Source: Blattamonas nauphoetae
Lineage: Eukaryota; Preaxostyla; Oxymonadida
Length of the DNA stretch: 64,000 nt
Assembly: GCA_033064195.1 (NCBI GenBank)
Contig: JARBJD010000027.1
Location: 186,001-250,000, forward strand
Direction: 5' to 3'
Shown: piece after piece, positions 1 to 64,000 of the stretch
Position numbering within the stretch: the stretch's first letter is position 1
How the letters are laid out: the number at the start of each line of letters is the position of its first letter
Position numbers and translations under genes: made by a program
Notes under the pieces: model-generated
Told to the model about the DNA's origin: nothing
Databases searched by the model: none
What the model saw: only the letters and a program-made list of their open reading frames with translations

Positions 1-3000
1 ACATACAGCCTACAACCATCAACTTTCCGAGTCGACAGCCTCGCACAACAATGATCGCTGTCGACATCATCGTTGTTTAGGATCGATCAGAAGCAACCAT
101 CACGCCACTAGTGCAGATCCACACCAAAGAGAGAACGTTCGAGAACACCCAGCAAGAAGAAAAACAGGAACATAGTTTTGGGGATGATCTGACGCTTCGC
201 GTCTTGTTTCTCTCCCCTCTGCGTCTCTCTTGTATCAATCAGGATGGTATCATCAATTTCCCAGGAGTATTCTGACTTCCCGGGGCGGACTAACACAGTC
301 AATCAAAATGCCTTCGGTCCTTCCGTCATCATCGACAATGTGCAGGATGATGTGATTGAACATCACTACCTCAAATCAACCAAAGAGTTCTCCAAAAAAA
401 AAACGATAAAAATAATGGACATCCTCAATCAGCATCTCCCAATTCTCAAACGACACATCCAATCAAATTGAAGCTCCATGGGCGACTCACTATTCCAGGA
501 AGAAACACTGAAAAACATAATTGATCCATTGCTGCCGAATTCAATGTTAATGCGACGATGATTGATGAATAAAACGCCAACACCTGTCGTTGGGAAAATG
601 GAGGAAAATGACGTTACTCGGGCTGTATTCACCACAGATCTATAATGCAACAACTCTTAACTTGCTTCAGCTCATCGGTGTATCGTCGCAGCAGCACGAT
701 TTTTTCGTCATCGCGAAGGGAGATTCAGCAACTCGGATCGCCATCTCAGGCGCATTTGGCCGATATGATAGTCATGGTTATGACCTTAGTGATGTCAGTG
801 ACAATGTCATACTATAACAAGACGTTGGCGGGAAAGGATCTTTCACAGATTCAAGAACCTCTTCGGATTCGGATGAGAGTTTCTCTACGCATGGAACACA
901 AGCCTCTTTAGCGATCATGGAATGATCAAAAATTCATCAGTTTACAAGGGAGAAGCCCCCCTATCTAGATATCGACCTTGGATCGCGTTTTGAGTTTTCG
1001 CATTGGATTCTTCGATATAGTCAGACCATGACGTGTTTGTGCGGTGTGAAGTGATGCGATACCATCAAGCAAGAGAGCATCATTCTCGAGGTTCCAACGA
1101 TCGGAACCTCACACCGATGGTTTCCACAACTATTGAAGTTAGGTCTGACAGGGTGTGGAAGTCGTCCGTACGCTCCTCCCTTTCAACACTATCAACCTCG
1201 ATGAGAGGGTACGTCAACACCTTCATCCAGAGATCCGGTGGGATGTACATTCTCTCCTGCAAGTTACCAGTACACACAATACGAAACTGAACTTGAGCTG
1301 GCTCATCTGAAGCAGTTCTACAAGACTAGAACCCTTCGCAATTCCAAAGATGATTGTTTCGTGTCGAGCACGACAGATGCAATGGCGAACGCACACAACT
1401 GCTACGGCTTCTACGAGCACAAGTGGAGTCTGTAGCCTGATCGTGCAAGTGAACACGACGACGAGCACAAGAACTTCTCCAACATGGATAGTACCCGTTC
1501 TTCGATTCGCGCCTTACTCCAACGAGTGTTGCCGACTCTCTCATGCTTGAAGTCGGAGTTCTTCAGCACCTTCTCATGGTACATTCCCATGTTTCCCTAT
1601 CAGCAGCACCTTCATCACCACTGTCGATGTTTGAATGTTGGAGACAGCGCGTAGAGGATCATGAATGACTCCACTGCATTCTCGCCACCAATTCCGTGCC
1701 GTTATCCTCATTCATCATCGTAGACGACAGAACCAGACATGAGCTTGTCAAGCCTCTTCGTAGACGTCCCCACATTCTCCCTTCCCTTTCATCAACTTCG
1801 TATCAGCCTCTCTCGAGTTGGCAATGTTTCCGTCGCTTTTATCTGGATTAGAAGATTCAACTCAACCCATCTGTGACCCCGTTGAACGTCATCGACAGCT
1901 CACCTCAAGAAAACCGTTCTTTGAATCGTCGGTGCGGCTCTGTGCTCGCCTTACGCCCGAAATGATCGTGGTGAAACTGTCACTGGGAAATCAGGGAGGT
2001 TAATTCTCCCTAATGAACCTCAGAACGATACAGTTTGAAAGTGACAAAGACTGCGCAGTTTATCGGGAAGTCTGCCAATCTGAACTTAGAACATCGGACT
2101 CAAACACCTTTGCGCAGCACTGAACATATTCATCAATCGATCACGTGAATAGACTCGACGGACAAGAACACCATCACTCTTGTCTCCTCACCAGGGTGGC
2201 GGTGGATGGATGAAGCTTCGTCTTCTAATAGTGCCTCTCTTCGCATTATTCTATCATCGCGACAATCTTGTTGCATCTAAACATCGCCAAACACTGCGTC
2301 AAAACGGTCGCGATGGGAACTCCGAGCGGAGAGATTGGTACTTTCATTACCATCATCACTTCGAAGTTGAGCGAGACTTGCCATTTTTACACTGTGGGCG
2401 AGATGTCTTTTCACCCAGTTCGCTACCCACACGTGTCAATTGGGAACACCACACCGACTGCTGTCATCAGTTCCAACCCTACTTCAAGGCGCGAGTTCAA
2501 CAGTGTGCACGACATTCATCCTCTCCAGACAGTTCGTGTGACGCAGTTCATGGTCCTTTGAGTGTCACCTGAAATTCACTCAGTCCATCTGAACAATCTG
2601 AGCCTCGACCGTCAAGACCGCTCACAGCACACTTACAACAGAACAGCAGATCTGTACGAGGATGAGGACGACGAGGGCCCCATCTGTGGGTCTTCATTTT
2701 CTTGTATGAGTGTGATAAACTGTCCGGGAAGACTGCAACGAAATCTTTTTCGATAAGCTCGCCATCAAGCTGTTAGTGGATTTTCAAAAGCAACATTCGA
2801 GAAAGCAGAATCTTCGCCGTGCAATTCCTTCCTTAGACATTCAATCAGAGTTTGCGGCTCTGGATTGTAAGCTGTTCTCTGCGAGAGAGTCACACTCGAT
2901 GGTGGAATGCATGACATCCCACTGAGTAATCATCTCTACGTCATTATCTCCGATGACACAGCCACCACCGAGCACATTCAGTCGTCAAACATTGTTCGCT

Positions 3001-3900
3001 CTCTCGTCGGTGAATTGTTGTGTGTCAAGGAATACTGTGGAGGTCTCAGTCCCACAAGAGGACTCCTCTGTTAAGCCAGTTCATCCGGTCCAACGCGTCA
3101 GGTATATTTCCACAGCGCTCACAAGCATGATGGAGGGTGAGCTGGGAATGAAGTCATCTTCTCAGTGGCTTCATCGTCATGGACTCTTGCAACGATTCTA
3201 TCAATGGCTACGTCATCAACAAATGAAACGCGCCCAACGATTAGAGCAGACATCCTTCCAATGGGGGAGAGGGAAAGTTCAGAAATATGACCATTCATCG
3301 TTAGAAGTTGTCAACCAAGATAATTCGAGAAGGAAGTCCACAAGTGCAACACTAGACAGGCTGAGAGTGTGGTCCTCCGGAATTCCGCTCTCCGATATGT
3401 CCGAACGAACTTTGACAATCACCCTGGGTTAATCAAATCTGAAAATGAACTCTTCTTCCTCATTGCGATCGACTTGAAACTGCATCGGGTCGTCAATCAA
3501 GAAAGGACTCCCACCAAAACTAGAGGATCGGAGGAACACAACCTGGAGCTGATCACAAGAAATCTTGGCTGCAACCACTCCAAGAAAGGAGTCTCAAGAC
3601 AGACGAGACTCTCGTGTCTCCTGTTGGATGAGTGTGCTGTGTCTCTCGGCTTGGCGGGTTCGGAAGCCCACAATGGAATCCAGAGTTCGAGCCAGAATCA
3701 AATCAGAACTGGCTGATGGAACAATCATTCAGAGGGACACCATTCATGATAGAACTTACATCAGAGTAGAAAGTCGACAAACATTTTCAGAAACAGACAA
3801 CTCCAAATCTTTGTTACAGCCACTAAAAGTGGTTTCACGGTCCATTCTGAAGAGATATGTTGTTTTCCTATACTCATCCCTCCTGTTCTTCGTTCTCAGC
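1..3900. other. No resolvable gene; short open frames only
   Basis: The longest open frames are about 159 codons (2953-3432, +), 130 codons (2180-2572, +) and 123 codons (3565-3936, +). None reads like the protein families in the rest of the window, and none has a signal peptide or recognisable motif. Base composition resembles the neighbouring genes, so this may be an old decayed gene, but I could not align it by eye to either the beta-helix or the ARM-like family. No paired inverted repeats with target duplications were seen here. Confidence 0.5.
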
Positions 3901-3916
3901 TTCGTTCTTTTCAACT

Positions 3917-4236
3917 CTCAATGGAGTGGGAGCTGAAGGTTTGTGAGGAGCGACTGGTAAGGGAGCTCCTCTTACACAAACCAAAGCTCCCACGGAGTTC
4001 AAAAGCTGTCCCAAAGATTTACCAGGCCGAAGGGCCTTTGCTCCCTCTCCCACCGCTTCGGCGGTAGTTTCTCGGATCATTGGTTCGCCCTGATTCGAGA
4101 AAAAGAAGTGTAAAAACTCATAATGAATCTAATTTGGAGAATAATTTAAATTGAATCCCTTTTTTGCCCATCAGGACCTATGGGCCACTTCACTGACCTT
4201 TATCTCAATGGAGTGGGAGCTTTGGTTTGTGTAAGA
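3917..4236. repeat. Short direct and inverted repeat cluster upstream of B1
   Basis: An 18-bp direct repeat (ctcaatggagtgggagct) lies at 3917-3934 and 4204-4221. A perfect 24-bp inverted repeat pairs 3970-3993 with 4213-4236. The right copy ends where the beta-helix reading frame of B1 first becomes recognisable, at about 4240. The cluster may be a small mobile element, or the scar of one, that replaced the B1 promoter and signal peptide. No clear target-site duplication was found. Confidence 0.5.
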
Positions 4237-7200
4237 TGTTCATGGCATTAACTCAGAATTTTCCAACTCTAATCCCGGTGAAACTTTGTCTATTTCGTTG
4301 CCCAAAGGATCTTACGTCGGATGCAACGTTGATATTGCACACAGATGGATAGAACTGACAGGAGAGCCATCGTCTGAAAATGTCTATCCGAAAACTGTCC
4401 TGGTTGCTTCGCCCAAGTCACAAGTGAACTCGAAAACAAGCGATGAATCGAGGCAGGACTTTGGAAGTTGGGTGTTCTGCCTGAACAACTCAACTCTGTC
4501 GTTGAAATGGATGGACATCACACTCGTCGATAATTCAGCCGAAGGAAGACAGCAGAAGAACTATACAGGCACTCCAAGACTGGCAATCGTATCAAACAGC
4601 ATGCTTCTGATCTCTGAAAACATAATCAAACTCTCACCATGGACAAGTGCAATTCTGATTTCATCGACAACAATCGAGGAATCCTCCACTTCGTCGTCAG
4701 TTGTGGTAAAGAAATGCAAGCTGTTGAATGATGTTGGGGAGATGCGTGGCGTTGTTGAAACACCAGCATTTCCATCGTTTGGAGGATCAGCTTCAGTGTC
4801 GATTATTGGATGTTCGTTTGACTCGACTACGATTCTGGGAACGGACGGGATTGTCCTTTCGCTGACACGAGCAGTTCGAAAGAATGTAGAAGATATCGGA
4901 AGGATCTCGTCATCGCTGATTGGTTGCTCGTTTGTGAACATGAGTTCGATTGGCTCTTCCTGCCAGCCACACCTTCCCCATCTGTCCCAAACAATGTTGG
5001 GATGTGTTGTGTCGTTGACCAGTTCGCACTTGTCGGGATCGACGATTCGGGATGTGAACACTGTCGGGTGCGTTTTGTGCTCGAATTCTTCGTTCTCATC
5101 CCTCCTCCCCTCCCCCAACACCGACACCGACTCCACACAAGGCACAGTCACTCTACCTGGCAAATCTATTCCAGAGCCATTCGAGGATCGAACAGTATAC
5201 TCCTTCGATAAAGACAGTGGAGTCCAAACAACCTCCATCACCTTCTCCCACTGCCCATTTTCTGGATCCAAGTATCCATCTGCTCGCCCCCTCACATTCA
5301 ACAACTATCCAGGCACCATCTTCGTCCTCTCCTGCTCCTTCGATGGCATGGCCTCCTGTTCCGAAGAGGCAGGAGCGATCTTTCTCCTCGCTCCTGGTCT
5401 GATCAACCCATTCTGTTTCACAGCCAACTCGTCGAACTTCACGTCCTGCTCAGCTTGCAGGTTTGCCGGTGCAATATACGTTTCTGTTGTGGATGGTGTT
5501 CTCATCAATTCGTGTCGATTCGAGCACTGCACGACAACTGGCGAATTGTCGACGGGAGGCGCACTCGTCTTCGACTACTTCATTGGGAACGGGCCCGTCC
5601 TGGCGAAGAGGTTTCAATTGTCTGATTGTGTGCTTGCAGACTGCAGGGCATCCACGAGTGGAGGTGGTGTGCATGTTAATGGAGAACTTGAACTGTCAGT
5701 TGTTGACACAAAGTTTGAACGATGCGAAGTCAGCACCGAATCTGAATTGGCCCTCGGCGGAGGAATCAGTGTGGGTTGGGGAGCAGCGTTGATCGTGATG
5801 GGAAGCCACTTCATCGACTGCATGTCCAGACATGCGGGAGGTGCGATTGGAGATGACTCTCAGGGAACCCTCACCATCTCCGACTCTCTCGTGAAGGACT
5901 GCGTGTCAAAAGGAACTGGCGCCATCTGCATCATCCCCTCTGACGATTCAGGAGTGTTTTCGTTCTCGCGAGTTTTCTTCGATGGGAATAAGGTCGGTGA
6001 AGACACCGCATTTTTCAGGATGTTCATGTCTTACGCAGGGAATTCGTCAAAATTCCCTGATGTTGCTATCATGTGCACCAGCATCAATGTGTTGCCAACA
6101 ATCACTTTTCAGGATTGTTTCACCACAATCATTCCTGACTCTTCTGGAATGATCAAGAGAGGTTCTTACAATCAATCAGCATATGCATACGATCCTGTCA
6201 GGCATTTCGATGTCGAGTTCGCAAAGATTGGCCCACTTCTGACAGCTGCGCCAACAGCGAGATTGAATGAAAAGACAGGAAAGATTGAGTTGGAGATGAA
6301 GGGGAAGACATCACCGATCTCGCAGGAATATGAAGTGACAGTGAAAGAGAACGGAAATGAAACAGAATTTAAATTGAGGATGCTGTTCTTGGGAGGAACT
6401 GGAACCCTGGTGTCTGGGTCCGAAGTGAATCTGAAATTCAACACTGATTACACGATCTCCAAGATGGCAGGAGTTGTCCCTGCGTCTTCCTCTTCAACTC
6501 AGTCCAATGCCTTCGAAGTGCCTGCCGCAGCGTGGGCATTCAACATCACCTTGACTCCCACCTTCCTCACTTTCACCACTCCCAAATCACCACCATCGAT
6601 CGTCTCGGTGACTTGCGTCCTCCTCTCAGACGATCCAAAGTTCGCACGTGTGATCGTCGTGTTGAACGAGAAATTGAAAGGATCGTTGGACATTGTTGTT
6701 TTGGAAGAGGGGAAGGAGGTGACACTCTCATTCAGCATAGACAGCTGCTCGAAATCAGGAGCGACGAAGGAGTTCAAAGTGATTGGAAAAGGGAAGGTTC
6801 TGACACACGACACGACATACACAATCCAATCAATCGTACCAACTCCTGGAACTGACGCTCTATTTGTTTGGATGAACGACACAATCACATTCCGCATCCC
6901 AAAATCGTCGTATGATCCGAAGAAGTCGATGTCTCCAGAAGCAAAGGCACTTCTGAGCTGGCTGGTTCCGCTGGTTGCGTGTCTGCTGATTGCACTTCTC
7001 GTCACAATCGTCGTCATCGTTCTACTCCGAAGACGACAACAGAAGAATGCTTTACCTGCACAGAAAGAGATGGATGCCCAAGAGCCGTTGGATGTTGAGA
7101 AAGTGGATGAAAATGACATTATTTATTCGAATGGAGTGATTCGGACAGACGAAAACGATCAATCAGCATTTCACTCATTCGACAACCATCCAACGAGACT

Positions 7201-7558
7201 CAACCCATCTTCGGATGGGATGAACTCGCTGTCGAAGAAGGAGGGGGAGCTTGTGGAAGTGATGGCGTGCAGTGGAGATTTTGGGATTTCGACAGCTCCA
7301 ATGACGAACACACTGTATTCGGTGTTGCACAAAGAACACCGCGAGATTGGGAAGCGAGGCGTTTGGATTCAGATTGTGAATGGATTGAAGCAAGTTGTAG
7401 CGACTCGAGGATGGAGTGATGTTCTGACTCGCCTGTCGTCTCACTGGATCCTGATTGACACAGCAGGAAATGTTCAACTGAAACTGCAAATGACTGAGAG
7501 CAGTGAGAAGGATTGTGGCGTGGCGTGGTTGTGTCGGAGTGAAGAGTGTCCAGAGTGA
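4235..7558 (+). CDS. Beta-helix membrane protein B1, lacking both ends
   Basis: The frame is open from just after a TAA at 4232-4234. The first recognisable residues (EFSNSNPGE, then SLPKGSYVG) match the point about 40 residues into paralogues B4-B7, so the signal peptide is missing and no in-frame ATG precedes the homology. The body is a parallel beta-helix rich in Ser, Cys and GG(A/G) turns (GGALVF, GGGISV, GGAIG). It is followed by an Ig-like segment, a transmembrane helix (LVPLVACLLIALLVTIVVIVLL) at about 6961-7026 and a basic stop-transfer (RRRQQK). The roughly 150-residue cytoplasmic tail is longer than in B4-B6. From about 7489 to the TGA at 7558 the frame runs over antisense C1 sequence, so the natural 3' end is lost. 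It is probably a relic of a type I surface protein. The substrate and partner are unknown. Confidence 0.7.
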   Translation, partial: DVHGINSEFSNSNPGETLSISLPKGSYVGCNVDIAHRWIELTGEPSSENVYPKTVLVASPKSQVNSKTSDESRQDFGSWVFCLNNSTLSLKWMDITLVDNSAEGRQQKNYTGTPRLAIVSNSMLLISENIIKLSPWTSAILISSTTIEESSTSSSVVVKKCKLLNDVGEMRGVVETPAFPSFGGSASVSIIGCSFDSTTILGTDGIVLSLTRAVRKNVEDIGRISSSLIGCSFVNMSSIGSSCQPHLPHLSQTMLGCVVSLTSSHLSGSTIRDVNTVGCVLCSNSSFSSLLPSPNTDTDSTQGTVTLPGKSIPEPFEDRTVYSFDKDSGVQTTSITFSHCPFSGSKYPSARPLTFNNYPGTIFVLSCSFDGMASCSEEAGAIFLLAPGLINPFCFTANSSNFTSCSACRFAGAIYVSVVDGVLINSCRFEHCTTTGELSTGGALVFDYFIGNGPVLAKRFQLSDCVLADCRASTSGGGVHVNGELELSVVDTKFERCEVSTESELALGGGISVGWGAALIVMGSHFIDCMSRHAGGAIGDDSQGTLTISDSLVKDCVSKGTGAICIIPSDDSGVFSFSRVFFDGNKVGEDTAFFRMFMSYAGNSSKFPDVAIMCTSINVLPTITFQDCFTTIIPDSSGMIKRGSYNQSAYAYDPVRHFDVEFAKIGPLLTAAPTARLNEKTGKIELEMKGKTSPISQEYEVTVKENGNETEFKLRMLFLGGTGTLVSGSEVNLKFNTDYTISKMAGVVPASSSSTQSNAFEVPAAAWAFNITLTPTFLTFTTPKSPPSIVSVTCVLLSDDPKFARVIVVLNEKLKGSLDIVVLEEGKEVTLSFSIDSCSKSGATKEFKVIGKGKVLTHDTTYTIQSIVPTPGTDALFVWMNDTITFRIPKSSYDPKKSMSPEAKALLSWLVPLVACLLIALLVTIVVIVLLRRRQQKNALPAQKEMDAQEPLDVEKVDENDIIYSNGVIRTDENDQSAFHSFDNHPTRLNPSSDGMNSLSKKEGELVEVMACSGDFGISTAPMTNTLYSVLHKEHREIGKRGVWIQIVNGLKQVVATRGWSDVLTRLSSHWILIDTAGNVQLKLQMTESSEKDCGVAWLCRSEECPE

Positions 7559-8920
7559 CTTTGTGTCCAATGGTGATGACGAGATGCTTTTGTCGTAGAA
7601 TTCGAGTCCAAATTTGCCGTCAGAGTGGAAGATCAAGTACAATAGACGGGGGCGATTCGACATGAAGAGGGCGACGGCCAGCGTTCCCAAATCGGAGAAC
7701 TGTGTCTCCCCGCTCACCCGATTCAGCAGATATTCAAATCCCTTCAACCAGGGTTCGACCGTTTTCAGATCCATACAGTCTGAGTGGAGACAGAGTTCGA
7801 CTTCATTCATCGATGAAAGACTCAACATCGAAGCAAGTTCCTTCACAATATCTTTTCGGATTTCTCCGAAAAAGCGCTTAACTTCCGGAAATATTGTATA
7901 AGAGATTCTGTTTTGTGCAATTCCAATGAATGGCATCGCGGTCGACAGAAGGATGAAGCCAGAGAGAGTATCTGTGGGACAAACAGGAGCAGAAATGAAC
8001 GATCGCAAATATACGAAAGACGGTGTGAAAATTGCGTCGAGTTTTTCAGATTGGAGGATTTCGGCGTCCGAAGGGTATTCTTCGATTTCGAGACAGCGGC
8101 TGACATCTTCTGTTGAGGAGATGCTGAAAAAATGGCCCAAAATCGAAATGAGATGGCGGTGGAATTTGATGGTTGTTGCATTCAATGGGATTTCATGTGG
8201 TTTGAGCCTTTCGAGAAGCTGAGGCAACAAACGCGTCACAGCTCCTGTAAAATAAAAGTCGTGGAGAAATGAATTTGAAATGGAAGCGTCGAGAAAGGAG
8301 AGAGCAACAGTGCGGAGGGTGTTTGATGGATGGCAAACGATTTTGAGGAGAGCTGACGAATGGTTCGTTTGGAAACACACATCTTCAGACAATATGGTTT
8401 CTAGGAGCTTGGAGTCGGAGGATATGCGATGTTGGTTGTGCAGGGTTGCATATTCCAGGAAACGGACAGCATGATTCATTTCGGTTTGCGAGAGGGGCAA
8501 GTCAGTGTCAATCTGATCGAAGAGTGAGATACAGCCGCGCCGGAGATCTTCAATGGTAATCGAATCTTGCAAGACTAATCTCCAATCTGACGTGATGGAG
8601 GTGGGAAGAGCTGTCTCATGAGCCTCCAGGTGCGGTTGTTCCGAAATTGTTTCGAAGTTGATTCGCTTCAATTTCATATCATATTGCAGAATCTGTTTTG
8701 AAATTTTGATATATTGCCGTTCATTGACAGTACTCGTGCCTAGCTCGGTTACGGAATAGATTGGATTTGAATCAAGTGGTGATTCGTTGGTGATTTCGAG
8801 AGAGCTTGGTATCGGTGAATGAACGATGTGACTGCCCGAAGTCGAAGAACCAATCCGTTCCGTTCGTTGAGAATGCTGTGTAACGTGGAGGTTTCTCCTG
8901 AATTCATGCTTGGGAGGCAT
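7175..8920 (-). CDS. ARM-like helical protein C1, 3'-truncated
   Basis: The protein starts MPPKHEFRRN, the same N-terminus as C3 and C4 (MPPKHQLG). It contains the family blocks LQDSITIEDLRRGCISLF, LLPQLLERLKPHEIPLN and SSSPLDTKSLWTLFTPTQ. The fold is predicted all-helical and resembles ARM/HEAT repeats; that is inference. Homology to C3 and C4 stops at ALSHL (about 7489), where the sequence becomes the reverse complement of B1. The remaining codons to 7175 are therefore antisense B1, not family sequence. About 477 of the roughly 970 family residues remain. The 282-bp spacer to C2 matches the spacer between C3 and C4. Confidence 0.75.
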   Translation of the reverse strand: MPPKHEFRRNLHVTQHSQRTERIGSSTSGSHIVHSPIPSSLEITNESPLDSNPIYSVTELGTSTVNERQYIKISKQILQYDMKLKRINFETISEQPHLEAHETALPTSITSDWRLVLQDSITIEDLRRGCISLFDQIDTDLPLSQTEMNHAVRFLEYATLHNQHRISSDSKLLETILSEDVCFQTNHSSALLKIVCHPSNTLRTVALSFLDASISNSFLHDFYFTGAVTRLLPQLLERLKPHEIPLNATTIKFHRHLISILGHFFSISSTEDVSRCLEIEEYPSDAEILQSEKLDAIFTPSFVYLRSFISAPVCPTDTLSGFILLSTAMPFIGIAQNRISYTIFPEVKRFFGEIRKDIVKELASMLSLSSMNEVELCLHSDCMDLKTVEPWLKGFEYLLNRVSGETQFSDLGTLAVALFMSNRPRLLYLIFHSDGKFGLEFYDKSISSSPLDTKSLWTLFTPTQPRHATILLTALSHLQFQLNISCCVNQDPVRRQASQNITPSSSRYNLLQSIHNLNPNASLPNLAVFFVQHRIQCVRHWSCRNPKISTARHHFHKLPLLLRQRVHPIRRWVESRWMVVE

Positions 8921-9202
8921 TTTTTTACGATCTGACCCCTTTTCCCTCTTAACTCAACACAACTGTGTCCTCTCTCGCGCCCGTCCCTCATAATAACTCT
9001 GATGCGTCCCACAGATTGACAAAGAATCAATCGATGAGATGATTGTTTGAGATGAATTGAAAACGAGTGACACATGTGATTGTTTTGATGAGATGACAAT
9101 AATCTATGAAATGAAATGAACATTGAACACAAAACTTGTTGAATACGGCATTCCGTGTCGATTCAGCTTGAATGCAAGTGCACTGCAGCAGAGAATCACA
9201 TC
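8921..9202. other. C-family intergenic spacer, copy 1 (282 bp)
   Basis: This spacer separates the 3' end of C2 from the start of C1. It shares blocks such as cataataac, tgatgagatga and caatgaaatgaa, in the same order, with the spacer at 37293-37574, which is also 282 bp. It probably contains the C1 promoter. Confidence 0.6.
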
Positions 9203-12200
9203 CTATCCACGCAGACCGTTGAAGTTTGCACCATAGAATTTCATCATTTGTTCTACCATGTCATGGGCGGTGTACGAGGCGACATACTTCTTCACGAAGA
9301 GGAACTCAGACGCGTCCTGCAATCCTTCCTCCACAAAGTTGGAGATTCTCCTTTGAATCGCGATGATATCTTCGATGCTGATCTCAGGGGAGTCGGAACG
9401 GTCGATGATTGTTTGGAAACACGAGACGGTTCCGCTGCAATCGTTGTCGAACAAAGCAGTCACAAAGCGAGAGAAGAACCCAGTTCTGCTGAAACTCCGA
9501 GCAATCATGCGCTTATCACACAATTTGCAGACATCGACGAATTGTTGCTTGCGTTCCTGACTTTCTCGCCAAGTGCTGTTGGGTGGGTGGATGAAGAATT
9601 GGCTAAGAAAATCGACGGAAGGAGCAATCAGTCGCTCAAACTGTGACTGACTCAGTCGAGAAGCGCAGTGGCGAATCTGCCATTGTCTTTGGACGATATC
9701 TTCAACAATGTGTTTGATGAATGCCTCTGAGAGATAATCAAGGGTGATCATTCGTTTCACAACTGCAAATTTTTCAAGATCAACATCGTCCCACTCGTTG
9801 AAAGTTTGTTCTCCCAACCATCGATTCGAGATGAGATGGTTGATTGGCGCTTGATCAAAATAGTCGATGGGGAGAGAGAGGAGGCATTCAAATGCGTGGA
9901 AGAACGGTTCTGTTGATCGGCCCGCTTGTCTGAACAAGTTGGGAAGATGGATGCGACTGAGCTGATGTTTGTGGAACGCGCAGATCCGAAGGTTGATGTC
10001 GTCATCCAAACACGAGTCACTTTCGAGCAGAGCAACAATTCTGTCGACGATGTCGATGATCTCGTCGTCGGTGAGATGACATATAAGTTGAGATGTGAGG
10101 ATGAAGGGTGGAGATGACAAAGCGAGGGCCGATGCATCTATTGCTTTCCTCGCATCCTCTCGATATGCTTTGGTCATGTTGTTTCTGAAATCATCCAGAT
10201 GCACGTCCTTGAGAAAGTTGAGAATCACATCATACCAACCATTGCCCAAAGCAAATGGATGGAGAGACAAATGGACGACATAATCCTGTGTGCGGGTAGA
10301 ACGCGCGGTATGTCTCGTCCAGTTCGCTTCGTTGTTGATCCGTGAATTCAGAACTCTTCGCGTTTTCAGAACGTCGAATCATCGCAAGACGATCACGCAA
10401 CATGATGAAGAGTTTTGTGTGGAATGGGATGCAGTCAGCAGTGAAAGGCAGTTTTGAGGGATCAACACCATTAACGAAGCTGGGGAACCAGCCACTCCAA
10501 ATGTGCTTTTCAAAAGTCATATCGTTCCGACAGTGTAAGAAGTGGCTGAATGAAGGGAGAAGGATGACGGCGTGGTGTGGTTGTGTCGGAGAGAATAGCC
10601 TCCAGAGTGACTTCGTGTCCAACGGCGACGAAGAGACGATTGTGTCTTTCATTTTGAGTCCAAATTTGTCGTCGGAATAGAAGTATAGTTCCAAAGGGGA
10701 GGGATGATGTCTCAGGAAGATCGCGAGTACCAGGGTTCCCAAATCGGAGAATTGGGTCCCCTCGCTCACTCGGCCAAGCAAATATAGAAATCCCTTCAAC
10801 CAGGGTTCGACCGTTTTCAGATCCATACAGTCTGAGTGGAGACAGAGTTCGACTTCAACAGTCGACGGAAAACCCAACATCGTAGCCAATTCTTTTTCAA
10901 TATCTTTTCGAATTTCTCCGAAAAAACGTGTAACTTCCGAAAAGACCGTACGAGGGCGATCATTTTGCACAATTTCACTGAATTGCTGCATTGTCGACAG
11001 AAGGATGATCCCGGAGAGAGTATCAGTGGGACAAACTGGAGCAGCAATGAGTGACCGCAAATATTCGAAGGATGTGTTGAAAATCGAATTGAGTTTTTCA
11101 GATCTGGCTGTTTCGGCGTCTGAACAATACGAGTAGGTTGTGAAACAGTGGCTGAGACCCACTGGCGAGGAAATGCTGAAAAATTGGCATGGGTGTAATA
11201 TGTCTGGTGGTTCTGAAATATGTCTGGTGCAACGAGTGTAGTGTGTCTGGTGGTGAATTTCCAAAGAACCATGAGAGGGATCAGACGATAGTGTTTATAT
11301 ATGAGTTGGATGAGATGACTAGAGATGATATTGAAGGTATAGAACCAAAAAATCTGCATGGAATGTCGAAATTCTTCCAATCAATGTTGTTCTGAAACAA
11401 TCACACTTTTTAGCACTTTATGGATGTTGATTTTGGATAATTATGTTTTCACGACAAACTAATCTTGAAAACGGACAAGAACCGAGATATAGTGATCTTT
11501 CATATACGACGAATTGATTGTTTTCAACGATTTCGACATTCGGTCTCCCAACTGTTGGAAGAACTATCCTCCAGTGACTGTTCTTTTTTTCTTTCGTACA
11601 TCAGAGATGGACATTCTGAGTGAAAAGTTGATGTTTTTCGAACTGTATCGTTCAGACGACCGAATTCTGGGAATATGGCACAACCAGATACAATACACTA
11701 CAACCAGATACAGTAAACCACCGCCAGATACACTACACTTCGCCAGACACACTACACCCATGCCGAAAAATTTGTCCAAAATCGATATGAGGTGACGGTG
11801 GAATTTGATTGTTGTTTCGTTCAATGGAATTTCATGTGGTTTTAGCCTTTCGAGAAGCTGAGTCAACAAACGTGTCACAGCCGTCGCAAAATGAGAATCA
11901 TCTGGAAATGATTTCAAAATGGAAGTGTCGAGGAAGGAGAGAGCAGCTGTTTGGAGCGTGTCTGACGGATAACAAATGATTTTGAGGAAAGTAGACGAAT
12001 GATTTGTGTTCAAATACACATCCTTTGACAATATGGTTTCTAATAGCTTGGAGTCGGATGATATGCGATGTTTGTTGTGAAGGGTCGCATATTCCAGGAA
12101 ACGGACAGCATGATTCATTTCGGTTTGCGACAGGGGTAAGTCAGTGTCAATCTGATCGAAGAGAGAGATACACCCTTGACGAAGAGAATCGGCCATGATC

Positions 12201-12523
12201 GAATCCTGAAGCAACAATCTCCAATCTGTGGCTGTGGAGGTGGGAAGAGCTATCTCAAGAGCCTTCAGGTGCGTTTGTTCCGGAATTGATTCGATGTTTA
12301 TTCGCTTTCTTTTCATTTCATATTGCAGAATTTGTTTAGAAATTTTGATATATTGCCGTTCATGGACAGTACTCGTGAATAGATCTATTATGGAATGAAT
12401 TATATCTGAATCAAGTGGTGATTCGCTGCTTATTTTAACAGAGTTTGGATTCGGTGAATGAACGATTTCTTCTTCGACTTCGGATAGGCCACTTTTACCC
12501 TTACAGTCACGGAGTGTTGTCAC
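9203..12523 (-). pseudogene. ARM-like helical protein C2, frameshifted and interrupted
   Basis: This paralogue of C1, C3 and C4 lies in three pieces: 12523-11765, then, after the inserted element at 11186-11764, 11177 to about 10268, and about 10270-9203. Removing the element and one 8-bp target copy rejoins ILDKF with FSISS, as in paralogues. A separate 2-nt deletion lies near 10290: paralogues read YTHT-K-DYVVHLSLHPFAL where C2 shifts after FYPHT. The N-terminus is also odd. The family start MPPKH and about 25 following residues are replaced by MTTLRDCKGK before homology resumes at IVHSP. The gene ends ANFNGLRG-TAG. Helical content and length otherwise match the family. It sits head-to-head with B2. 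Confidence 0.75.
11186..11764. mobile_element. Short TIR element in C2, 8-bp target duplication
   Basis: The ends are inverted copies (GGCATGGGTGTA... / ...TACACCCATGCC), flanked by the direct repeat GAAAAATT at 11178-11185 and 11765-11772. Repeats of the type tgtagtgtgtctggtg occur just inside both ends. It is 579 bp with no transposase, so it is a non-autonomous (MITE-like) element. An 8-bp duplication suits the hAT superfamily. A relative with GGCATRGATTTAGTAT ends lies at 31090-31655. Excision would restore the C2 frame. Confidence 0.85.
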
Positions 12524-12653
12524 ACCGACTTATCTCGAACGATAATAGGAGACCCAAAGATTGAGATTACAGAAAAGAATTCAAGAAAAGCCAGATTAAG
12601 GGGAAGATCACTCACATTCCAACTTTTCATTACTTCGAAACTCACCTACGGGA

Positions 12654-14602
12654 ATGTTTACACACTGCCGCTTCCTCTTTCTGATCATTGTCTGGACAAC
12701 CAACCATTCTCTTGATAATGTACTCTCACTTGCGGACATTCTTCCTTCGTCGAATCACGAAACTACCTCGGAGAATTTTACCTATATTCGTGCTCTTCAT
12801 CCTTCATATCACGCAGACAACATTGCATTGATCTCCACCGCGCTGAGGCTTATTGGAAGCCACTCGGAGCTTCATCACACATGGCAAGACAACTCGGCTA
12901 ATTCAATCTCCAAACACTCTTCAGATACCAACCAAATTTCAAGTTTGAACGATGCAATATGCATGCTGAAAATTCAGAACAGCACCATCTCACTTGAATC
13001 ATGGATTCTGAATGCCGAAGAGCCGAACACAATAGTTTCGCACGTATCATCGTCACATGTGGTGATTCGAGATTCAGCGATCTTATCAAACATCTATCAA
13101 TCACCGTTCGTAATTTTGTGGAGCAATACAGAACACGCATCAACCATTCAGATCATTGCCAGTTCGCACAACTCGAAACTGTCAGATCTCCTGCCACTTG
13201 TGGACATCGACAAACATCAAGACAGTCCCGATATTGGTCACTCTTCAGTCGAAACAAGTGAAGAACAGACCACAAAGCGGTCTTCTGAAAGACTTGAAGG
13301 CGACGAGATTTGTGTTGTGGGATCTTCCCTCAACCTCACCGATATTCACCTTCCGATCGGTTCCGGCCCTCTTTTTTCGTTTGGAATACGGAATGCCAGA
13401 TCTTCCAGTCTCACTCGTGCGGATATAAGAGTTCACACCACACTCACCTCGTCGTCACTTCTGAACGTGACCAGCCCCCAACAACCACTTTCTGAGAACC
13501 AGAATCGGTTCAGAAGTCTGACGGGCCAAGCAATTGTCGGGTGTTGTGTGTCGCGATGCTCGAATCATGACAGTGGGACAACAATGCTGGACGTGAATGC
13601 TGGAGGCGACCTTCACTGCCTGAACACTTCCTTCTCCTCCTGCATCCGCCAATCGAACACCCCTGAATCATATCCAAACAAGAACTACACACAAGGCCAG
13701 CGTTTCGCTTCCGCAAGTGAATCATTAATCACATCAGCCACTTTCACTTCCTGCACCTTTCGAGAGATGACAGGCTCGTACGGTGATAACACGGGGGGCT
13801 CTGCAATTTTCGTCAAAAGTGCCACATCTGTGACCATCACACAGTGCTCCCTCCACATCTGCAACGTCAGCGGGATCAACGATGATGGAGGATGCATTTT
13901 CTACTCGCCGCCTCTCTCCGGCGAAAATGCGTTGGTCATCAAGACGTCTTCGTTCACCGAATGCAAAGCGATCGGAGCAGTGTTCAATTATGGCGGGACT
14001 CTCTTCACGCGAGACGCGCTGCTTGTTTCGATTGATGAGTCGTTCTTCGAGAAGGGGGTTGCACAATACGGCTCAGCTCTGTTTTTCTATTACCAGACAA
14101 CAACGAAGATCTCCAACAGCTCGTTTGTGGACTGTGAATCACTTGTCCACTCGACTATCCGAATTAATAACTATGTCACCATCTCTTCGCTGGACTATCT
14201 TCTTCTCCGAAACTGTCAGGCGAATGGTAAGCCAGCTGCGAGTGATATCTACTTTGAGACGCTGCTGTATTCTGACGTCAAGTCAAAAATCAGCTTTTGC
14301 GATTCAACTTCTGGTTCTCCAAATATTTATTTTGGTTCGACGGAAACATCAGACGATACACTCATCCCGCAGATCTCGTCCACGCCGACAGTTGAAACAT
14401 GCGAAGTCACGTTCAGTGGAAATGTAGCGACTGTGACGGTGACAACGAAAGAAGTGATTGGAGGAGCGATGGGGATTCTGTTGGAGGGCTGCCTCGTGCC
14501 TCGTTTGGTGTTCGTTGTGTTCGTCACGGGTGGACAGAACTCGACGACAGGAAGCGCAACGGTGTCTTCTGGAGCGAATGGGATTCTTCCTTCAGCCACG
14601 TA
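12654..14602 (+). CDS. B2 5' part: signal peptide and first beta-helix
   Basis: It starts MFTHCRFLFLIIVWTTNHSL, a clear signal peptide, at the first ATG of the open frame, 130 bp from the divergent C2. It then carries beta-helix repeats with many Ser/Thr/Asn and Cys residues (GCCVSRCSNHDSGTTMLDV, SSCSFCSC-like turns). It matches the N-terminal half of B3 (compare GSVVASCSNHLYGTSIHSL). The natural frame enters the pogo-like element at 14603, which supplies a false stop at 14672. Confidence 0.75.
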
Positions 14603-16643
14603 TAGTCCGTCGAAAACCCGGACTTCGTCAAAAACCCGTCCTTTCATGGATTCTCAAGTTTTGTGGGGTTGATCAAACATTTCACTTTTTTTTCTCAATT
14701 CAACTTGTTTTTTTAATTCTGATTCAAATACCAGAGAATTTACTTAAATGAAGTGATAGTCGAAAAATCTGTTACAAAGAGTCATTCTGTGAAGTTATTT
14801 TTTCTGAAGTCGACTCGTCCAAAAAGTCACTGTCATCATCATGAAGGACATTGATTCGGCTCTTTGAAAGTGGAAAAACAGACGGAACAGACTCGATTCG
14901 TGTTGATTCTTGCCTTTTCTGTGGTTTTATTTCATCAAGGGTTAGTTGTTTCGATTTTTGAGGTCGTTCTGAAGATTGGATCACATTCAATTTGGTGTGT
15001 ATTTGAATCTTCGGAGTGAAACCACGTTTTCTTTGAGTGAGAGTTGTAAGAAGTCTTCCCTGATATTTCGGTTTTGTTTGAATAGCTGTGTGGTGAGAAG
15101 CGGGAGTTTCACAAGTCGTTTCAGAAGACAGTATGGATGAAGATGGTGTTTCTGATTCTGGTTTGGAAGGGACTAGTTGAATCAATTGAGCGAGTGAAAG
15201 TGGAGAAACCCCACATCGAGCGAATGATGCCTTGATGACACAGGGTTTCATTGACGTCGCCAAACAATCTGGCAGAATTCGTGCGAGTTCGGTTCTGTAA
15301 GCTGAAATTGAGTTTGATTCGGGTTGAATGTATTTTCGAGAGAGTTCTGACTTGAAACTTGCGAAACAATAGCCATCAAGAGGTTGTGAGATTGATGATG
15401 AGTGAGGTGGGAGGAAGAGAATTTGAATGTATGCCTTTTCAGCCATCTCTTGAAATTCAGGAAACATGTGAGATGATGCTCCATCGAGGAGAAGAAGTGC
15501 ATTCCGCATTTTTGGGACTCTTATCACGCTTTTCTGTGATTTCTGGAATGATGACATTTTCGACAACTTTTGGAAAAGAGTTGATGTCATGTATCCGCTT
15601 CCCTCGTAGAGTGAGATGATGTGATGAGCACTCAATCCAGAGAATTCGGCGACAGGCGTGTTGGTAGGATATAGCAGAATTGGTGAAAGTGAAGAACCAT
15701 CGGCGCAGATCGTACAAGCTAAGGTTGCGTTGACAACTCTTTTATTTTCGGAATTCGGCGGGACATTCTCACCGCGATACCACACAACCATCGACTGTTT
15801 ATCCTCATCGATTCTGAGAGAGGTTTCGTCAAAATTGAAAATCATGTCATCATCGATCTTCGCATCAATCACAACACTTTTGAGCAATTTGAACCATTCA
15901 GTCATGCTTTCGACAGTCGTAGCAGCAATTCTTTCGGGACTCAAAAAGATGGAAGGGATCGCTGGAGCACTGGATTCTGATCTATCCAGTTCGAAATTGT
16001 GGGTCGTTTCACTTCAGCCAATTTTTTTATTGGATCATTTCGACGTAAAACGATTTCTTTTGCCTAAATGCGATTTTCATGAAAAAAGAAGCAAACATGA
16101 GTCATAACTCGAGACACCTTAATCGGAACATTGCGCGAGATGTCTTCGAGGACTTTCATTTCAAGGTCAGTTTCTTCAGCTGAACTGAAAAAGCGAGGAC
16201 GACCATTGATTCCGACTTCTCGTCCATCCTTAAGAGCTCGCCTTCCGCGACGCAGTTGGGAAGGAGATCCGAGGTTGCTTTCTGCGAGGGTCTCCAGCTT
16301 GACGTGTTCGTCTTCGTACAATTTCAGTCCACGAGCAACTCGATTCGGAATCGAAAGGTATTCCTGTTTCACAATAATTTTTGAAACTTCCTCTGGACTG
16401 AGAAAATGAGGTTCTGAGGACGACATAAAAATGTTGTGGGTGTGATCATCTTTTCAATTTTGATTCAGTCTTTTTGTGAAAAAAATGCTCGATTCAAAAT
16501 GTTTTGAAGTGAGTAAACTGTTCAATAGACCAAAAATATCAGAGATGTCGATCATATTCAGAGTGAAGTGGAGAAATCGTGGGGAGCGATTTAACACCGG
16601 AAAACGACGGGTTTTTGACGAAGTCCGGGTTTTTGACGGACTA
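14603..16643. mobile_element. Pogo/Tc1-type DNA transposon inserted in B2
   Basis: Terminal inverted repeats of 38 bp (14603-14640 and 16606-16643, beginning TAGTCCGTC and differing at one position) are flanked by a TA duplication (14601-14602 and 16644-16645). It contains a DDE transposase on the minus strand. At 2041 bp it has the size of a full pogo-class element. Removing it joins ...SAT to YKHRSYSLRGD in frame. Confidence 0.9.
14772..16426 (-). CDS. DDE transposase, pogo/CENP-B type, one internal TAG
   Basis: The N-terminal part (16426-16064) has a helix-turn-helix region with GRPRFFSSAEE, as in CENP-B/pogo transposases. The catalytic part (15944-14772) has the triad in NFDET, LLLDGASSH and SQPLDG. 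In the numbering of the second open segment these are D39, D154 and D190, a DD35D spacing. Both parts are in one frame, separated by a single TAG at 16064-16066 (HENRI-stop-AKEIVLRRNDP). This is either a disabling stop or a sequencing error. The role is cut-and-paste transposition at TA sites. Confidence 0.85.
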
Positions 16644-16645
16644 TA

Positions 16646-17178
16646 CAAACATCGGTCATACTCACTCAGGGGAGACATCACCATTCAAGTGATCAGTGCC
16701 TCAGCCGTTTTGATCGACGCGAACACAGCAACAATCACACTCGAGGGAGTGTCACTTCAAACAGGGACGTATTCGATGCTCGTAAAGAATGGAGCTGACA
16801 TTTTCAACATCACACTGACTCGCTCCGACTCGACAACTCTGACAGGAACAGCACCTCTGCATCCATCGACTGCACATGGAAGACTGGACTGGTCCACACA
16901 ATATGAAATCACCAAAGTTGAACATGAGGATGGTGGAATCAAGTCAGCCATTCGACGGGTCGGGACAATCAAATTCACCACACCTGAATCGCCCCCTCGA
17001 ATCATATCCGCAGATTGCTCACTGGGAGGAGACCAACTGAAATCAGCTCTCGAAGTTCTAACGGGAGTGAAGTTGGGAGGAGGAAAGAACTTCAAAGTGA
17101 CAGTTCGGAAGATAAAAGAAGCGATACCAACTGGTGGTGACATTGTGTTGAGTGGAACACTCTCCAGTGTCTCGTCAT
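16646..17178 (+). CDS. B2 Ig-like segment between two transposons
   Basis: The frame reads YKHRSYSLRGDITIQV, then an Ig-like unit (TITLEGVSLQTGTYSMLV), then SPPRIISADCSLGGDQ and VKLGGGKNFKVTV. These are standard units of the B2/B3 repeat region. The frame runs into the Mutator-like element at 17179, after the 9-bp target TCTCGTCAT. Confidence 0.7.
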
Positions 17179-17810
17179 GGGTAGGTCTAGACTCAGATCT
17201 AGAAAAGTCTAGACGCAGATCTACAGATCCGTCTAGGCGCAGATCTGCAGGTCTACACGCAGATCCGTCTTTTTCTGGTTCATTTCGATTCTTGACCACT
17301 TTTTATTCAACAAATACCTAAATATCCACATCACTTCCTATTTTTTGGATTTACTTCTTCCTTTATGACATTCCTCCAATCGGGGTCCAAAGTTGATGAA
17401 GAGATCCTGGGTTGATCTCGTTCAGTTCCATCCAATTAAAGGTTCTTTCAATTCGAGACCCTTCCAGACATTCGTCCGGAACTTTGTCGTCGGATTCACG
17501 AACAGGTAGCCCTTCCGACTCTCCGTCTTCTCTACACCGCCACCATTTCATTTTCCACTGCCCAGCCGGAAGTATGCATTCCATTTGATCGTTTCACTTC
17601 TCTTCCCTGATATTCAAGTTCACCTTCCTTGATATCCGAGCCCACCCTCCACTATGTCCCGTCTGAAAGGTCAGTTCCATCTCCAATCGACAACCTCGAC
17701 GGACGGTGGTCACCCAGACATCGAATCAGCTCACAACTGAGAATTTCTCCTTGCAGAAAAGAAAAAGAATTGATGCAGAACGTCAAAAATAGCGAAAACA
17801 GTTCGACATT

Positions 17811-19108
17811 GTGAGAACAACATAGAAAGGCGACGAAGCGAAGGAAGCAAAAGGGAAGGGGATGAAGACCAAAAAATTGAGGTTACTGAGGACATCGAAG
17901 GAGAATATGAACAAGCAGAAAACGAGGAGGACGGAACACGAAGCATGGGAGAGAATGAGAAAGTTGAAGAAAACGAACATGAACAAACTGGCGAAATGGA
18001 AAAAGATGAAGAAAACGACAATGTTGAAGACAAACAGGAAGAGGCAGCTGAAGATGAGTGTGAACAAGACAATGGAGATGCCGATCGCAACCTACAAGAT
18101 ATTGTGCAATCAGAACGTGAAGACAGAGATGCAGAGGAACAGTAAGAAGAAATGGACGAAGATCCCGGTTCTTAACAGAATACCCCAGGGGAAGAAACCA
18201 AGAATGATGAAGTTGTCGAAAACAAACATCTCGACGATGAGGATCCTGACGCGACAGGTCCTGAAAAGAAGCAAGCTGAATCGAAACATGAATATTTGCA
18301 GGAGAAAGATGATTGAAAAGCTGATGAACTGGAAGATGTCAAATAACACCAAGTTAAAGACGAAGAAATCGAAGATGAAGTCAAAACGCACTCGTTTGGT
18401 GCACCAGCGCAAAAAAGAATCAAACGATGAAGAAAACGAGATGAAAGAAAATGAGCTAAACTATGAATTTGATGAGGAGTTTGCAAAGCAGCGGATGAAC
18501 AAGCAGAAGCCGACGATCAATTTGAAGACGATGAACAAGCGGAAGGGACAGAATTAGAAGCCGAAAAAAGAAGAAAGCAGCATCTATTCAGTCAAGTCAC
18601 TGGAGACTGTCAAAGCAGACTAATCGTCGCGGAGTTCGAAGTCCAATCGGACATCAAAAAGATCAAACTCCGAATCTCGGAAATCACGCTCTTCAGCAGA
18701 AAAATTGGATTTCCTAGAAGAAACAAACCTGAAGAACAAGATGGACAGGAGGAAGTGTTTGAAGACCAACAAGAATATGGAAAGGAGGAAGGAAACAGCT
18801 TCGATTCTCAGCCGGACAAGGAACCAGAGCATCACTCGGAAACAAATGACAATGACGACGAAATTGTGAAGAAAGAGCATTTTAGGGAGACAGAAGGTGG
18901 AGAAGAAGGATCGGTGCGTGAAACAGACATCGAATCAAAATCCGAAGCCACAAAGAAAGAATCAGGCGAAAAAGACGAAATCGAACAAGAAAACGGCAAA
19001 GAAGTTGTGATTCAAGAAGATGAAGAGGAAAAAGTGGAAGAAGGGGAGCGAGGTAAGAGCACAAACGATGTGATCGTTCCGTCCAAAACGCCCCGAATCA
19101 GGTTGTAG
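17811..19108 (+). other. Glu/Lys-rich low-complexity sequence inside the element
   Basis: Purine-rich sequence translates as runs of Glu, Lys, Asp, Asn and Met in several overlapping frames (for example 17862-18557 and 18755-19108). No frame has a fold signature, so the frames are not called as genes. It may be a captured charged or coiled-coil gene segment that has drifted. Confidence 0.4.
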
Positions 19109-19118
19109 ACGCCAAAAA

Positions 19119-19350
19119 CTACATCATCCTTCCCTTCAGACCGCTTGCACTCTCCTTCGCTTCGATGACTGTGTCTCCCAGAATATGATCGTCATGCAGC
19201 ATGACATTCCCGTCTCCCACAATCTTCACCAGCGAGTCCACCACACTTTTGCACGGGGTCTTCTCTCTTCCGCACAGAGTGATATCAAGTCCGTCATCCT
19301 TCACGAGAACATCTCGCGAAAGACCTCTCGGTCGTTTTGTTCTTATCGAA
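19119..19350 (-). pseudogene. Captured beta-helix-family module (fragment)
   Basis: On the minus strand the frame reads DVLVKDDGLDITLCGREKTPC, then VVDSLVKIVGDGNVMLHDDH and ILGDTVIEAKES. B3 has the equivalent at about 51290 (DVFVSRGGSSDASECGSSDF, then PC). This module normally follows the Ig-like repeats, and it is exactly the part missing from B2 at the foldback. There is no start or stop context, so it is a gene fragment carried by the Mutator-like element. Confidence 0.55.
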
Positions 19351-19390
19351 AAGCACGGTGTCGCTTCCCGTCGTACTCTCTCTTCCACAA

Positions 19391-19960
19391 GCACAACCAA
19401 TTCCAAACAATGCCGAACCATCTCCGCCGCCGCAACTCCCTCCACAGCAGAAGAAGCAGCGTGAGGTTCAATTCCAACCTCAATTCATTTCACAACAGCC
19501 AGCTGAGAAGATGCGACAGCCTGAGCGGCAGAAGAGTTCGTCTGGGACAGACACAACTCAACTGATCAGCGACGAGGAGCCAAACGGCCTCCTGAAAGGG
19601 CAATACATGGACGTCGAGTTGTGGGTATCCCTTTCTCTTCTCTCCTCACTCTTTCCAGCCGATGATGCGTGATCCTCTCGATGGGGGATTCACTGCACCT
19701 GCCTTCACCATCCCGTCGTCAGCTGGCCTCGTCGCCTTCCACTCCCTTCCTGACCAGATTCACGTGCTCTGTCAGGACGAGGATGGGATTGTCTCGATGT
19801 GGAATATCCTCACCGGAAAGTTGGAAGAAACACTCGGACCAGGCCGACTCGAAGACTTCGCAAAACGATTTCCGAAACCACTCGAGTTCCGACGGAAATG
19901 GTACACAGCCGAAACAAAAACGGGGGTATCGTCTTCTCATCTCGTTCATTCGCACTCTCC
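19391..19960 (+). pseudogene. Captured WDR48-like WD40 fragment with an intron
   Basis: The frame reads GLLKGQYMDVELW, then an apparent 34-nt intron (19625-19658, GTATCC...TTTCCAG), then PMMRDPLDGGFTAPAF, HVLCQDEDGIVSMWNILTGK and LEETLGPGRLEDF. The order of these blocks, followed by RRKWYTAETKTG, resembles the last WD repeat of WDR48/UAF1, the USP1/USP12 deubiquitinase activator (family forms: HVLT-D-GNV-LWDVL, KVEDLGKVDFE, WF-VDLKTG). This is recalled homology. Only about 150 residues are present, so it is a captured genomic fragment. Confidence 0.55.
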
Positions 19961-20422
19961 TCGCACTTCACTCCGTCGCAGCATTTGATGATCACTCCAA
20001 CATTCTCGTAAAGTAGGTGAGAACACCAGTAAGACACGAAGAAGAGTGATATGCACAATGATCAAACGACAAGGTCTAACGAAGCGGAAAGAGGAGCTAT
20101 CAGCCTGTCGGAACTGTGAAGACGATCCACACATTTCATCCCACATACTATTGAGTCAATCACATTTCTCGTTGTGATCATACCCCTTTTTCCATTCTTC
20201 AACTCGACCAGAATCCCGTCCCATCAATAACTCTCTTCTTTTGACCTGAAACTATTATTTCATCATTTCACATCATTTATTCTTCTCAATCTGTTCAATA
20301 AGGTGTTCTATCAACGAAACAAACGAGATCTGCGTGTAGACTTTCAGATCTGCGTCTAGACCGATCTGCAGATCTGCGTCTAGACTTTTCTAGATCTGAG
20401 CCTAGACCTACCCTCTCGTCAT

Positions 20423-20470
20423 CAACCACACACACCCACACTGTGCTGATCTACGGGATCTCGAACCCTC
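20423..20470 (+). CDS. B2 micro-segment between two elements
   Basis: These 48 bases encode the end of an Ig-like unit (TTHTHTVLIYGISNP). They are framed by the Mutator-like element's right target copy and the CTC target of the next element. They fit in frame with both neighbouring segments. Confidence 0.65.
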
Positions 20471-20956
20471 CAGTCATGGACAAAAGTTTTCGGTTTTCCT
20501 GTCCAGAAACACTGAGTGGTGAGATTTCGTTTTTGTTTCGTCGGACACTTCATCATCCTAAAAGAACATTGTGGCGAGAAAACCAGAGCGAACGGTTGTT
20601 TCGTAGTGGAGATACAGAGGAACGAAGAGTCTGAAAAAAAGTGACAAAAATATGTGCTCAACCACAATCGACCATTTTTCACACAGTGAGAGGTTGTGAA
20701 GAGATGAGATCATTTTTGCCGAAATAAACGAGATCCTCCGACTCTTCCGCAAGAAAAAGCGAACATTCGCAAAAAAACTTCGACAGTGGAAAGGTTCGCA
20801 TTTCTCACCCACAAACTGTAGACAAGTCTACCAACCTCGATGCGTGTCGATGTCATGTCACCTCCACACATGTGAAGTTTCAGCATCGAACTCCTTTCCC
20901 AATTCGTCACACCAGACTTTGAGCTTTTTCCTGCCGACCACTTTTGTCCATGACTG
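20471..20956. mobile_element. TIR element with 3-bp duplication in B2
   Basis: The ends CAGTCATGGACAAAAGT... and ...CTTTTGTCCATGACTG are inverted and flanked by CTC (20468-20470 and 20957-20959). It is 486 bp with no coding capacity. The same ends (CAGTCACGGACAAAAGT) and a 3-bp duplication occur at 32175-33063. A 3-bp duplication is known for CACTA and PIF/Harbinger elements, but the ends match neither exactly. Excision gives GISNPLLSFGTKY, the expected sequence. Confidence 0.8.
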
Positions 20957-20959
20957 CTC

Positions 20960-22087
20960 TCCTCTCATTCGGAACAAAGTATCTGATCACTGAGTTCGAA
21001 GTTTCAGGATCGTTTTTTATTTTGGATAAAGATGTCACTTTCTCCGTTCCTCCTGAACCTCCTCGAATCACAGGAGCCTCGTGTTCGCTGAATGGAAAGA
21101 AAGACAAGCTGATTGTTGAGCTGAGCGGAAGCGCTTTGTCGTCGTCTGGGCAGACTGCTGTGATGTCTGGATCATCAGCCATTGTCTCTTCGAATGGAGA
21201 GCTCTTCAACGTGTCGTCGACGAAATGTTTTGTGAACTTTTCGGTTGGGTTGAGTGAGAACAGCACACATGTTGTGTTCGGAGGGCGATACGAATTGCTG
21301 TCAGTTGGGTCGGGCCCGTCGTCGATTATTGTGACTTCTGGTCTCTTCATCGACGTCCCTCTGCCACCACAAATCACCTCAATCACCGCTCCAACTGAGA
21401 TCTCCACGTGGAATTTCGTTCTCAACTTCTCTGGCGAGCGTCTCCCATCCAACAAGGTCTATCTTGTCACATTGACACATGGCGACAGTTTCGCGGTTTT
21501 GTTCAGCTCCACAATTGCTGGCACATCAACACTCAACATCGGAAGAAGCGGAGAGCCAGAATACGACACGGAATACACCATCAGCTCTATCTTGCAAGGA
21601 GTGAGTGGAAAAGAAGACGAACATGTTGTCTTCTCGCCAGCTACATTCAGAACACCACTCGGCCCAACACTGTCTTCGGTTTCGTGTGATCTCGATTCCT
21701 CAAATCCAGATTTTGTGAAACTGACATTCACAACAGCACGAATACCTTCCGAAGTATTCACACTGACCGTCACAACGACTGAAACACCAATAGAAAGCAT
21801 TGAACTCCCCATCTCTCCTTCAGACCTCTCCGCTGGGTTCGTTTTTGTGGAAGTGTACAACAACTCAAACACACTGAAATATGGAACGACTTATTCGATT
21901 GAGAGAATGAACAGTTCATCAATTGTTGCTGTTGTCTCGGCCACTTCATTCTCCACTCCGCCAGAACCGATCCGAATCACATCTGTTGATTGCTCGCTGG
22001 GAGGAGACAAACATAAATCAGCAATTGTCGTTCTGTCAGGAGTGAAGTTGGGAGGAGGAAAGACCTTCACGGTGACAGTTGAGCGAG
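20960..22087 (+). CDS. B2 Ig-like repeat region
   Basis: This continuous frame has at least four Ig-like units. Each opens with a P-I-SASCSL or S-VSCDL motif and contains GxxLxxxxYxVT-like strands (SGERLPSNKVYLVTLTHG, SVSCDLDSSNPDFVKLTF, VLSGVKLGGGKTFTVTV). It matches the extracellular repeat region of B3. The frame is interrupted after VTVERV by the foldback repeat. Confidence 0.75.
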
Positions 22088-22650
22088 TCGCATGCATACC
22101 AATCTCGGGTATGGTCACCCCATTTATTCGATTCCACTTCACATTTGAAACAAAGTTAGAGAACCATTTTTGTGAAATGAGGGCTTGTTAATGAAATTGA
22201 GACACCACGATCCTCAGTTTCGAACAACCTTTTCTCCATTAAAAGGACTTTATTTGATCTAATTCGACAAAAAACTAATATTGAGAGTATGTGAGACGAA
22301 CTGAACGATACGAAAGAAGAGAAAAATGCCTTGGGAATGAAATCAGTGTTAGATCCTGTCAGGACGAAAGTATGGGGATTGATCTCAATCCATTGAATAA
22401 GTCCCATGGCATTTTTCCCTTCTTTCGTATCGTTCAGTTCGTCTCACATACTCTCAATATTAGTTTTTTGTCGAATTAGATCAAATAAAGTCCTTTTAAT
22501 GGAGAAAAGGTTGTTCGAAACTGAGGATCGTGGTGTCTCAATTTCATTAACAAGCCCTCATTTCACAAAAATGGTTCTCTAACTTTGTTTCAAATGTGAA
22601 GTGGAATCGAATAAATGGGGTGACCATACCCGAGATTGGTATGCATGCGA
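22088..22650. mobile_element. Foldback element, 249-bp arms
   Basis: Near-perfect inverted arms lie at 22088-22336 and 22402-22650, with outer ends TCGCATGCATACC / GGTATGCATGCGA and a 65-bp centre. A possible CATG duplication lies within the palindromic ends, but no clean target repeat was found. Unlike the other elements in the window, removing it does not restore a family-like join. About 200 codons of B2 are missing here, which suggests a deletion or rearrangement at the foldback. Confidence 0.75.
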
Positions 22651-22874
22651 AATGCACACTTGTGAAGTGTGACTCGAACTCGACTGAAGTGACACTGGAA
22701 ATGTCGGACTGCACATTTGTAGAAGTGGAGGCACGCAATGCTGTACTTTTGAACTTCTCGTCTCGACTTCAATCATCACGATTTAGAATGGAACGAAGTG
22801 TGTTCATTTCAACGAATCGAAATGACACGAGTTTCAGAGAGCGAACGGGACTGATTCTGATTTCGACAGGACAA
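22651..22874 (+). CDS. B2 second beta-helix segment
   Basis: The frame reads KCTLVKCDSNSTEVTLEMSD, FVEVEARNAVLLNFSSRL and then FISTNRNDTSF...LILISTGQ. It corresponds to the C-terminal beta-helix of B3 (VLSLRMESCSIHST, LILFSSS). After the 8/9-bp target it continues in frame at 25091. Confidence 0.65.
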
Positions 22875-25082
22875 TTGGCCTGTTAAGCTGTGTCCAGTCG
22901 AGGTGGCAATGTCCAGTCCAATGTCCAGTCTCCTATTTAGGAGCCGAGGGAGTTCAGAAAACCGGGCAATGGGTGAAATCCAAGTCATTGCAACAAAATG
23001 ACTCGAAACGACAAGGGAAGGTGTTCTGTGGGCAGATTAGAGATATGTCAGCAGATTGAGGTCAATTGTGTCCGGAGAACTGAATTATCGGATGGAAATG
23101 GGATGATCATTCCAAACCACATCCTTTTCTCCTCGAATTATCAATTCTACAAACATATTCTTGCAGCAATGATCTCAAAGATGGAATAATTGATATGGCG
23201 AGGGTGGATATCAGAACCTGGCTGGTAAAAATGACACAAGGCAAAACAGTGTGATTAGTGACGAATTAAGTGAAAAGAAGACAAAAGATACGGCAGCCGA
23301 CCTTCAGCTTGTTGTGATTCTTCTGAATTTCCTTCGACGATTGGCTCAGTCTATTTTAGGGCTGGTTGAGATCTTACAAACATCAACAGCGCGTCTATGT
23401 TCGTTCTTCCTCGCATCCCCTTCCTTGTTTGCTTTTCATTCACCGTCACTCCCTGTTCAGATCGAAGCGAGCGTCCAAGAATCTTTGATTCCCTCCTTTC
23501 CGATTTTCGCAAGTGTGATCATCAAGGCCATGTACAAGTAGAAATACGCCGAGTTCGAAGAGACCAGAACACAAATTCAGTCCAGGGTGTCTGTGTATGA
23601 CCAAAAAAGAGTAGGTGAGACCGTTAACAAGTGTGATCATGATTTAGAGGAAGGTCTTGAGGAAAGCGATTGTGAAGAATACCCGGTTGAAGAAGCTGTG
23701 TTCAACGACGTTGACTTCGTTGGAGCATTGTCGTGGGGAAATGTTGAATTCTGGAGGTTAAGGAGAAAGATTTTGAAGAACGGAGATATCTCTTGAGAGG
23801 ACAATGAAGATGAGATGAAATTTCTGGGAATTCATTCTGACAAACCTTGTATCGATGATAAATTCTTCTCTTCCATTGTTTTCGCAAAGTATTTCATTGT
23901 CCTGAACTTTCGGTTCTTCTTTCTTCTCGACTTGTTTTGTTGATTCCTTATTTTCTTCACCGATTGATTCGGCCATCGTTTGATCAGTTAGAGTTACAAC
24001 AAGTGCAACAGTGTGTTCTTGTTCAATCTTGTTCTGGCTGGGTTCTGGAGACTTCACTTCCTTTGGAATCACAACTGTCTTCGAATCTTTCTTCTCATCA
24101 TCTGATTCCATATTCCTAGCTACCATCTCCTCTGATTCTTGCCTCTTCGCCTTGGCCTGTTTCGCGATCTGCTCAAATCTCCCTTAACTCCCGATCTATA
24201 TGTCGAATGTGAAGATATGAATGAGGAGGGTCAAATACGATGAAAAAATGTCAAAAAAATGAATAAGCAAGAGATTCAAACCGATGGCAACAGATCTCCC
24301 ATCCTAGTGCATATTGGGGAACAATATGCCCGTCGTCTTGGAGGTTCCCTTTGAAAATACTCAGAGTCCATTTTCTACCAATTCGATGACAGTTGTTCAT
24401 TTCTTCTCAGAGGAGAAGAAGACTGAAATTGCGGTTGTGCAGCTTTCTCGCATGTGGATGAATGAACACCATTTTCCTGCGAGAGATGGAGAGACAGAGT
24501 GAAGGAAGTGGCAATAAATTGAAAAAAAAAGAGAGAAAACACAGTCAATGATGACTCAAACTGTTCTGAGTTTGGTCACATCTAGTGGCAGCAAAATGCA
24601 GAGATGAAGGCACTACCTCGCTCAAACAAAGTGATGAGGTCTAAGACTAATCAAAAAAGTGAGAGATGGGTGGTAATATCACACCAACATCGAAATGGAG
24701 AAGCAACTGTGACCCTTCATTGATGTTGATTGGACGTCCAGGACTGGATGTCCAATCGGACAGTCCATTTTTGCCGACTCTTTGAAAACTTCAAAAACGG
24801 TATGCACTAATTGAGAAGACATCAGAACAAAAGTATCAGCGAAATGTCCAATGACATCCAATGACGTCCAATGGTGGGTGGATCAAGCAACTCGTCACTA
24901 GAAGAAGAGTATCATCGGATTCTCACCATTTCGCTGATTTTCAAGAGACTATTCTCATTTTCAAGTGAAAGGAAACAAATATATGGAAGGAGAGTAAAAT
25001 GAACAGGATAAAAATTGAATAGCCAATCGAAGTCAATTGTCCAGTCCAACGCTGGCACCGTCCAATCCAATTAACATGCCAA
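22875..25082. mobile_element. hAT- or Mutator-like element in B2 (8/9-bp duplication)
   Basis: The ends TTGGCCTGTTAA... and ...TTAACATGCCAA are imperfect inverted repeats. The flanks are CAGGACAA (22867-22874 and 25083-25090), extendable to 9 bp if one end base is counted as host. Subterminal repeats of the type gtccagtcc and gtccaatgacgtcc are common near both ends. No transposase was seen. Interior frames include a charged minus-strand segment (24126-23758, QNKIEQEHTVALVVTL) and a plus-strand segment (23587-23796, ENDVDFVGALSWG-like), possibly captured host pieces. Excision gives ISTGQEETEIRESVFSDC in frame. Confidence 0.8.
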
Positions 25083-25090
25083 CAGGACAA

Positions 25091-25594
25091 GAGGAAACAG
25101 AAATCAGGGAAAGTGTGTTCTCGGATTGTGGGACACTGTGGTTGGAGAATGGAGGAAGGAAGAAGGGAGGAGTTCTGATTATTGAACTGTCGAGTGAGTC
25201 ACGATTGGATCGACAGAAAGTGTTGGTTGTTGACTGTATTGTGATGAACAGCTCGCCGTATCGAGAATCGGATGGAGAGAAGATGAGTGGGGGAGTTGTT
25301 GTGCGGAACGAGGGGAAGGGAGTGGTTGTGGTTGACATTGATGGAAGCTGGTTTGAAGAGACTGAAATATCGAAAGAAGTTTTGAAGCGAACTTGGATGG
25401 GAATCCCGATTGTGTCGCCGAATCGGAAGATTGTGCATTCTCTATTGTCAGATGTACCAGCTGGACTTGTTGTTGGTGGAGGTCGAAATGTGCCATTGAT
25501 TTTGCGTCGTGGATCATCGTTCAGTGGATGTTCCCTTCGTGTGGAGACAGGAGAAGAAGAAACAGCGATACAAACCAATTCAGATGAGCTCTGA
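25091..25594 (+). CDS. B2 3' part: end of second beta-helix
   Basis: The frame EETEIRESVFSDCGTLWLEN continues the preceding segment. It ends with SDVPAGLVVGGGRNVPLIL, FSGCSLRVETGEEET and a TGA. The tail matches the C-terminus of B3 (VPVVVRKGTGMSACRLLVQQ). No transmembrane helix is present, so this subtype ends as a soluble or non-anchored protein. Confidence 0.7.
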   Translation, partial: EETEIRESVFSDCGTLWLENGGRKKGGVLIIELSSESRLDRQKVLVVDCIVMNSSPYRESDGEKMSGGVVVRNEGKGVVVVDIDGSWFEETEISKEVLKRTWMGIPIVSPNRKIVHSLLSDVPAGLVVGGGRNVPLILRRGSSFSGCSLRVETGEEETAIQTNSDEL

Positions 25595-26296
25595 TCTGTT
25601 CTCTCGAATTGTTGACTCTTCTTTCACAACAGCTCCACTTTCCCCATCGACAATCCCGAAATCGACACAACTTCGGCAAAGTTTTGAAAAGTATGTCGCT
25701 TTCTTTCGTTAAATTCTCAGTGTCTATCTCTCAATAATCTCTTCATTTATCTTGTCAACCTCAAAATGGAGCAGCGTCTCCCCAATGTTTGACTTGTCTG
25801 TCGCTTTCTTTCGTCATGTTCTCAGAATTCATGTCACTGACGATTTTCTTGATTGGACGCTCTTCATTCATTCTGTGTTTCTCGTCATTCTGTTCGGAAA
25901 ATGAAATCTCCCTCATCCATCTCCAACCATTCGTTGACGGAATCGTCTATCTCGCTCTCACACAACGAAAACTGAAACGGGAAACTCTTCGATGATTCTG
26001 TCGGAGTCGCAGGGGATTCTTAACTCATTCTTCTTATCCACTTGTTTCCTTTATTACAGTGGCTCCTAATTCCTACCGTCAGAATGACAATACTACATTC
26101 TGCGGGCTTCTCCCCATTTTTACACTTGATTTGAAAATTCTGATTCCGTTCTGTGAATTTTCATCTTTCATGTTTTTCAAAGTCACAGTTGTATCACCAT
26201 ATGGATGAACAGGCTGTATTCTCGAAGAGAGTATGAAGATTCACGTACCGATAGTTCTCCACGACGAACAGTGGACCTGATCTTTCTCATCACTCC
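25595..26296. other. Intergenic, nothing recognised
   Basis: About 700 bp separate B2 from A1. The open frames are short (below 70 codons) and unlike the local families. No inverted repeat pairs were found. It presumably contains the B2 3' end and the A1 promoter. Confidence 0.5.
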
Positions 26297-27439
26297 ATGA
26301 ATGATGAACCAGATGTTTTGAACACCATCGATGATAGCTGTCTCAATCCTTCACAAGAATCACCTTCACCTGCGAACACGATGCAAGAACCATTCCTGTA
26401 TTTCGTTCCACACCCAGTTCTGTCGTTTGAAGAGGAATCTGCGATTTACTGTTCACTTGTTGCCCTCGTAAAGGCGGGATTCCCATTTGATGAAGTCCTT
26501 CAAAACAGAGCTGTCGAATTTTTGAAGAACCTCAAACCGGAAGCGTGCGAATTCGAAACTGCTGGAAAGCTGGTCGTCGACCTCGTTCCCTCTCCAACCA
26601 GATCGCCATCTGCATTTCTCGAGAGCATTCTCACGCTGATTTCTTCACCTCACTCGACTATTGTTGCAGCTGCGTTGTCTTTCCTCTCGGAAACAGTCGG
26701 ACATCTGACAACTGATTTTCGCGATTATTTCATGAAGTCAGATGTCATCACAAAAGTGTTCGGGATTGTTCAACCTCACACTCTGCCAATTTCAGGAAAT
26801 GAGACGATTATTGACGAACTGGTAAAAACTATCACCACTCTTCTCACTCTCGCATCTCCAGACGATCTCAGTGACATCGACAACACAACCATCAAAGAAT
26901 TCCTGTATGTCGCAACTCCATCGGATATCAGGACACTTGGCATCACTACTGCTGACGAAAAATACATCTATCGAGAAATCATCATTCAGAAGGTCGTGAT
27001 TCCATCGTCTCAGTTTGTGACACTTCTGATATCAAATCGCTGCATCCTCAACCAACAGCTTTCTCGCTCCTTTTCGATTTTCATGGACTATCTCATACGA
27101 ACAAGTCCTTTTCACCGTCCTCTGTTGGATTTTGTTATCGCATCTCCGATTGTGATGGCCTTCTCAAGTTGTCTCTCGTTCATCGAAAATGAAGAATCGA
27201 ATTGGAGGACGCTGATGAACACGTACGATTCACTGAAAGACTGGAACGAAGAAAGCCCAGAAGTGATCCAGTCTATCACACGGATGATTCAAGCTCTGTT
27301 TTCGGAAGGGTTGGAAGACACACTCGAAGAGAAGATGAAAAACCAATCGACAGGAGGGTGGTATGGAAGCGCTGTAGTCAGCTATTCTCTCATTATCTCG
27401 ACATTTCTGGGGGCAAATGTGATCGAGGAAGGAGAATGA
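26297..27439 (+). CDS. ARM-like helical protein A1 (380 aa)
   Basis: The gene is intact, from ATG in ctccATGAATGATG to TGA. After a polar N-terminus (about 40 residues) the protein is predicted all-helical. It shows an ARM-like pattern (ISSPHSTIVAAALSFLSETV) and ends FLGANVIEEGE. Its paralogue A2 lies on the minus strand at 30833-33423. The ending FLGAN is shared with the C family (MLFLGANMKWW), so A and C are probably distant relatives. Function is unknown; scaffold or protein binding would be typical for ARM folds, but that is inference. Confidence 0.8.
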   Translation: MNDEPDVLNTIDDSCLNPSQESPSPANTMQEPFLYFVPHPVLSFEEESAIYCSLVALVKAGFPFDEVLQNRAVEFLKNLKPEACEFETAGKLVVDLVPSPTRSPSAFLESILTLISSPHSTIVAAALSFLSETVGHLTTDFRDYFMKSDVITKVFGIVQPHTLPISGNETIIDELVKTITTLLTLASPDDLSDIDNTTIKEFLYVATPSDIRTLGITTADEKYIYREIIIQKVVIPSSQFVTLLISNRCILNQQLSRSFSIFMDYLIRTSPFHRPLLDFVIASPIVMAFSSCLSFIENEESNWRTLMNTYDSLKDWNEESPEVIQSITRMIQALFSEGLEDTLEEKMKNQSTGGWYGSAVVSYSLIISTFLGANVIEEGE

Positions 27440-27605
27440 GGAGCTTTTGTTGGGATCATCGCTTGCCGGAACAAAGGAGACAACGACCACTCAACGAGAC
27501 ATCTTTCACCTCACACAATATCCAATTGTTCTTTTTTCCCCTTTGAGAGTCGTATTGGTGTTCGAATGTTGTTTTGTGAGTGATGAAGTGAACAAAGAAA
27601 GAATG

Positions 27606-29611
27606 CTAGAATAGCCGTGTCAGTCCCAGGACTTCCACTTCTTGATTTTTCTCCTCAGATCCAGTTGAGATGGCGAGACAGAGAGGAGAAGGGATGTCGG
27701 TGAAGATCCCAGGCTGTTCCTCATCGTCCACAAACAGTCTTGCTTCTCTCTTCCACATGTTCACTCGAATCGCTGCTGTCTGTCCGGCTCTTTCGCACTT
27801 CTTGTTGGTTCCTACTGTTTGGACAGTTTTTCCGGCACGGTGCATCTTCCCATTCCAGAGTGAGAAATCACCACCAATCCCACTCTCCCAGTCTCCACAA
27901 CTCTCTTGAGTGGCGAATTCTCGAAGTGGATGCAATAGATAACCAACCTCTGAAAAAATTGAACAAAAGAAGAACACACTCACTCGCCAACTTGTGGTAT
28001 CTCCTCTGATTTTGAGTTCCCATTCTCCCTTATTGATTGGACGAGTGAAAGCAGTTCTCCACGGATTATGGCCTGGAGGGACAACGATCTGCGTGAGAGT
28101 GGTTGGAGTGAGTTTGTGGGTAGTTTCATCGATAGTTCTTATGGACTCTGTTCCAACCCAAATCGGAAGATTCTCGTGTGGGAGTGTCAGTTCCTTCGCT
28201 TCCCCAGTCAGTTTCTTGTCCTCTCTCACGACTTCGGTTTCGAGACTATCTTTCGTTTCTCGTCTTGCAAGTTCTGTTTCGAAAAGTTGCTTCAGCCACA
28301 GCACACGCACTGATTGATTGTCGTCCTGAAACCCAGTTGAGATCGAGAGGCAAAGAGGAGAAGGGATGTCGGTGAAGATCCCAGGCTGTTCCTCGTCGTC
28401 CACAAACAGTCTTGCTTCTCTCGTTGCCATGTTCACTCGGATCGCTGCTGTCTGTCCAATGTGATTGATCTTCGTGTTTGTTCCTTTTGGTTTGAATTCT
28501 TCCCCTCCCTTCCACATCGCTCCACTCCAAAGAAGGAAACAACCACCAAATCCACTGGTCCATGCACCAGCAGTGAAGTGTGTGGCACCTTCAGGAAGTG
28601 GATGTCGGATGAAGCCAATGCCTGAAAAAATGAGTAGAATGAACAACATACACACAACGGGACCGTCGACAGCTCTGATTTTGAGTTCCCATTCTCCAGT
28701 TTCAATCGGAAACGTGAACGCTGTTCTCAGGACTCCTGGTGTATTTCTTGTATTTTGGACGAGTCTACCTTTCCAGAGTGTGTGAGCAGTTTCGTCGAAC
28801 GTCTGAAGAGACCTTGTTCCAACCCAGATTGGAAGATGTTCTAATTGAAGTCTCAGAGACTCCATCTTCCGAACCGCTGCATTGGTGGCCCGATCCGCCT
28901 GATCATTCAGTTTGGAGACTTCATCAAACCATGTGTCCATTTCAGCTTGCTTATCGGTCAACTCTTTGTTCAGCTTTTCGACTTCGTTCCAGTCCAAGTT
29001 GTGAAATTGGCAAGCTTGAGTTTCAGCTCTTCCAATGCCTTGATCAACTGTGTTGTCTCCTTCGTTGGCTTTTCTTTCTCCTCTTTCACAGCCTTGGCGG
29101 GTTGCTTCATTTCTGGTGATGGCTGCTTTGAGTCGGAGAGCGATTCTTCCATCGTTAGGAATGTTTTTGTCTCGACCAACACGAAAGGACCGTCCTGGAT
29201 CGATTCCAAATGAAGCAGGCATTGTCTGGCGCGGGTGATCACCTTCTTCGATTTGTCCGCTGATTGGGAGAGAGCGAAGAGTGTCGAGTGGAGGAGTCGC
29301 TTGTTCGCAAGAGGGAGATCGGAATCAGAGAGAAATGTCAGGATGCGAGACATCTCGTCCAGCAAGCGGCACATCAGGGTTTCGTCCTTCCCGTCCCATT
29401 CACGAATCAGAAGAGGAATGTGATTCCAGTTTGGAGGGTTCACTATCATCGATGGATCTGTCTTCGAGCTTGACAATTCCTCCAACACCGATTCAATGGT
29501 AATCGGTTTCTGCGAAGAAACAAAAGAGATATGAATGAAAGGAGATCAAAAGAAGATCAACGAAGAACGATTAATCAACACAAAGAATACCTGATCCATT
29601 GATGAGCTCAT
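27606..29611 (-). CDS. Two-SPRY-domain protein with short introns, one frameshift
   Basis: I place the start at 29611: a 7-codon first exon (MSSSMDQ), an 81-nt intron (29510-29590, GTATTC...CGCAG), then KPITIESVLEELSSSK. The helical region to about residue 120 is followed by a Lys/Glu-rich coiled coil and two SPRY-like domains. Each domain has LPIWVGT at its start, the core GEWELKIR, then GQTAAIRVNM, ARLFVDDEEQPGIFTD and IPSPLCL-IST. At matching points after ELKIR, both domains carry an intron-like stretch ending TTTTTTCAG, about 30-36 nt, in frame and without a stop. A 1-nt deletion near 29010 breaks the frame within the coiled coil. SPRY domains bind proteins; the partner is unknown. Confidence 0.7.
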
Positions 29612-29712
29612 TGCGAAGTTGAAAACGGTGACCCACAACTTTGTTGTCACAAAATTAAATTGAAACCTGTTGAAATATTCTTTCACCTATGTCAACTTTT
29701 CCCATTGATAAT

Positions 29713-30187
29713 CTATTGTTCATCCATAATACCTGCATTTGGCTGGTATCTCGTTTGATTTCCACAATTTGTTGTCTTTTTCATCGATAATGGGTGATTG
29801 ATCACAAGGTCGAAGATGCAGAGCGAGCTTGCGAATAGTTTGGTTGGACACGAGACAAAGTTCCATCCGCGAGTCAGTTCCGTAAGATCGACTGAGGATC
29901 CATATTTACTTTCGTCACTTCCAAGCTCAATCAGAGGCAGATGCAATCCATCCCTCAAAGTTGGCATGGAGAGCAACTTGCTCATCGTTCCCATCAAATC
30001 GAGTCGCTGATGACTGCCTTCCTCGTCGAAGAAGAGAGGGTTTGCTTGGTGTGAAACCGTTTTCTGTCACACATTCTGAAAAGAACGCATAGAACAACGC
30101 ATTTTTGAGTCTGCGACAGGCAGGAACGATTCGCCAAAACTGTCCCGATTGGTACGGTATAAACTCCAACTGCTCTGGTCGCTTCAA
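29713..30187 (-). pseudogene. Helical protein fragment, frameshifted
   Basis: The frame from 30187 (MKRPEQLEFIPYQSGQFWRI, then LKNALFYAFFSECVTENGF) shifts near 30050 into FFDEEGSHQRLDLMGTMSKL, then LRDGLHLPLIELGSDES and LTRGWNFVSCPTKLFASSL. Both halves read as one helical protein, so this is probably a broken gene, or a base error. I do not recognise a named family. The 3' end is unclear near 29713. Confidence 0.45.
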
Positions 30188-30600
30188 AACCAGTCAACTC
30201 TTCCTTCGCTGGACGAGGTGTTGGCGTTCATCCGCTCTGAACTGGAAGACGCGTTGTCACCCAATCTGTTCTCGTCTCTCGCGCTGTCGTCATCAATCCG
30301 TTTCAAATCGGCGATCGCAGGGTGCTGTGGGACATTTGCAGAATCGTCGGCGTCTCTGGTGGGCGAGCTGTGTAGGAAGGCCAGGCAGGGCTGGACAAGC
30401 TGATCCGTGTTGTTCGCTCTTCAATGGCTTCGCTTTCAGACTTCGTTGGTTTTGTGGTTGATTGGTGTCTTGTGTCGCAGCGAGGGGCAGAGAAGAAGCT
30501 GTTTGAGTTGTTGGGAAGTGTGGAGGAGTGGACTCGCTGTGTGGGGAGGGAGTGGTGGAAGGAGTGTGGGGGCTGCTCCACGCGAAGTGATTTCTTTCAG
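30149..30600 (+). pseudogene. Helical protein fragment, frameshifted
   Basis: The frame SLDEVLAFIRSELEDALSPN, then CGTFAESSASLVGELCRKAR shifts by one base near 30395 into LDKLIRVVRSSMASLSDFVG and EKKLFELLGSVEEWTRCVG. It is a plausible amphipathic helical protein. It overlaps the 5' end of the minus-strand fragment, so one of the two is probably displaced. Function is unknown. Confidence 0.4.
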
Positions 30601-30832
30601 TTCATTCACCTTGTTTACGTAGTCGTTGTTTTTTCAAATCTCAGATTCATCCGAAGTGTTTGCCGTCAGCGAAGAAGAGAGAGATTGTGGTTTCGAAAAC
30701 AACCCTGAAGACATCTTGTGTTGATTTGTGACGGCTGAGGTGATTCCAGAGCGGATAAACGACGACAAACAAACAATAATGCTCGAAAGAAGTCAGAAAC
30801 TGGTCAATTCGTTCGCTGGTTCTTGCTTGCTT

Positions 30833-33423
30833 CTAGCTCTGTTTTGGAAGGTTCATGCCATGTACATTGTTCCAGTCAATCGATCGGATAACGATAAAGC
30901 TTTCGTAGGACCCGAATACGTCGTGTTGAAGCTTTTTCTCCATCAGATCTTCGAAGCCTTCCTTTGTCAGAATTCGATGCACTGACTTCCACAGCTGTCG
31001 CTCCATTGTCAACATCTGGCGAACTTTACCCCTTATTATGTTCCATTCCCGCTGGATATCGACCAGGAAGTACAGCAAAGAGAAGATTGGGCATAGATTT
31101 AGTATATCGGGTCAAGTTTAGTGTATCAGGTCGAAGTTTAGAGTGTCAGGTGACCGTTTAGTCTATCGGGTCAACAGTCTTTCCTATATCATTTTCAAAT
31201 CAAGATAGAATTGTGATATTCTTTTTTTTTTCTTCACATTAACATCGTTTTCCAGCCGAAAGATTGAATAAAGTGTTTCTGACTCACTCTGATCCTCCTC
31301 ATCTTTTTTCACCTTTTAGAGATCTAGGTTGTTTCAAAATCTTTGATCGAACAAGTATTAGAATATTGTATTAATCTCGCAAAAAGACGTGTATTCGCAA
31401 TAAAATTCACTTTTTGTTGACAATAGAGAGAAAAAAGTGACAAAGAAACAGTTGACTTTTTCCATGCTTTTTCTCAGCAGTGTCTCAAGAAATGTCATTT
31501 CGTGAAATGAAAACAATATAAAAATGATTCATACTATCCTACTAGGTGATAATTGCAACTTGATTCTTTCTTCGGCAGGCATAAAACACAAAAACAACTT
31601 CGACACTTTCCGACCCGACATATTTTCAAACGACCCGACATACTAAATCCATGCCGAAGATTGAGCCATCATTATCGAAGAATGAAAGACAGCTGGGTAT
31701 CGCGAGAAAGACAGGCATATTCAACACGAAATTCAGTATTGGTTCATAAAAAGGAGATATATTGATGAGTTGGGCGAGGAGTTCCAGAAAACGCATGGAG
31801 AGCTCTCCATCGACGATCGAATAGCGGTTCACGCACAAATGCCATATATACCTCTCTGACGGTGCGAGAACGTGCTGCAAAACCGTCTCGAGAACAGCTT
31901 GTTGTTCATTCTCATCTTCAATTCTGAGATGATCCAGTCCAGTCGGAGTTGACAGCCAGAAAGAAGAAAAGATGACATGAATGAGATGGATGTGGATATC
32001 GACTGCATCTGCAAAGGGAAGAGACTGTGGATGGAGAGTGACGATGATTTGAGGGATAATATCCGCTTTGAGGAGGGAAATTCCGAGTTGTGTTCGAGGA
32101 AATGTCAACAATTCTTCGAGTATCTTCATCGAAGCCTTCATGATTGTCTGATTCGACGAAGATAGGAGCACAGTCAGTCACGGACAAAAGTAAGTGGCCA
32201 CCCCTTCCTGCATTTATGAACAGATGATTTTTCACACTTTTTTCGTAAACACTTCACATTCATGAAAGACGGTAATTTTTCAAATATAAAACAAGAATAG
32301 TGTGGTGAAGTGGAAATCAAGAGATTTGACTGATGTGCCCTGGGAGGCACTTTTGATTGCGGATGTCACAATATGTCTCCTCTTCCAAGAAGAGGAGATG
32401 TGACCTGTATAGTCTGTTCCTCCACTGAGAGCTCTCAACTTCCACTCCTCTCAGAGATACTGGATGATCCGCGACGAAAAAGTGTGTTTTCTCTCTTCTT
32501 CATCCCTCTTCTGACATCCGTGCAACTCTTCCAACCTCTTTAACTTGTCGTCAGAATGCTTATTCTGTCCTTGTTCGATTGAAAGCTGACAGTTTTGGTG
32601 TGAAAAAATGTGGGAGAAAATGTGCGAATCTCATGTTCTCTACAGCAGGTCATTACAATTGAGAGAAAGTGAGAATACTTAATAACATCGTCAGAGAGAG
32701 AGTTTGATGTCTTTACAAAGCTGGCTGAAGAGGGATGAAGAAGAGAGAAAACACACTTTTTCGTCGCGGATCCTCCAGTATCTCTGAGAGGAGTGGAAGT
32801 TGAGAGCTCTCAGTGGAGGAACAGACTATACAGGTCACATCTCCTCTTCTTGGAAGAGGAGACATATTGTGACATCCGCAATCAAAAGTGCCTCCCAGGG
32901 CACATCAGTCAAATCTCTTGATTTCCACTTCACCACACTATTCTTGTTTTATATTTGAAAAATTACCGTCTTTCATGAATGTGAAGTGTTTACGAAAAAA
33001 GTGTGAAAAATCATCTGTTCATAAATGCAGGAAGGGGTGGCCACTTACTTTTGTCCGTGACTGAGTCATCGAAGTCACAAAATCGATCAAAGATTCACGG
33101 GAGAATGAAGCATCGATCCCGAGAATTGAGTATTCTGATTGGACGTGAATGGGACACGTGATGGAATCAAAAAATGTGGCTGCTTTCTCCGCTAAACCGT
33201 CGTTGAAGTGGAATCCGTCCTGTATCAGAGACATCAACGATCTGAATATCGCTGAATTCACCGGAGTTGAGTTGACATCTGTTCCATCCCATTTCATGAA
33301 TGCTGAATTTTCTATCGACCATGAGACACGGAAAATAGACATACTATCGTTGTACTGTTCATGACAGGTGTTTAATGCAGGTCTACCATCACACATTATT
33401 CGAGTCATATCAATACGTATCAA
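30833..33423 (-). CDS. ARM-like helical protein A2, two elements inside
   Basis: Paralogue of A1 in three segments: 33423 (or the ATG at 33342) to 33064, 32171-31656, and 31081-30833 (TAG). Removing the elements at 32175-33063 and 31090-31655, each with one duplication copy, gives one frame of 374 or 347 residues, against 380 for A1. The joins read FVTSMT-VLLSSSNQ and DNDGSIF-SLLYFLVD, both aligning with A1. No other defect is visible. The start is ambiguous because both ATGs are in frame; the longer form matches A1's length better. Confidence 0.75.
31090..31655. mobile_element. Short TIR element in A2, 8-bp duplication
   Basis: The ends GGCATAGATTTAGTATATCG and (inverted) GGCATGGATTTAGTATGTCG are flanked by GAAGATTG (31082-31089 and 31656-31663). 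Repeats of the type tttagtgtatcaggtc lie inside each end. It is 566 bp, non-coding and hAT-like by duplication length. It is related to the element at 11186-11764 by its GGCATRG ends and repeat layout. Confidence 0.85.
32175..33063. mobile_element. Palindromic TIR element in A2, 3-bp duplication
   Basis: Arms of 337 bp (32175-32511 and 32727-33063) are near-perfect inverted copies with ends CAGTCACGGACAAAAGTAAG. The flanks are AGT (32172-32174 and 33064-33066). It is 889 bp without coding capacity. It shares terminal bases and duplication length with the element at 20471-20956. Excision restores VTSMTVLLSSS in A2. Confidence 0.85.
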
Positions 33424-33564
33424 ATTACGGGTTGACAGATGATTCGTCGGAATTGGTGAGATTACTGGTGCAGAAAAGAGAAAAAGGTGATTCCTTCGAT
33501 GAGATGATAATAATCAATGAAATGAAATGGACATTGTTCAATGAACGCATCATCGTGTCGTCTC

Positions 33565-36500
33565 CTAGTCCGCCCACCACTTCATGTTTGCTCCCAAGAA
33601 AAGCATCATTTGACTTGACCCGAATTGAGGGTCGCGAGTGACGACAGCCTTCTTCACGTACACATACTCCAACGCGTCCTGCCAGCCCTCCTCCAGACAG
33701 GGTGGGACTGTTTTCCGAATCTTGTTCCGATCGTCGATGGCCAGCTTTGGAAGCATTGAACGATCAACAATCATTCGGAAGAAAGATTCGCTGGCTTCGG
33801 TATTGTGGCTGAGAAGGCCGGACACAAAATGAGAGAAGAATCCATTTCTGTTGAGACACCGAGCGATCACACGCTGATCACACAAGATGCAGACATCGAT
33901 GATTAGATCGTCACGGTTCACTCTTGCCCAACTTCCGAAGTCACTTGGCTGGATGAGGTAACGGCTGAGAACATCGACAGACGGAGCAAGCAGTCGCTCC
34001 AACTGAGACGGACACAGTCGAGAAGCGCTGTGTCGGTGAATGTGTGGCATATTTCGGATGACCCAATAAAGAAGGATTGTGTTCTGTTCCTTCCTTTTGC
34101 ATGCGATGGAGAATCTGTTCCGGTCGATCATTCGCTTCGCAAATCCAACAGTCTCCAAATCAACTTCGTCCCACTTGCCGAATGTTGGTTGAAATGACAA
34201 CGGCCGAGACGGCAGGAGATAGTTGATCGATGATTGTTCAAGATAGTCGATGTGGAGAGAGAGGAGGCACTCCAATGCGTGCAAGTACAATTGTTGGACA
34301 ATTTTGAGAAATTGGAAAATGCCGGAAAGATAACTAAAAAAATACGAACCTTTCCTCCAGCTCCAAATCATGTCATGTCACAGTACGACCCTTCCATTCG
34401 TCGCGATGTTCAGAGTTCTCTGTGAGAACGACAGACCATCAGCTGTTGATCCCACGCCGGAATATGTGTTGGACTGTCAGACCTACCGAATTGGTCCCTC
34501 AATCAGATGTTTTTTGGATAGAGCGTGCTGATGACGAGATGGAGAAGAACGAAGTCGATGGAAGTACTCCGTTTTGTGGAAGGAAGTTGCTGTTGAGAGT
34601 GGACATCAATCGGCTTAAGAACGTGCAAGGGATCAACAAAGTTTCCAAATTATCAAAATTGTCCAACAACTGTATTGTTCAGTTGATCTTCCTGCTTTTC
34701 TGAACAAGTTGGGCAGATGGATGCGACTGAGCTGGTGTTTATGGAACGCGCAGATCCGAAGGATGGTGTCGTCATCCAAACACGAATCGCTGTCGAGCAG
34801 AGCAACAATTCTTTCGATGACATTGATGATCTCGTCGTTGGAGAGAAGACAGACAAGCTCAGATGTGAGGATGAAGGGTGGAGTGGATGACGAGAGGGCT
34901 GATGCATCCATTGCTTTCCTTGCATCCTCTCGATATGTCTTGTTCAAGCTGTGTCCGCAATCATGAAAATACCATGAGCCGAGTAAGTCCAGGATTCTGT
35001 CAGATTCAATATCGTCAAGTGCAAATGGATGGAGTGACAGATGCACAACATAATCTTTGGTGTGTGTGTAGAACGCATGGAGCGTCTCTTTCAGTTCGCT
35101 TTGAAACTCGTCACTCCATTCACGACTCATCAGAACTACAGAACGGAGAATTGTGCCGAAATAATTAGTCATCAGTTCGACGAGTTTTGTGTGGAATGGG
35201 ATGAAGTCAGCAGTGAATGGCAGTTTGGACGGATCAACCGCTTTGAGGAAGTTGGGAAACCAGCCACTCCAAATGTGCTTTTCGACAGTCACATCGCTAT
35301 AAAATGGCAAGAGATGACTGAGAGCAATGAGAATGATTGTGGCGTGGCGTGGTTGTGTCGGAGTGAAGAGTGCCCAGAGTGACTTCGTGTCCAATGGCGA
35401 CGACGATACGATTTGGTCGTACAGTTTGAGTCCAAATGTGTCGTCAGACCAGAAGAACAGTCGAAAAGCAGAGGGGCGATTCTTTATGAAGATCATGACC
35501 AGGCATGGGATTCGATCAGACCGATCTCACCATTTTTTGATCTCACCTCCTGATTTCTTTCAATTCGCCTCTAAAAGCTTTTCAAAACACAATTTTATCT
35601 CAAATTTCTCTATCAAAAGTGAAATGATGAATTGTAAAGTGAAGTCAAAAGAAGCCCATTGAAGCTGTTGGATCCTCTTGATTGGAGTTTGAACCACAAA
35701 AACAAAGAGGATAAACGTGAGTTAAGAGAAGGAAATACTCATCTGACACTTTTTATGTTGGAAATGAGTTCAGCTGGAAGGAGTGACGGACTGTTTCAAG
35801 TTTTGAACAGGTAAAGATGCGTCATCAAACCGTTTTTGCGACAAAAAGAGAGAAGGGAAGTCAATAGAGGTGAAGTGGAATCATTTTGGACATGAAATAT
35901 TCTAAAATCAGAGTGAGAAAACAAGAAAAGTTGGAGAAATAGATACGCTTAAATAGGAGACTGATCTCACCCAAAAATCTCATCGTGAGATCAAAAGATC
36001 TCACGATAAGCCTAAATGTACTCACGCCTCCCAACCCTGATCATGACGGCTAGAATCTCCAAATCGGAGAATTGCGTCTCCTCGCGCACCTGAGTGAGCA
36101 GATAGAGAAATCCTGACAACCAGGGTTCAGCGAGTTTCGGATACATCCAGTCAGAGTGGAGACAGAGTTCGACTTCATTGGTCGACGGAAAACCCAACAT
36201 CAAAGCCAATTTTTCCACAATATCTTTTCGGATTTCTCCGAAAAAACGTGTAACTTCCGGAAAGATTGCATGAGAGAGATTATTTTGCACAATTTCACGG
36301 AATTGCTGCATGGTTGACAGAAGTATGAAGCCAGAGTGAGTATCAGGAGAACAAACAGGAGCAGCAATGAGTGATCGCAAATATTCGAAGGATATTTTGA
36401 AAATCAATTCGAGTTTTTCAGATTGGAGGATTTCGGCGAGTGGAGGGTATCCTCTGATTTCGAGACAGCTTTTGATGTCCGCTGTTGAGGATATGCTGAA

Positions 36501-37292
36501 AAATTTGTCCAAAATCGAAATGAGATGGCGGTGGAATTTGATTGTTGTTCCGTTCAATGGGATTTCATGCGGTTTTAGCCTTTCGAGAAGCTGAGGCAAC
36601 AAACGCGTCACAGCCACCGCAAAACGAGATTCACGTGGAAATGATTTCGAAATGGAAGCGTCGAGGAAGGAGAGAGCAGCCATTTGGAGCGTGTTTGACG
36701 GATGACAAACGAGTTTGAGGAGAGCAGACGTCAAGTTGGTTTGTTCAGTCACATCTTCAGACAAGATGGTTTCGTGTGGCTTGTTGTATGGGTATTTGCG
36801 ATATTTGACATGAATGTGCGCGTATTCCAAAAAACGGGTCGCATGATTCATTTCAATTGGTGTGAAGTTTTGTTCCGAGTTTACTTGTTCGAAGAGCGAG
36901 ATACACCCTTGACGAAGAGTATCGGCCGTGATCGAATCCTGAAGCACCAATCTCCAATCTGAGGTTGTGGAGATGGGAAGAGTGATCGCGTCATCATCTT
37001 GGGGTGTTTGTTTCAACATTGTGAGATTGTTGATTCGCTTCGTTTTCATTTCATAATGCAGAATCTGTTTTGAAATTTGGATATATCGATGTTCATTGGG
37101 TGTTATAGTGAATGCATCAGTTCTGTCAGGGATTGAATGTGAATAAAGTGGTGATTCGTTGCTGTTTTCGAGGGAGCTTGGTGTTGTTGAAATAACGATG
37201 TTATTGTCCGAAACCGAAGAAATTATCCGTTCCGTTTGTTGAGAATGTTGTGTGGTGTGGGGATTTCTCCCCAATTGATGTTTGGGAGGCAT
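33565..37292 (-). CDS. ARM-like helical protein C3, two elements inside
   Basis: It starts MPPKHQLGRN at 37292 and ends MLFLGANMKWWAD-TAG. Segments are 37292-36039, 35490-34673 and 34285-33565. Removing the elements at 35500-36038 and 34288-34672 with one duplication each gives a single 930-residue frame. The joins are EILAVM-IFIKNRPS and RSTEQ-YLHALECLL, both as in paralogues. No other disruption was seen. It is helical throughout, with the family blocks LLPQLLERLKPHEIPLN, SSSPLDTKSLWALFTPTQ and LSLHPFALDD. The next gene upstream is C4, in tandem. Confidence 0.8.
34288..34672. mobile_element. Tc1/mariner-like MITE in C3 (TA duplication)
   Basis: The ends CAATTGTTGGACAATTTTG... and, inverted, CAGTTGTTGGACAATTTTG are flanked by TA (34286-34287 and 34673-34674). 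The element is 385 bp with no transposase. Confidence 0.8.
35500..36038. mobile_element. Insertion in C3 with 9-bp duplication
   Basis: The direct repeat GATCATGAC flanks it (35491-35499 and 36039-36047). The end inverted repeats are weak (CAGGCATGGGA against AGGGTTGGGAGG). The sequence gatctcac recurs in both orientations near the ends. The 9-bp duplication suggests a non-autonomous Mutator-like element. It is 539 bp. Excision joins EILAVM to IFIKNRPS. Confidence 0.7.
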
Positions 37293-37574
37293 TTGAGAAC
37301 GATCTGACCCCTTTTCCCTCTTCACTCTGAAGAACCATGTTCTTTAATGCATCCGTCCCTCATAATAACACTGATGAGTCCCACAGATCGATAAAGAATC
37401 AATTGATGAGATGAATGTTTGAGATGCATAGAAAACGAGAAATACACGTGATTCCTTCGATGAGATGATAATAATCAATGAAATGAAAAGGATATTGATC
37501 ACACAACGTGTTGAAATCGTCCATTAGTGACGATTTCACATGAATGGGCGTGCACATCACCAATGACTCGCACT
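37293..37574. other. C-family intergenic spacer, copy 2 (282 bp)
   Basis: It lies between the C4 3' end and the C3 start. It has the same length and the same ordered blocks as 8921-9202. Part of it (gattccttcgatgagatgataataatcaatgaaatg) also appears downstream of C3 at about 33490-33530, so a further C gene probably once followed there. Confidence 0.6.
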
Positions 37575-40500
37575 CTAGCCAGCCCACCACTTCATGTTTG
37601 CTCCCAAGAACAGCATCATCTGACTTGACCCGAATTGAGGACCGCGAGTGACGACAGCCTTCTTCACGTACACACACTCCAACGCGTCCTGCCAGCCTTC
37701 CTCCAGCAAGTTTGGGATGGTTCTTCGAATCGTGTTTCGATCGTCGACATCAATCTCGGGATATGTTTGACGATCAACAATCATTTTGAAGATAAAAGCA
37801 CATGCTTCGAAATTGAGGTCAAACAGAGCAGTCACAAAGCGAGAGAAGAACCCAGTTCGGTTGAGACACCGAGCAATCGTGCGCTGAGTGCATAATTTGC
37901 AGACATCCATGAACAGATCAGTACGGACATCTCTTTGACCTTGATTGAAGGTATGAGGAGGTTCAAAGACATTTGCATGTCCTCCTTCTTCCCCATCCAA
38001 AGTGTGTGGCTGGATGAAGAATGGTCCGAGAATGTCGACTGAAGGAGCAAATAAGCGCTCGAACTGTGGTTGACACAGTCGAGCAGCACTGTGGTGAATT
38101 TGTGGCATGATTCCGAAGACAAAGTAACGAAGTAGTTTGTTGAGTTTGTTCAGGTTGGAGGCGACAGAGAAGTGGTTCTGGCTGATCAGTCGCTTCACAA
38201 TTCCAACTGTCCTCAAATCAACATCGTCCCACTCGTCAGAAGATGGCTTGTCGATCCATCCAGTCGAGAGGAGATGGTTGATTGGTGATCGATCAAGATA
38301 GTCGATGGGGAGAGAGAGGAGGAACTCAAATGTGTGCAAGTATTGTTCAGTTGATCTGCCTGCTTTTCTGAACAAGTCGGGCAGATAGACGCGACTGAGC
38401 TGGAGTTTGTGGAACGCGCAGATCCGAAGGATGGTGTCGTCATCGAATGGAGAGTCGCTGTCGAGCAGAGCAACAATTCTGTCGACGATGTCGATGATCT
38501 CGTCGTTGGTGAGACGACAAACAAGTTGAGATGTGAGGATGAAGGGTGGAGAGGATGACGAGAGAGCCGATGCATCCATTGCTTCCCTCACTTCTTCTTG
38601 ATGTGCCTTGTTCAGTCTGTTTCCATAATCACGCAGGTAGGATTTGTCGAGAAAGTCCAGGATTCTGTCAGATTCAATATCGTCAAGTGCAAATGGATGG
38701 AGTGACAAATGGACGACATATTCCTTCGTGTGTGTGTAGAACGCACGATAGCTTTCGATCAGCTCGCTTCTAAGTTGGTCTGTCCACGTCGATGGTCTCG
38801 AGAATTGAAATTGTTCCATCTTTGCGAGATGGTCAGACAACAATTCGATGAGGTTATTGTGGAATGGGATGAATTCAACAGTGAAGGGTATAGTAGTAAA
38901 ATAACCCGGCGAGGGTAAAATAACCCGGGGTGAAAACCCCATTTTTTGGACACCACTTTCCGTCCATCCCATATTTCTCGGAACCAAAATTTTTTTGGGT
39001 CCCACTTTTTTTTCCACAATGTTTGTCTCAACTCCGAGTATCCATCGAGGTATAAATCGAACCTCCAAAATAGGATCCTGTGCCGGGGGTGCCTATTTCG
39101 GAACCATATTTTGGCCTATTTTTGACCCATTTTTGGCTCCTAAATAGGAGGTCCTTAACATTTAAGCTTAGAGGATCCGAACTTCACGACAACTTTTCTC
39201 CACGCCTGTTCAAAATTTTTCTTTCTCGTTTCATTTCTGGTTGTTTGGGATGTTTTTCTCTCGAAATCACAATTTTTTGAAAAATGAAAAATCCTGGGGG
39301 GACCTGGGTGGAAATTTATGGTCAAAAACTGATTTCCCTGTATAATAAGCTTAGGAGCCGGAAAACTTGTTTTGATCATATCTCCACAACCAGACATAGT
39401 TCCGACATGAAGTTTTCACCAATATGGATGTTTTGTTGGATACTAATTTTTTCTGAAATTTTTGAGAGTTTTCGAAGACCTCCTATTTTGGCGTTCTTGA
39501 TGGTTTTCGTTGTTTTCTCCGATTCAACCACAACTACTCTACCCCCAAGCACGATCCTAACCAATTTTAGCTTTTGGATTCGATTCTGATTGTGTCTGCA
39601 TCATTTTTACGAAATTTGGAGACGGGTGCATCATCCCATGTCAAATGACAGCTCTCCTTCTGCACCCAGGATAAAAACCGACAAAAGTATCTCAACTGCC
39701 GCAAGGGGATTTTTCTCAAAAATTTCAGAAAAAATTAGTATCCAACAAAACATCCATATTGGTGAAAACTTCATGTCGGAACTATGTCTGGTTGTGGAGA
39801 TATGATCAAAACAAGTTTTCCGGCTCCTAAGCTTATTATACAGGGAAATCAGTTTTTGACCATAAATTTCCACCCAGGTCCCCCCAGGATTTTTCATTTT
39901 TCAAAAAATTGTGATTTCGAGAGAAAAACATCCCAAACAACCAGAAATGAAACGAGAAAGAAAAATTTTGAACAGGCGTGGAGAAAAGTTGTCGTGAAGT
40001 TCGGATCCTCTAAGCTTAAATGTTAAGGACCTCCTATTTAGGAGCCAAAAATGGGTCAAAAATAGGCCAAAATATGGTTCCGAAATAGGCACCCCCGGCC
40101 CAGGATCCTATTTTGGAGGTTCGATTTATACCTCGATGGATACTCGGAGTTGAGACAAACATTGTGGAAAAAAAAGTGGGACCCAAAAAAATTTTGGTTC
40201 CGAGAAATATGGGATGGACGGAAAGTGGGGTCCAAAAAATGGGGTTTTCACCCCGGGTTATTTTACCCTCGCCGGGTTATTTTACTACTATAGTTTTGAG
40301 GGATCAACCGCGTTGACAAAGTTGGGGAACCAGTCATTCCAAATGTACTTCATGAAAGTCACGCTGTCCTCATGGTTCATGAATCTTCGGAATGCAGTGA
40401 GAATGATGGCAGCGTGCTGCGTTTGTGTCGGTGTAAAGAGTGTCCAGAGTGACTTCGCGTCCAAAGGTGACGAAGATACGATTGTGTCGTTTATTTTGAG

Positions 40501-41895
40501 CCCAAATTTGTCTTCCGAATAGAAGAACAGTTCCAACTGATTGGGGCGATTCGACAGGAAGTCCACAACAGCCAGCATCCCCAAATCGAAACAACGCCTC
40601 CCGTCCCCCACCAGACCGAGCAGACGTTCAAATCCCTTGAACCAAGCGTAGGTCGGTTTTCTGTTCCTCTTGTCAGAATGGAGACAGAGTTCAGCCTCAT
40701 CTGCCGATTCAAGGCCAAGGATGGAAGCAAGTTCTTCCAGTAGTTCTGTGCGAGTTTCTCTGAGAAAGCTGTGCATCTGGGGATAGTTGGATGAAGAGCG
40801 TGGTTTTGTTGTGGGATGATTGAACACGTAAGCAAGGCTTTCGAATGAAGTCCTTCTCATCTCTTCACAAAATGACTCAAATCCTTTGAATATGTAACCA
40901 AAATCATTGTTCATGATGTCCGTCTCGAATAATCTCGTCGTCGACAAAAGTGCGATGCCGGAACGATAATCAGAGCTACAAACAGGAGCGGTGATGAGAT
41001 AATGCAAGTATATGGAGGATGGTTGGAATATGGCATCGATAAGTTCAGAGGCAAGCTTTTGGTCACCGAGATGGTCTTCGATGTACTTTGGCGAGGAAGA
41101 GCTGAAGAATTTGTCCAAAATTGAGATGATATGGCTATGAAACTCATTTGTTGGTCCAGACAATGGAATTTCATGTGGTTTTAGCCTTTCGAGAAGCTGA
41201 GGCAATAAAGCTGTGGTAGTTACGAGGACGTAGAATTGCTTTGATAATGTTGAAAATGCAGCGTCCAAGAAGGAGAGAGCAGCTATTTGGAGCGTGTCAG
41301 ATGGATGACAAACGAGTGTGATGAGAGCATTCGTCAGTTTTGTGTGCGGTGGCTCGGTTTCAGGGAATATGGTCTCGAGGAGTTTGTTGTGTTGTGTTCC
41401 GCGATGTTTCATGTGGGTTCCTGAGTATTTCAGGAAACGAGAAGCATGAATAACTTCTATTTGTGTCATGATCTGTCCCGAGTTGACTTGTTCGAAAAGA
41501 GAGATGCACCCTTGTCGAAGATCATCGGTCGAAATCGAATCCTGAAGCACCAATCTCCAATCTGACATTGCAGTGGTTGGAAGACCGATCTTATTCGCCT
41601 CTAGGTGTGGACGTTCCGACATTAGTCCGATGTTGATTCGCTTCATTCTCATTTCATATTGCAGAATCCGTTTGGAAATTTGGATATATCGATTTTCATT
41701 GGGTGATATTGTGAATGCATCTGTTGGGGTAGGGATTGGATGTGAATCAAGTGGTAGTTCATTGCTGATTTCGAGAGAGCTTGATAGTGGTGAATTAAGG
41801 ATGTGACTATCCGAAATTGTAGAACCAATCCGTTCTGTTTGAGGGGAATGTTGTGTGGTGCGGTAATTTTTCCCCAATTGATGCTTGGGAGGCAT
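37575..41895 (-). CDS. ARM-like helical protein C4, palindromic element inside
   Basis: It starts MPPKHQLGKN and ends MLFLGANMKWWAG-TAG. Segments are 41895-40291 and 38888-37575. Removal of the 1400-bp element and one TA gives a 972-residue frame joined as VDPSKL-PFTVEFIPF, exactly the C3 pattern (DPSKLPFTADFIPF). The product is all-helical. It also has a local insertion relative to C3 (GGHANVFEPPHTFNQGQRD). It is head-to-head with B3: without the inserted element, the two start codons would be 32 bp apart. Confidence 0.8.
38891..40290. mobile_element. Large palindromic TA element in C4
   Basis: Arms of 577 bp (38891-39467 and 39714-40290) are almost identical inverted copies, starting TAGTAGTAAAATAACCCGG. 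The flanks are TA (38889-38890 and 40291-40292). The 246-bp centre is non-coding. TA duplication suggests a Tc1/mariner-type foldback. The transcript would form a long hairpin. Confidence 0.9.
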
Positions 41896-41929
41896 TGGCT
41901 TTAGATCTACCCCATTAGTCCCTCCAAAT

Positions 41930-44196
41930 TAGGCTTGGCTGACCGGCACTGACCGGTCAGTTTTCACCGAAAAGTACTGACGGTCACTGACCGGAGGTAT
42001 TTCGGAACCCATACTTGGGAGTTACCATTTCTCCGAAGTGAATTCAACTTGAACTGAAAAGTGAATAAATGACGTGAGAACCAGTGTATTTTCTTCTTGA
42101 AATAAAATGCTGGCATTATTATCATATCAATCACGTGATTTCACTCTTATATTCAGCTATTGTGTTACCTGAACATCGAGCGAAAAATAGTTATGGGGAT
42201 GTGATCAGACCGATTGATCCTCTCTCACTGAAATGATTCTCGCGGCGAGTCTTCCCTTCTTTGAATGACTCTGTTGTCGGTTGGACACATCATTATAGCC
42301 AGTATTTTCCCCATCTTTGATATCATGTGACTTTTTCAATTACCCTCTATTCCCTTCATACAGCTATACTGTGGCTTGTTCCCGATTTCTATCTCTCCAT
42401 TCACACTTGCAATCATTGAATATTGATCAAGTGCCATCCATGTTGTGTTTTCGACATATCAAGTATGAGAAATGGAACTCGTTTGACGTCACTGAGTCAT
42501 GTCGATGCATTGGAGGAACCAGGTACTTCAATGACATAATTCGGGCAAACACTCCATCTTCTGAACACGTCCCTCGCCTGTCTGCTCTTCAGAAGCTCTT
42601 TGGGAGCGAAGAAGCAGCGTGTGAAATAGCATTGGACACGGCTGAGCAAACACAATTGTGAAACTTTTCGCACAAAGATATATGATGTGGAATGGAGATG
42701 AGAGGGAAAAGGATCGAGTATGTTCTCCTTTTCTTTATTTTTCCTGTCTAACTTTTCTCATTCTCAAAAGATTGCCCACAGCGTGGTAATGAATACAAAA
42801 CAAGGTTGTGCCACTCACCCACTCCACCGTATGACATGAAGTGTTCAGACTTGTTTTGGGGGAGTTCGACTGGCTGTCCACAAAACCTGGCAATTGAAGA
42901 TGACAACACGATCGCTCCAACCGCCCTGACTCGAGTGTGTTCAATTCCCGTCCTTTTCATTTCTGTTTTCTGTTCAGTCTGACGCGTCGTGCATTGTCTT
43001 TCGGTTTGAGCTGGCCGGATATCACGCCGACGACATCCAAGTGGCGATTGTCGACGATGGTTTGTCTGTCGAAGAAATGAAGAGAAATTGAACACAGTCG
43101 CGAGTGGTTTGTTCTCTTTCCTCTCTCAAGAGATTCTGCGCTGGATCTATCTCCAAGCAGGACGCACTCAACAACTGTTTGAACCAGATCTCGACACTCC
43201 CAATGAACTACTCTTTCCCACGGCATTTCTCCATTCTAGTCTCTTTTCCACCATTCAACTGCAAGCTGATGATCAGTTCTGAGTTAACCAACAAGATTTT
43301 GTTCATTTCTTTGAAAACAACGAGCGAATGAGATCCCATCATAAAAACAGGAAAAAAGACACAAAATCAGATCTTGAACACGAATTCTTGATATTAAAGT
43401 TTTCTAGAAGGTGAGGGTTGGCAATTGATTGAGAAGCGCAACATGGACAAAGACACGTTTGAATTCAGTGAAGACTGTGTCGATGTTCGCAATGAAGATG
43501 CAAGAAGATAGAGAGGGATGAGAGTAAAGAGAGAATAAACAGTAGACTGACAGAGTACAGAGCTTGGAGGGTGATCTTGATAAACGAGACGAAAGAGACT
43601 GGTTTAGGAAGGCACACACTTCTAAGGCTAATTCCGGATGGAATTACAGAGGATCTTCAGAAATTAGGCTGCGCAATCCGGGTTGTCCTTGTTACAAACA
43701 AAGATCACGGTGAAGAATTAGAATTCTGGAGTTTGGAGGGAAACCAGGTGGCGATTGAAGTCGGTGCTGCTCTGGCGATGGATGAGATAAAACCTGATGT
43801 CAGTTGGAAGATGGTGCAGAGGGATGGTCGGTTGCACACGAACAAATGAGCGTCCATGAATGACTGTGGAGAAGAAGGAGGGAGAATGTGAAAGTGGAGA
43901 AGAGATGACAATGAAAGAGAGAACCAATCGTGTCAAATGTATGAGGGATGTAGAAAAGAACAAAACTATGAGATAGTGATCCCAACTGGCACATGGACGG
44001 AGAAAATGAGATGTATCGCATAAATCAGAGAAGGGAGGCTGTGAAACGGTTTCAGAATGCAAATCCTTACAGAAATAGTTGCAAATTTACCGGCTTCTTA
44101 TGGATAACATGCAGTTTACAGATCTGGTGAGATCCGACCCTTTGAAGAATTCGTGACTGACACTGACCGGGAGTTTTGGCCGGTCAGCCAAGCCTA
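41930..44196. mobile_element. hAT-like element at the B3 start codon
   Basis: The ends TAGGCTTGGCTGACCGGC... and ...GGTCAGCCAAGCCTA are inverted and flanked by CTCCAAAT (8 bp; 41922-41929 and 44197-44204). TAGG ends and an 8-bp duplication fit hAT. It is 2267 bp, with gactgaccgg subterminal repeats and no transposase. Interior frames (42317-42661, 43088-43282 and 43571-43849, all +) are unrecognised and could be captured host exons. For example, 43571-43849 reads LIPDGITEDLQKLGCAIRVV, then EELEFWSLEGNQVAIEVGAA. Confidence 0.85.
43571..43849 (+). CDS. Unrecognised 92-aa frame inside the hAT-like element
   Basis: The frame has balanced composition (LIPDGITEDLQKLGCAIRVV, then SLEGNQVAIEVGAALAMDE) and looks more protein-like than neighbouring frames. 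I recognise no family. It is most likely a captured gene fragment, or chance. Confidence 0.25.
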   Translation: MILINETKETGLGRHTLLRLIPDGITEDLQKLGCAIRVVLVTNKDHGEELEFWSLEGNQVAIEVGAALAMDEIKPDVSWKMVQRDGRLHTNK

Positions 44197-44202
44197 CTCC
44201 AA

Positions 44203-47200
44203 ATGTCAAGTACAGTCTGTTTCAAAAAGATCTCCAACTGTTGCAAAAAAATGAGATTTGTTTCAAAAAGATGGATGATCGACTCGATACTCCTTCCCAT
44301 AATACTGCTTTTCCAGTCTGGACCTCTTTCCAAAACAGACTTTTCTATTTTTTTCGTGTGTATTGATTGACAGATAATGGCAGAAAAGATGGTCTGTCTT
44401 CTTTGTAGAGAAAGAAAAACACATTTTGTCGAGATTTTCTAACGTTTATTCTCTTTCATTTTCCTGGCTCTTATTATTCTTCTCTTTCTCAGACAGGCCT
44501 CGATCCTTCATCAAAATGAGAAATTATTCGGTGGTTTGCATTTTATTCACGGTTACATTCATATGATGTGAAATGATGCACTCCTCCCTTTCTCATCATC
44601 CTTGGCCATTTTTATCGATTTCTCACTCTTTTCTTGTCATTATTTTCCATAGTCTCACCTTCTAGGCGCCATTCCGAATGATCTTATAAATTTTGATCGA
44701 ACAGAAAGCTCACAATCAGCACACAATACTTGTTCTGACTCTCTATCTTCACAGGAATTTGATCATATTTTCACATGTTTTCTCTTTCATTCTCATACTT
44801 TTACGCAGATATTTTAACTCATTCTTGCGAACTGATCAGTTATCCAAGACTTGCCTTCTCGAGTTCTCCAAGTCGTCTCCACACTGCCAATATCCATCTT
44901 TGAAGTCCATGTTACTTTCCTACGCGTCCACTCTCTTCGATTCTTCTCTGCCCTCTTTTTCATCGATGTTTCACTCCCTTTTTATGTCTCAACTGCCGCT
45001 TCGCAAAACTCTTTGTCAGATCTTTTGATTAAAATCTGTAATCGATGAAAACTTGACCTTTTCGTCACATCGATACCTCCCTGCCCTCTATTTTCTCATC
45101 AATAGACCAAGTGACGTTCATACGGTGACACTTGGACTCTTCAACACTATTCGTCAGATCTCTCCTCATCATAATTTTTTCACATCGATCAAATCACTTC
45201 ATCACAATACAGACGCTCCATTCTACTTTGGATCCATTGTGTTTTCAATTCTGTCAAGAGGAAAAAGAGTTGAATTTAGAAGTCGTGGAGCGACAAGAGC
45301 GACTTAAATAGGGAGTGAAACATCGATGAAAAAGAGGGCAGAGAAGAATCGAAGAGAGTGGACGCGTAGGAAAGTAACATGGACTTCAAAGATGGATATT
45401 GGCAGTGTGGAGACGACTTGGAGAACTCGAGAAGGCAAGTCTTGGATAACTGATCAGTTCGCAAGAATGAGTTAAAATATCTGCGTAAAAGTATGAGAAT
45501 GAAAGAGAAAACATGTGAAAATATGATCAAATTCCTGTGAAGATAGAGAGTCAGAACAAGTATTGTGTGCTGATTGTGAGCTTTCTGTTCGATCAAAATT
45601 TATAAGATCATTCGGAATGGCGCCTAGAAGGTGAGACTATGGAAAATAATGACAAGAAAAGAGTGAGAAATCGATAAAAATGGCCAAGTGATGATGAGAA
45701 AGGGAGGAGTGCATCATTTCACATCATATGAATGTAACCGTGAATAAAATGCAAACCACCGAATAATTTCTCATTTTGATGAAGGATCGAGGCCTGTCTG
45801 AGAAAGAGAAGAATAATAAGAGCCAGGAAAATGAAAGAGAATAAACGTTAGAAAATCTCGACAAAATGTGTTTTTCTTTCTCTACAAAGAAGACAGACCA
45901 TCTTTTCTGCCATTATCTGTCAATCAATACACACGAAAAAAATAGAAAAGTCTGTTTTGGAAAGAGGTCCAGACTGGAAAAGCAGTATTATGGGAAGGAG
46001 TATCGAGTCGATCATCCATCTTTTTGAAACAAATCTCATTTTTTTGCAACAGTTGGAGATCTTTTTGAAACAGACTGTACTCACTTGATTGTTAACATCT
46101 TCATATTACTAATTTGCATACACCCTCTTGCGTCCGTTCCTCATGATAACTCCGACGATCACTCATTCGCCAAAATGCTGTCAATTCATCGATTCTTACA
46201 GAAAGACAAAGAATCGAGCGAAGCTACAAAAGTTCAAGTTCAATCTGGTCATTACCACAGTGCAAATTACGAAATGTCATCTCTGATAATTAATCTTGAA
46301 GGACATTCGACAACCATAGTTCCTTCGTGGACATCAGTCACTGCTGTTCAACTCGATCTCAACCGAACTAATGAAAGAACCAATGATGATGATTCCCTCA
46401 ATCTTCCCCTCTTCCTCATGCGAAATAGTACGATTGCGTTCTCTTTCTTCCATTTTGATTGTGGAGGAGACGGAGCCCTCGTCGCAACAATCACGTCCTC
46501 GTCTCTCGAAGTTCGCTTTTGCCACATCACATCGAACGTTCGGAGTTCCCCATTCGCAGTTGAAGATGTCCATCACGATTCCGGGACACATATCGCCATA
46601 CTTCACTGCACCCACGACTCGACAACTCCGTCGTGCCTCCTTCCTCTCGTGAACGTTTCCCACTCCTCACATACTGCTGACCGCACTCACACCAACACGG
46701 ACAACGATAATTCCAGCACCCCCTTCCCACCCTCCCTCATCGTCTCTGGCATCGGCCTCGCTCTTTCGAACGCCCACTTTGGACTTGGAACTGGCCCCTT
46801 GCTCGGCTCGCTCGCATCCGAAACAGATCCAACTGCCATCACACCGCATGTCCGCACCTCGCTAGTCACATCCACGCTCCGAAATGTATCGTCGTCACGA
46901 CCAGAACAAGAAATACCCTTCTGCCCCTCGCTGTCTCAATCGGTGGTTGGGAGTGTTGTTGCATCGTGTTCGAACCATCTTTACGGAACATCGATCCACT
47001 CACTGGATGTGGGCGGAAGTCTTCTGAGTGTGAACTCGTCGTTCATCTCATGCCGCGTCGATCCCACAAACGAGAACAAGCCCTTCTCAACACGTTCGGA
47101 ACTCTCAGCTGCATATTCTAAAGTCTCCTTCAAGCTCTGCACGTTCAAGGGATGCTCGACAACACAAAATGGAGGAGCGATCATTTCGCTAAATCAGGCC

Positions 47201-50200
47201 ATCGACCTCTCCATCGACTTGTGTTCGTTCGACTCTTGTTCAGCACGAGTTGGGGGAGCTCTGTTCTACCGTGTGAGCACCTCATCGACCAACTCTTTCG
47301 CACTCACAGCAACTTGTTTTCGGAGTTGTTCTGCGACACAAGATTCAGGAATTCTCCATCTTTTAGTTCCGTTTCAGTTAACCATCTCTGAATGTGTGTT
47401 CAAAAATGGAGAATCTCTCCATCATTCTGGAGGACTGTACTGCCGTCAATGGGATCCTCCAGCGACTGGCTCCATGATTGCCAACACACTTTTCGAGAGT
47501 TGTGCTCAAACTCTCGCTACATCATTGTACGGTGGTGGGGCGATCAATTTTGACGACTGTCCCAAAATCAGACTCTCCTCGGTCCAGTTTGATAGCTGCA
47601 CCTCAAATTCAGATCTGGGCCACTGTATCTTCTTCAACGAACAGACACCGACATTGAACACAGATTCGATTGATCATTGCTTCTCGTATGGCGCTCCCGG
47701 CAACGTACTCATAAAGAACTCGACAGGTGGTAACCACTCCAGTCACATCTCGACCACTCTGACCTCCACAACAATCCAATCCCTCACTGCCCAAAGCAGC
47801 GAAACCACCGCTGTCTTAACAATCACACTAAACCAAACAGTGTCAGGCAAAATCCTTGTGTTATTGTCAAATTCTGAAGGTGAGTTACAAACAGGCACTT
47901 TCCCAAACATCGAACGACTTATCACTTTTGACATCACATCGGCGAAGGTGGCTTCGGTTACTGTGCCGATAGGAAACACAGGGCGACTGCAGCTTCCTCT
48001 GTCTGACTACAAGATCATTTCTGCCTCACTCGCTGGCCATTCACTCACATTCCCAACCGACCCAATCGACGGTCCAGATCCTGGCCAACCCACACCTTTC
48101 CTCAATCAGCTCACGTGTACTTTAGACGAGAGTCACACTGAAGCCATCGTCACCCTCGTCGGGAAGCATGTGGACGATGGCGATTACCATGTTACACTCT
48201 CTGAAGGAAAGAGTTTCTATATCAGTCTCCACACGGACCCAACTGGAGTAACAACTGGAGTATGTTCTTTGGGACGGATTGGAGATGAGACTGAGTGGCC
48301 TGAGGAATCAACTTGGACAGTGTTGTCTGTGACAGGTCCATCATCCGATCCAATCGAAATTGGTTCTCTCCCATTGATCACTATCCCGATCGCTGCTCGT
48401 CTCAGCCACGTGGATGTCGAGAGAACGGATACTGCTGAGAGTGGGAAAGTGACACTGTCATTTTCGAGTGTGGAGTTGGAGAAATCGAAGGAATACACAA
48501 TGATGCTGATCGCAGACGAACTTCCTGCCCAGGAACTGACAAGAACACTCAACACGACGTCGGATGGAATGATTCCAGCGATGGAAGAGGTGCTATTTCC
48601 TCTCCAGTCAAACCAAAACCAGCGAGCTCAACAGATGAAGTATGGAATGACGTACAAAGTGACATCACTTCAAGCAACTGGTAGAACGAACTCAGTTCAA
48701 GTGAGTTCGGGAATGATTGAAATTCAAGCTCAGTCAGTTCGCTTGGTGACAATTAATGCAGATGCGAAACCAACTTCAATCAAACTTGTTGTGTCAGGCT
48801 CAGGATTCGTTTCAAATCAGATGTACACTGTGGAAGTATCGGGCGTGTTGACTGGAGGTGGAACGGAGAATCCTCACACAAGAACGTTCGTTGTTGTTGC
48901 CTCTAGTCCAACATCAGCATCATCGTACGCACTCCCTCTCTCCAATACCGATTCAACATCTCTGCAATTCGGCTGCACATACACAGTCAAGACAATTCTT
49001 GATGGGACAGATGAAGGAATCATTGTCGGCACGAAATCGTTCTCAACGCCTGACCCTCCCCCTCCCACCCCTCGCCTCACATCCGCGTCGTGTTCATTGG
49101 ATGACAGCCACACAGAAGCGACTGCTCACTTTGAAGGAAGAGACTTTGAAAATGGGCAGTATTTAGTGACTTTTGCCGATGGATCGTCAGATTTTGTATG
49201 GTTCAGCACAGATTCTGTTGGAGGATCGACAGGATCCAAGTATTTGGGAGTGATTGGATCAGTTCCGAAATGGATTGAAGGAACAACGTGGAATGTGACG
49301 AAAGTGAAGAGTGAATCAACGCCGACAATGACGATCGACATCAACCATCCTGTCTCGTTCACGATCCCAACAGTGGCTCGACTGTCTGGGATTCAAGTAA
49401 GTGAACTTGATGACTCAACGAAAGGGAGAGTGACACTATCATTTTCAAGTGTGGAGTTGGAGAAAGGGAAGGAGTACACACTGACACTGGTTGGACAAGA
49501 CGCACTTGGAGAGTTACAGACACGAACATTCACTACGACATCATCTGGAACGATTGAAGCGATGAACGAGGTGCTGTATCCTTTTGAGACAAACCAAGAT
49601 AATCGAGACAAACAGCTGAAATTCGGGGTGTTGTACAAAGTGACATCACTGAAAGCAACAGGTCGATCGAATTCCGTTCGAGTTGGATCACTTGGAGCTC
49701 AGATGCCTGTGGAACCAACTCGAGTGACTGATCTGATCGGAGGAAGTCTGAATGGTTCGAAAACAGAAATATCATTTGAACTGACTGGACGTCGATTTCT
49801 CTCTGACACGTATTTGGTGACGATGGTGAGAGATAGTTTTCCAATCTACTCCACAAGCGTCACAGTGAATAGTGAATTCTCGCTCACTGTCAGATTCGAG
49901 GCGGGTTTTGAAGAAACATCAAATTCACTCCAATTCGGAGAGACATACCGACTCGACCAAATTTCTGGAGGAATTGATACCGTTCCCATTCCGCAGACTC
50001 TCTTCCTTTCTGTCCCAACGCCTCCTGTGATCACATCCTTCTCCACTGCTCTCTATGGCAGCTATCTCTCTTTCAGCGTCTCTGTGGAAGGATCAGAACT
50101 ACCACAGGGTGAAACATATGTTGTATCTGGTGTGGGATTCAAGCCCTTCCAACTGCTGTTCTCGGATGATGGGATATCTGGAGAGTCACCTGAACTGACG

Positions 50201-52513
50201 ACTGGACAGGGCACTTCTTTTCACTTCAACACAACATATTCAGTGAGCTCAATTCAGAAGGAAGACAACTCGGATGAACACATCCTCTTCCCAAACGCCC
50301 AATCATTCACAACACCGCCTGGACCAACCCTCACCTCCATCTCATGTGACCTCGACGTGTCTGATGCCAACTTTGTCGTGTTGTCATTGTCCGGGAGTGA
50401 CCTACCGAACGGAGAATACACACTCAAGTTGGAAGGAACCACACAACAACCCATCACCCTGACCGTCTCCATCGCGTCGGGAGTTGGCACCAAGATCGTC
50501 AGAGTGTATCAGAGCGGTGAGATGGAGTATCAAAAAATGTACTCTGTGGAAAGAATGTACACAGACGCATTCGATGTGTTGATCGCTTCTTCCGCCACTC
50601 GTGTGATCACTCCTTCCCCTCCCGCTCGCATCACACACGCCAAATGTCTTCATTCTGTTCCTTACAACCACGAGACAATCCTCACTCTGACTGGCTCGTC
50701 TCTCCCGAACGGTATGGAAGCGACAGTCGAGGTGACTGAAATCGACCCGAACGGCAACCGTTACGGCCTTCCGATCACTCTTACTCCGCAGATCATCGAA
50801 GATTCAACCTCAATTGTCTTCCCTGTCAGCATGCACCCATCTCAGCCGGTATTCAGCTTTGCGTCAAGATACGAAGTGACATCGCTGAGAATCACAGACA
50901 CGATCTCTGTTCTGAACCCAGAAGTCAGATTCGACGTTCCGAACGGGCCTGTTCGTGTGACAGGCACAACTACAGAAATCCCATCTCCAACCACAATCGT
51001 TGTGAGAGTGGAAGGATCTGAATTTATTTACAGAAAGACATACACTCTCATCGTGTCTGGGCATCCATCAGACAATCCCTCAAGCACACGTCACGAACGC
51101 TCCTTCAGCGTGACAGCTGACTCCCCAACGTCAGCAGCCTCCGCTCCTCTCTCGCTCTCCTCGTCGTCCAATCAGAATCTCAAGTTCTTCCACACATACA
51201 CCATCACAGGGATCACGTATTCAGGCTCGCCTGGACTGGTTGATGGAGATATAACATTCCAAACGCAAGCCAACGCCCACGTTTCCACTGACGTGTTTGT
51301 GAGTCGGGGAGGAAGCAGCGATGCGAGCGAGTGCGGATCATCCGACTTTCCGTGCTGTTCTGTTTATGTATCATGGACAGCCATTCATCTGAAAGAGAGT
51401 GCCGAAACAAGCCCTGTTCTTCGAATCGAGATGGAAGCAGAGCTGGGAGGGTTGTTGGATATTGGACAACTCGAGTTGGAGATCCGTGGAAGAGAAGAGA
51501 AGCGAGGACGGCTGATTGTGGAGAGTGGACTGGAATGGGAGGAGGAGGGAAGGGAGGGAGGAATCGAAGTGGATGGAGGCAGACTCGGCCTGTTCGATCT
51601 GGTTCTCGTTCTTCCATCGCTCTCTCTGCCTCTCTCACGCCAGCGAGCCATGTTCGCAGTTTCTGGAAATGGACAGTTCGAATCAGCATCAGTTCGGATT
51701 GTGGGATCGAATGGAGACAGAATTGGAGTGGGGTTTGTTGGATGGAGGAGTGGAGAAGCAAAAATCACGTCGCTCGAGATGGACGGAGTGAGTTTTGATG
51801 ATGGAGTGTGTGTTGTGAATGGAACATCAGTGACAAAGGTTCTGTCGCTCAGAATGGAGTCATGTTCGATTCATTCCACAACCACAACAAACTCTCCACT
51901 CATCCTCTTCTCATCGTCCTCTCCTTCGTCCTCGTTCTCACTCTCCTCCACTCACATTCTCCACTCCCATCGAATCCAACGAACAGCTTCCTCCCACTCG
52001 CCTCTCGTATCCATCTCCACTGCTCAGAAGGCGACGACGCTCTCAAACTGCGTGTTCGCGGAGGGTGGATGTGTGGACTTGACAGGATCACTGTCTGACT
52101 CAATCCTGTCGTTGTCTCTCACATCTCCTTCCTCATCGTCTCTCACTCTCCTCGCCTGCCTTGTGATCGACTGCTCTCCTCCGACCACGACTGGGAAGGC
52201 CGCACTGACAATCACAACCACCACTGCACTCGCTCGGATCAGACTCGAGTCGTGTTGGGTGGAGGAGACAGCAGAGAGTGGCAGTGTGTTCCCGTTTGTG
52301 GATGGAGTGCCCACACTTCCACCCACTCGCCGACTTGTTTATTCAACACTTTCGTCCAAAATCGGAGTTCTGATTGAACGAGACTCGACTGTTCCTGTTG
52401 TTGTTCGGAAAGGCACAGGTATGTCAGCGTGTCGTCTGCTTGTCCAACAGAAGCAACGGACCCAACTCGCCTCGCTTTCGAACACCGAAATGAACGAGAG
52501 TCATCAAAACTGA
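44203..52513 (+). CDS. Giant beta-helix/Ig-like secreted protein B3
   Basis: The true start is ATG 44203-44205, followed by TCAAGTA, then the element 44213-46077, then the frame continues from 46080 to TGA. The joined start is MSSTHLIVNIFILLICIHPL, a normal signal peptide; without the join the frame at 46080 has no ATG. About 2146 residues. First beta-helix: about residues 30-570 (SCRVDPT, GGAIISL, GGALFYR). Then roughly ten Ig-like repeats to about 1720 (SLDDSHTEATAHFEGRDFEN, SFSSVELEKGKEYTLTLV). Then the module DVFVSRGGSSDASECG and a second beta-helix ending VPVVVRKGTGMSACRLLVQQ. There is no membrane anchor, so it is probably secreted or surface-associated. It is head-to-head with C4. Confidence 0.8.
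44213..46077. mobile_element. Large palindromic Tc1-like element in the B3 signal peptide
   Basis: Arms of 767 bp (44213-44979 and 45311-46077) are nearly identical inverted copies. The ends CAGTCTGTTTCAAAAAGATC are flanked by TA (44211-44212 and 46078-46079). The centre is about 331 bp. There is no transposase. CAGT ends plus TA fit Tc1/mariner. It sits 10 bases into the B3 coding sequence, only 16 bp from the hAT-like element. Confidence 0.9.
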
Positions 52514-52861
52514 CTAAACCCACCAAATCCCTTGCCTACTCTGAACTTCATCGTTATATTCTTCGTTTTATTCTCCTGACGTTATTCTCGATGCTTCGGA
52601 TGGGTTCTGGGATGTCCACAGTGTATCAACAATGGGTGATATCTTATTCTACTTTTAGTCTGTCAAATTGTTTCTGAGTTGTTTTCTTTTGCATATATTG
52701 CACTTTACCGTGTTATTATTCAATTCGTGAGATCACCCCTTTCATTATAACCATTTTGCGTCTGGAGATAATTCGAGATGGATTCAATTCAAATAATGGG
52801 TAGGATCTAAATCAATTACGTTCGTAGCATCTTTGCAGAAATATTCATTTATCAAACAATC
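52514..52861. other. B3-B4 intergenic region
   Basis: It is AT-rich, with no gene. Its last roughly 80 bp carry the upstream block shared with B5-B7. Confidence 0.6.
52785..52861 (+). promoter_or_regulatory. Conserved upstream block of B4
   Basis: It contains AATTCAAATAATGGG, then GGATC, TTCGTAG, and AATATTCATTTATCAAACA directly before ATG. The same elements in the same order precede B5, B6 and B7, although the B4 spacer is otherwise diverged. It is likely a core promoter or 5' leader. Confidence 0.5.
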
Positions 52862-55800
52862 ATGACCTACAGTGTCCTAGTTCTGCTTGAATGTGTGGCG
52901 AGCTGTTTGAACTCGCCCATCTCGCCAACTCGACTCTCCTATGTTCTGAACACAAAGTCACTCTTTTCCAACTCTATTCAAAATGACCACTTTGCTATAT
53001 CGTTACCAGAAGGAACATACGTTGGGGACAACGTTGATATAACGCACAGATGGATGGAACTGACAGGGGAGACATCGACTGAAAGTGACGTTTCGAAGAC
53101 AGTCCTGATTGCTTGTCCCAAGCCAGAAGTGACCTCGAAAACAGACGATAGAAGCAGGCAGGACCTTGGAAGCTGCATGTTCTGCTTGACTAACTCAACA
53201 CTGTCGTTGAAATGGATCAACTTTTCACTCATCGACAATTCTGAAGAAGGAAAACCTCAGAAGAACGAAGGAAGATCCCCAAGACTGGCAATTGTTTCAG
53301 GGAGCATGCTGACGGTATCTGAAAGCCTAATTGGACTTTTGCCATGGACCAGCCCGATTCTGATTTCATCGTCAACAATCGAAGAATCAACAACAGAATC
53401 GTCATTTGTGGTTCAGAAATGCTCGATTTCGAATGATGTTGGGGAGATGCGTGGCATTGTTGAAACATCGTCATTTCCATCAATTGGAGGATCAGTTTCA
53501 GTGTCGATTGTCGGATGTTCATTTGACTCACAGGCAGTTCTGGGAAACGACGGCATTGGCCTGTCGCTGACACGAAAAGCTGATCAGAGTGGAGATGAGG
53601 TCGAAAGACTCTCGTCATCGCTGATTGGTTGCTCGTTTGTGAACATGAGTTCGATTGGCTCTTCCCACCTGCCACACATTTCCCATTTGAATCAGAAGAT
53701 GTTGGGATGTGTTGTGTCGCTGACCAGTTCACATTTATCGGGATCGACGATTCGGAACGTGAACACTGGAGGCTCTGTTTTGTGCTCGAATTCTTCCTTC
53801 TCCTCCCTCCTCCCCTCCCCCAACCCTGATGCCGATTCCACCCAAGGCACAGTCACACTTCCTGGTGAATCTACTCCAGAACCATTCGAGGATGACAAAC
53901 TGTACTCCTTCACATCCACCAGTGGAACAGAAGAATCCACAGCCCTCTTCTCGAACTACCGCTTCTCTGGAGAGAAGTATCCATCTGATCGCCCCCTCAC
54001 ATTCAGCAAATATACAGGCACCATTTCCATCCTCTCCTGCTCGTTCAGCAACTTTGCCAGCGCTGATGACGATGGGGTTGTGCTTGTCCACGTCACGGAT
54101 CAGATCGACCACCTCTGCTTCAAAGTGGAATTGTCGAACTTCACGTCCTGCTCGGCGCCCACTGCTGGCGGAGCGTTGGTGATTGAAGTTGTGGATGACT
54201 GTCTGATCAACTCGTGTCGCTTTGAGGACTGCTCGTCGCATGACGACCCGTCTTTTGGCGGATGCATATTTCTTGCTGGCTTGTTCAGCGAATCCCACAA
54301 TCGTGGGAAGAAGGTGGATTTGGTTGATTGCGTCATTGCAGACTGTTCCGCATTTGAAGAAGGCGGTGGTGTGTTCATTCGGAAACAGCTGGGCCTGTCA
54401 ATCGTCAACACGAAGTTTGAACACTGTGACTTACTCTCCGAATCTGGCTACGCATTTGGCGGAGGAGTCAGTGTGAATGGAGATGCTGCACTGTCGGTGG
54501 AGGGAAGCCAGTTCATCGAATGCTCGTCCAGACATTTTGGAAGCGCGATTTTTCATTGGAATGCAGGAAAGCTCGACATCTCTGACACTCTCGTTCAGAA
54601 CTGCGCTTCCGGAACAACTGGCGCTGTCTGCATCGTCCCCACTGGCAAGTCAGTTCATCACTCGTTCTTGCGAGTGTACTTCGATGGGAATACGGTTGGA
54701 AGTGACACCATGTGCTTCTCGAGTTTCTTCCGTCTCACGAAGAATACGACCAAGTTCCCTGATGTTGCTATCATGTGCACCGACATCGCTGTCATCCCAA
54801 CAGTCTCGTTTGACGATTGTTTCACCACGATCCATCCTGACTCTTCTGGAATGATCAAAAGAGGAGATCAGTTGGAGTCTAACTTGTACGATCCTGTCAG
54901 GCATTTCGATGTCGAGTTCGCAAAGATTGGTCCATTTCTGACGGGTGCACCAACAGTGAGATTGAATAAAAAGACCGGAAGGATTGAGTTGGAGGTGAAG
55001 GGGAAGACACCACCGATCTCGCAGGAATATGAAGTGACAGTGGAGGACTCGACTGGAACAGAAACAAACTTCAAGATGTTCTCGAATGGGACAGGGACTC
55101 TGGTGTCTGGGTCAGAAGCGAATCTGACATTCAAGACTGGTTACACGATCACAAAGATTGTGGGAGTTGTTCCAACCTCCTCATCTTCAACGACGACGAA
55201 TGCCATCGCAGTGCCTGCCGCAGCGTGGGCATTCAACATCTCCTTGACTCCCGCCTTCCTCACTTTCACCACTCCCAAATCACCTCCGTCGCTCGTCTCA
55301 GTGACTTGCGTCCTCCTCTCAGACGATCCAAAGTGTGCACGTGTGATCGTCGTGTTGAACGAGAAAGTGAAAGGGTCGTTCGACATTGTTGTTTTGGAAG
55401 AGGGGAAGGAGGTGACGATCACAGTGCGGATGTTGGGAGACACTGTGAGTGGAGAAAGCTCGAAGTTCGTTGTTGTTGGGAAGGATCGTGAGCTGACGCA
55501 CGACACAACATACACAATCAAGTCGATTGTGGCAACATCAGAAACAGACTCGCCGTTTGTGTTGATGAAGGAGAAGATCACGTTCCGTATTCCGAAATCG
55601 CCGTCTGAGGAGAACAAGGGAAAGATGCCGCCTGAAACGAAGAAGCTGCTGAGCTGGCTGATTCCTTTGGTTGCGTGTGTGCTGGTTGCACTGATCGTGG
55701 CCATCGTTGTGGTTCGGCGTCGACACCAGACGAAAGGATCGGAGACAGAGAAAGAGATGGAAGGGAAGGAGGCGTTGGATGAATCGAATGAGCGAGAAGT

Positions 55801-55885
55801 TGGCGTGGATTGTTCAGATGGAGTGATTGGGGCAGACGGACGTGATGATCCGTCGTTGAATTCGGAAGACGACAACAAAGTGTGA
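52862..55885 (+). CDS. Membrane-anchored beta-helix protein B4 (1007 aa)
   Basis: Intact. Signal peptide MTYSVLVLLECVASCLNSPI. The beta-helix (about residues 40-660) has Cys/Ser repeats and GG turns (GGALVIEVV, GGGVFIRK, FGGGVSVNG). It is followed by two Ig-like units (IELEVKGKTPPISQEYEVTV and SVTCVLLSDDPKCARVIVVL). A transmembrane helix (WLIPLVACVLVALIVAIVVV) follows at about 940-960, then RRRHQ and a short acidic tail ending DDNKV. It is a type I surface protein. GGA-type turns recall chlamydial Pmp repeats, but that may be convergent. The last kilobase is nearly identical to B5. Confidence 0.85.
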   Translation: MTYSVLVLLECVASCLNSPISPTRLSYVLNTKSLFSNSIQNDHFAISLPEGTYVGDNVDITHRWMELTGETSTESDVSKTVLIACPKPEVTSKTDDRSRQDLGSCMFCLTNSTLSLKWINFSLIDNSEEGKPQKNEGRSPRLAIVSGSMLTVSESLIGLLPWTSPILISSSTIEESTTESSFVVQKCSISNDVGEMRGIVETSSFPSIGGSVSVSIVGCSFDSQAVLGNDGIGLSLTRKADQSGDEVERLSSSLIGCSFVNMSSIGSSHLPHISHLNQKMLGCVVSLTSSHLSGSTIRNVNTGGSVLCSNSSFSSLLPSPNPDADSTQGTVTLPGESTPEPFEDDKLYSFTSTSGTEESTALFSNYRFSGEKYPSDRPLTFSKYTGTISILSCSFSNFASADDDGVVLVHVTDQIDHLCFKVELSNFTSCSAPTAGGALVIEVVDDCLINSCRFEDCSSHDDPSFGGCIFLAGLFSESHNRGKKVDLVDCVIADCSAFEEGGGVFIRKQLGLSIVNTKFEHCDLLSESGYAFGGGVSVNGDAALSVEGSQFIECSSRHFGSAIFHWNAGKLDISDTLVQNCASGTTGAVCIVPTGKSVHHSFLRVYFDGNTVGSDTMCFSSFFRLTKNTTKFPDVAIMCTDIAVIPTVSFDDCFTTIHPDSSGMIKRGDQLESNLYDPVRHFDVEFAKIGPFLTGAPTVRLNKKTGRIELEVKGKTPPISQEYEVTVEDSTGTETNFKMFSNGTGTLVSGSEANLTFKTGYTITKIVGVVPTSSSSTTTNAIAVPAAAWAFNISLTPAFLTFTTPKSPPSLVSVTCVLLSDDPKCARVIVVLNEKVKGSFDIVVLEEGKEVTITVRMLGDTVSGESSKFVVVGKDRELTHDTTYTIKSIVATSETDSPFVLMKEKITFRIPKSPSEENKGKMPPETKKLLSWLIPLVACVLVALIVAIVVVRRRHQTKGSETEKEMEGKEALDESNEREVGVDCSDGVIGADGRDDPSLNSEDDNKV

Positions 55886-56075
55886 GATGTGGTGCTGTCA
55901 CGTGTATCTTATTTGGGAGCCTTCCAGCCTGATGATTAGTCTTTTAATAATGATTCTGTTTTCGATTAGTTTTCTGTTATATTTCATTTTTTCAACAAGA
56001 CATGATGGAAGTCACTCATGATGTATTTGAGGATGAAAACTCATCGGTATCAGTGAATGTTGATCGAGGTGGTTT

Positions 56076-56152
56076 GAATTCAAATAATGGGAAGGATCAA
56101 TCTCTTCCACATTCGTAGAAACGTTGACTAAATATTCATTTGTCGAACAATC
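56076..56152 (+). promoter_or_regulatory. Conserved upstream block of B5
   Basis: GAATTCAAATAATGGGAAGG, then CACATTCGTAG and AATATTCATTTGTCGAACA lead to the ATG. It is repeated exactly before B6 (59375-59451) and B7 (62673-62749). Confidence 0.5.
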
Positions 56153-59100
56153 ATGACCAACAGTTTCTTTATTCTGCTTGAATGTGTGGCGACTTGTTTG
56201 AACTCGCCCATCTCGCCAACTCACCTCTCATCTCTTCTTAACACGAACCCAGCCTTTTCCAACTCTGAACAGACTGACCATTTTTTTGTTTCGTTACCAG
56301 TTGGAATATACGTTGGGGATGGCATTGATATTTCACATCAACGGATGGAACTAACCGGAGGGCCGTCGTCTGAAAATGCCGTTCCAAAGACTGTCCTGAT
56401 TGCTTCGCCCAAGTCAGAAGTGAACTCGAAAACAGACGATAGAAGCAGGCAGGACCTTGGAAGCTGCATGTTCTGCTTGACTAACTCAACACTGTCGCTG
56501 AAATGGATGGACTTTTCACTGGTCGACCACTCTGCCAAAAGAAGACAACAGAAGAACGATGCAGGATCCCCAAGACTGGCAATTGTTTCAAGCAGCGTGT
56601 TGACAATCTCTGAAAGCAGAATTGAACTATCGCCATGGACAAGCCCGATTCTGATTTCATCGTCAACAATCGAGAAATCAACAGCAGAATCATCAGTTGT
56701 GGTTCAGAAATGCTCGTTTTCGAATGATGTTGGGGAGCTGCATGGCATTGTTGAAACATCAGCATTTCTATCCATTGGAGGGTCAGTTTCAGTTTCGATT
56801 GTCGGATGCTCGTTTGACTCACAGGCAGTTCTGGGAAACGACGGGATTGGCCTGTCGCTGACACAAACAGCTGATCAGAGTGGAGATGAGGTCGAAAGAC
56901 TCTCGTCATCGCTGATTGGTTGCTCGTTTGTGAACATGAGTTCGATTGGCTCTTCCCGCCTGCCACACCTTCCCTATTTGAATCAGAAGATGTTGGGATG
57001 TGTTGTGTCGCTGTCCAGTTCGCATTTGTCGGGATCGACGATTCGGGATCTGAACACTGGAGGCTCTTTTTTGTGCTCGAATTCTTCCTTCTCCTCCCTC
57101 CTCCCCTCCCCCAACGCCGACCTATCGCCATCCACAGCCACAAACCCTGACACCTCCACTCCAGAACCATTCGTGGATGGCAAACCGTACTTCTTCACTT
57201 CCTCCAGTGGAACCGAAGAATCCACTGCCCTCTTCTCCCACTGCCGCTTCACTGGAGACAAGTATCCATCTGCTCGCCCCCTCACCTTCGACAAATACCC
57301 AGGCACCATCTCCATCCAATCTTGCTCATTCACTGACATTCACTCGACTGACTGGAGTATTGTTTACGTGTATAATCATGACCAGTTCGACCACCTCTGC
57401 TTCAAAGTGGAATTGTCGAACTTCACGTCCTGCTCCGCATCCTTGTCTGCAGCCGCAGTGACTGCTTTTGTGGCAGATGATGTCCTATTCGAATCGTGTC
57501 GATTTGAAGACTGTTCAACTCTGGCCGTTCAAGATGGTGCCGGTGCTGTGAGTCTTTCCGGAATCAAGCAGTCTGGCCAAAAAGATGGGAAGACATTCGA
57601 ATTGGTTGATTGCGTCTATGCAGACTGTACAGCAAACACGTATGGAGCTGGCGTGTTACTTAGCGGACCGCTGGGCCTGTCAGTTGTCGGCACGAAGTTT
57701 GAACACTGTGAATTAGTCTCCGAATCTGGCTTCACATTTGGCGGAGGGATATCCGTGAGTAGTCACGCTGCTTTGACAGTGGAGGGCAGCCAGTTCATTG
57801 GATGCTCGTCCAGACATGCAGGAAGCGCACTTTGTCTTCAAACCAAGAAGGGGAGCCTTACCGTCTCCGACACTCTCGTGAAGGACTGCGTGTCAGGAGC
57901 GACTGGCGCAATCTGCATTGTTAGCTCTGACATTCCTGTACCTCTCTCGTTCTTGCGAGTTTACTTCGATGGGAATTCGGTTGGAAGTGACACCACGTGC
58001 TTCACGATGAACTTCTATCTCGCGGAGAATACGACCAAGTTCCCTGATGTTGCAATCATGTGCGTCATGTTCCCTGTCGTCCCAACAGTCACGTTTGACG
58101 ATTGTTTCACCACAATCCATCCTGACTCTTCTGGAATGATCAAAAGAGGAACGCACAATCCATCGGAAGATGCATACGATCCGATCAGGCATTTCGATGT
58201 CGAGTTCGCAAAGATTGGTCCATTTCTGACGGGTGCACCAACAGTGAGATTGAATAAAAAGACCGGAAGGATTGAGTTGGAGGTGAAGGGGAAGACACCA
58301 CCGATCTCGCAGGAATATGAAGTGACAGTGGAGGACTCGACCAGAAAAGAAACAAACTTCAAGATGTTCTCGAATGGGACAGGGACTCTGGTGTCTGGGT
58401 CAGAAGCGAATCTGACATTCAAGACTGGTTACACGATCACAAAGATTGTGGGAGTTGTTCCTGCCTCCTCATCTTCAACGCAGTCCAATGCCCTCACAGT
58501 CCCTGCCGCAGCGTGGGCATTCAACATCTCCTTGACTCCCGCCTTCCTCACTTTCACCACTCCCAAATCACCTCCGTCGCTCGTCTCAGTGACTTGCGTC
58601 CTCCTCTCAGACGATCCAAAGTGTGCACTGTGATCGTCGTGTTGAACGAGAAAGTGAAAGGGTCGTTCGACATTGTTGTTTTGGAAGAGGGGAAGGAGGT
58701 GACGATCACAGTGCGGATGTTGGGAGAGTCTGTAAGTGGAGAAAGCTCGAAGTTCGTTGTTATTGGGAAGGATCGTGAGCTGACGCACGACACAACATAC
58801 ACAATCAAGTCGATTGTGGCAACATCAGAAACAGACTCGCCGTTTGTGTTGATGAAGGAGAAGATTACGTTCCGGATTCCGAAATCGCCGTCTGAGGAGA
58901 ACAAGGGAAAGATGCCGCCTGAAACGAAGAAGCTGCTGAGCTGGCTGATTCCTTTGGTTGCGTGTGTGCTGGTTGCACTGATCGTGGCCATCGTTGTGGT
59001 GATCGTTGTGGTTCGGCGTCGACACCAGACGAAAGGATCGGAGACAGAGAAAGAGATGGAAGGGAAGGAGGCGTTGGATGAATCGAATGAGCGAGAAGTT

Positions 59101-59184
59101 GGCGTGGATTGTTCAGATGGAGTGATTGGGGCAGACGGACGTGATGATCCGTCGTTGAATTCGGAAGACGACAACAAAGTGTGA
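56153..59184 (+). pseudogene. Membrane-anchored beta-helix protein B5, 1-nt deletion
   Basis: Same plan as B4: signal peptide MTNSFFILLECVATCLNSPI, beta-helix, Ig-like units, transmembrane helix, acidic tail. One base is missing near 58629 (gcactgtg, where B4 has gcacgtgtg), so the frame stops after SDDPKCAL at 58633. As written it gives an 826-residue product without membrane anchor, which would be secreted. The downstream frame continues unbroken to 59184. B6 has the same deletion, so it is inherited rather than random error. Confidence 0.8.
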
Positions 59185-59451
59185 GATGTGGTGCTGTCAC
59201 GTGTATCTTATTTGGGAGCCTTCCAGCCTGATGATTAGTCTTTTAATAATGATTCTGTTTTCGATTAGTTTTCTGTTATATTTCATTTTTTCAACAAGAC
59301 ATGATGGAAGTCACTCATGATGTATTTGAGGATGAAAACTCATCGGTATCAGTGAATGTTGATCGAGGTGGTTTGAATTCAAATAATGGGAAGGATCAAT
59401 CTCTTCCACATTCGTAGAAACGTTGACTAAATATTCATTTGTCGAACAATC

Positions 59452-62400
59452 ATGACCAACAGTTTCTTTATTCTGCTTGAATGTGTGGCGACTTGTTTGA
59501 ACTCGCCCATCTCGCCAACTCACCTCTCATCTCTTCTTAACACGAACCCAGCCTTTTCCAACTCTGAACAGACTGACCATTTTTTTGTTTCGTTACCAGT
59601 TGGAATATACGTTGGGGATGGCATTGATATTTCACATCAACGGATGGAACTAACCGGAGGGCCGTCGTCTGAAAATGCCGTTCCAAAGACTGTCCTGATT
59701 GCTTCGCCCAAGTCAGAAGTGAACTCGAAAACAGACGATAGAAGCAGGCAGGACCTTGGAAGCTGCATGTTCTGCTTGACTAACTCAACACTGTCGCTGA
59801 AATGGATGGACTTTTCACTGGTCGACCACTCTGCCAAAAGAAGACAACAGAAGAACGATGCAGGATCCCCAAGACTGGCAATTGTTTCAAGCAGCGTGTT
59901 GACAATCTCTGAAAGCAGAATTGAACTATCGCCATGGACAAGCCCGATTCTGATTTCATCGTCAACAATCGAGAAATCAACAGCAGAATCATCAGTTGTG
60001 GTTCAGAAATGCTCGTTTTCGAATGATGTTGGGGAGCTGCATGGCATTGTTGAAACATCAGCATTTCTATCCATTGGAGGGTCAGTTTCAGTTTCGATTG
60101 TCGGATGCTCGTTTGACTCACAGGCAGTTCTGGGAAACGACGGGATTGGCCTGTCGCTGACACAAACAGCTGATCAGAGTGGAGATGAGGTCGAAAGACT
60201 CTCGTCATCGCTGATTGGTTGCTCGTTTGTGAACATGAGTTCGATTGGCTCTTCCCGCCTGCCACACCTTCCCTATTTGAATCAGAAGATGTTGGGATGT
60301 GTTGTGTCGCTGTCCAGTTCGCATTTGTCGGGATCGACGATTCGGGATCTGAACACTGGAGGCTCTTTTGTGCTCGAATTCTTCCTTCTCCTCCCTCCTC
60401 CCCTCCCCCCAACGCCGACCTATCGCCATCCACAGCCACAAACCCTGACACCTCCACTCCAGAACCATTCGTGGATGGCAAACCGTACTTCTTCACTTCC
60501 TCCAGTGGAACCGAAGAATCCACTGCCCTCTTCTCCCACTGCCGCTTCACTGGAGACAAGTATCCATCTGCTCGCCCCTCACCTTCGACAAATACCCAGG
60601 CACCATCTCCATCCAATCTTGCTCATTCACTGACATTCACTCGACTGACTGGAGTATTGTTTACGTGTATAATCATGACCAGTTCGACCACCTCTGCTTC
60701 AAAGTGGAATTGTCGAACTTCACGTCCTGCTCCGCATCCTTGTCTGCAGCCGCAGTGACTGCTTTGTGGCAGATGATGTCCTATTCGAATCGTGTCGATT
60801 TGAAGACTGTTCAACTCTGGCCGTTCAAGATGGTGCCGGTGCTGTGAGTCTTTCCGGAATCAAGCAGTCTGGCCAAAAAGATGGGAAGACATTCGAATTG
60901 GTTGATTGCGTCTATGCAGACTGTACAGCAAACACGTATGGAGCTGGCGTGTTACTTAGCGGACCGCTGGGCCTGTCAGTTGTCGGCACGAAGTTTGAAC
61001 ACTGTGAATTAGTCTCCGAATCTGGCTTCACATTTGGCGGAGGGATATCCGTGAGTAGTCACGCTGCTTTGACAGTGGAGGGCAGCCAGTTCATTGGATG
61101 CTCGTCCAGACATGCAGGAAGCGCACTTTGTCTTCAAACCAAGAAGGGGAGCCTTACCGTCTCCGACACTCTCGTGAAGGACTGCGTGTCAGGAGCGACT
61201 GGCGCAATCTGCATTGTTAGCTCTGACATTCCTGTACCTCTCTCGTTCTTGCGAGTTTACTTCGATGGGAATTCGGTTGGAAGTGACACCACGTGCTTCA
61301 CGATGAACTTCTATCTCGCGGAGAATACGACCAAGTTCCCTGATGTTGCAATCATGTGCGTCATGTTCCCTGTCGTCCCAACAGTCACGTTTGACGATTG
61401 TTTCACCACAATCCATCCTGACTCTTCTGGAATGATCAAAAGAGGAACGCACAATCCATCGGAAGATGCATACGATCCGATCAGGCATTTCGATGTCGAG
61501 TTCGCAAAGATTGGTCCATTTCTGACGGGTGCACCAACAGTGAGATTGAATAAAAAGACCGGAAGGATTGAGTTGGAGGTGAAGGGGAAGACACCACCGA
61601 TCTCGCAGGAATATGAAGTGACAGTGGAGGACTCGACCAGAAAAGAAACAAACTTCAAGATGTTCTCGAATGGGACAGGGACTCTGGTGTCTGGGTCAGA
61701 AGCGAATCTGACATTCAAGACTGGTTACACGATCACAAAGATTGTGGGAGTTGTTCCTGCCTCCTCATCTTCAACGCAGTCCAATGCCCTCACAGTCCCT
61801 GCCGCAGCGTGGGCATTCAACATCTCCTTGACTCCCGCCTTCCTCACTTTCACCACTCCCAAATCACCTCCGTCGCTCGTCTCAGTGACTTGCGTCCTCC
61901 TCTCAGACGATCCAAAGTGTGCACTGTGATCGTCGTGTTGAACGAGAAAGTGAAAGGGTCGTTCGACATTGTTGTTTTGGAAGAGGGGAAGGAGGTGACG
62001 ATCACAGTGCGGATGTTGGGAGAGTCTGTAAGTGGAGAAAGTGCGAAGTTGGTTGTTGTTGGGAAGGATCGTGTGCTGACGCACGACACAACATACGCAA
62101 TCAAGTCGATTGTGGGAACACCAGAAACAGAGTCGCCGTTTGTGTTGATGAAGGAGAAGATTACGTTCCGGATTCCGAAATCGCCGTCTGAGGAGAACAA
62201 GGGGAAGATGCCGCCTGAAACGAAGAAGCTGCTGAGCTGGCTGATTCCTTTGGTTGCGTGTGTGCTGGTTGCACTGATCGTGGCCATCGTTGTCGTCATC
62301 ATTGTGGTTCGGCGTCGACATCAGACGAAAGGATCGGACACAGAGAAAGAGATGGAAGGGAAGGAGGCGTTGGATGAATCGAATGAGCGAGAAGTAGGAG

Positions 62401-62480
62401 TGGATTGTTCAGATGGAGTGATTGGGACAGATGGACGTGATGATCCGACATTGACTTCGGAAGACGACAACAAAGTATGA
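59452..62480 (+). pseudogene. Membrane-anchored beta-helix protein B6, several frameshifts
   Basis: Nearly identical to B5. It shares the gcactgtg deletion (near 61925) and has four further indels, all in homopolymers: T-run near 60367, C-run near 60409, C-run near 60578, T-run near 60763. Net length change is -3. The open pieces are 59452-60633, 60766-61929 and 61809-62480. The homopolymer bias raises the chance of assembly or base-call error. The tail differs slightly from B5 (SAKLVVVGKDRVLTHDTTYA). Confidence 0.8.
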
Positions 62481-62749
62481 GATGTGGTGCTGTCACGTGT
62501 ATCTTATTTGGGAGCCTTCCAGCCTGATGATTAGACTTTTATATTTATGATTCTGTTTTCGATTAGTTTTCTGTTATATTTCATTTTTTCAACAAGACAT
62601 GATGGAAGTCACTCATGATGTATTTGAGGATGAAAACTCATCGGTATCAGTGAATGTTGATCGAGGTGGTTTGAATTCAAATAATGGGAAGGATCAATCT
62701 CTTCCACATTCGTAGAAACGTTGACTAAATATTCATTTGTCGAACAATC

Positions 62750-64000
62750 ATGACCAACAGTTTCTTTATTCTGCTTGAATGTGTGGCGACTTGTTTGAAC
62801 TCGCCCATCTCGCCAACTCACCTCTCATCTCTTCTTAACACGAACCCAGCCTTTTCCAACTCTGAACAGACTGACAATTTCGGTCATTCCTTACCAGGTG
62901 GAACATACTTTGGGGACGGCGTTTCTATTGCACATCAACGGATGGAACTAACCGGAGAGCCGTCGCCTGGAAAAGCCGTTTCGAAGACAGTCCTGATTGC
63001 TTGTCCCAAGCCAGAAGTGACCTCGAAAACAGACGATAGAAGCAGGCAGGACCGTGTGAACTGCATGTTCTGCTTGAACAACTCCACGCTGTCGTTGAAA
63101 TGGATGGACTTCTCGCTGGTCGACAATTCTGCCGAAGGGAGACACAAATCAAATGCTGACCGATCCCCAAGACTGGCAATTGTTTCAAACAGCATGCTGA
63201 CGATATCTGAAAGCAGAATTGAACTATCGCCATGGACAAGCCCGATTCTGATTTCATCGTCAACAATCGAGAAATCAACAGCAGAATCATCAGTTGTGGT
63301 TCAGAAATGCTCGTTTTCGAATGATGTTGGGGAGCTGCATGGCATTGTTGAAACATCAGCATTTCTATCCATTGGAGGGTCAGTTTCAGTTTCGATTGTC
63401 GGATGCTCGTTTGACTCACAGGCAGTTCTGGGAAACGACGGGATTGGCCTGTCGCTGACACAAACAGCTGATCAGAGTGGAGATGAGGTCGAAAGACTCT
63501 CGTCATCGCTGATTGGTTGCTCGTTTATGAACATGAGTTCGATTGGCTCTTCCCACCGACCACATCTTCCACATTTGTCCCAAACGATGTTGGGATGTGT
63601 TGTGTCACTGACAAGTTCGCATTTGTCTGGATCGACAATTCGAGACGTGAACACTGGAGGTTCCGTTTTATGTTCGAATTCATCCTTCTCCTCCCTCCTC
63701 CCCTCCCCCAACGCCGACCTATCGCCATCCACAGCCACCAACCCTGCTACCTCCAGTCCAGAACCATTCCAGGATAACAAACCGTACTTCTTCACTTCCG
63801 CCAGTGGAACCGAAGAATCCACTGCCCTCTTCTCGAACTGCCGCTTCTCTGGAGCCAAGTACCCATCCGATCCCCCACTCAAATTCGACGAATACCCAGG
63901 CACCATCTCCATCCAATCTTGCTCATTCACTGACATTCACTCGACTGACTGGAGTATTGTTTACGTGTATAATCATGACCAGTTCGACCACCTCTGCTTC
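62750..64000 (+). CDS. Membrane-anchored beta-helix protein B7, runs off the window
   Basis: It starts with the same signal peptide as B5 and B6, and the frame is open to the end of the window. It is a mosaic. 62750-62865 is identical to B5/B6; about 62866-63215 differs and in part matches B4 (CPKPEVTSKTDDRSRQ); about 63216-63530 is identical to B5/B6 again; 63545-63890 differs; the last roughly 110 bp is identical again. Confidence 0.85.
   Translation, partial: MTNSFFILLECVATCLNSPISPTHLSSLLNTNPAFSNSEQTDNFGHSLPGGTYFGDGVSIAHQRMELTGEPSPGKAVSKTVLIACPKPEVTSKTDDRSRQDRVNCMFCLNNSTLSLKWMDFSLVDNSAEGRHKSNADRSPRLAIVSNSMLTISESRIELSPWTSPILISSSTIEKSTAESSVVVQKCSFSNDVGELHGIVETSAFLSIGGSVSVSIVGCSFDSQAVLGNDGIGLSLTQTADQSGDEVERLSSSLIGCSFMNMSSIGSSHRPHLPHLSQTMLGCVVSLTSSHLSGSTIRDVNTGGSVLCSNSSFSSLLPSPNADLSPSTATNPATSSPEPFQDNKPYFFTSASGTEESTALFSNCRFSGAKYPSDPPLKFDEYPGTISIQSCSFTDIHSTDWSIVYVYNHDQFDHLCF

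Follow-up and report, generated by a model that had tools for sequence, protein, structure and literature searches.

How can genes that are broken by transposable elements, some of them several times over, still read as whole genes once the elements are deleted on paper? The question is raised by a stretch of 64,000 nucleotides from the oxymonad Blattamonas nauphoetae, an amitochondriate protist of the cockroach gut (contig JARBJD010000027.1, positions 186,001-250,000, forward strand), which we refer to as the window and in which all positions below are numbered. An earlier note on this DNA had described 13 inverted-repeat elements, 12 of them with target-site duplications (TSDs) of TA, 3, 8 or 9 bp. 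All were recovered, as 13 unrelated elements between 11.2 and 46.1 kb:

11186..11764: E1, 579 bp; ends GGCATGGGTGTA; 8-bp TSD GAAAAATT; Merlin-like ends; within C2
14603..16643: E2, 2041 bp; TA TSD; minus-strand frame for a DDE_1 transposase; within A2
17179..20413: E3, 3235 bp; 9-bp TSD TCTCGTCAT; presumably Mutator-like, from TSD length; within A2
20471..20956: E4, 486 bp; ends CAGTCATGGACAAAAG; 3-bp TSD CTC; within A2
22081..22657: E5, 577-bp hairpin; flanks AGTT/ACTT, family TSD 4 bp; within A2
22875..25082: E6, 2208 bp; 8-bp TSD CAGGACAA; within A2
31090..31655: E7, 566 bp; 8-bp TSD GAAGATTG; Merlin-like ends; within D
32175..33063: E8, 889-bp hairpin; ends CAGTCACGGACAAAAG; 3-bp TSD AGT; within D
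34288..34672: E9, 385 bp; TA TSD; within C3
35500..36039: E10, 540 bp; ends CAGG; 8-bp TSD ATCATGAC; presumably hAT-like; within C3
38891..40290: E11, 1400-bp hairpin with arms of ~579 bp; TA TSD; within C4
41930..44196: E12, 2267 bp; 8-bp TSD CTCCAAAT, which overlaps the B3 start codon
44213..46077: E13, 1865-bp near-palindrome; TA TSD; at B3 codons 3-4

Terminal inverted repeats (TIRs) are present in all 13 elements (short in E6, with a score of 9, and imperfect in E10), and perfect TSDs in 12: TA four times, 3 bp twice, 8 bp five times and 9 bp once. The flanks of E2 and E11 read TATA, which leaves their TA boundaries uncertain by 2 bp. The ends and the differing TSD lengths point to several superfamilies, as had been proposed; most families are placed provisionally, by these two features. 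E4 and E8, with TSDs of 3 bp, and E5, with 4 bp, are unplaced. One frame of E2 (14775-15944, minus strand) matches Pfam DDE_1 (E = 2.2e-13). It is the sole transposase match among the frames of E2, E3, E6 and E12, and six frames from the last three elements (three of them from E3) returned no Pfam match. E1 and E7 fit Merlin in their ends and 8-bp TSDs, as described in PMC8101967 (5'-GG termini, TSDs of 8-9 bp and an IS1595-type transposase), which among metamonads found Merlin in Preaxostyla only.

Eight of the 13 families (E5 and E7-E13) were searched for copies in the genome, and all eight are dispersed. For five of them the copies are near-identical: E8 has nine others at 1599/1604 bits, E10 two with a bit score equal to the query's self score, E12 one at 4068/4089 bits and E13 one at 3345/3364 bits, and the arms of E11 have a dispersed match at 1036/1045 bits. 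TSDs are present at 10/10 other E8 sites checked, and TA flanks both sides of 26/27 other E9 copies, as bounded by a stricter end pattern. Shared TIRs, a TSD length constant within each family (E5 in the window excepted), copies dispersed among unrelated flanks and one DDE_1 transposase are what these elements have in common with class II DNA transposons and MITEs (Tc1/mariner-pogo, hAT, Mutator-like and Merlin-like). The papers searched describe none of the E1-E13 families. In another oxymonad species, Monocercomonoides exilis, classified DNA transposons make up 4.5% of the assembly, and many repeats without a class overlap with kinase genes of expanded families (PMC8767320); the likeness is one of description. 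For B. nauphoetae, coordinates can now be given for about a dozen apparently young transposon or MITE families, mobile DNA that breaks members of its large gene families. Six genes are interrupted in the window:

9203..12523, minus strand: C2, split by E1; an extra frameshift near 10.3 kb
12654..25594, plus strand: A2, split by E2, E3, E4, E5 and E6; joined length 1455 aa, non-contiguous at E5
30835..33513, minus strand: D, split by E7 and E8; 404 open codons after joining; gene limits approximate
33571..37292, minus strand: C3, split by E9 and E10; joined length 930 aa
37578..41895, minus strand: C4, split by E11; joined length 972 aa
41928..52513, plus strand: B3, start region split by E12 and E13; joined length 2147 aa

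When an element is deleted together with one TSD copy, the frame is continuous at 11 junctions (E1-E4, E6-E11 and E13); E12 lies, as first reported, at the B3 start. Uninterrupted relatives elsewhere in the genome cover all 12 TSD-flanked joins at 75-93% identity, which bears out the claim that deletion restores paralogue-like frames. A further claim, that A2, C3, C4 and B3 become fully intact, holds for C3, C4 and B3; A2 is non-contiguous at E5. The E1 join aligns gap-free to P0005, and C2 is still frameshifted, near 10.3 kb, after E1 is removed. The other five of the six host genes have no additional stop or frameshift, the E5 scar of A2 being left aside. On contig C468, a 4.6-kb relative is gap-free at the E11, E12 and E13 joins, and an element-free relative of C4 and B3 carries stops of its own. 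The hosts that we recognise are mostly members of redundant gene families; the single conserved enzyme hit by an insertion has two close, uninterrupted relatives (84% and 78%), both stop-free across the entire query. Where a site is flanked on each side by 120 or more open codons, the join is in frame in 8/8 cases, seven of them outside the window, and in-frame joining is therefore the rule for these families.

Very probably, a recent burst of many DNA-transposon and MITE families in redundant genes accounts for these observations. A burst of very young insertions was one of the two readings offered earlier, and it agrees with the near-identical copies, the perfect TSDs, the five hosts that are otherwise undamaged and the uninterrupted relatives. 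The elements are ordinary cut-and-paste DNA transposons of several superfamilies together with MITEs, their relatives that have lost internal sequence or form hairpins, and the targets are members of large, redundant gene families. Transposase cuts the target in staggered fashion, and repair of the gaps yields the TSD. Since the TSD copies the target exactly, deletion of the element plus one copy gives back the sequence as it was before insertion; a gene intact beforehand for this reason reads as whole on paper, and the genes are whole after such removal because the insertions look recent. The insertions probably are recent and probably are tolerated through the redundancy of gene-family members, and the elements are probably not removed in the cell.

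The insertions may also be heterozygous, or polymorphic in the culture, with intact alleles coexisting. This would complement the transposon burst, not replace it, and we think it somewhat unlikely: near-identical copies imply recency, and at least one locus has a redundant, badly polished duplicate in the assembly (C477 compared with C474, with 42 gap openings and 19 mismatches), but among the matches listed no uninterrupted form exceeds 93% for any join. The other reading offered in the earlier note, precise removal before expression, found no positive support: in-frame joins are general, the hosts are mostly redundant, many insertions of these families sit outside genes and joined C3 and C4 proteins are absent from the public matches described below. 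That an oxymonad tolerates exonic transposons of several superfamilies by excising them exactly, at the DNA or the mRNA level, prior to expression, with E9 in C3 and E7 in D as relatively old insertions whose hosts are kept whole thereby, seems to us very improbable. If true, it would be a new mode of transposon tolerance beyond ciliates and animals, for which the 13 sites offer direct tests. Its only hint is that E9 and E7 are more diverged than their whole hosts suggest. E9 is the most diverged of 29 aligned copies: its 385 bp carry five private changes, and among the copies scored none exceeds 97%; the nearest other copy of E7 is at 93%, with none higher among 37/37 candidates scored. Had these changes arisen after insertion, the burst would predict decay of C3 and D, yet both are whole. 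A simple burst model also expects older E9 copies to lie in broken frames. As a test of age against host integrity the family showed no relation between a copy's divergence and how long its host frame is (Spearman -0.03, p 0.86; 29 copies), with low power because most copies have no private change. Shared insertions in the duplicated loci L051 and L067 were rejected as an age test, L067 being an apparently unpolished redundant copy.

Removal could act on either nucleic acid. Programmed elimination would precisely clear the expressed copy of the genome while other DNA keeps the elements, as with the internal eliminated sequences (IESs) of ciliates. In Paramecium and Blepharisma, transposon-derived IESs, mobile and MITE-derived ones included, lie in coding exons and their excision restores the frame (PMC8354472, PMC9942856), and in Blepharisma MITEs can turn into IESs (PMC9942856). 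The inserts here are likewise exonic and transposon-derived; the exact in-frame joins, the five whole genes with up to five inserts each and the divergence of E9 and E7 all agree with elimination. The joins, however, have several TSD lengths and no single boundary consensus (TA in 4/13 elements, 3, 8 or 9 bp in others, E5 unmatched), there is no coding enrichment, and many insertions lie outside genes. No exactly joined form of at least 98% identity occurs among the best 40 candidates scored per assembly search; the uninterrupted relatives differ by at least 7% and are therefore other gene copies. Separate germline and somatic nuclei or genomes are not known from oxymonads, and we consider elimination exceedingly improbable. 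Excision from mRNA, by which elements kept in the DNA would be cut from transcripts via their inverted repeats, has as slight a chance. It would resemble animal 'SOS splicing', reviewed for metazoans, which takes transposons out of mRNA, with ligation by RTCB (PMC13247085), and which would likewise act on exonic inverted-repeat elements. The arms of E5, E8, E11 and E13 are long and near-perfect, as this would favour, but the end repeats of E1, E4, E6, E7, E9, E10 and E12 are short and the pathway is described from animals. Among 57 matches in the public protein set none is a joined C3 or C4 protein (best 67%), a negative limited by the annotation pipeline, which may reject joined models. Public gene models proved weak as evidence of expression, since joined models of A2 or B3 might escape the searches through their length limits. 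Spliceosomal introns at the element ends are excluded by sequence: the boundaries are TIR plus TSD, not GT..AG.

The bias toward coding sequence noted earlier disappears against local coding density. Coding sequence makes up 84% of the interval's host DNA (14,923/17,797 bases, computed from hand-set gene limits), and at this density at least 12 of 13 coding insertions are expected by chance with P = 0.36. E9 copies lie in an open frame in 13/28 cases at a 200-codon cut, against 46% for flank controls; at 100, 150, 200, 300 and 400 codons the counts are 22, 19, 13, 9 and 6 of 28, and the control fractions 0.78, 0.61, 0.46, 0.36 and 0.25. A coding preference is thus rejected both for E9 and for the interval. 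The transposon burst gives no account of the packing of 13 insertions into ~18 kb of host DNA, an estimate of clustering that is rough, as the inverted-repeat scan recovers 5/13 elements.

The E5 join in A2 differs from the others. Its flanks in the window are unmatched (AGTT vs ACTT), whereas a 4-bp TSD matches on both sides in 7/7 of the family's other copies that were tested; A2 aligns to B3 up to residue ~1550 on the left of E5, and to B3 1909-2136 on the right. Because the TSD is mismatched and the two parts of A2 match non-adjacent segments of B3, the join reads as a deletion or recombination scar, and E5 probably marks a later event of this kind. Dating E5 by its 93% identity was dropped, as paired arm changes dominate: by hand count, 24 of the 38 differences form 12 complementary arm pairs, 11 fall within the loop, and the remaining 3 are arm positions without a paired change.

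Thirteen inverted-repeat elements of the transposon or MITE type (E1 to E13) were delimited by reading the sequence and by scripted boundary tests. They span 11,186–46,077 of the window (C190:186001–250000), in agreement with an earlier note, which had placed thirteen between 11 and 46 kb and had given twelve of them clear target-site duplications (TSDs) of TA, 3, 8 or 9 bp. Twelve do have such duplications; E5 is the exception. The elements are listed below with their host genes, their TSDs and the match of uninterrupted genomic sequence spanning the ‘join’, that is, the host sequence left when the element and one TSD copy are deleted on paper.

E1, in C2: 8-bp TSD; 81%
E2, in A2: TA; 87%
E3, in A2: 9-bp TSD; 88% (with E4)
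E4, in A2: 3-bp TSD; 88% (with E3)
E5, in A2, 22081–22657: own flanks AGTT and ACTT, unmatched
E6, in A2: 8-bp TSD; 82%
E7, in D: 8-bp TSD; 77%
E8, in D: 3-bp TSD; 89%
E9, in C3: TA; up to 93%
E10, in C3: 8-bp TSD; 75%
E11, in C4: TA; 92%
E12, at the B3 start: 8-bp TSD; 90% (with E13)
E13, at the B3 start: TA; 90% (with E12)

The thirteen have no sequence similarity to one another by blastn. E2 contains a DDE_1 transposase frame (Pfam); six frames tried from E3, E6 and E12, and also a second piece of E2, gave no Pfam match. Superfamily labels other than DDE_1 are presumptive, taken from the ends and TSD lengths. Elsewhere in the genome, E8 has perfect 3-bp TSDs at all ten other sites checked, and the E5 family has matching 4-bp TSDs in seven of seven other copies tested. 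E5 differs from its family (L014–L020, L029) by 38 substitutions, 24 of which form 12 complementary pairs between its two arms, so that the arms apparently change in concert, as though by copying from one to the other. Of the remaining differences 11 lie in the loop and 3 are unpaired in the arms. E5's 93% identity was for this reason rejected as a measure of its age. E11 (38891–40290) forms a hairpin whose 579-bp arms are 100% alike by repeat finder. An arm query returned 468 first-look candidates, and the family is probably abundant in the genome. Copies of E9 and E10 lie <1 kb apart in C3 (34288–36039), and likewise on contig C490 (L046), in an apparently unrelated place.

The earlier note’s observation is mostly confirmed, in-frame joins included, with two corrections. 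C3 (without E9 and E10), C4 (without E11) and B3 become whole on joining, at 930, 972 and 2147 aa, with no further stop or frameshift; E12 lies at the B3 start codon and E13 at codons 3–4. D, without E7 and E8, becomes an open frame of 404 codons. A2, without E2–E6, becomes one of 1455 aa, but was wrongly called fully intact: to the left of E5 the match to B3 reaches residue 1550, to the right it covers 1909–2136, and the relative L061 goes on differently past this position. The second correction concerns C2, which retains a frameshift separate from E1. At the joins of E1, E3, E4, E9, E10 and E11, protein alignments show no gap in the 25 residues to either side. The E7 and E8 joins are gapless against one of two relatives, with three gap positions against the other, and those of E2 and E6 fall in low-identity stretches with two to five gap positions nearby.

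The cause is very probably ordinary: redundant genes were recently hit by DNA transposons of many families. The earlier note had offered, besides a burst of young insertions, precise removal before expression. That the living cell excises the elements exactly is unlikely and has no positive support; in-frame joining is no evidence for it, being what is expected of TSD-type insertion into a previously whole gene. We joined the flanks at 47 sites (28 of E9, the window’s own included, 7 of E5, 2 of E11 and 10 of E8), leaving out L067 (no ends) and L071 (unequal TSD). Where 120 or more codons were open on each side of the site, 8/8 joins were in frame, including seven beyond the window; lowering the minimum to 100 codons gave 8/9, and to 60 codons 15/20. 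In-frame joining is thus the norm for insertions of these families in real genes.

Joined-flank probes were compared with the genome (88.3 Mb, 837 contigs). Among the best 40 of 466 and best 40 of 165 candidates scored, all twelve TSD-type joins were spanned by uninterrupted sequence and no match exceeded 93%, so the spanning sequences are other gene copies, not alleles. One stretch, L093 (C468:283700–289699), holds both the E11 and the E12/E13 matches; it is 85.8% identical over 4,581 bp to the joined window, with no gap at these three joins. The C4-like gene in L093 contains a single in-frame stop, and the B3-like frame there ends after ~515 codons, both without these elements; these gene families therefore decay anyway, insertions or not. 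The dN/dS of C4 is 0.50 against this relative and 0.52 against C3.

The joined coding sequence of A2, B3, C3, C4 and D, 17.6 kb with E5 treated as an insert, has no further stop or frameshift, which supports a very young age for the insertions. Neutral decay since insertion is bounded at ~0.10–0.14% per site, on the assumptions that indels arise at 0.10–0.15 per substitution and that 80% of them shift the frame, with stops arising from 4.2% of substitutions in C3. Copies of E8, E10, E11, E12 and E13 are consistent with this bound. E9 and E7 fit less well: within its 385 bp E9 carries five private changes, and none of its scored copies exceeds 97%; for E7, none of the copies scored exceeds 93%. 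Their divergence is the best surviving hint against recent ordinary insertion, although for cut-and-paste elements divergence from other copies sets no more than a maximum for the age of an insertion, because a copy that is already old may transpose and the copy it derives from may disappear. Across 29 E9 copies, terminal branch and host-frame length were unrelated (Spearman −0.03, p 0.86). Compared over 3 kb, L067 (C477) and L051 (C474) differ by 42 gap openings but 19 mismatches; part of C474 seems to be redundantly present in C477 in poorly polished form, and assembly noise can therefore mimic pseudogenes.

The insertions are concentrated in the 11–46 kb stretch, perhaps through target preference, chromatin or tolerance, with thirteen in ~18 kb of host DNA, with none of these families at 1–11 or 46–64 kb, nor (blastn) in contig stretches L009, L011 and L012. 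A stricter inverted-repeat scan, which recovers only 5 of the 13 known elements, detected none in L093 or in the remaining 28.7 kb of the window; across 26 kb of adjoining contig (L012, the first 6 kb of L009, and L011) it detected one. Just outside the window, a TA-flanked inverted-repeat element of ~1.45 kb (L009:2251–3704; C190:182251–183704) is non-coding. Within the interval of insertions, coding sequence makes up 14,923 of the 17,797 host bases, on gene limits set by hand that understate D somewhat, and at this density at least 12 of 13 coding insertions have a probability of 0.36. At 13 of 28 bounded loci (30 fetched) E9 lies in an open frame of 200 codons or more, as do 46% of random flank positions. 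By eye, two of the ten other E8 sites are clearly in D-like or related frames; a kinase-like frame may hold one more, and the other seven have no evident gene.

The published assembly comprises 88.5 Mb in 879 contigs (G+C 44.96%; Nanopore and Illumina), and the word stem ‘transpos’ is absent from the paper’s main text (PMC10703272). No prior description of these elements was found in the literature searched on B. nauphoetae and on oxymonad and Preaxostyla transposons. Among 57 public proteins listed for joined C4, none was closer than 67%. The joined C4 product is thus absent from that set, and so is joined C3, which at ~56% identity to C4 would be in range of the query and was unlisted; joined A2 or B3 models could be missed in this search for length. 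C1 (7478–8920, minus strand), in which no inserted element was found, is BLNAU_5246 (481 aa, 99.8% match), a shortened C-family member beside the interrupted ones. The 535-aa frame at 40291–41895 gave 68 hits with B. nauphoetae proteins, two of the hits unnamed and the best named one at 77% over 36% of the query. Those E9 hosts that were recognised by eye are mainly repeat-rich A-like proteins, with one C-like (the window’s C3) and three D-like frames. The one conserved enzyme among them is, by Pfam, an iron-containing alcohol dehydrogenase interrupted in its 5' part. Two of its relatives, at 84% and 78%, span the entire query with no stop, and others are more distant.
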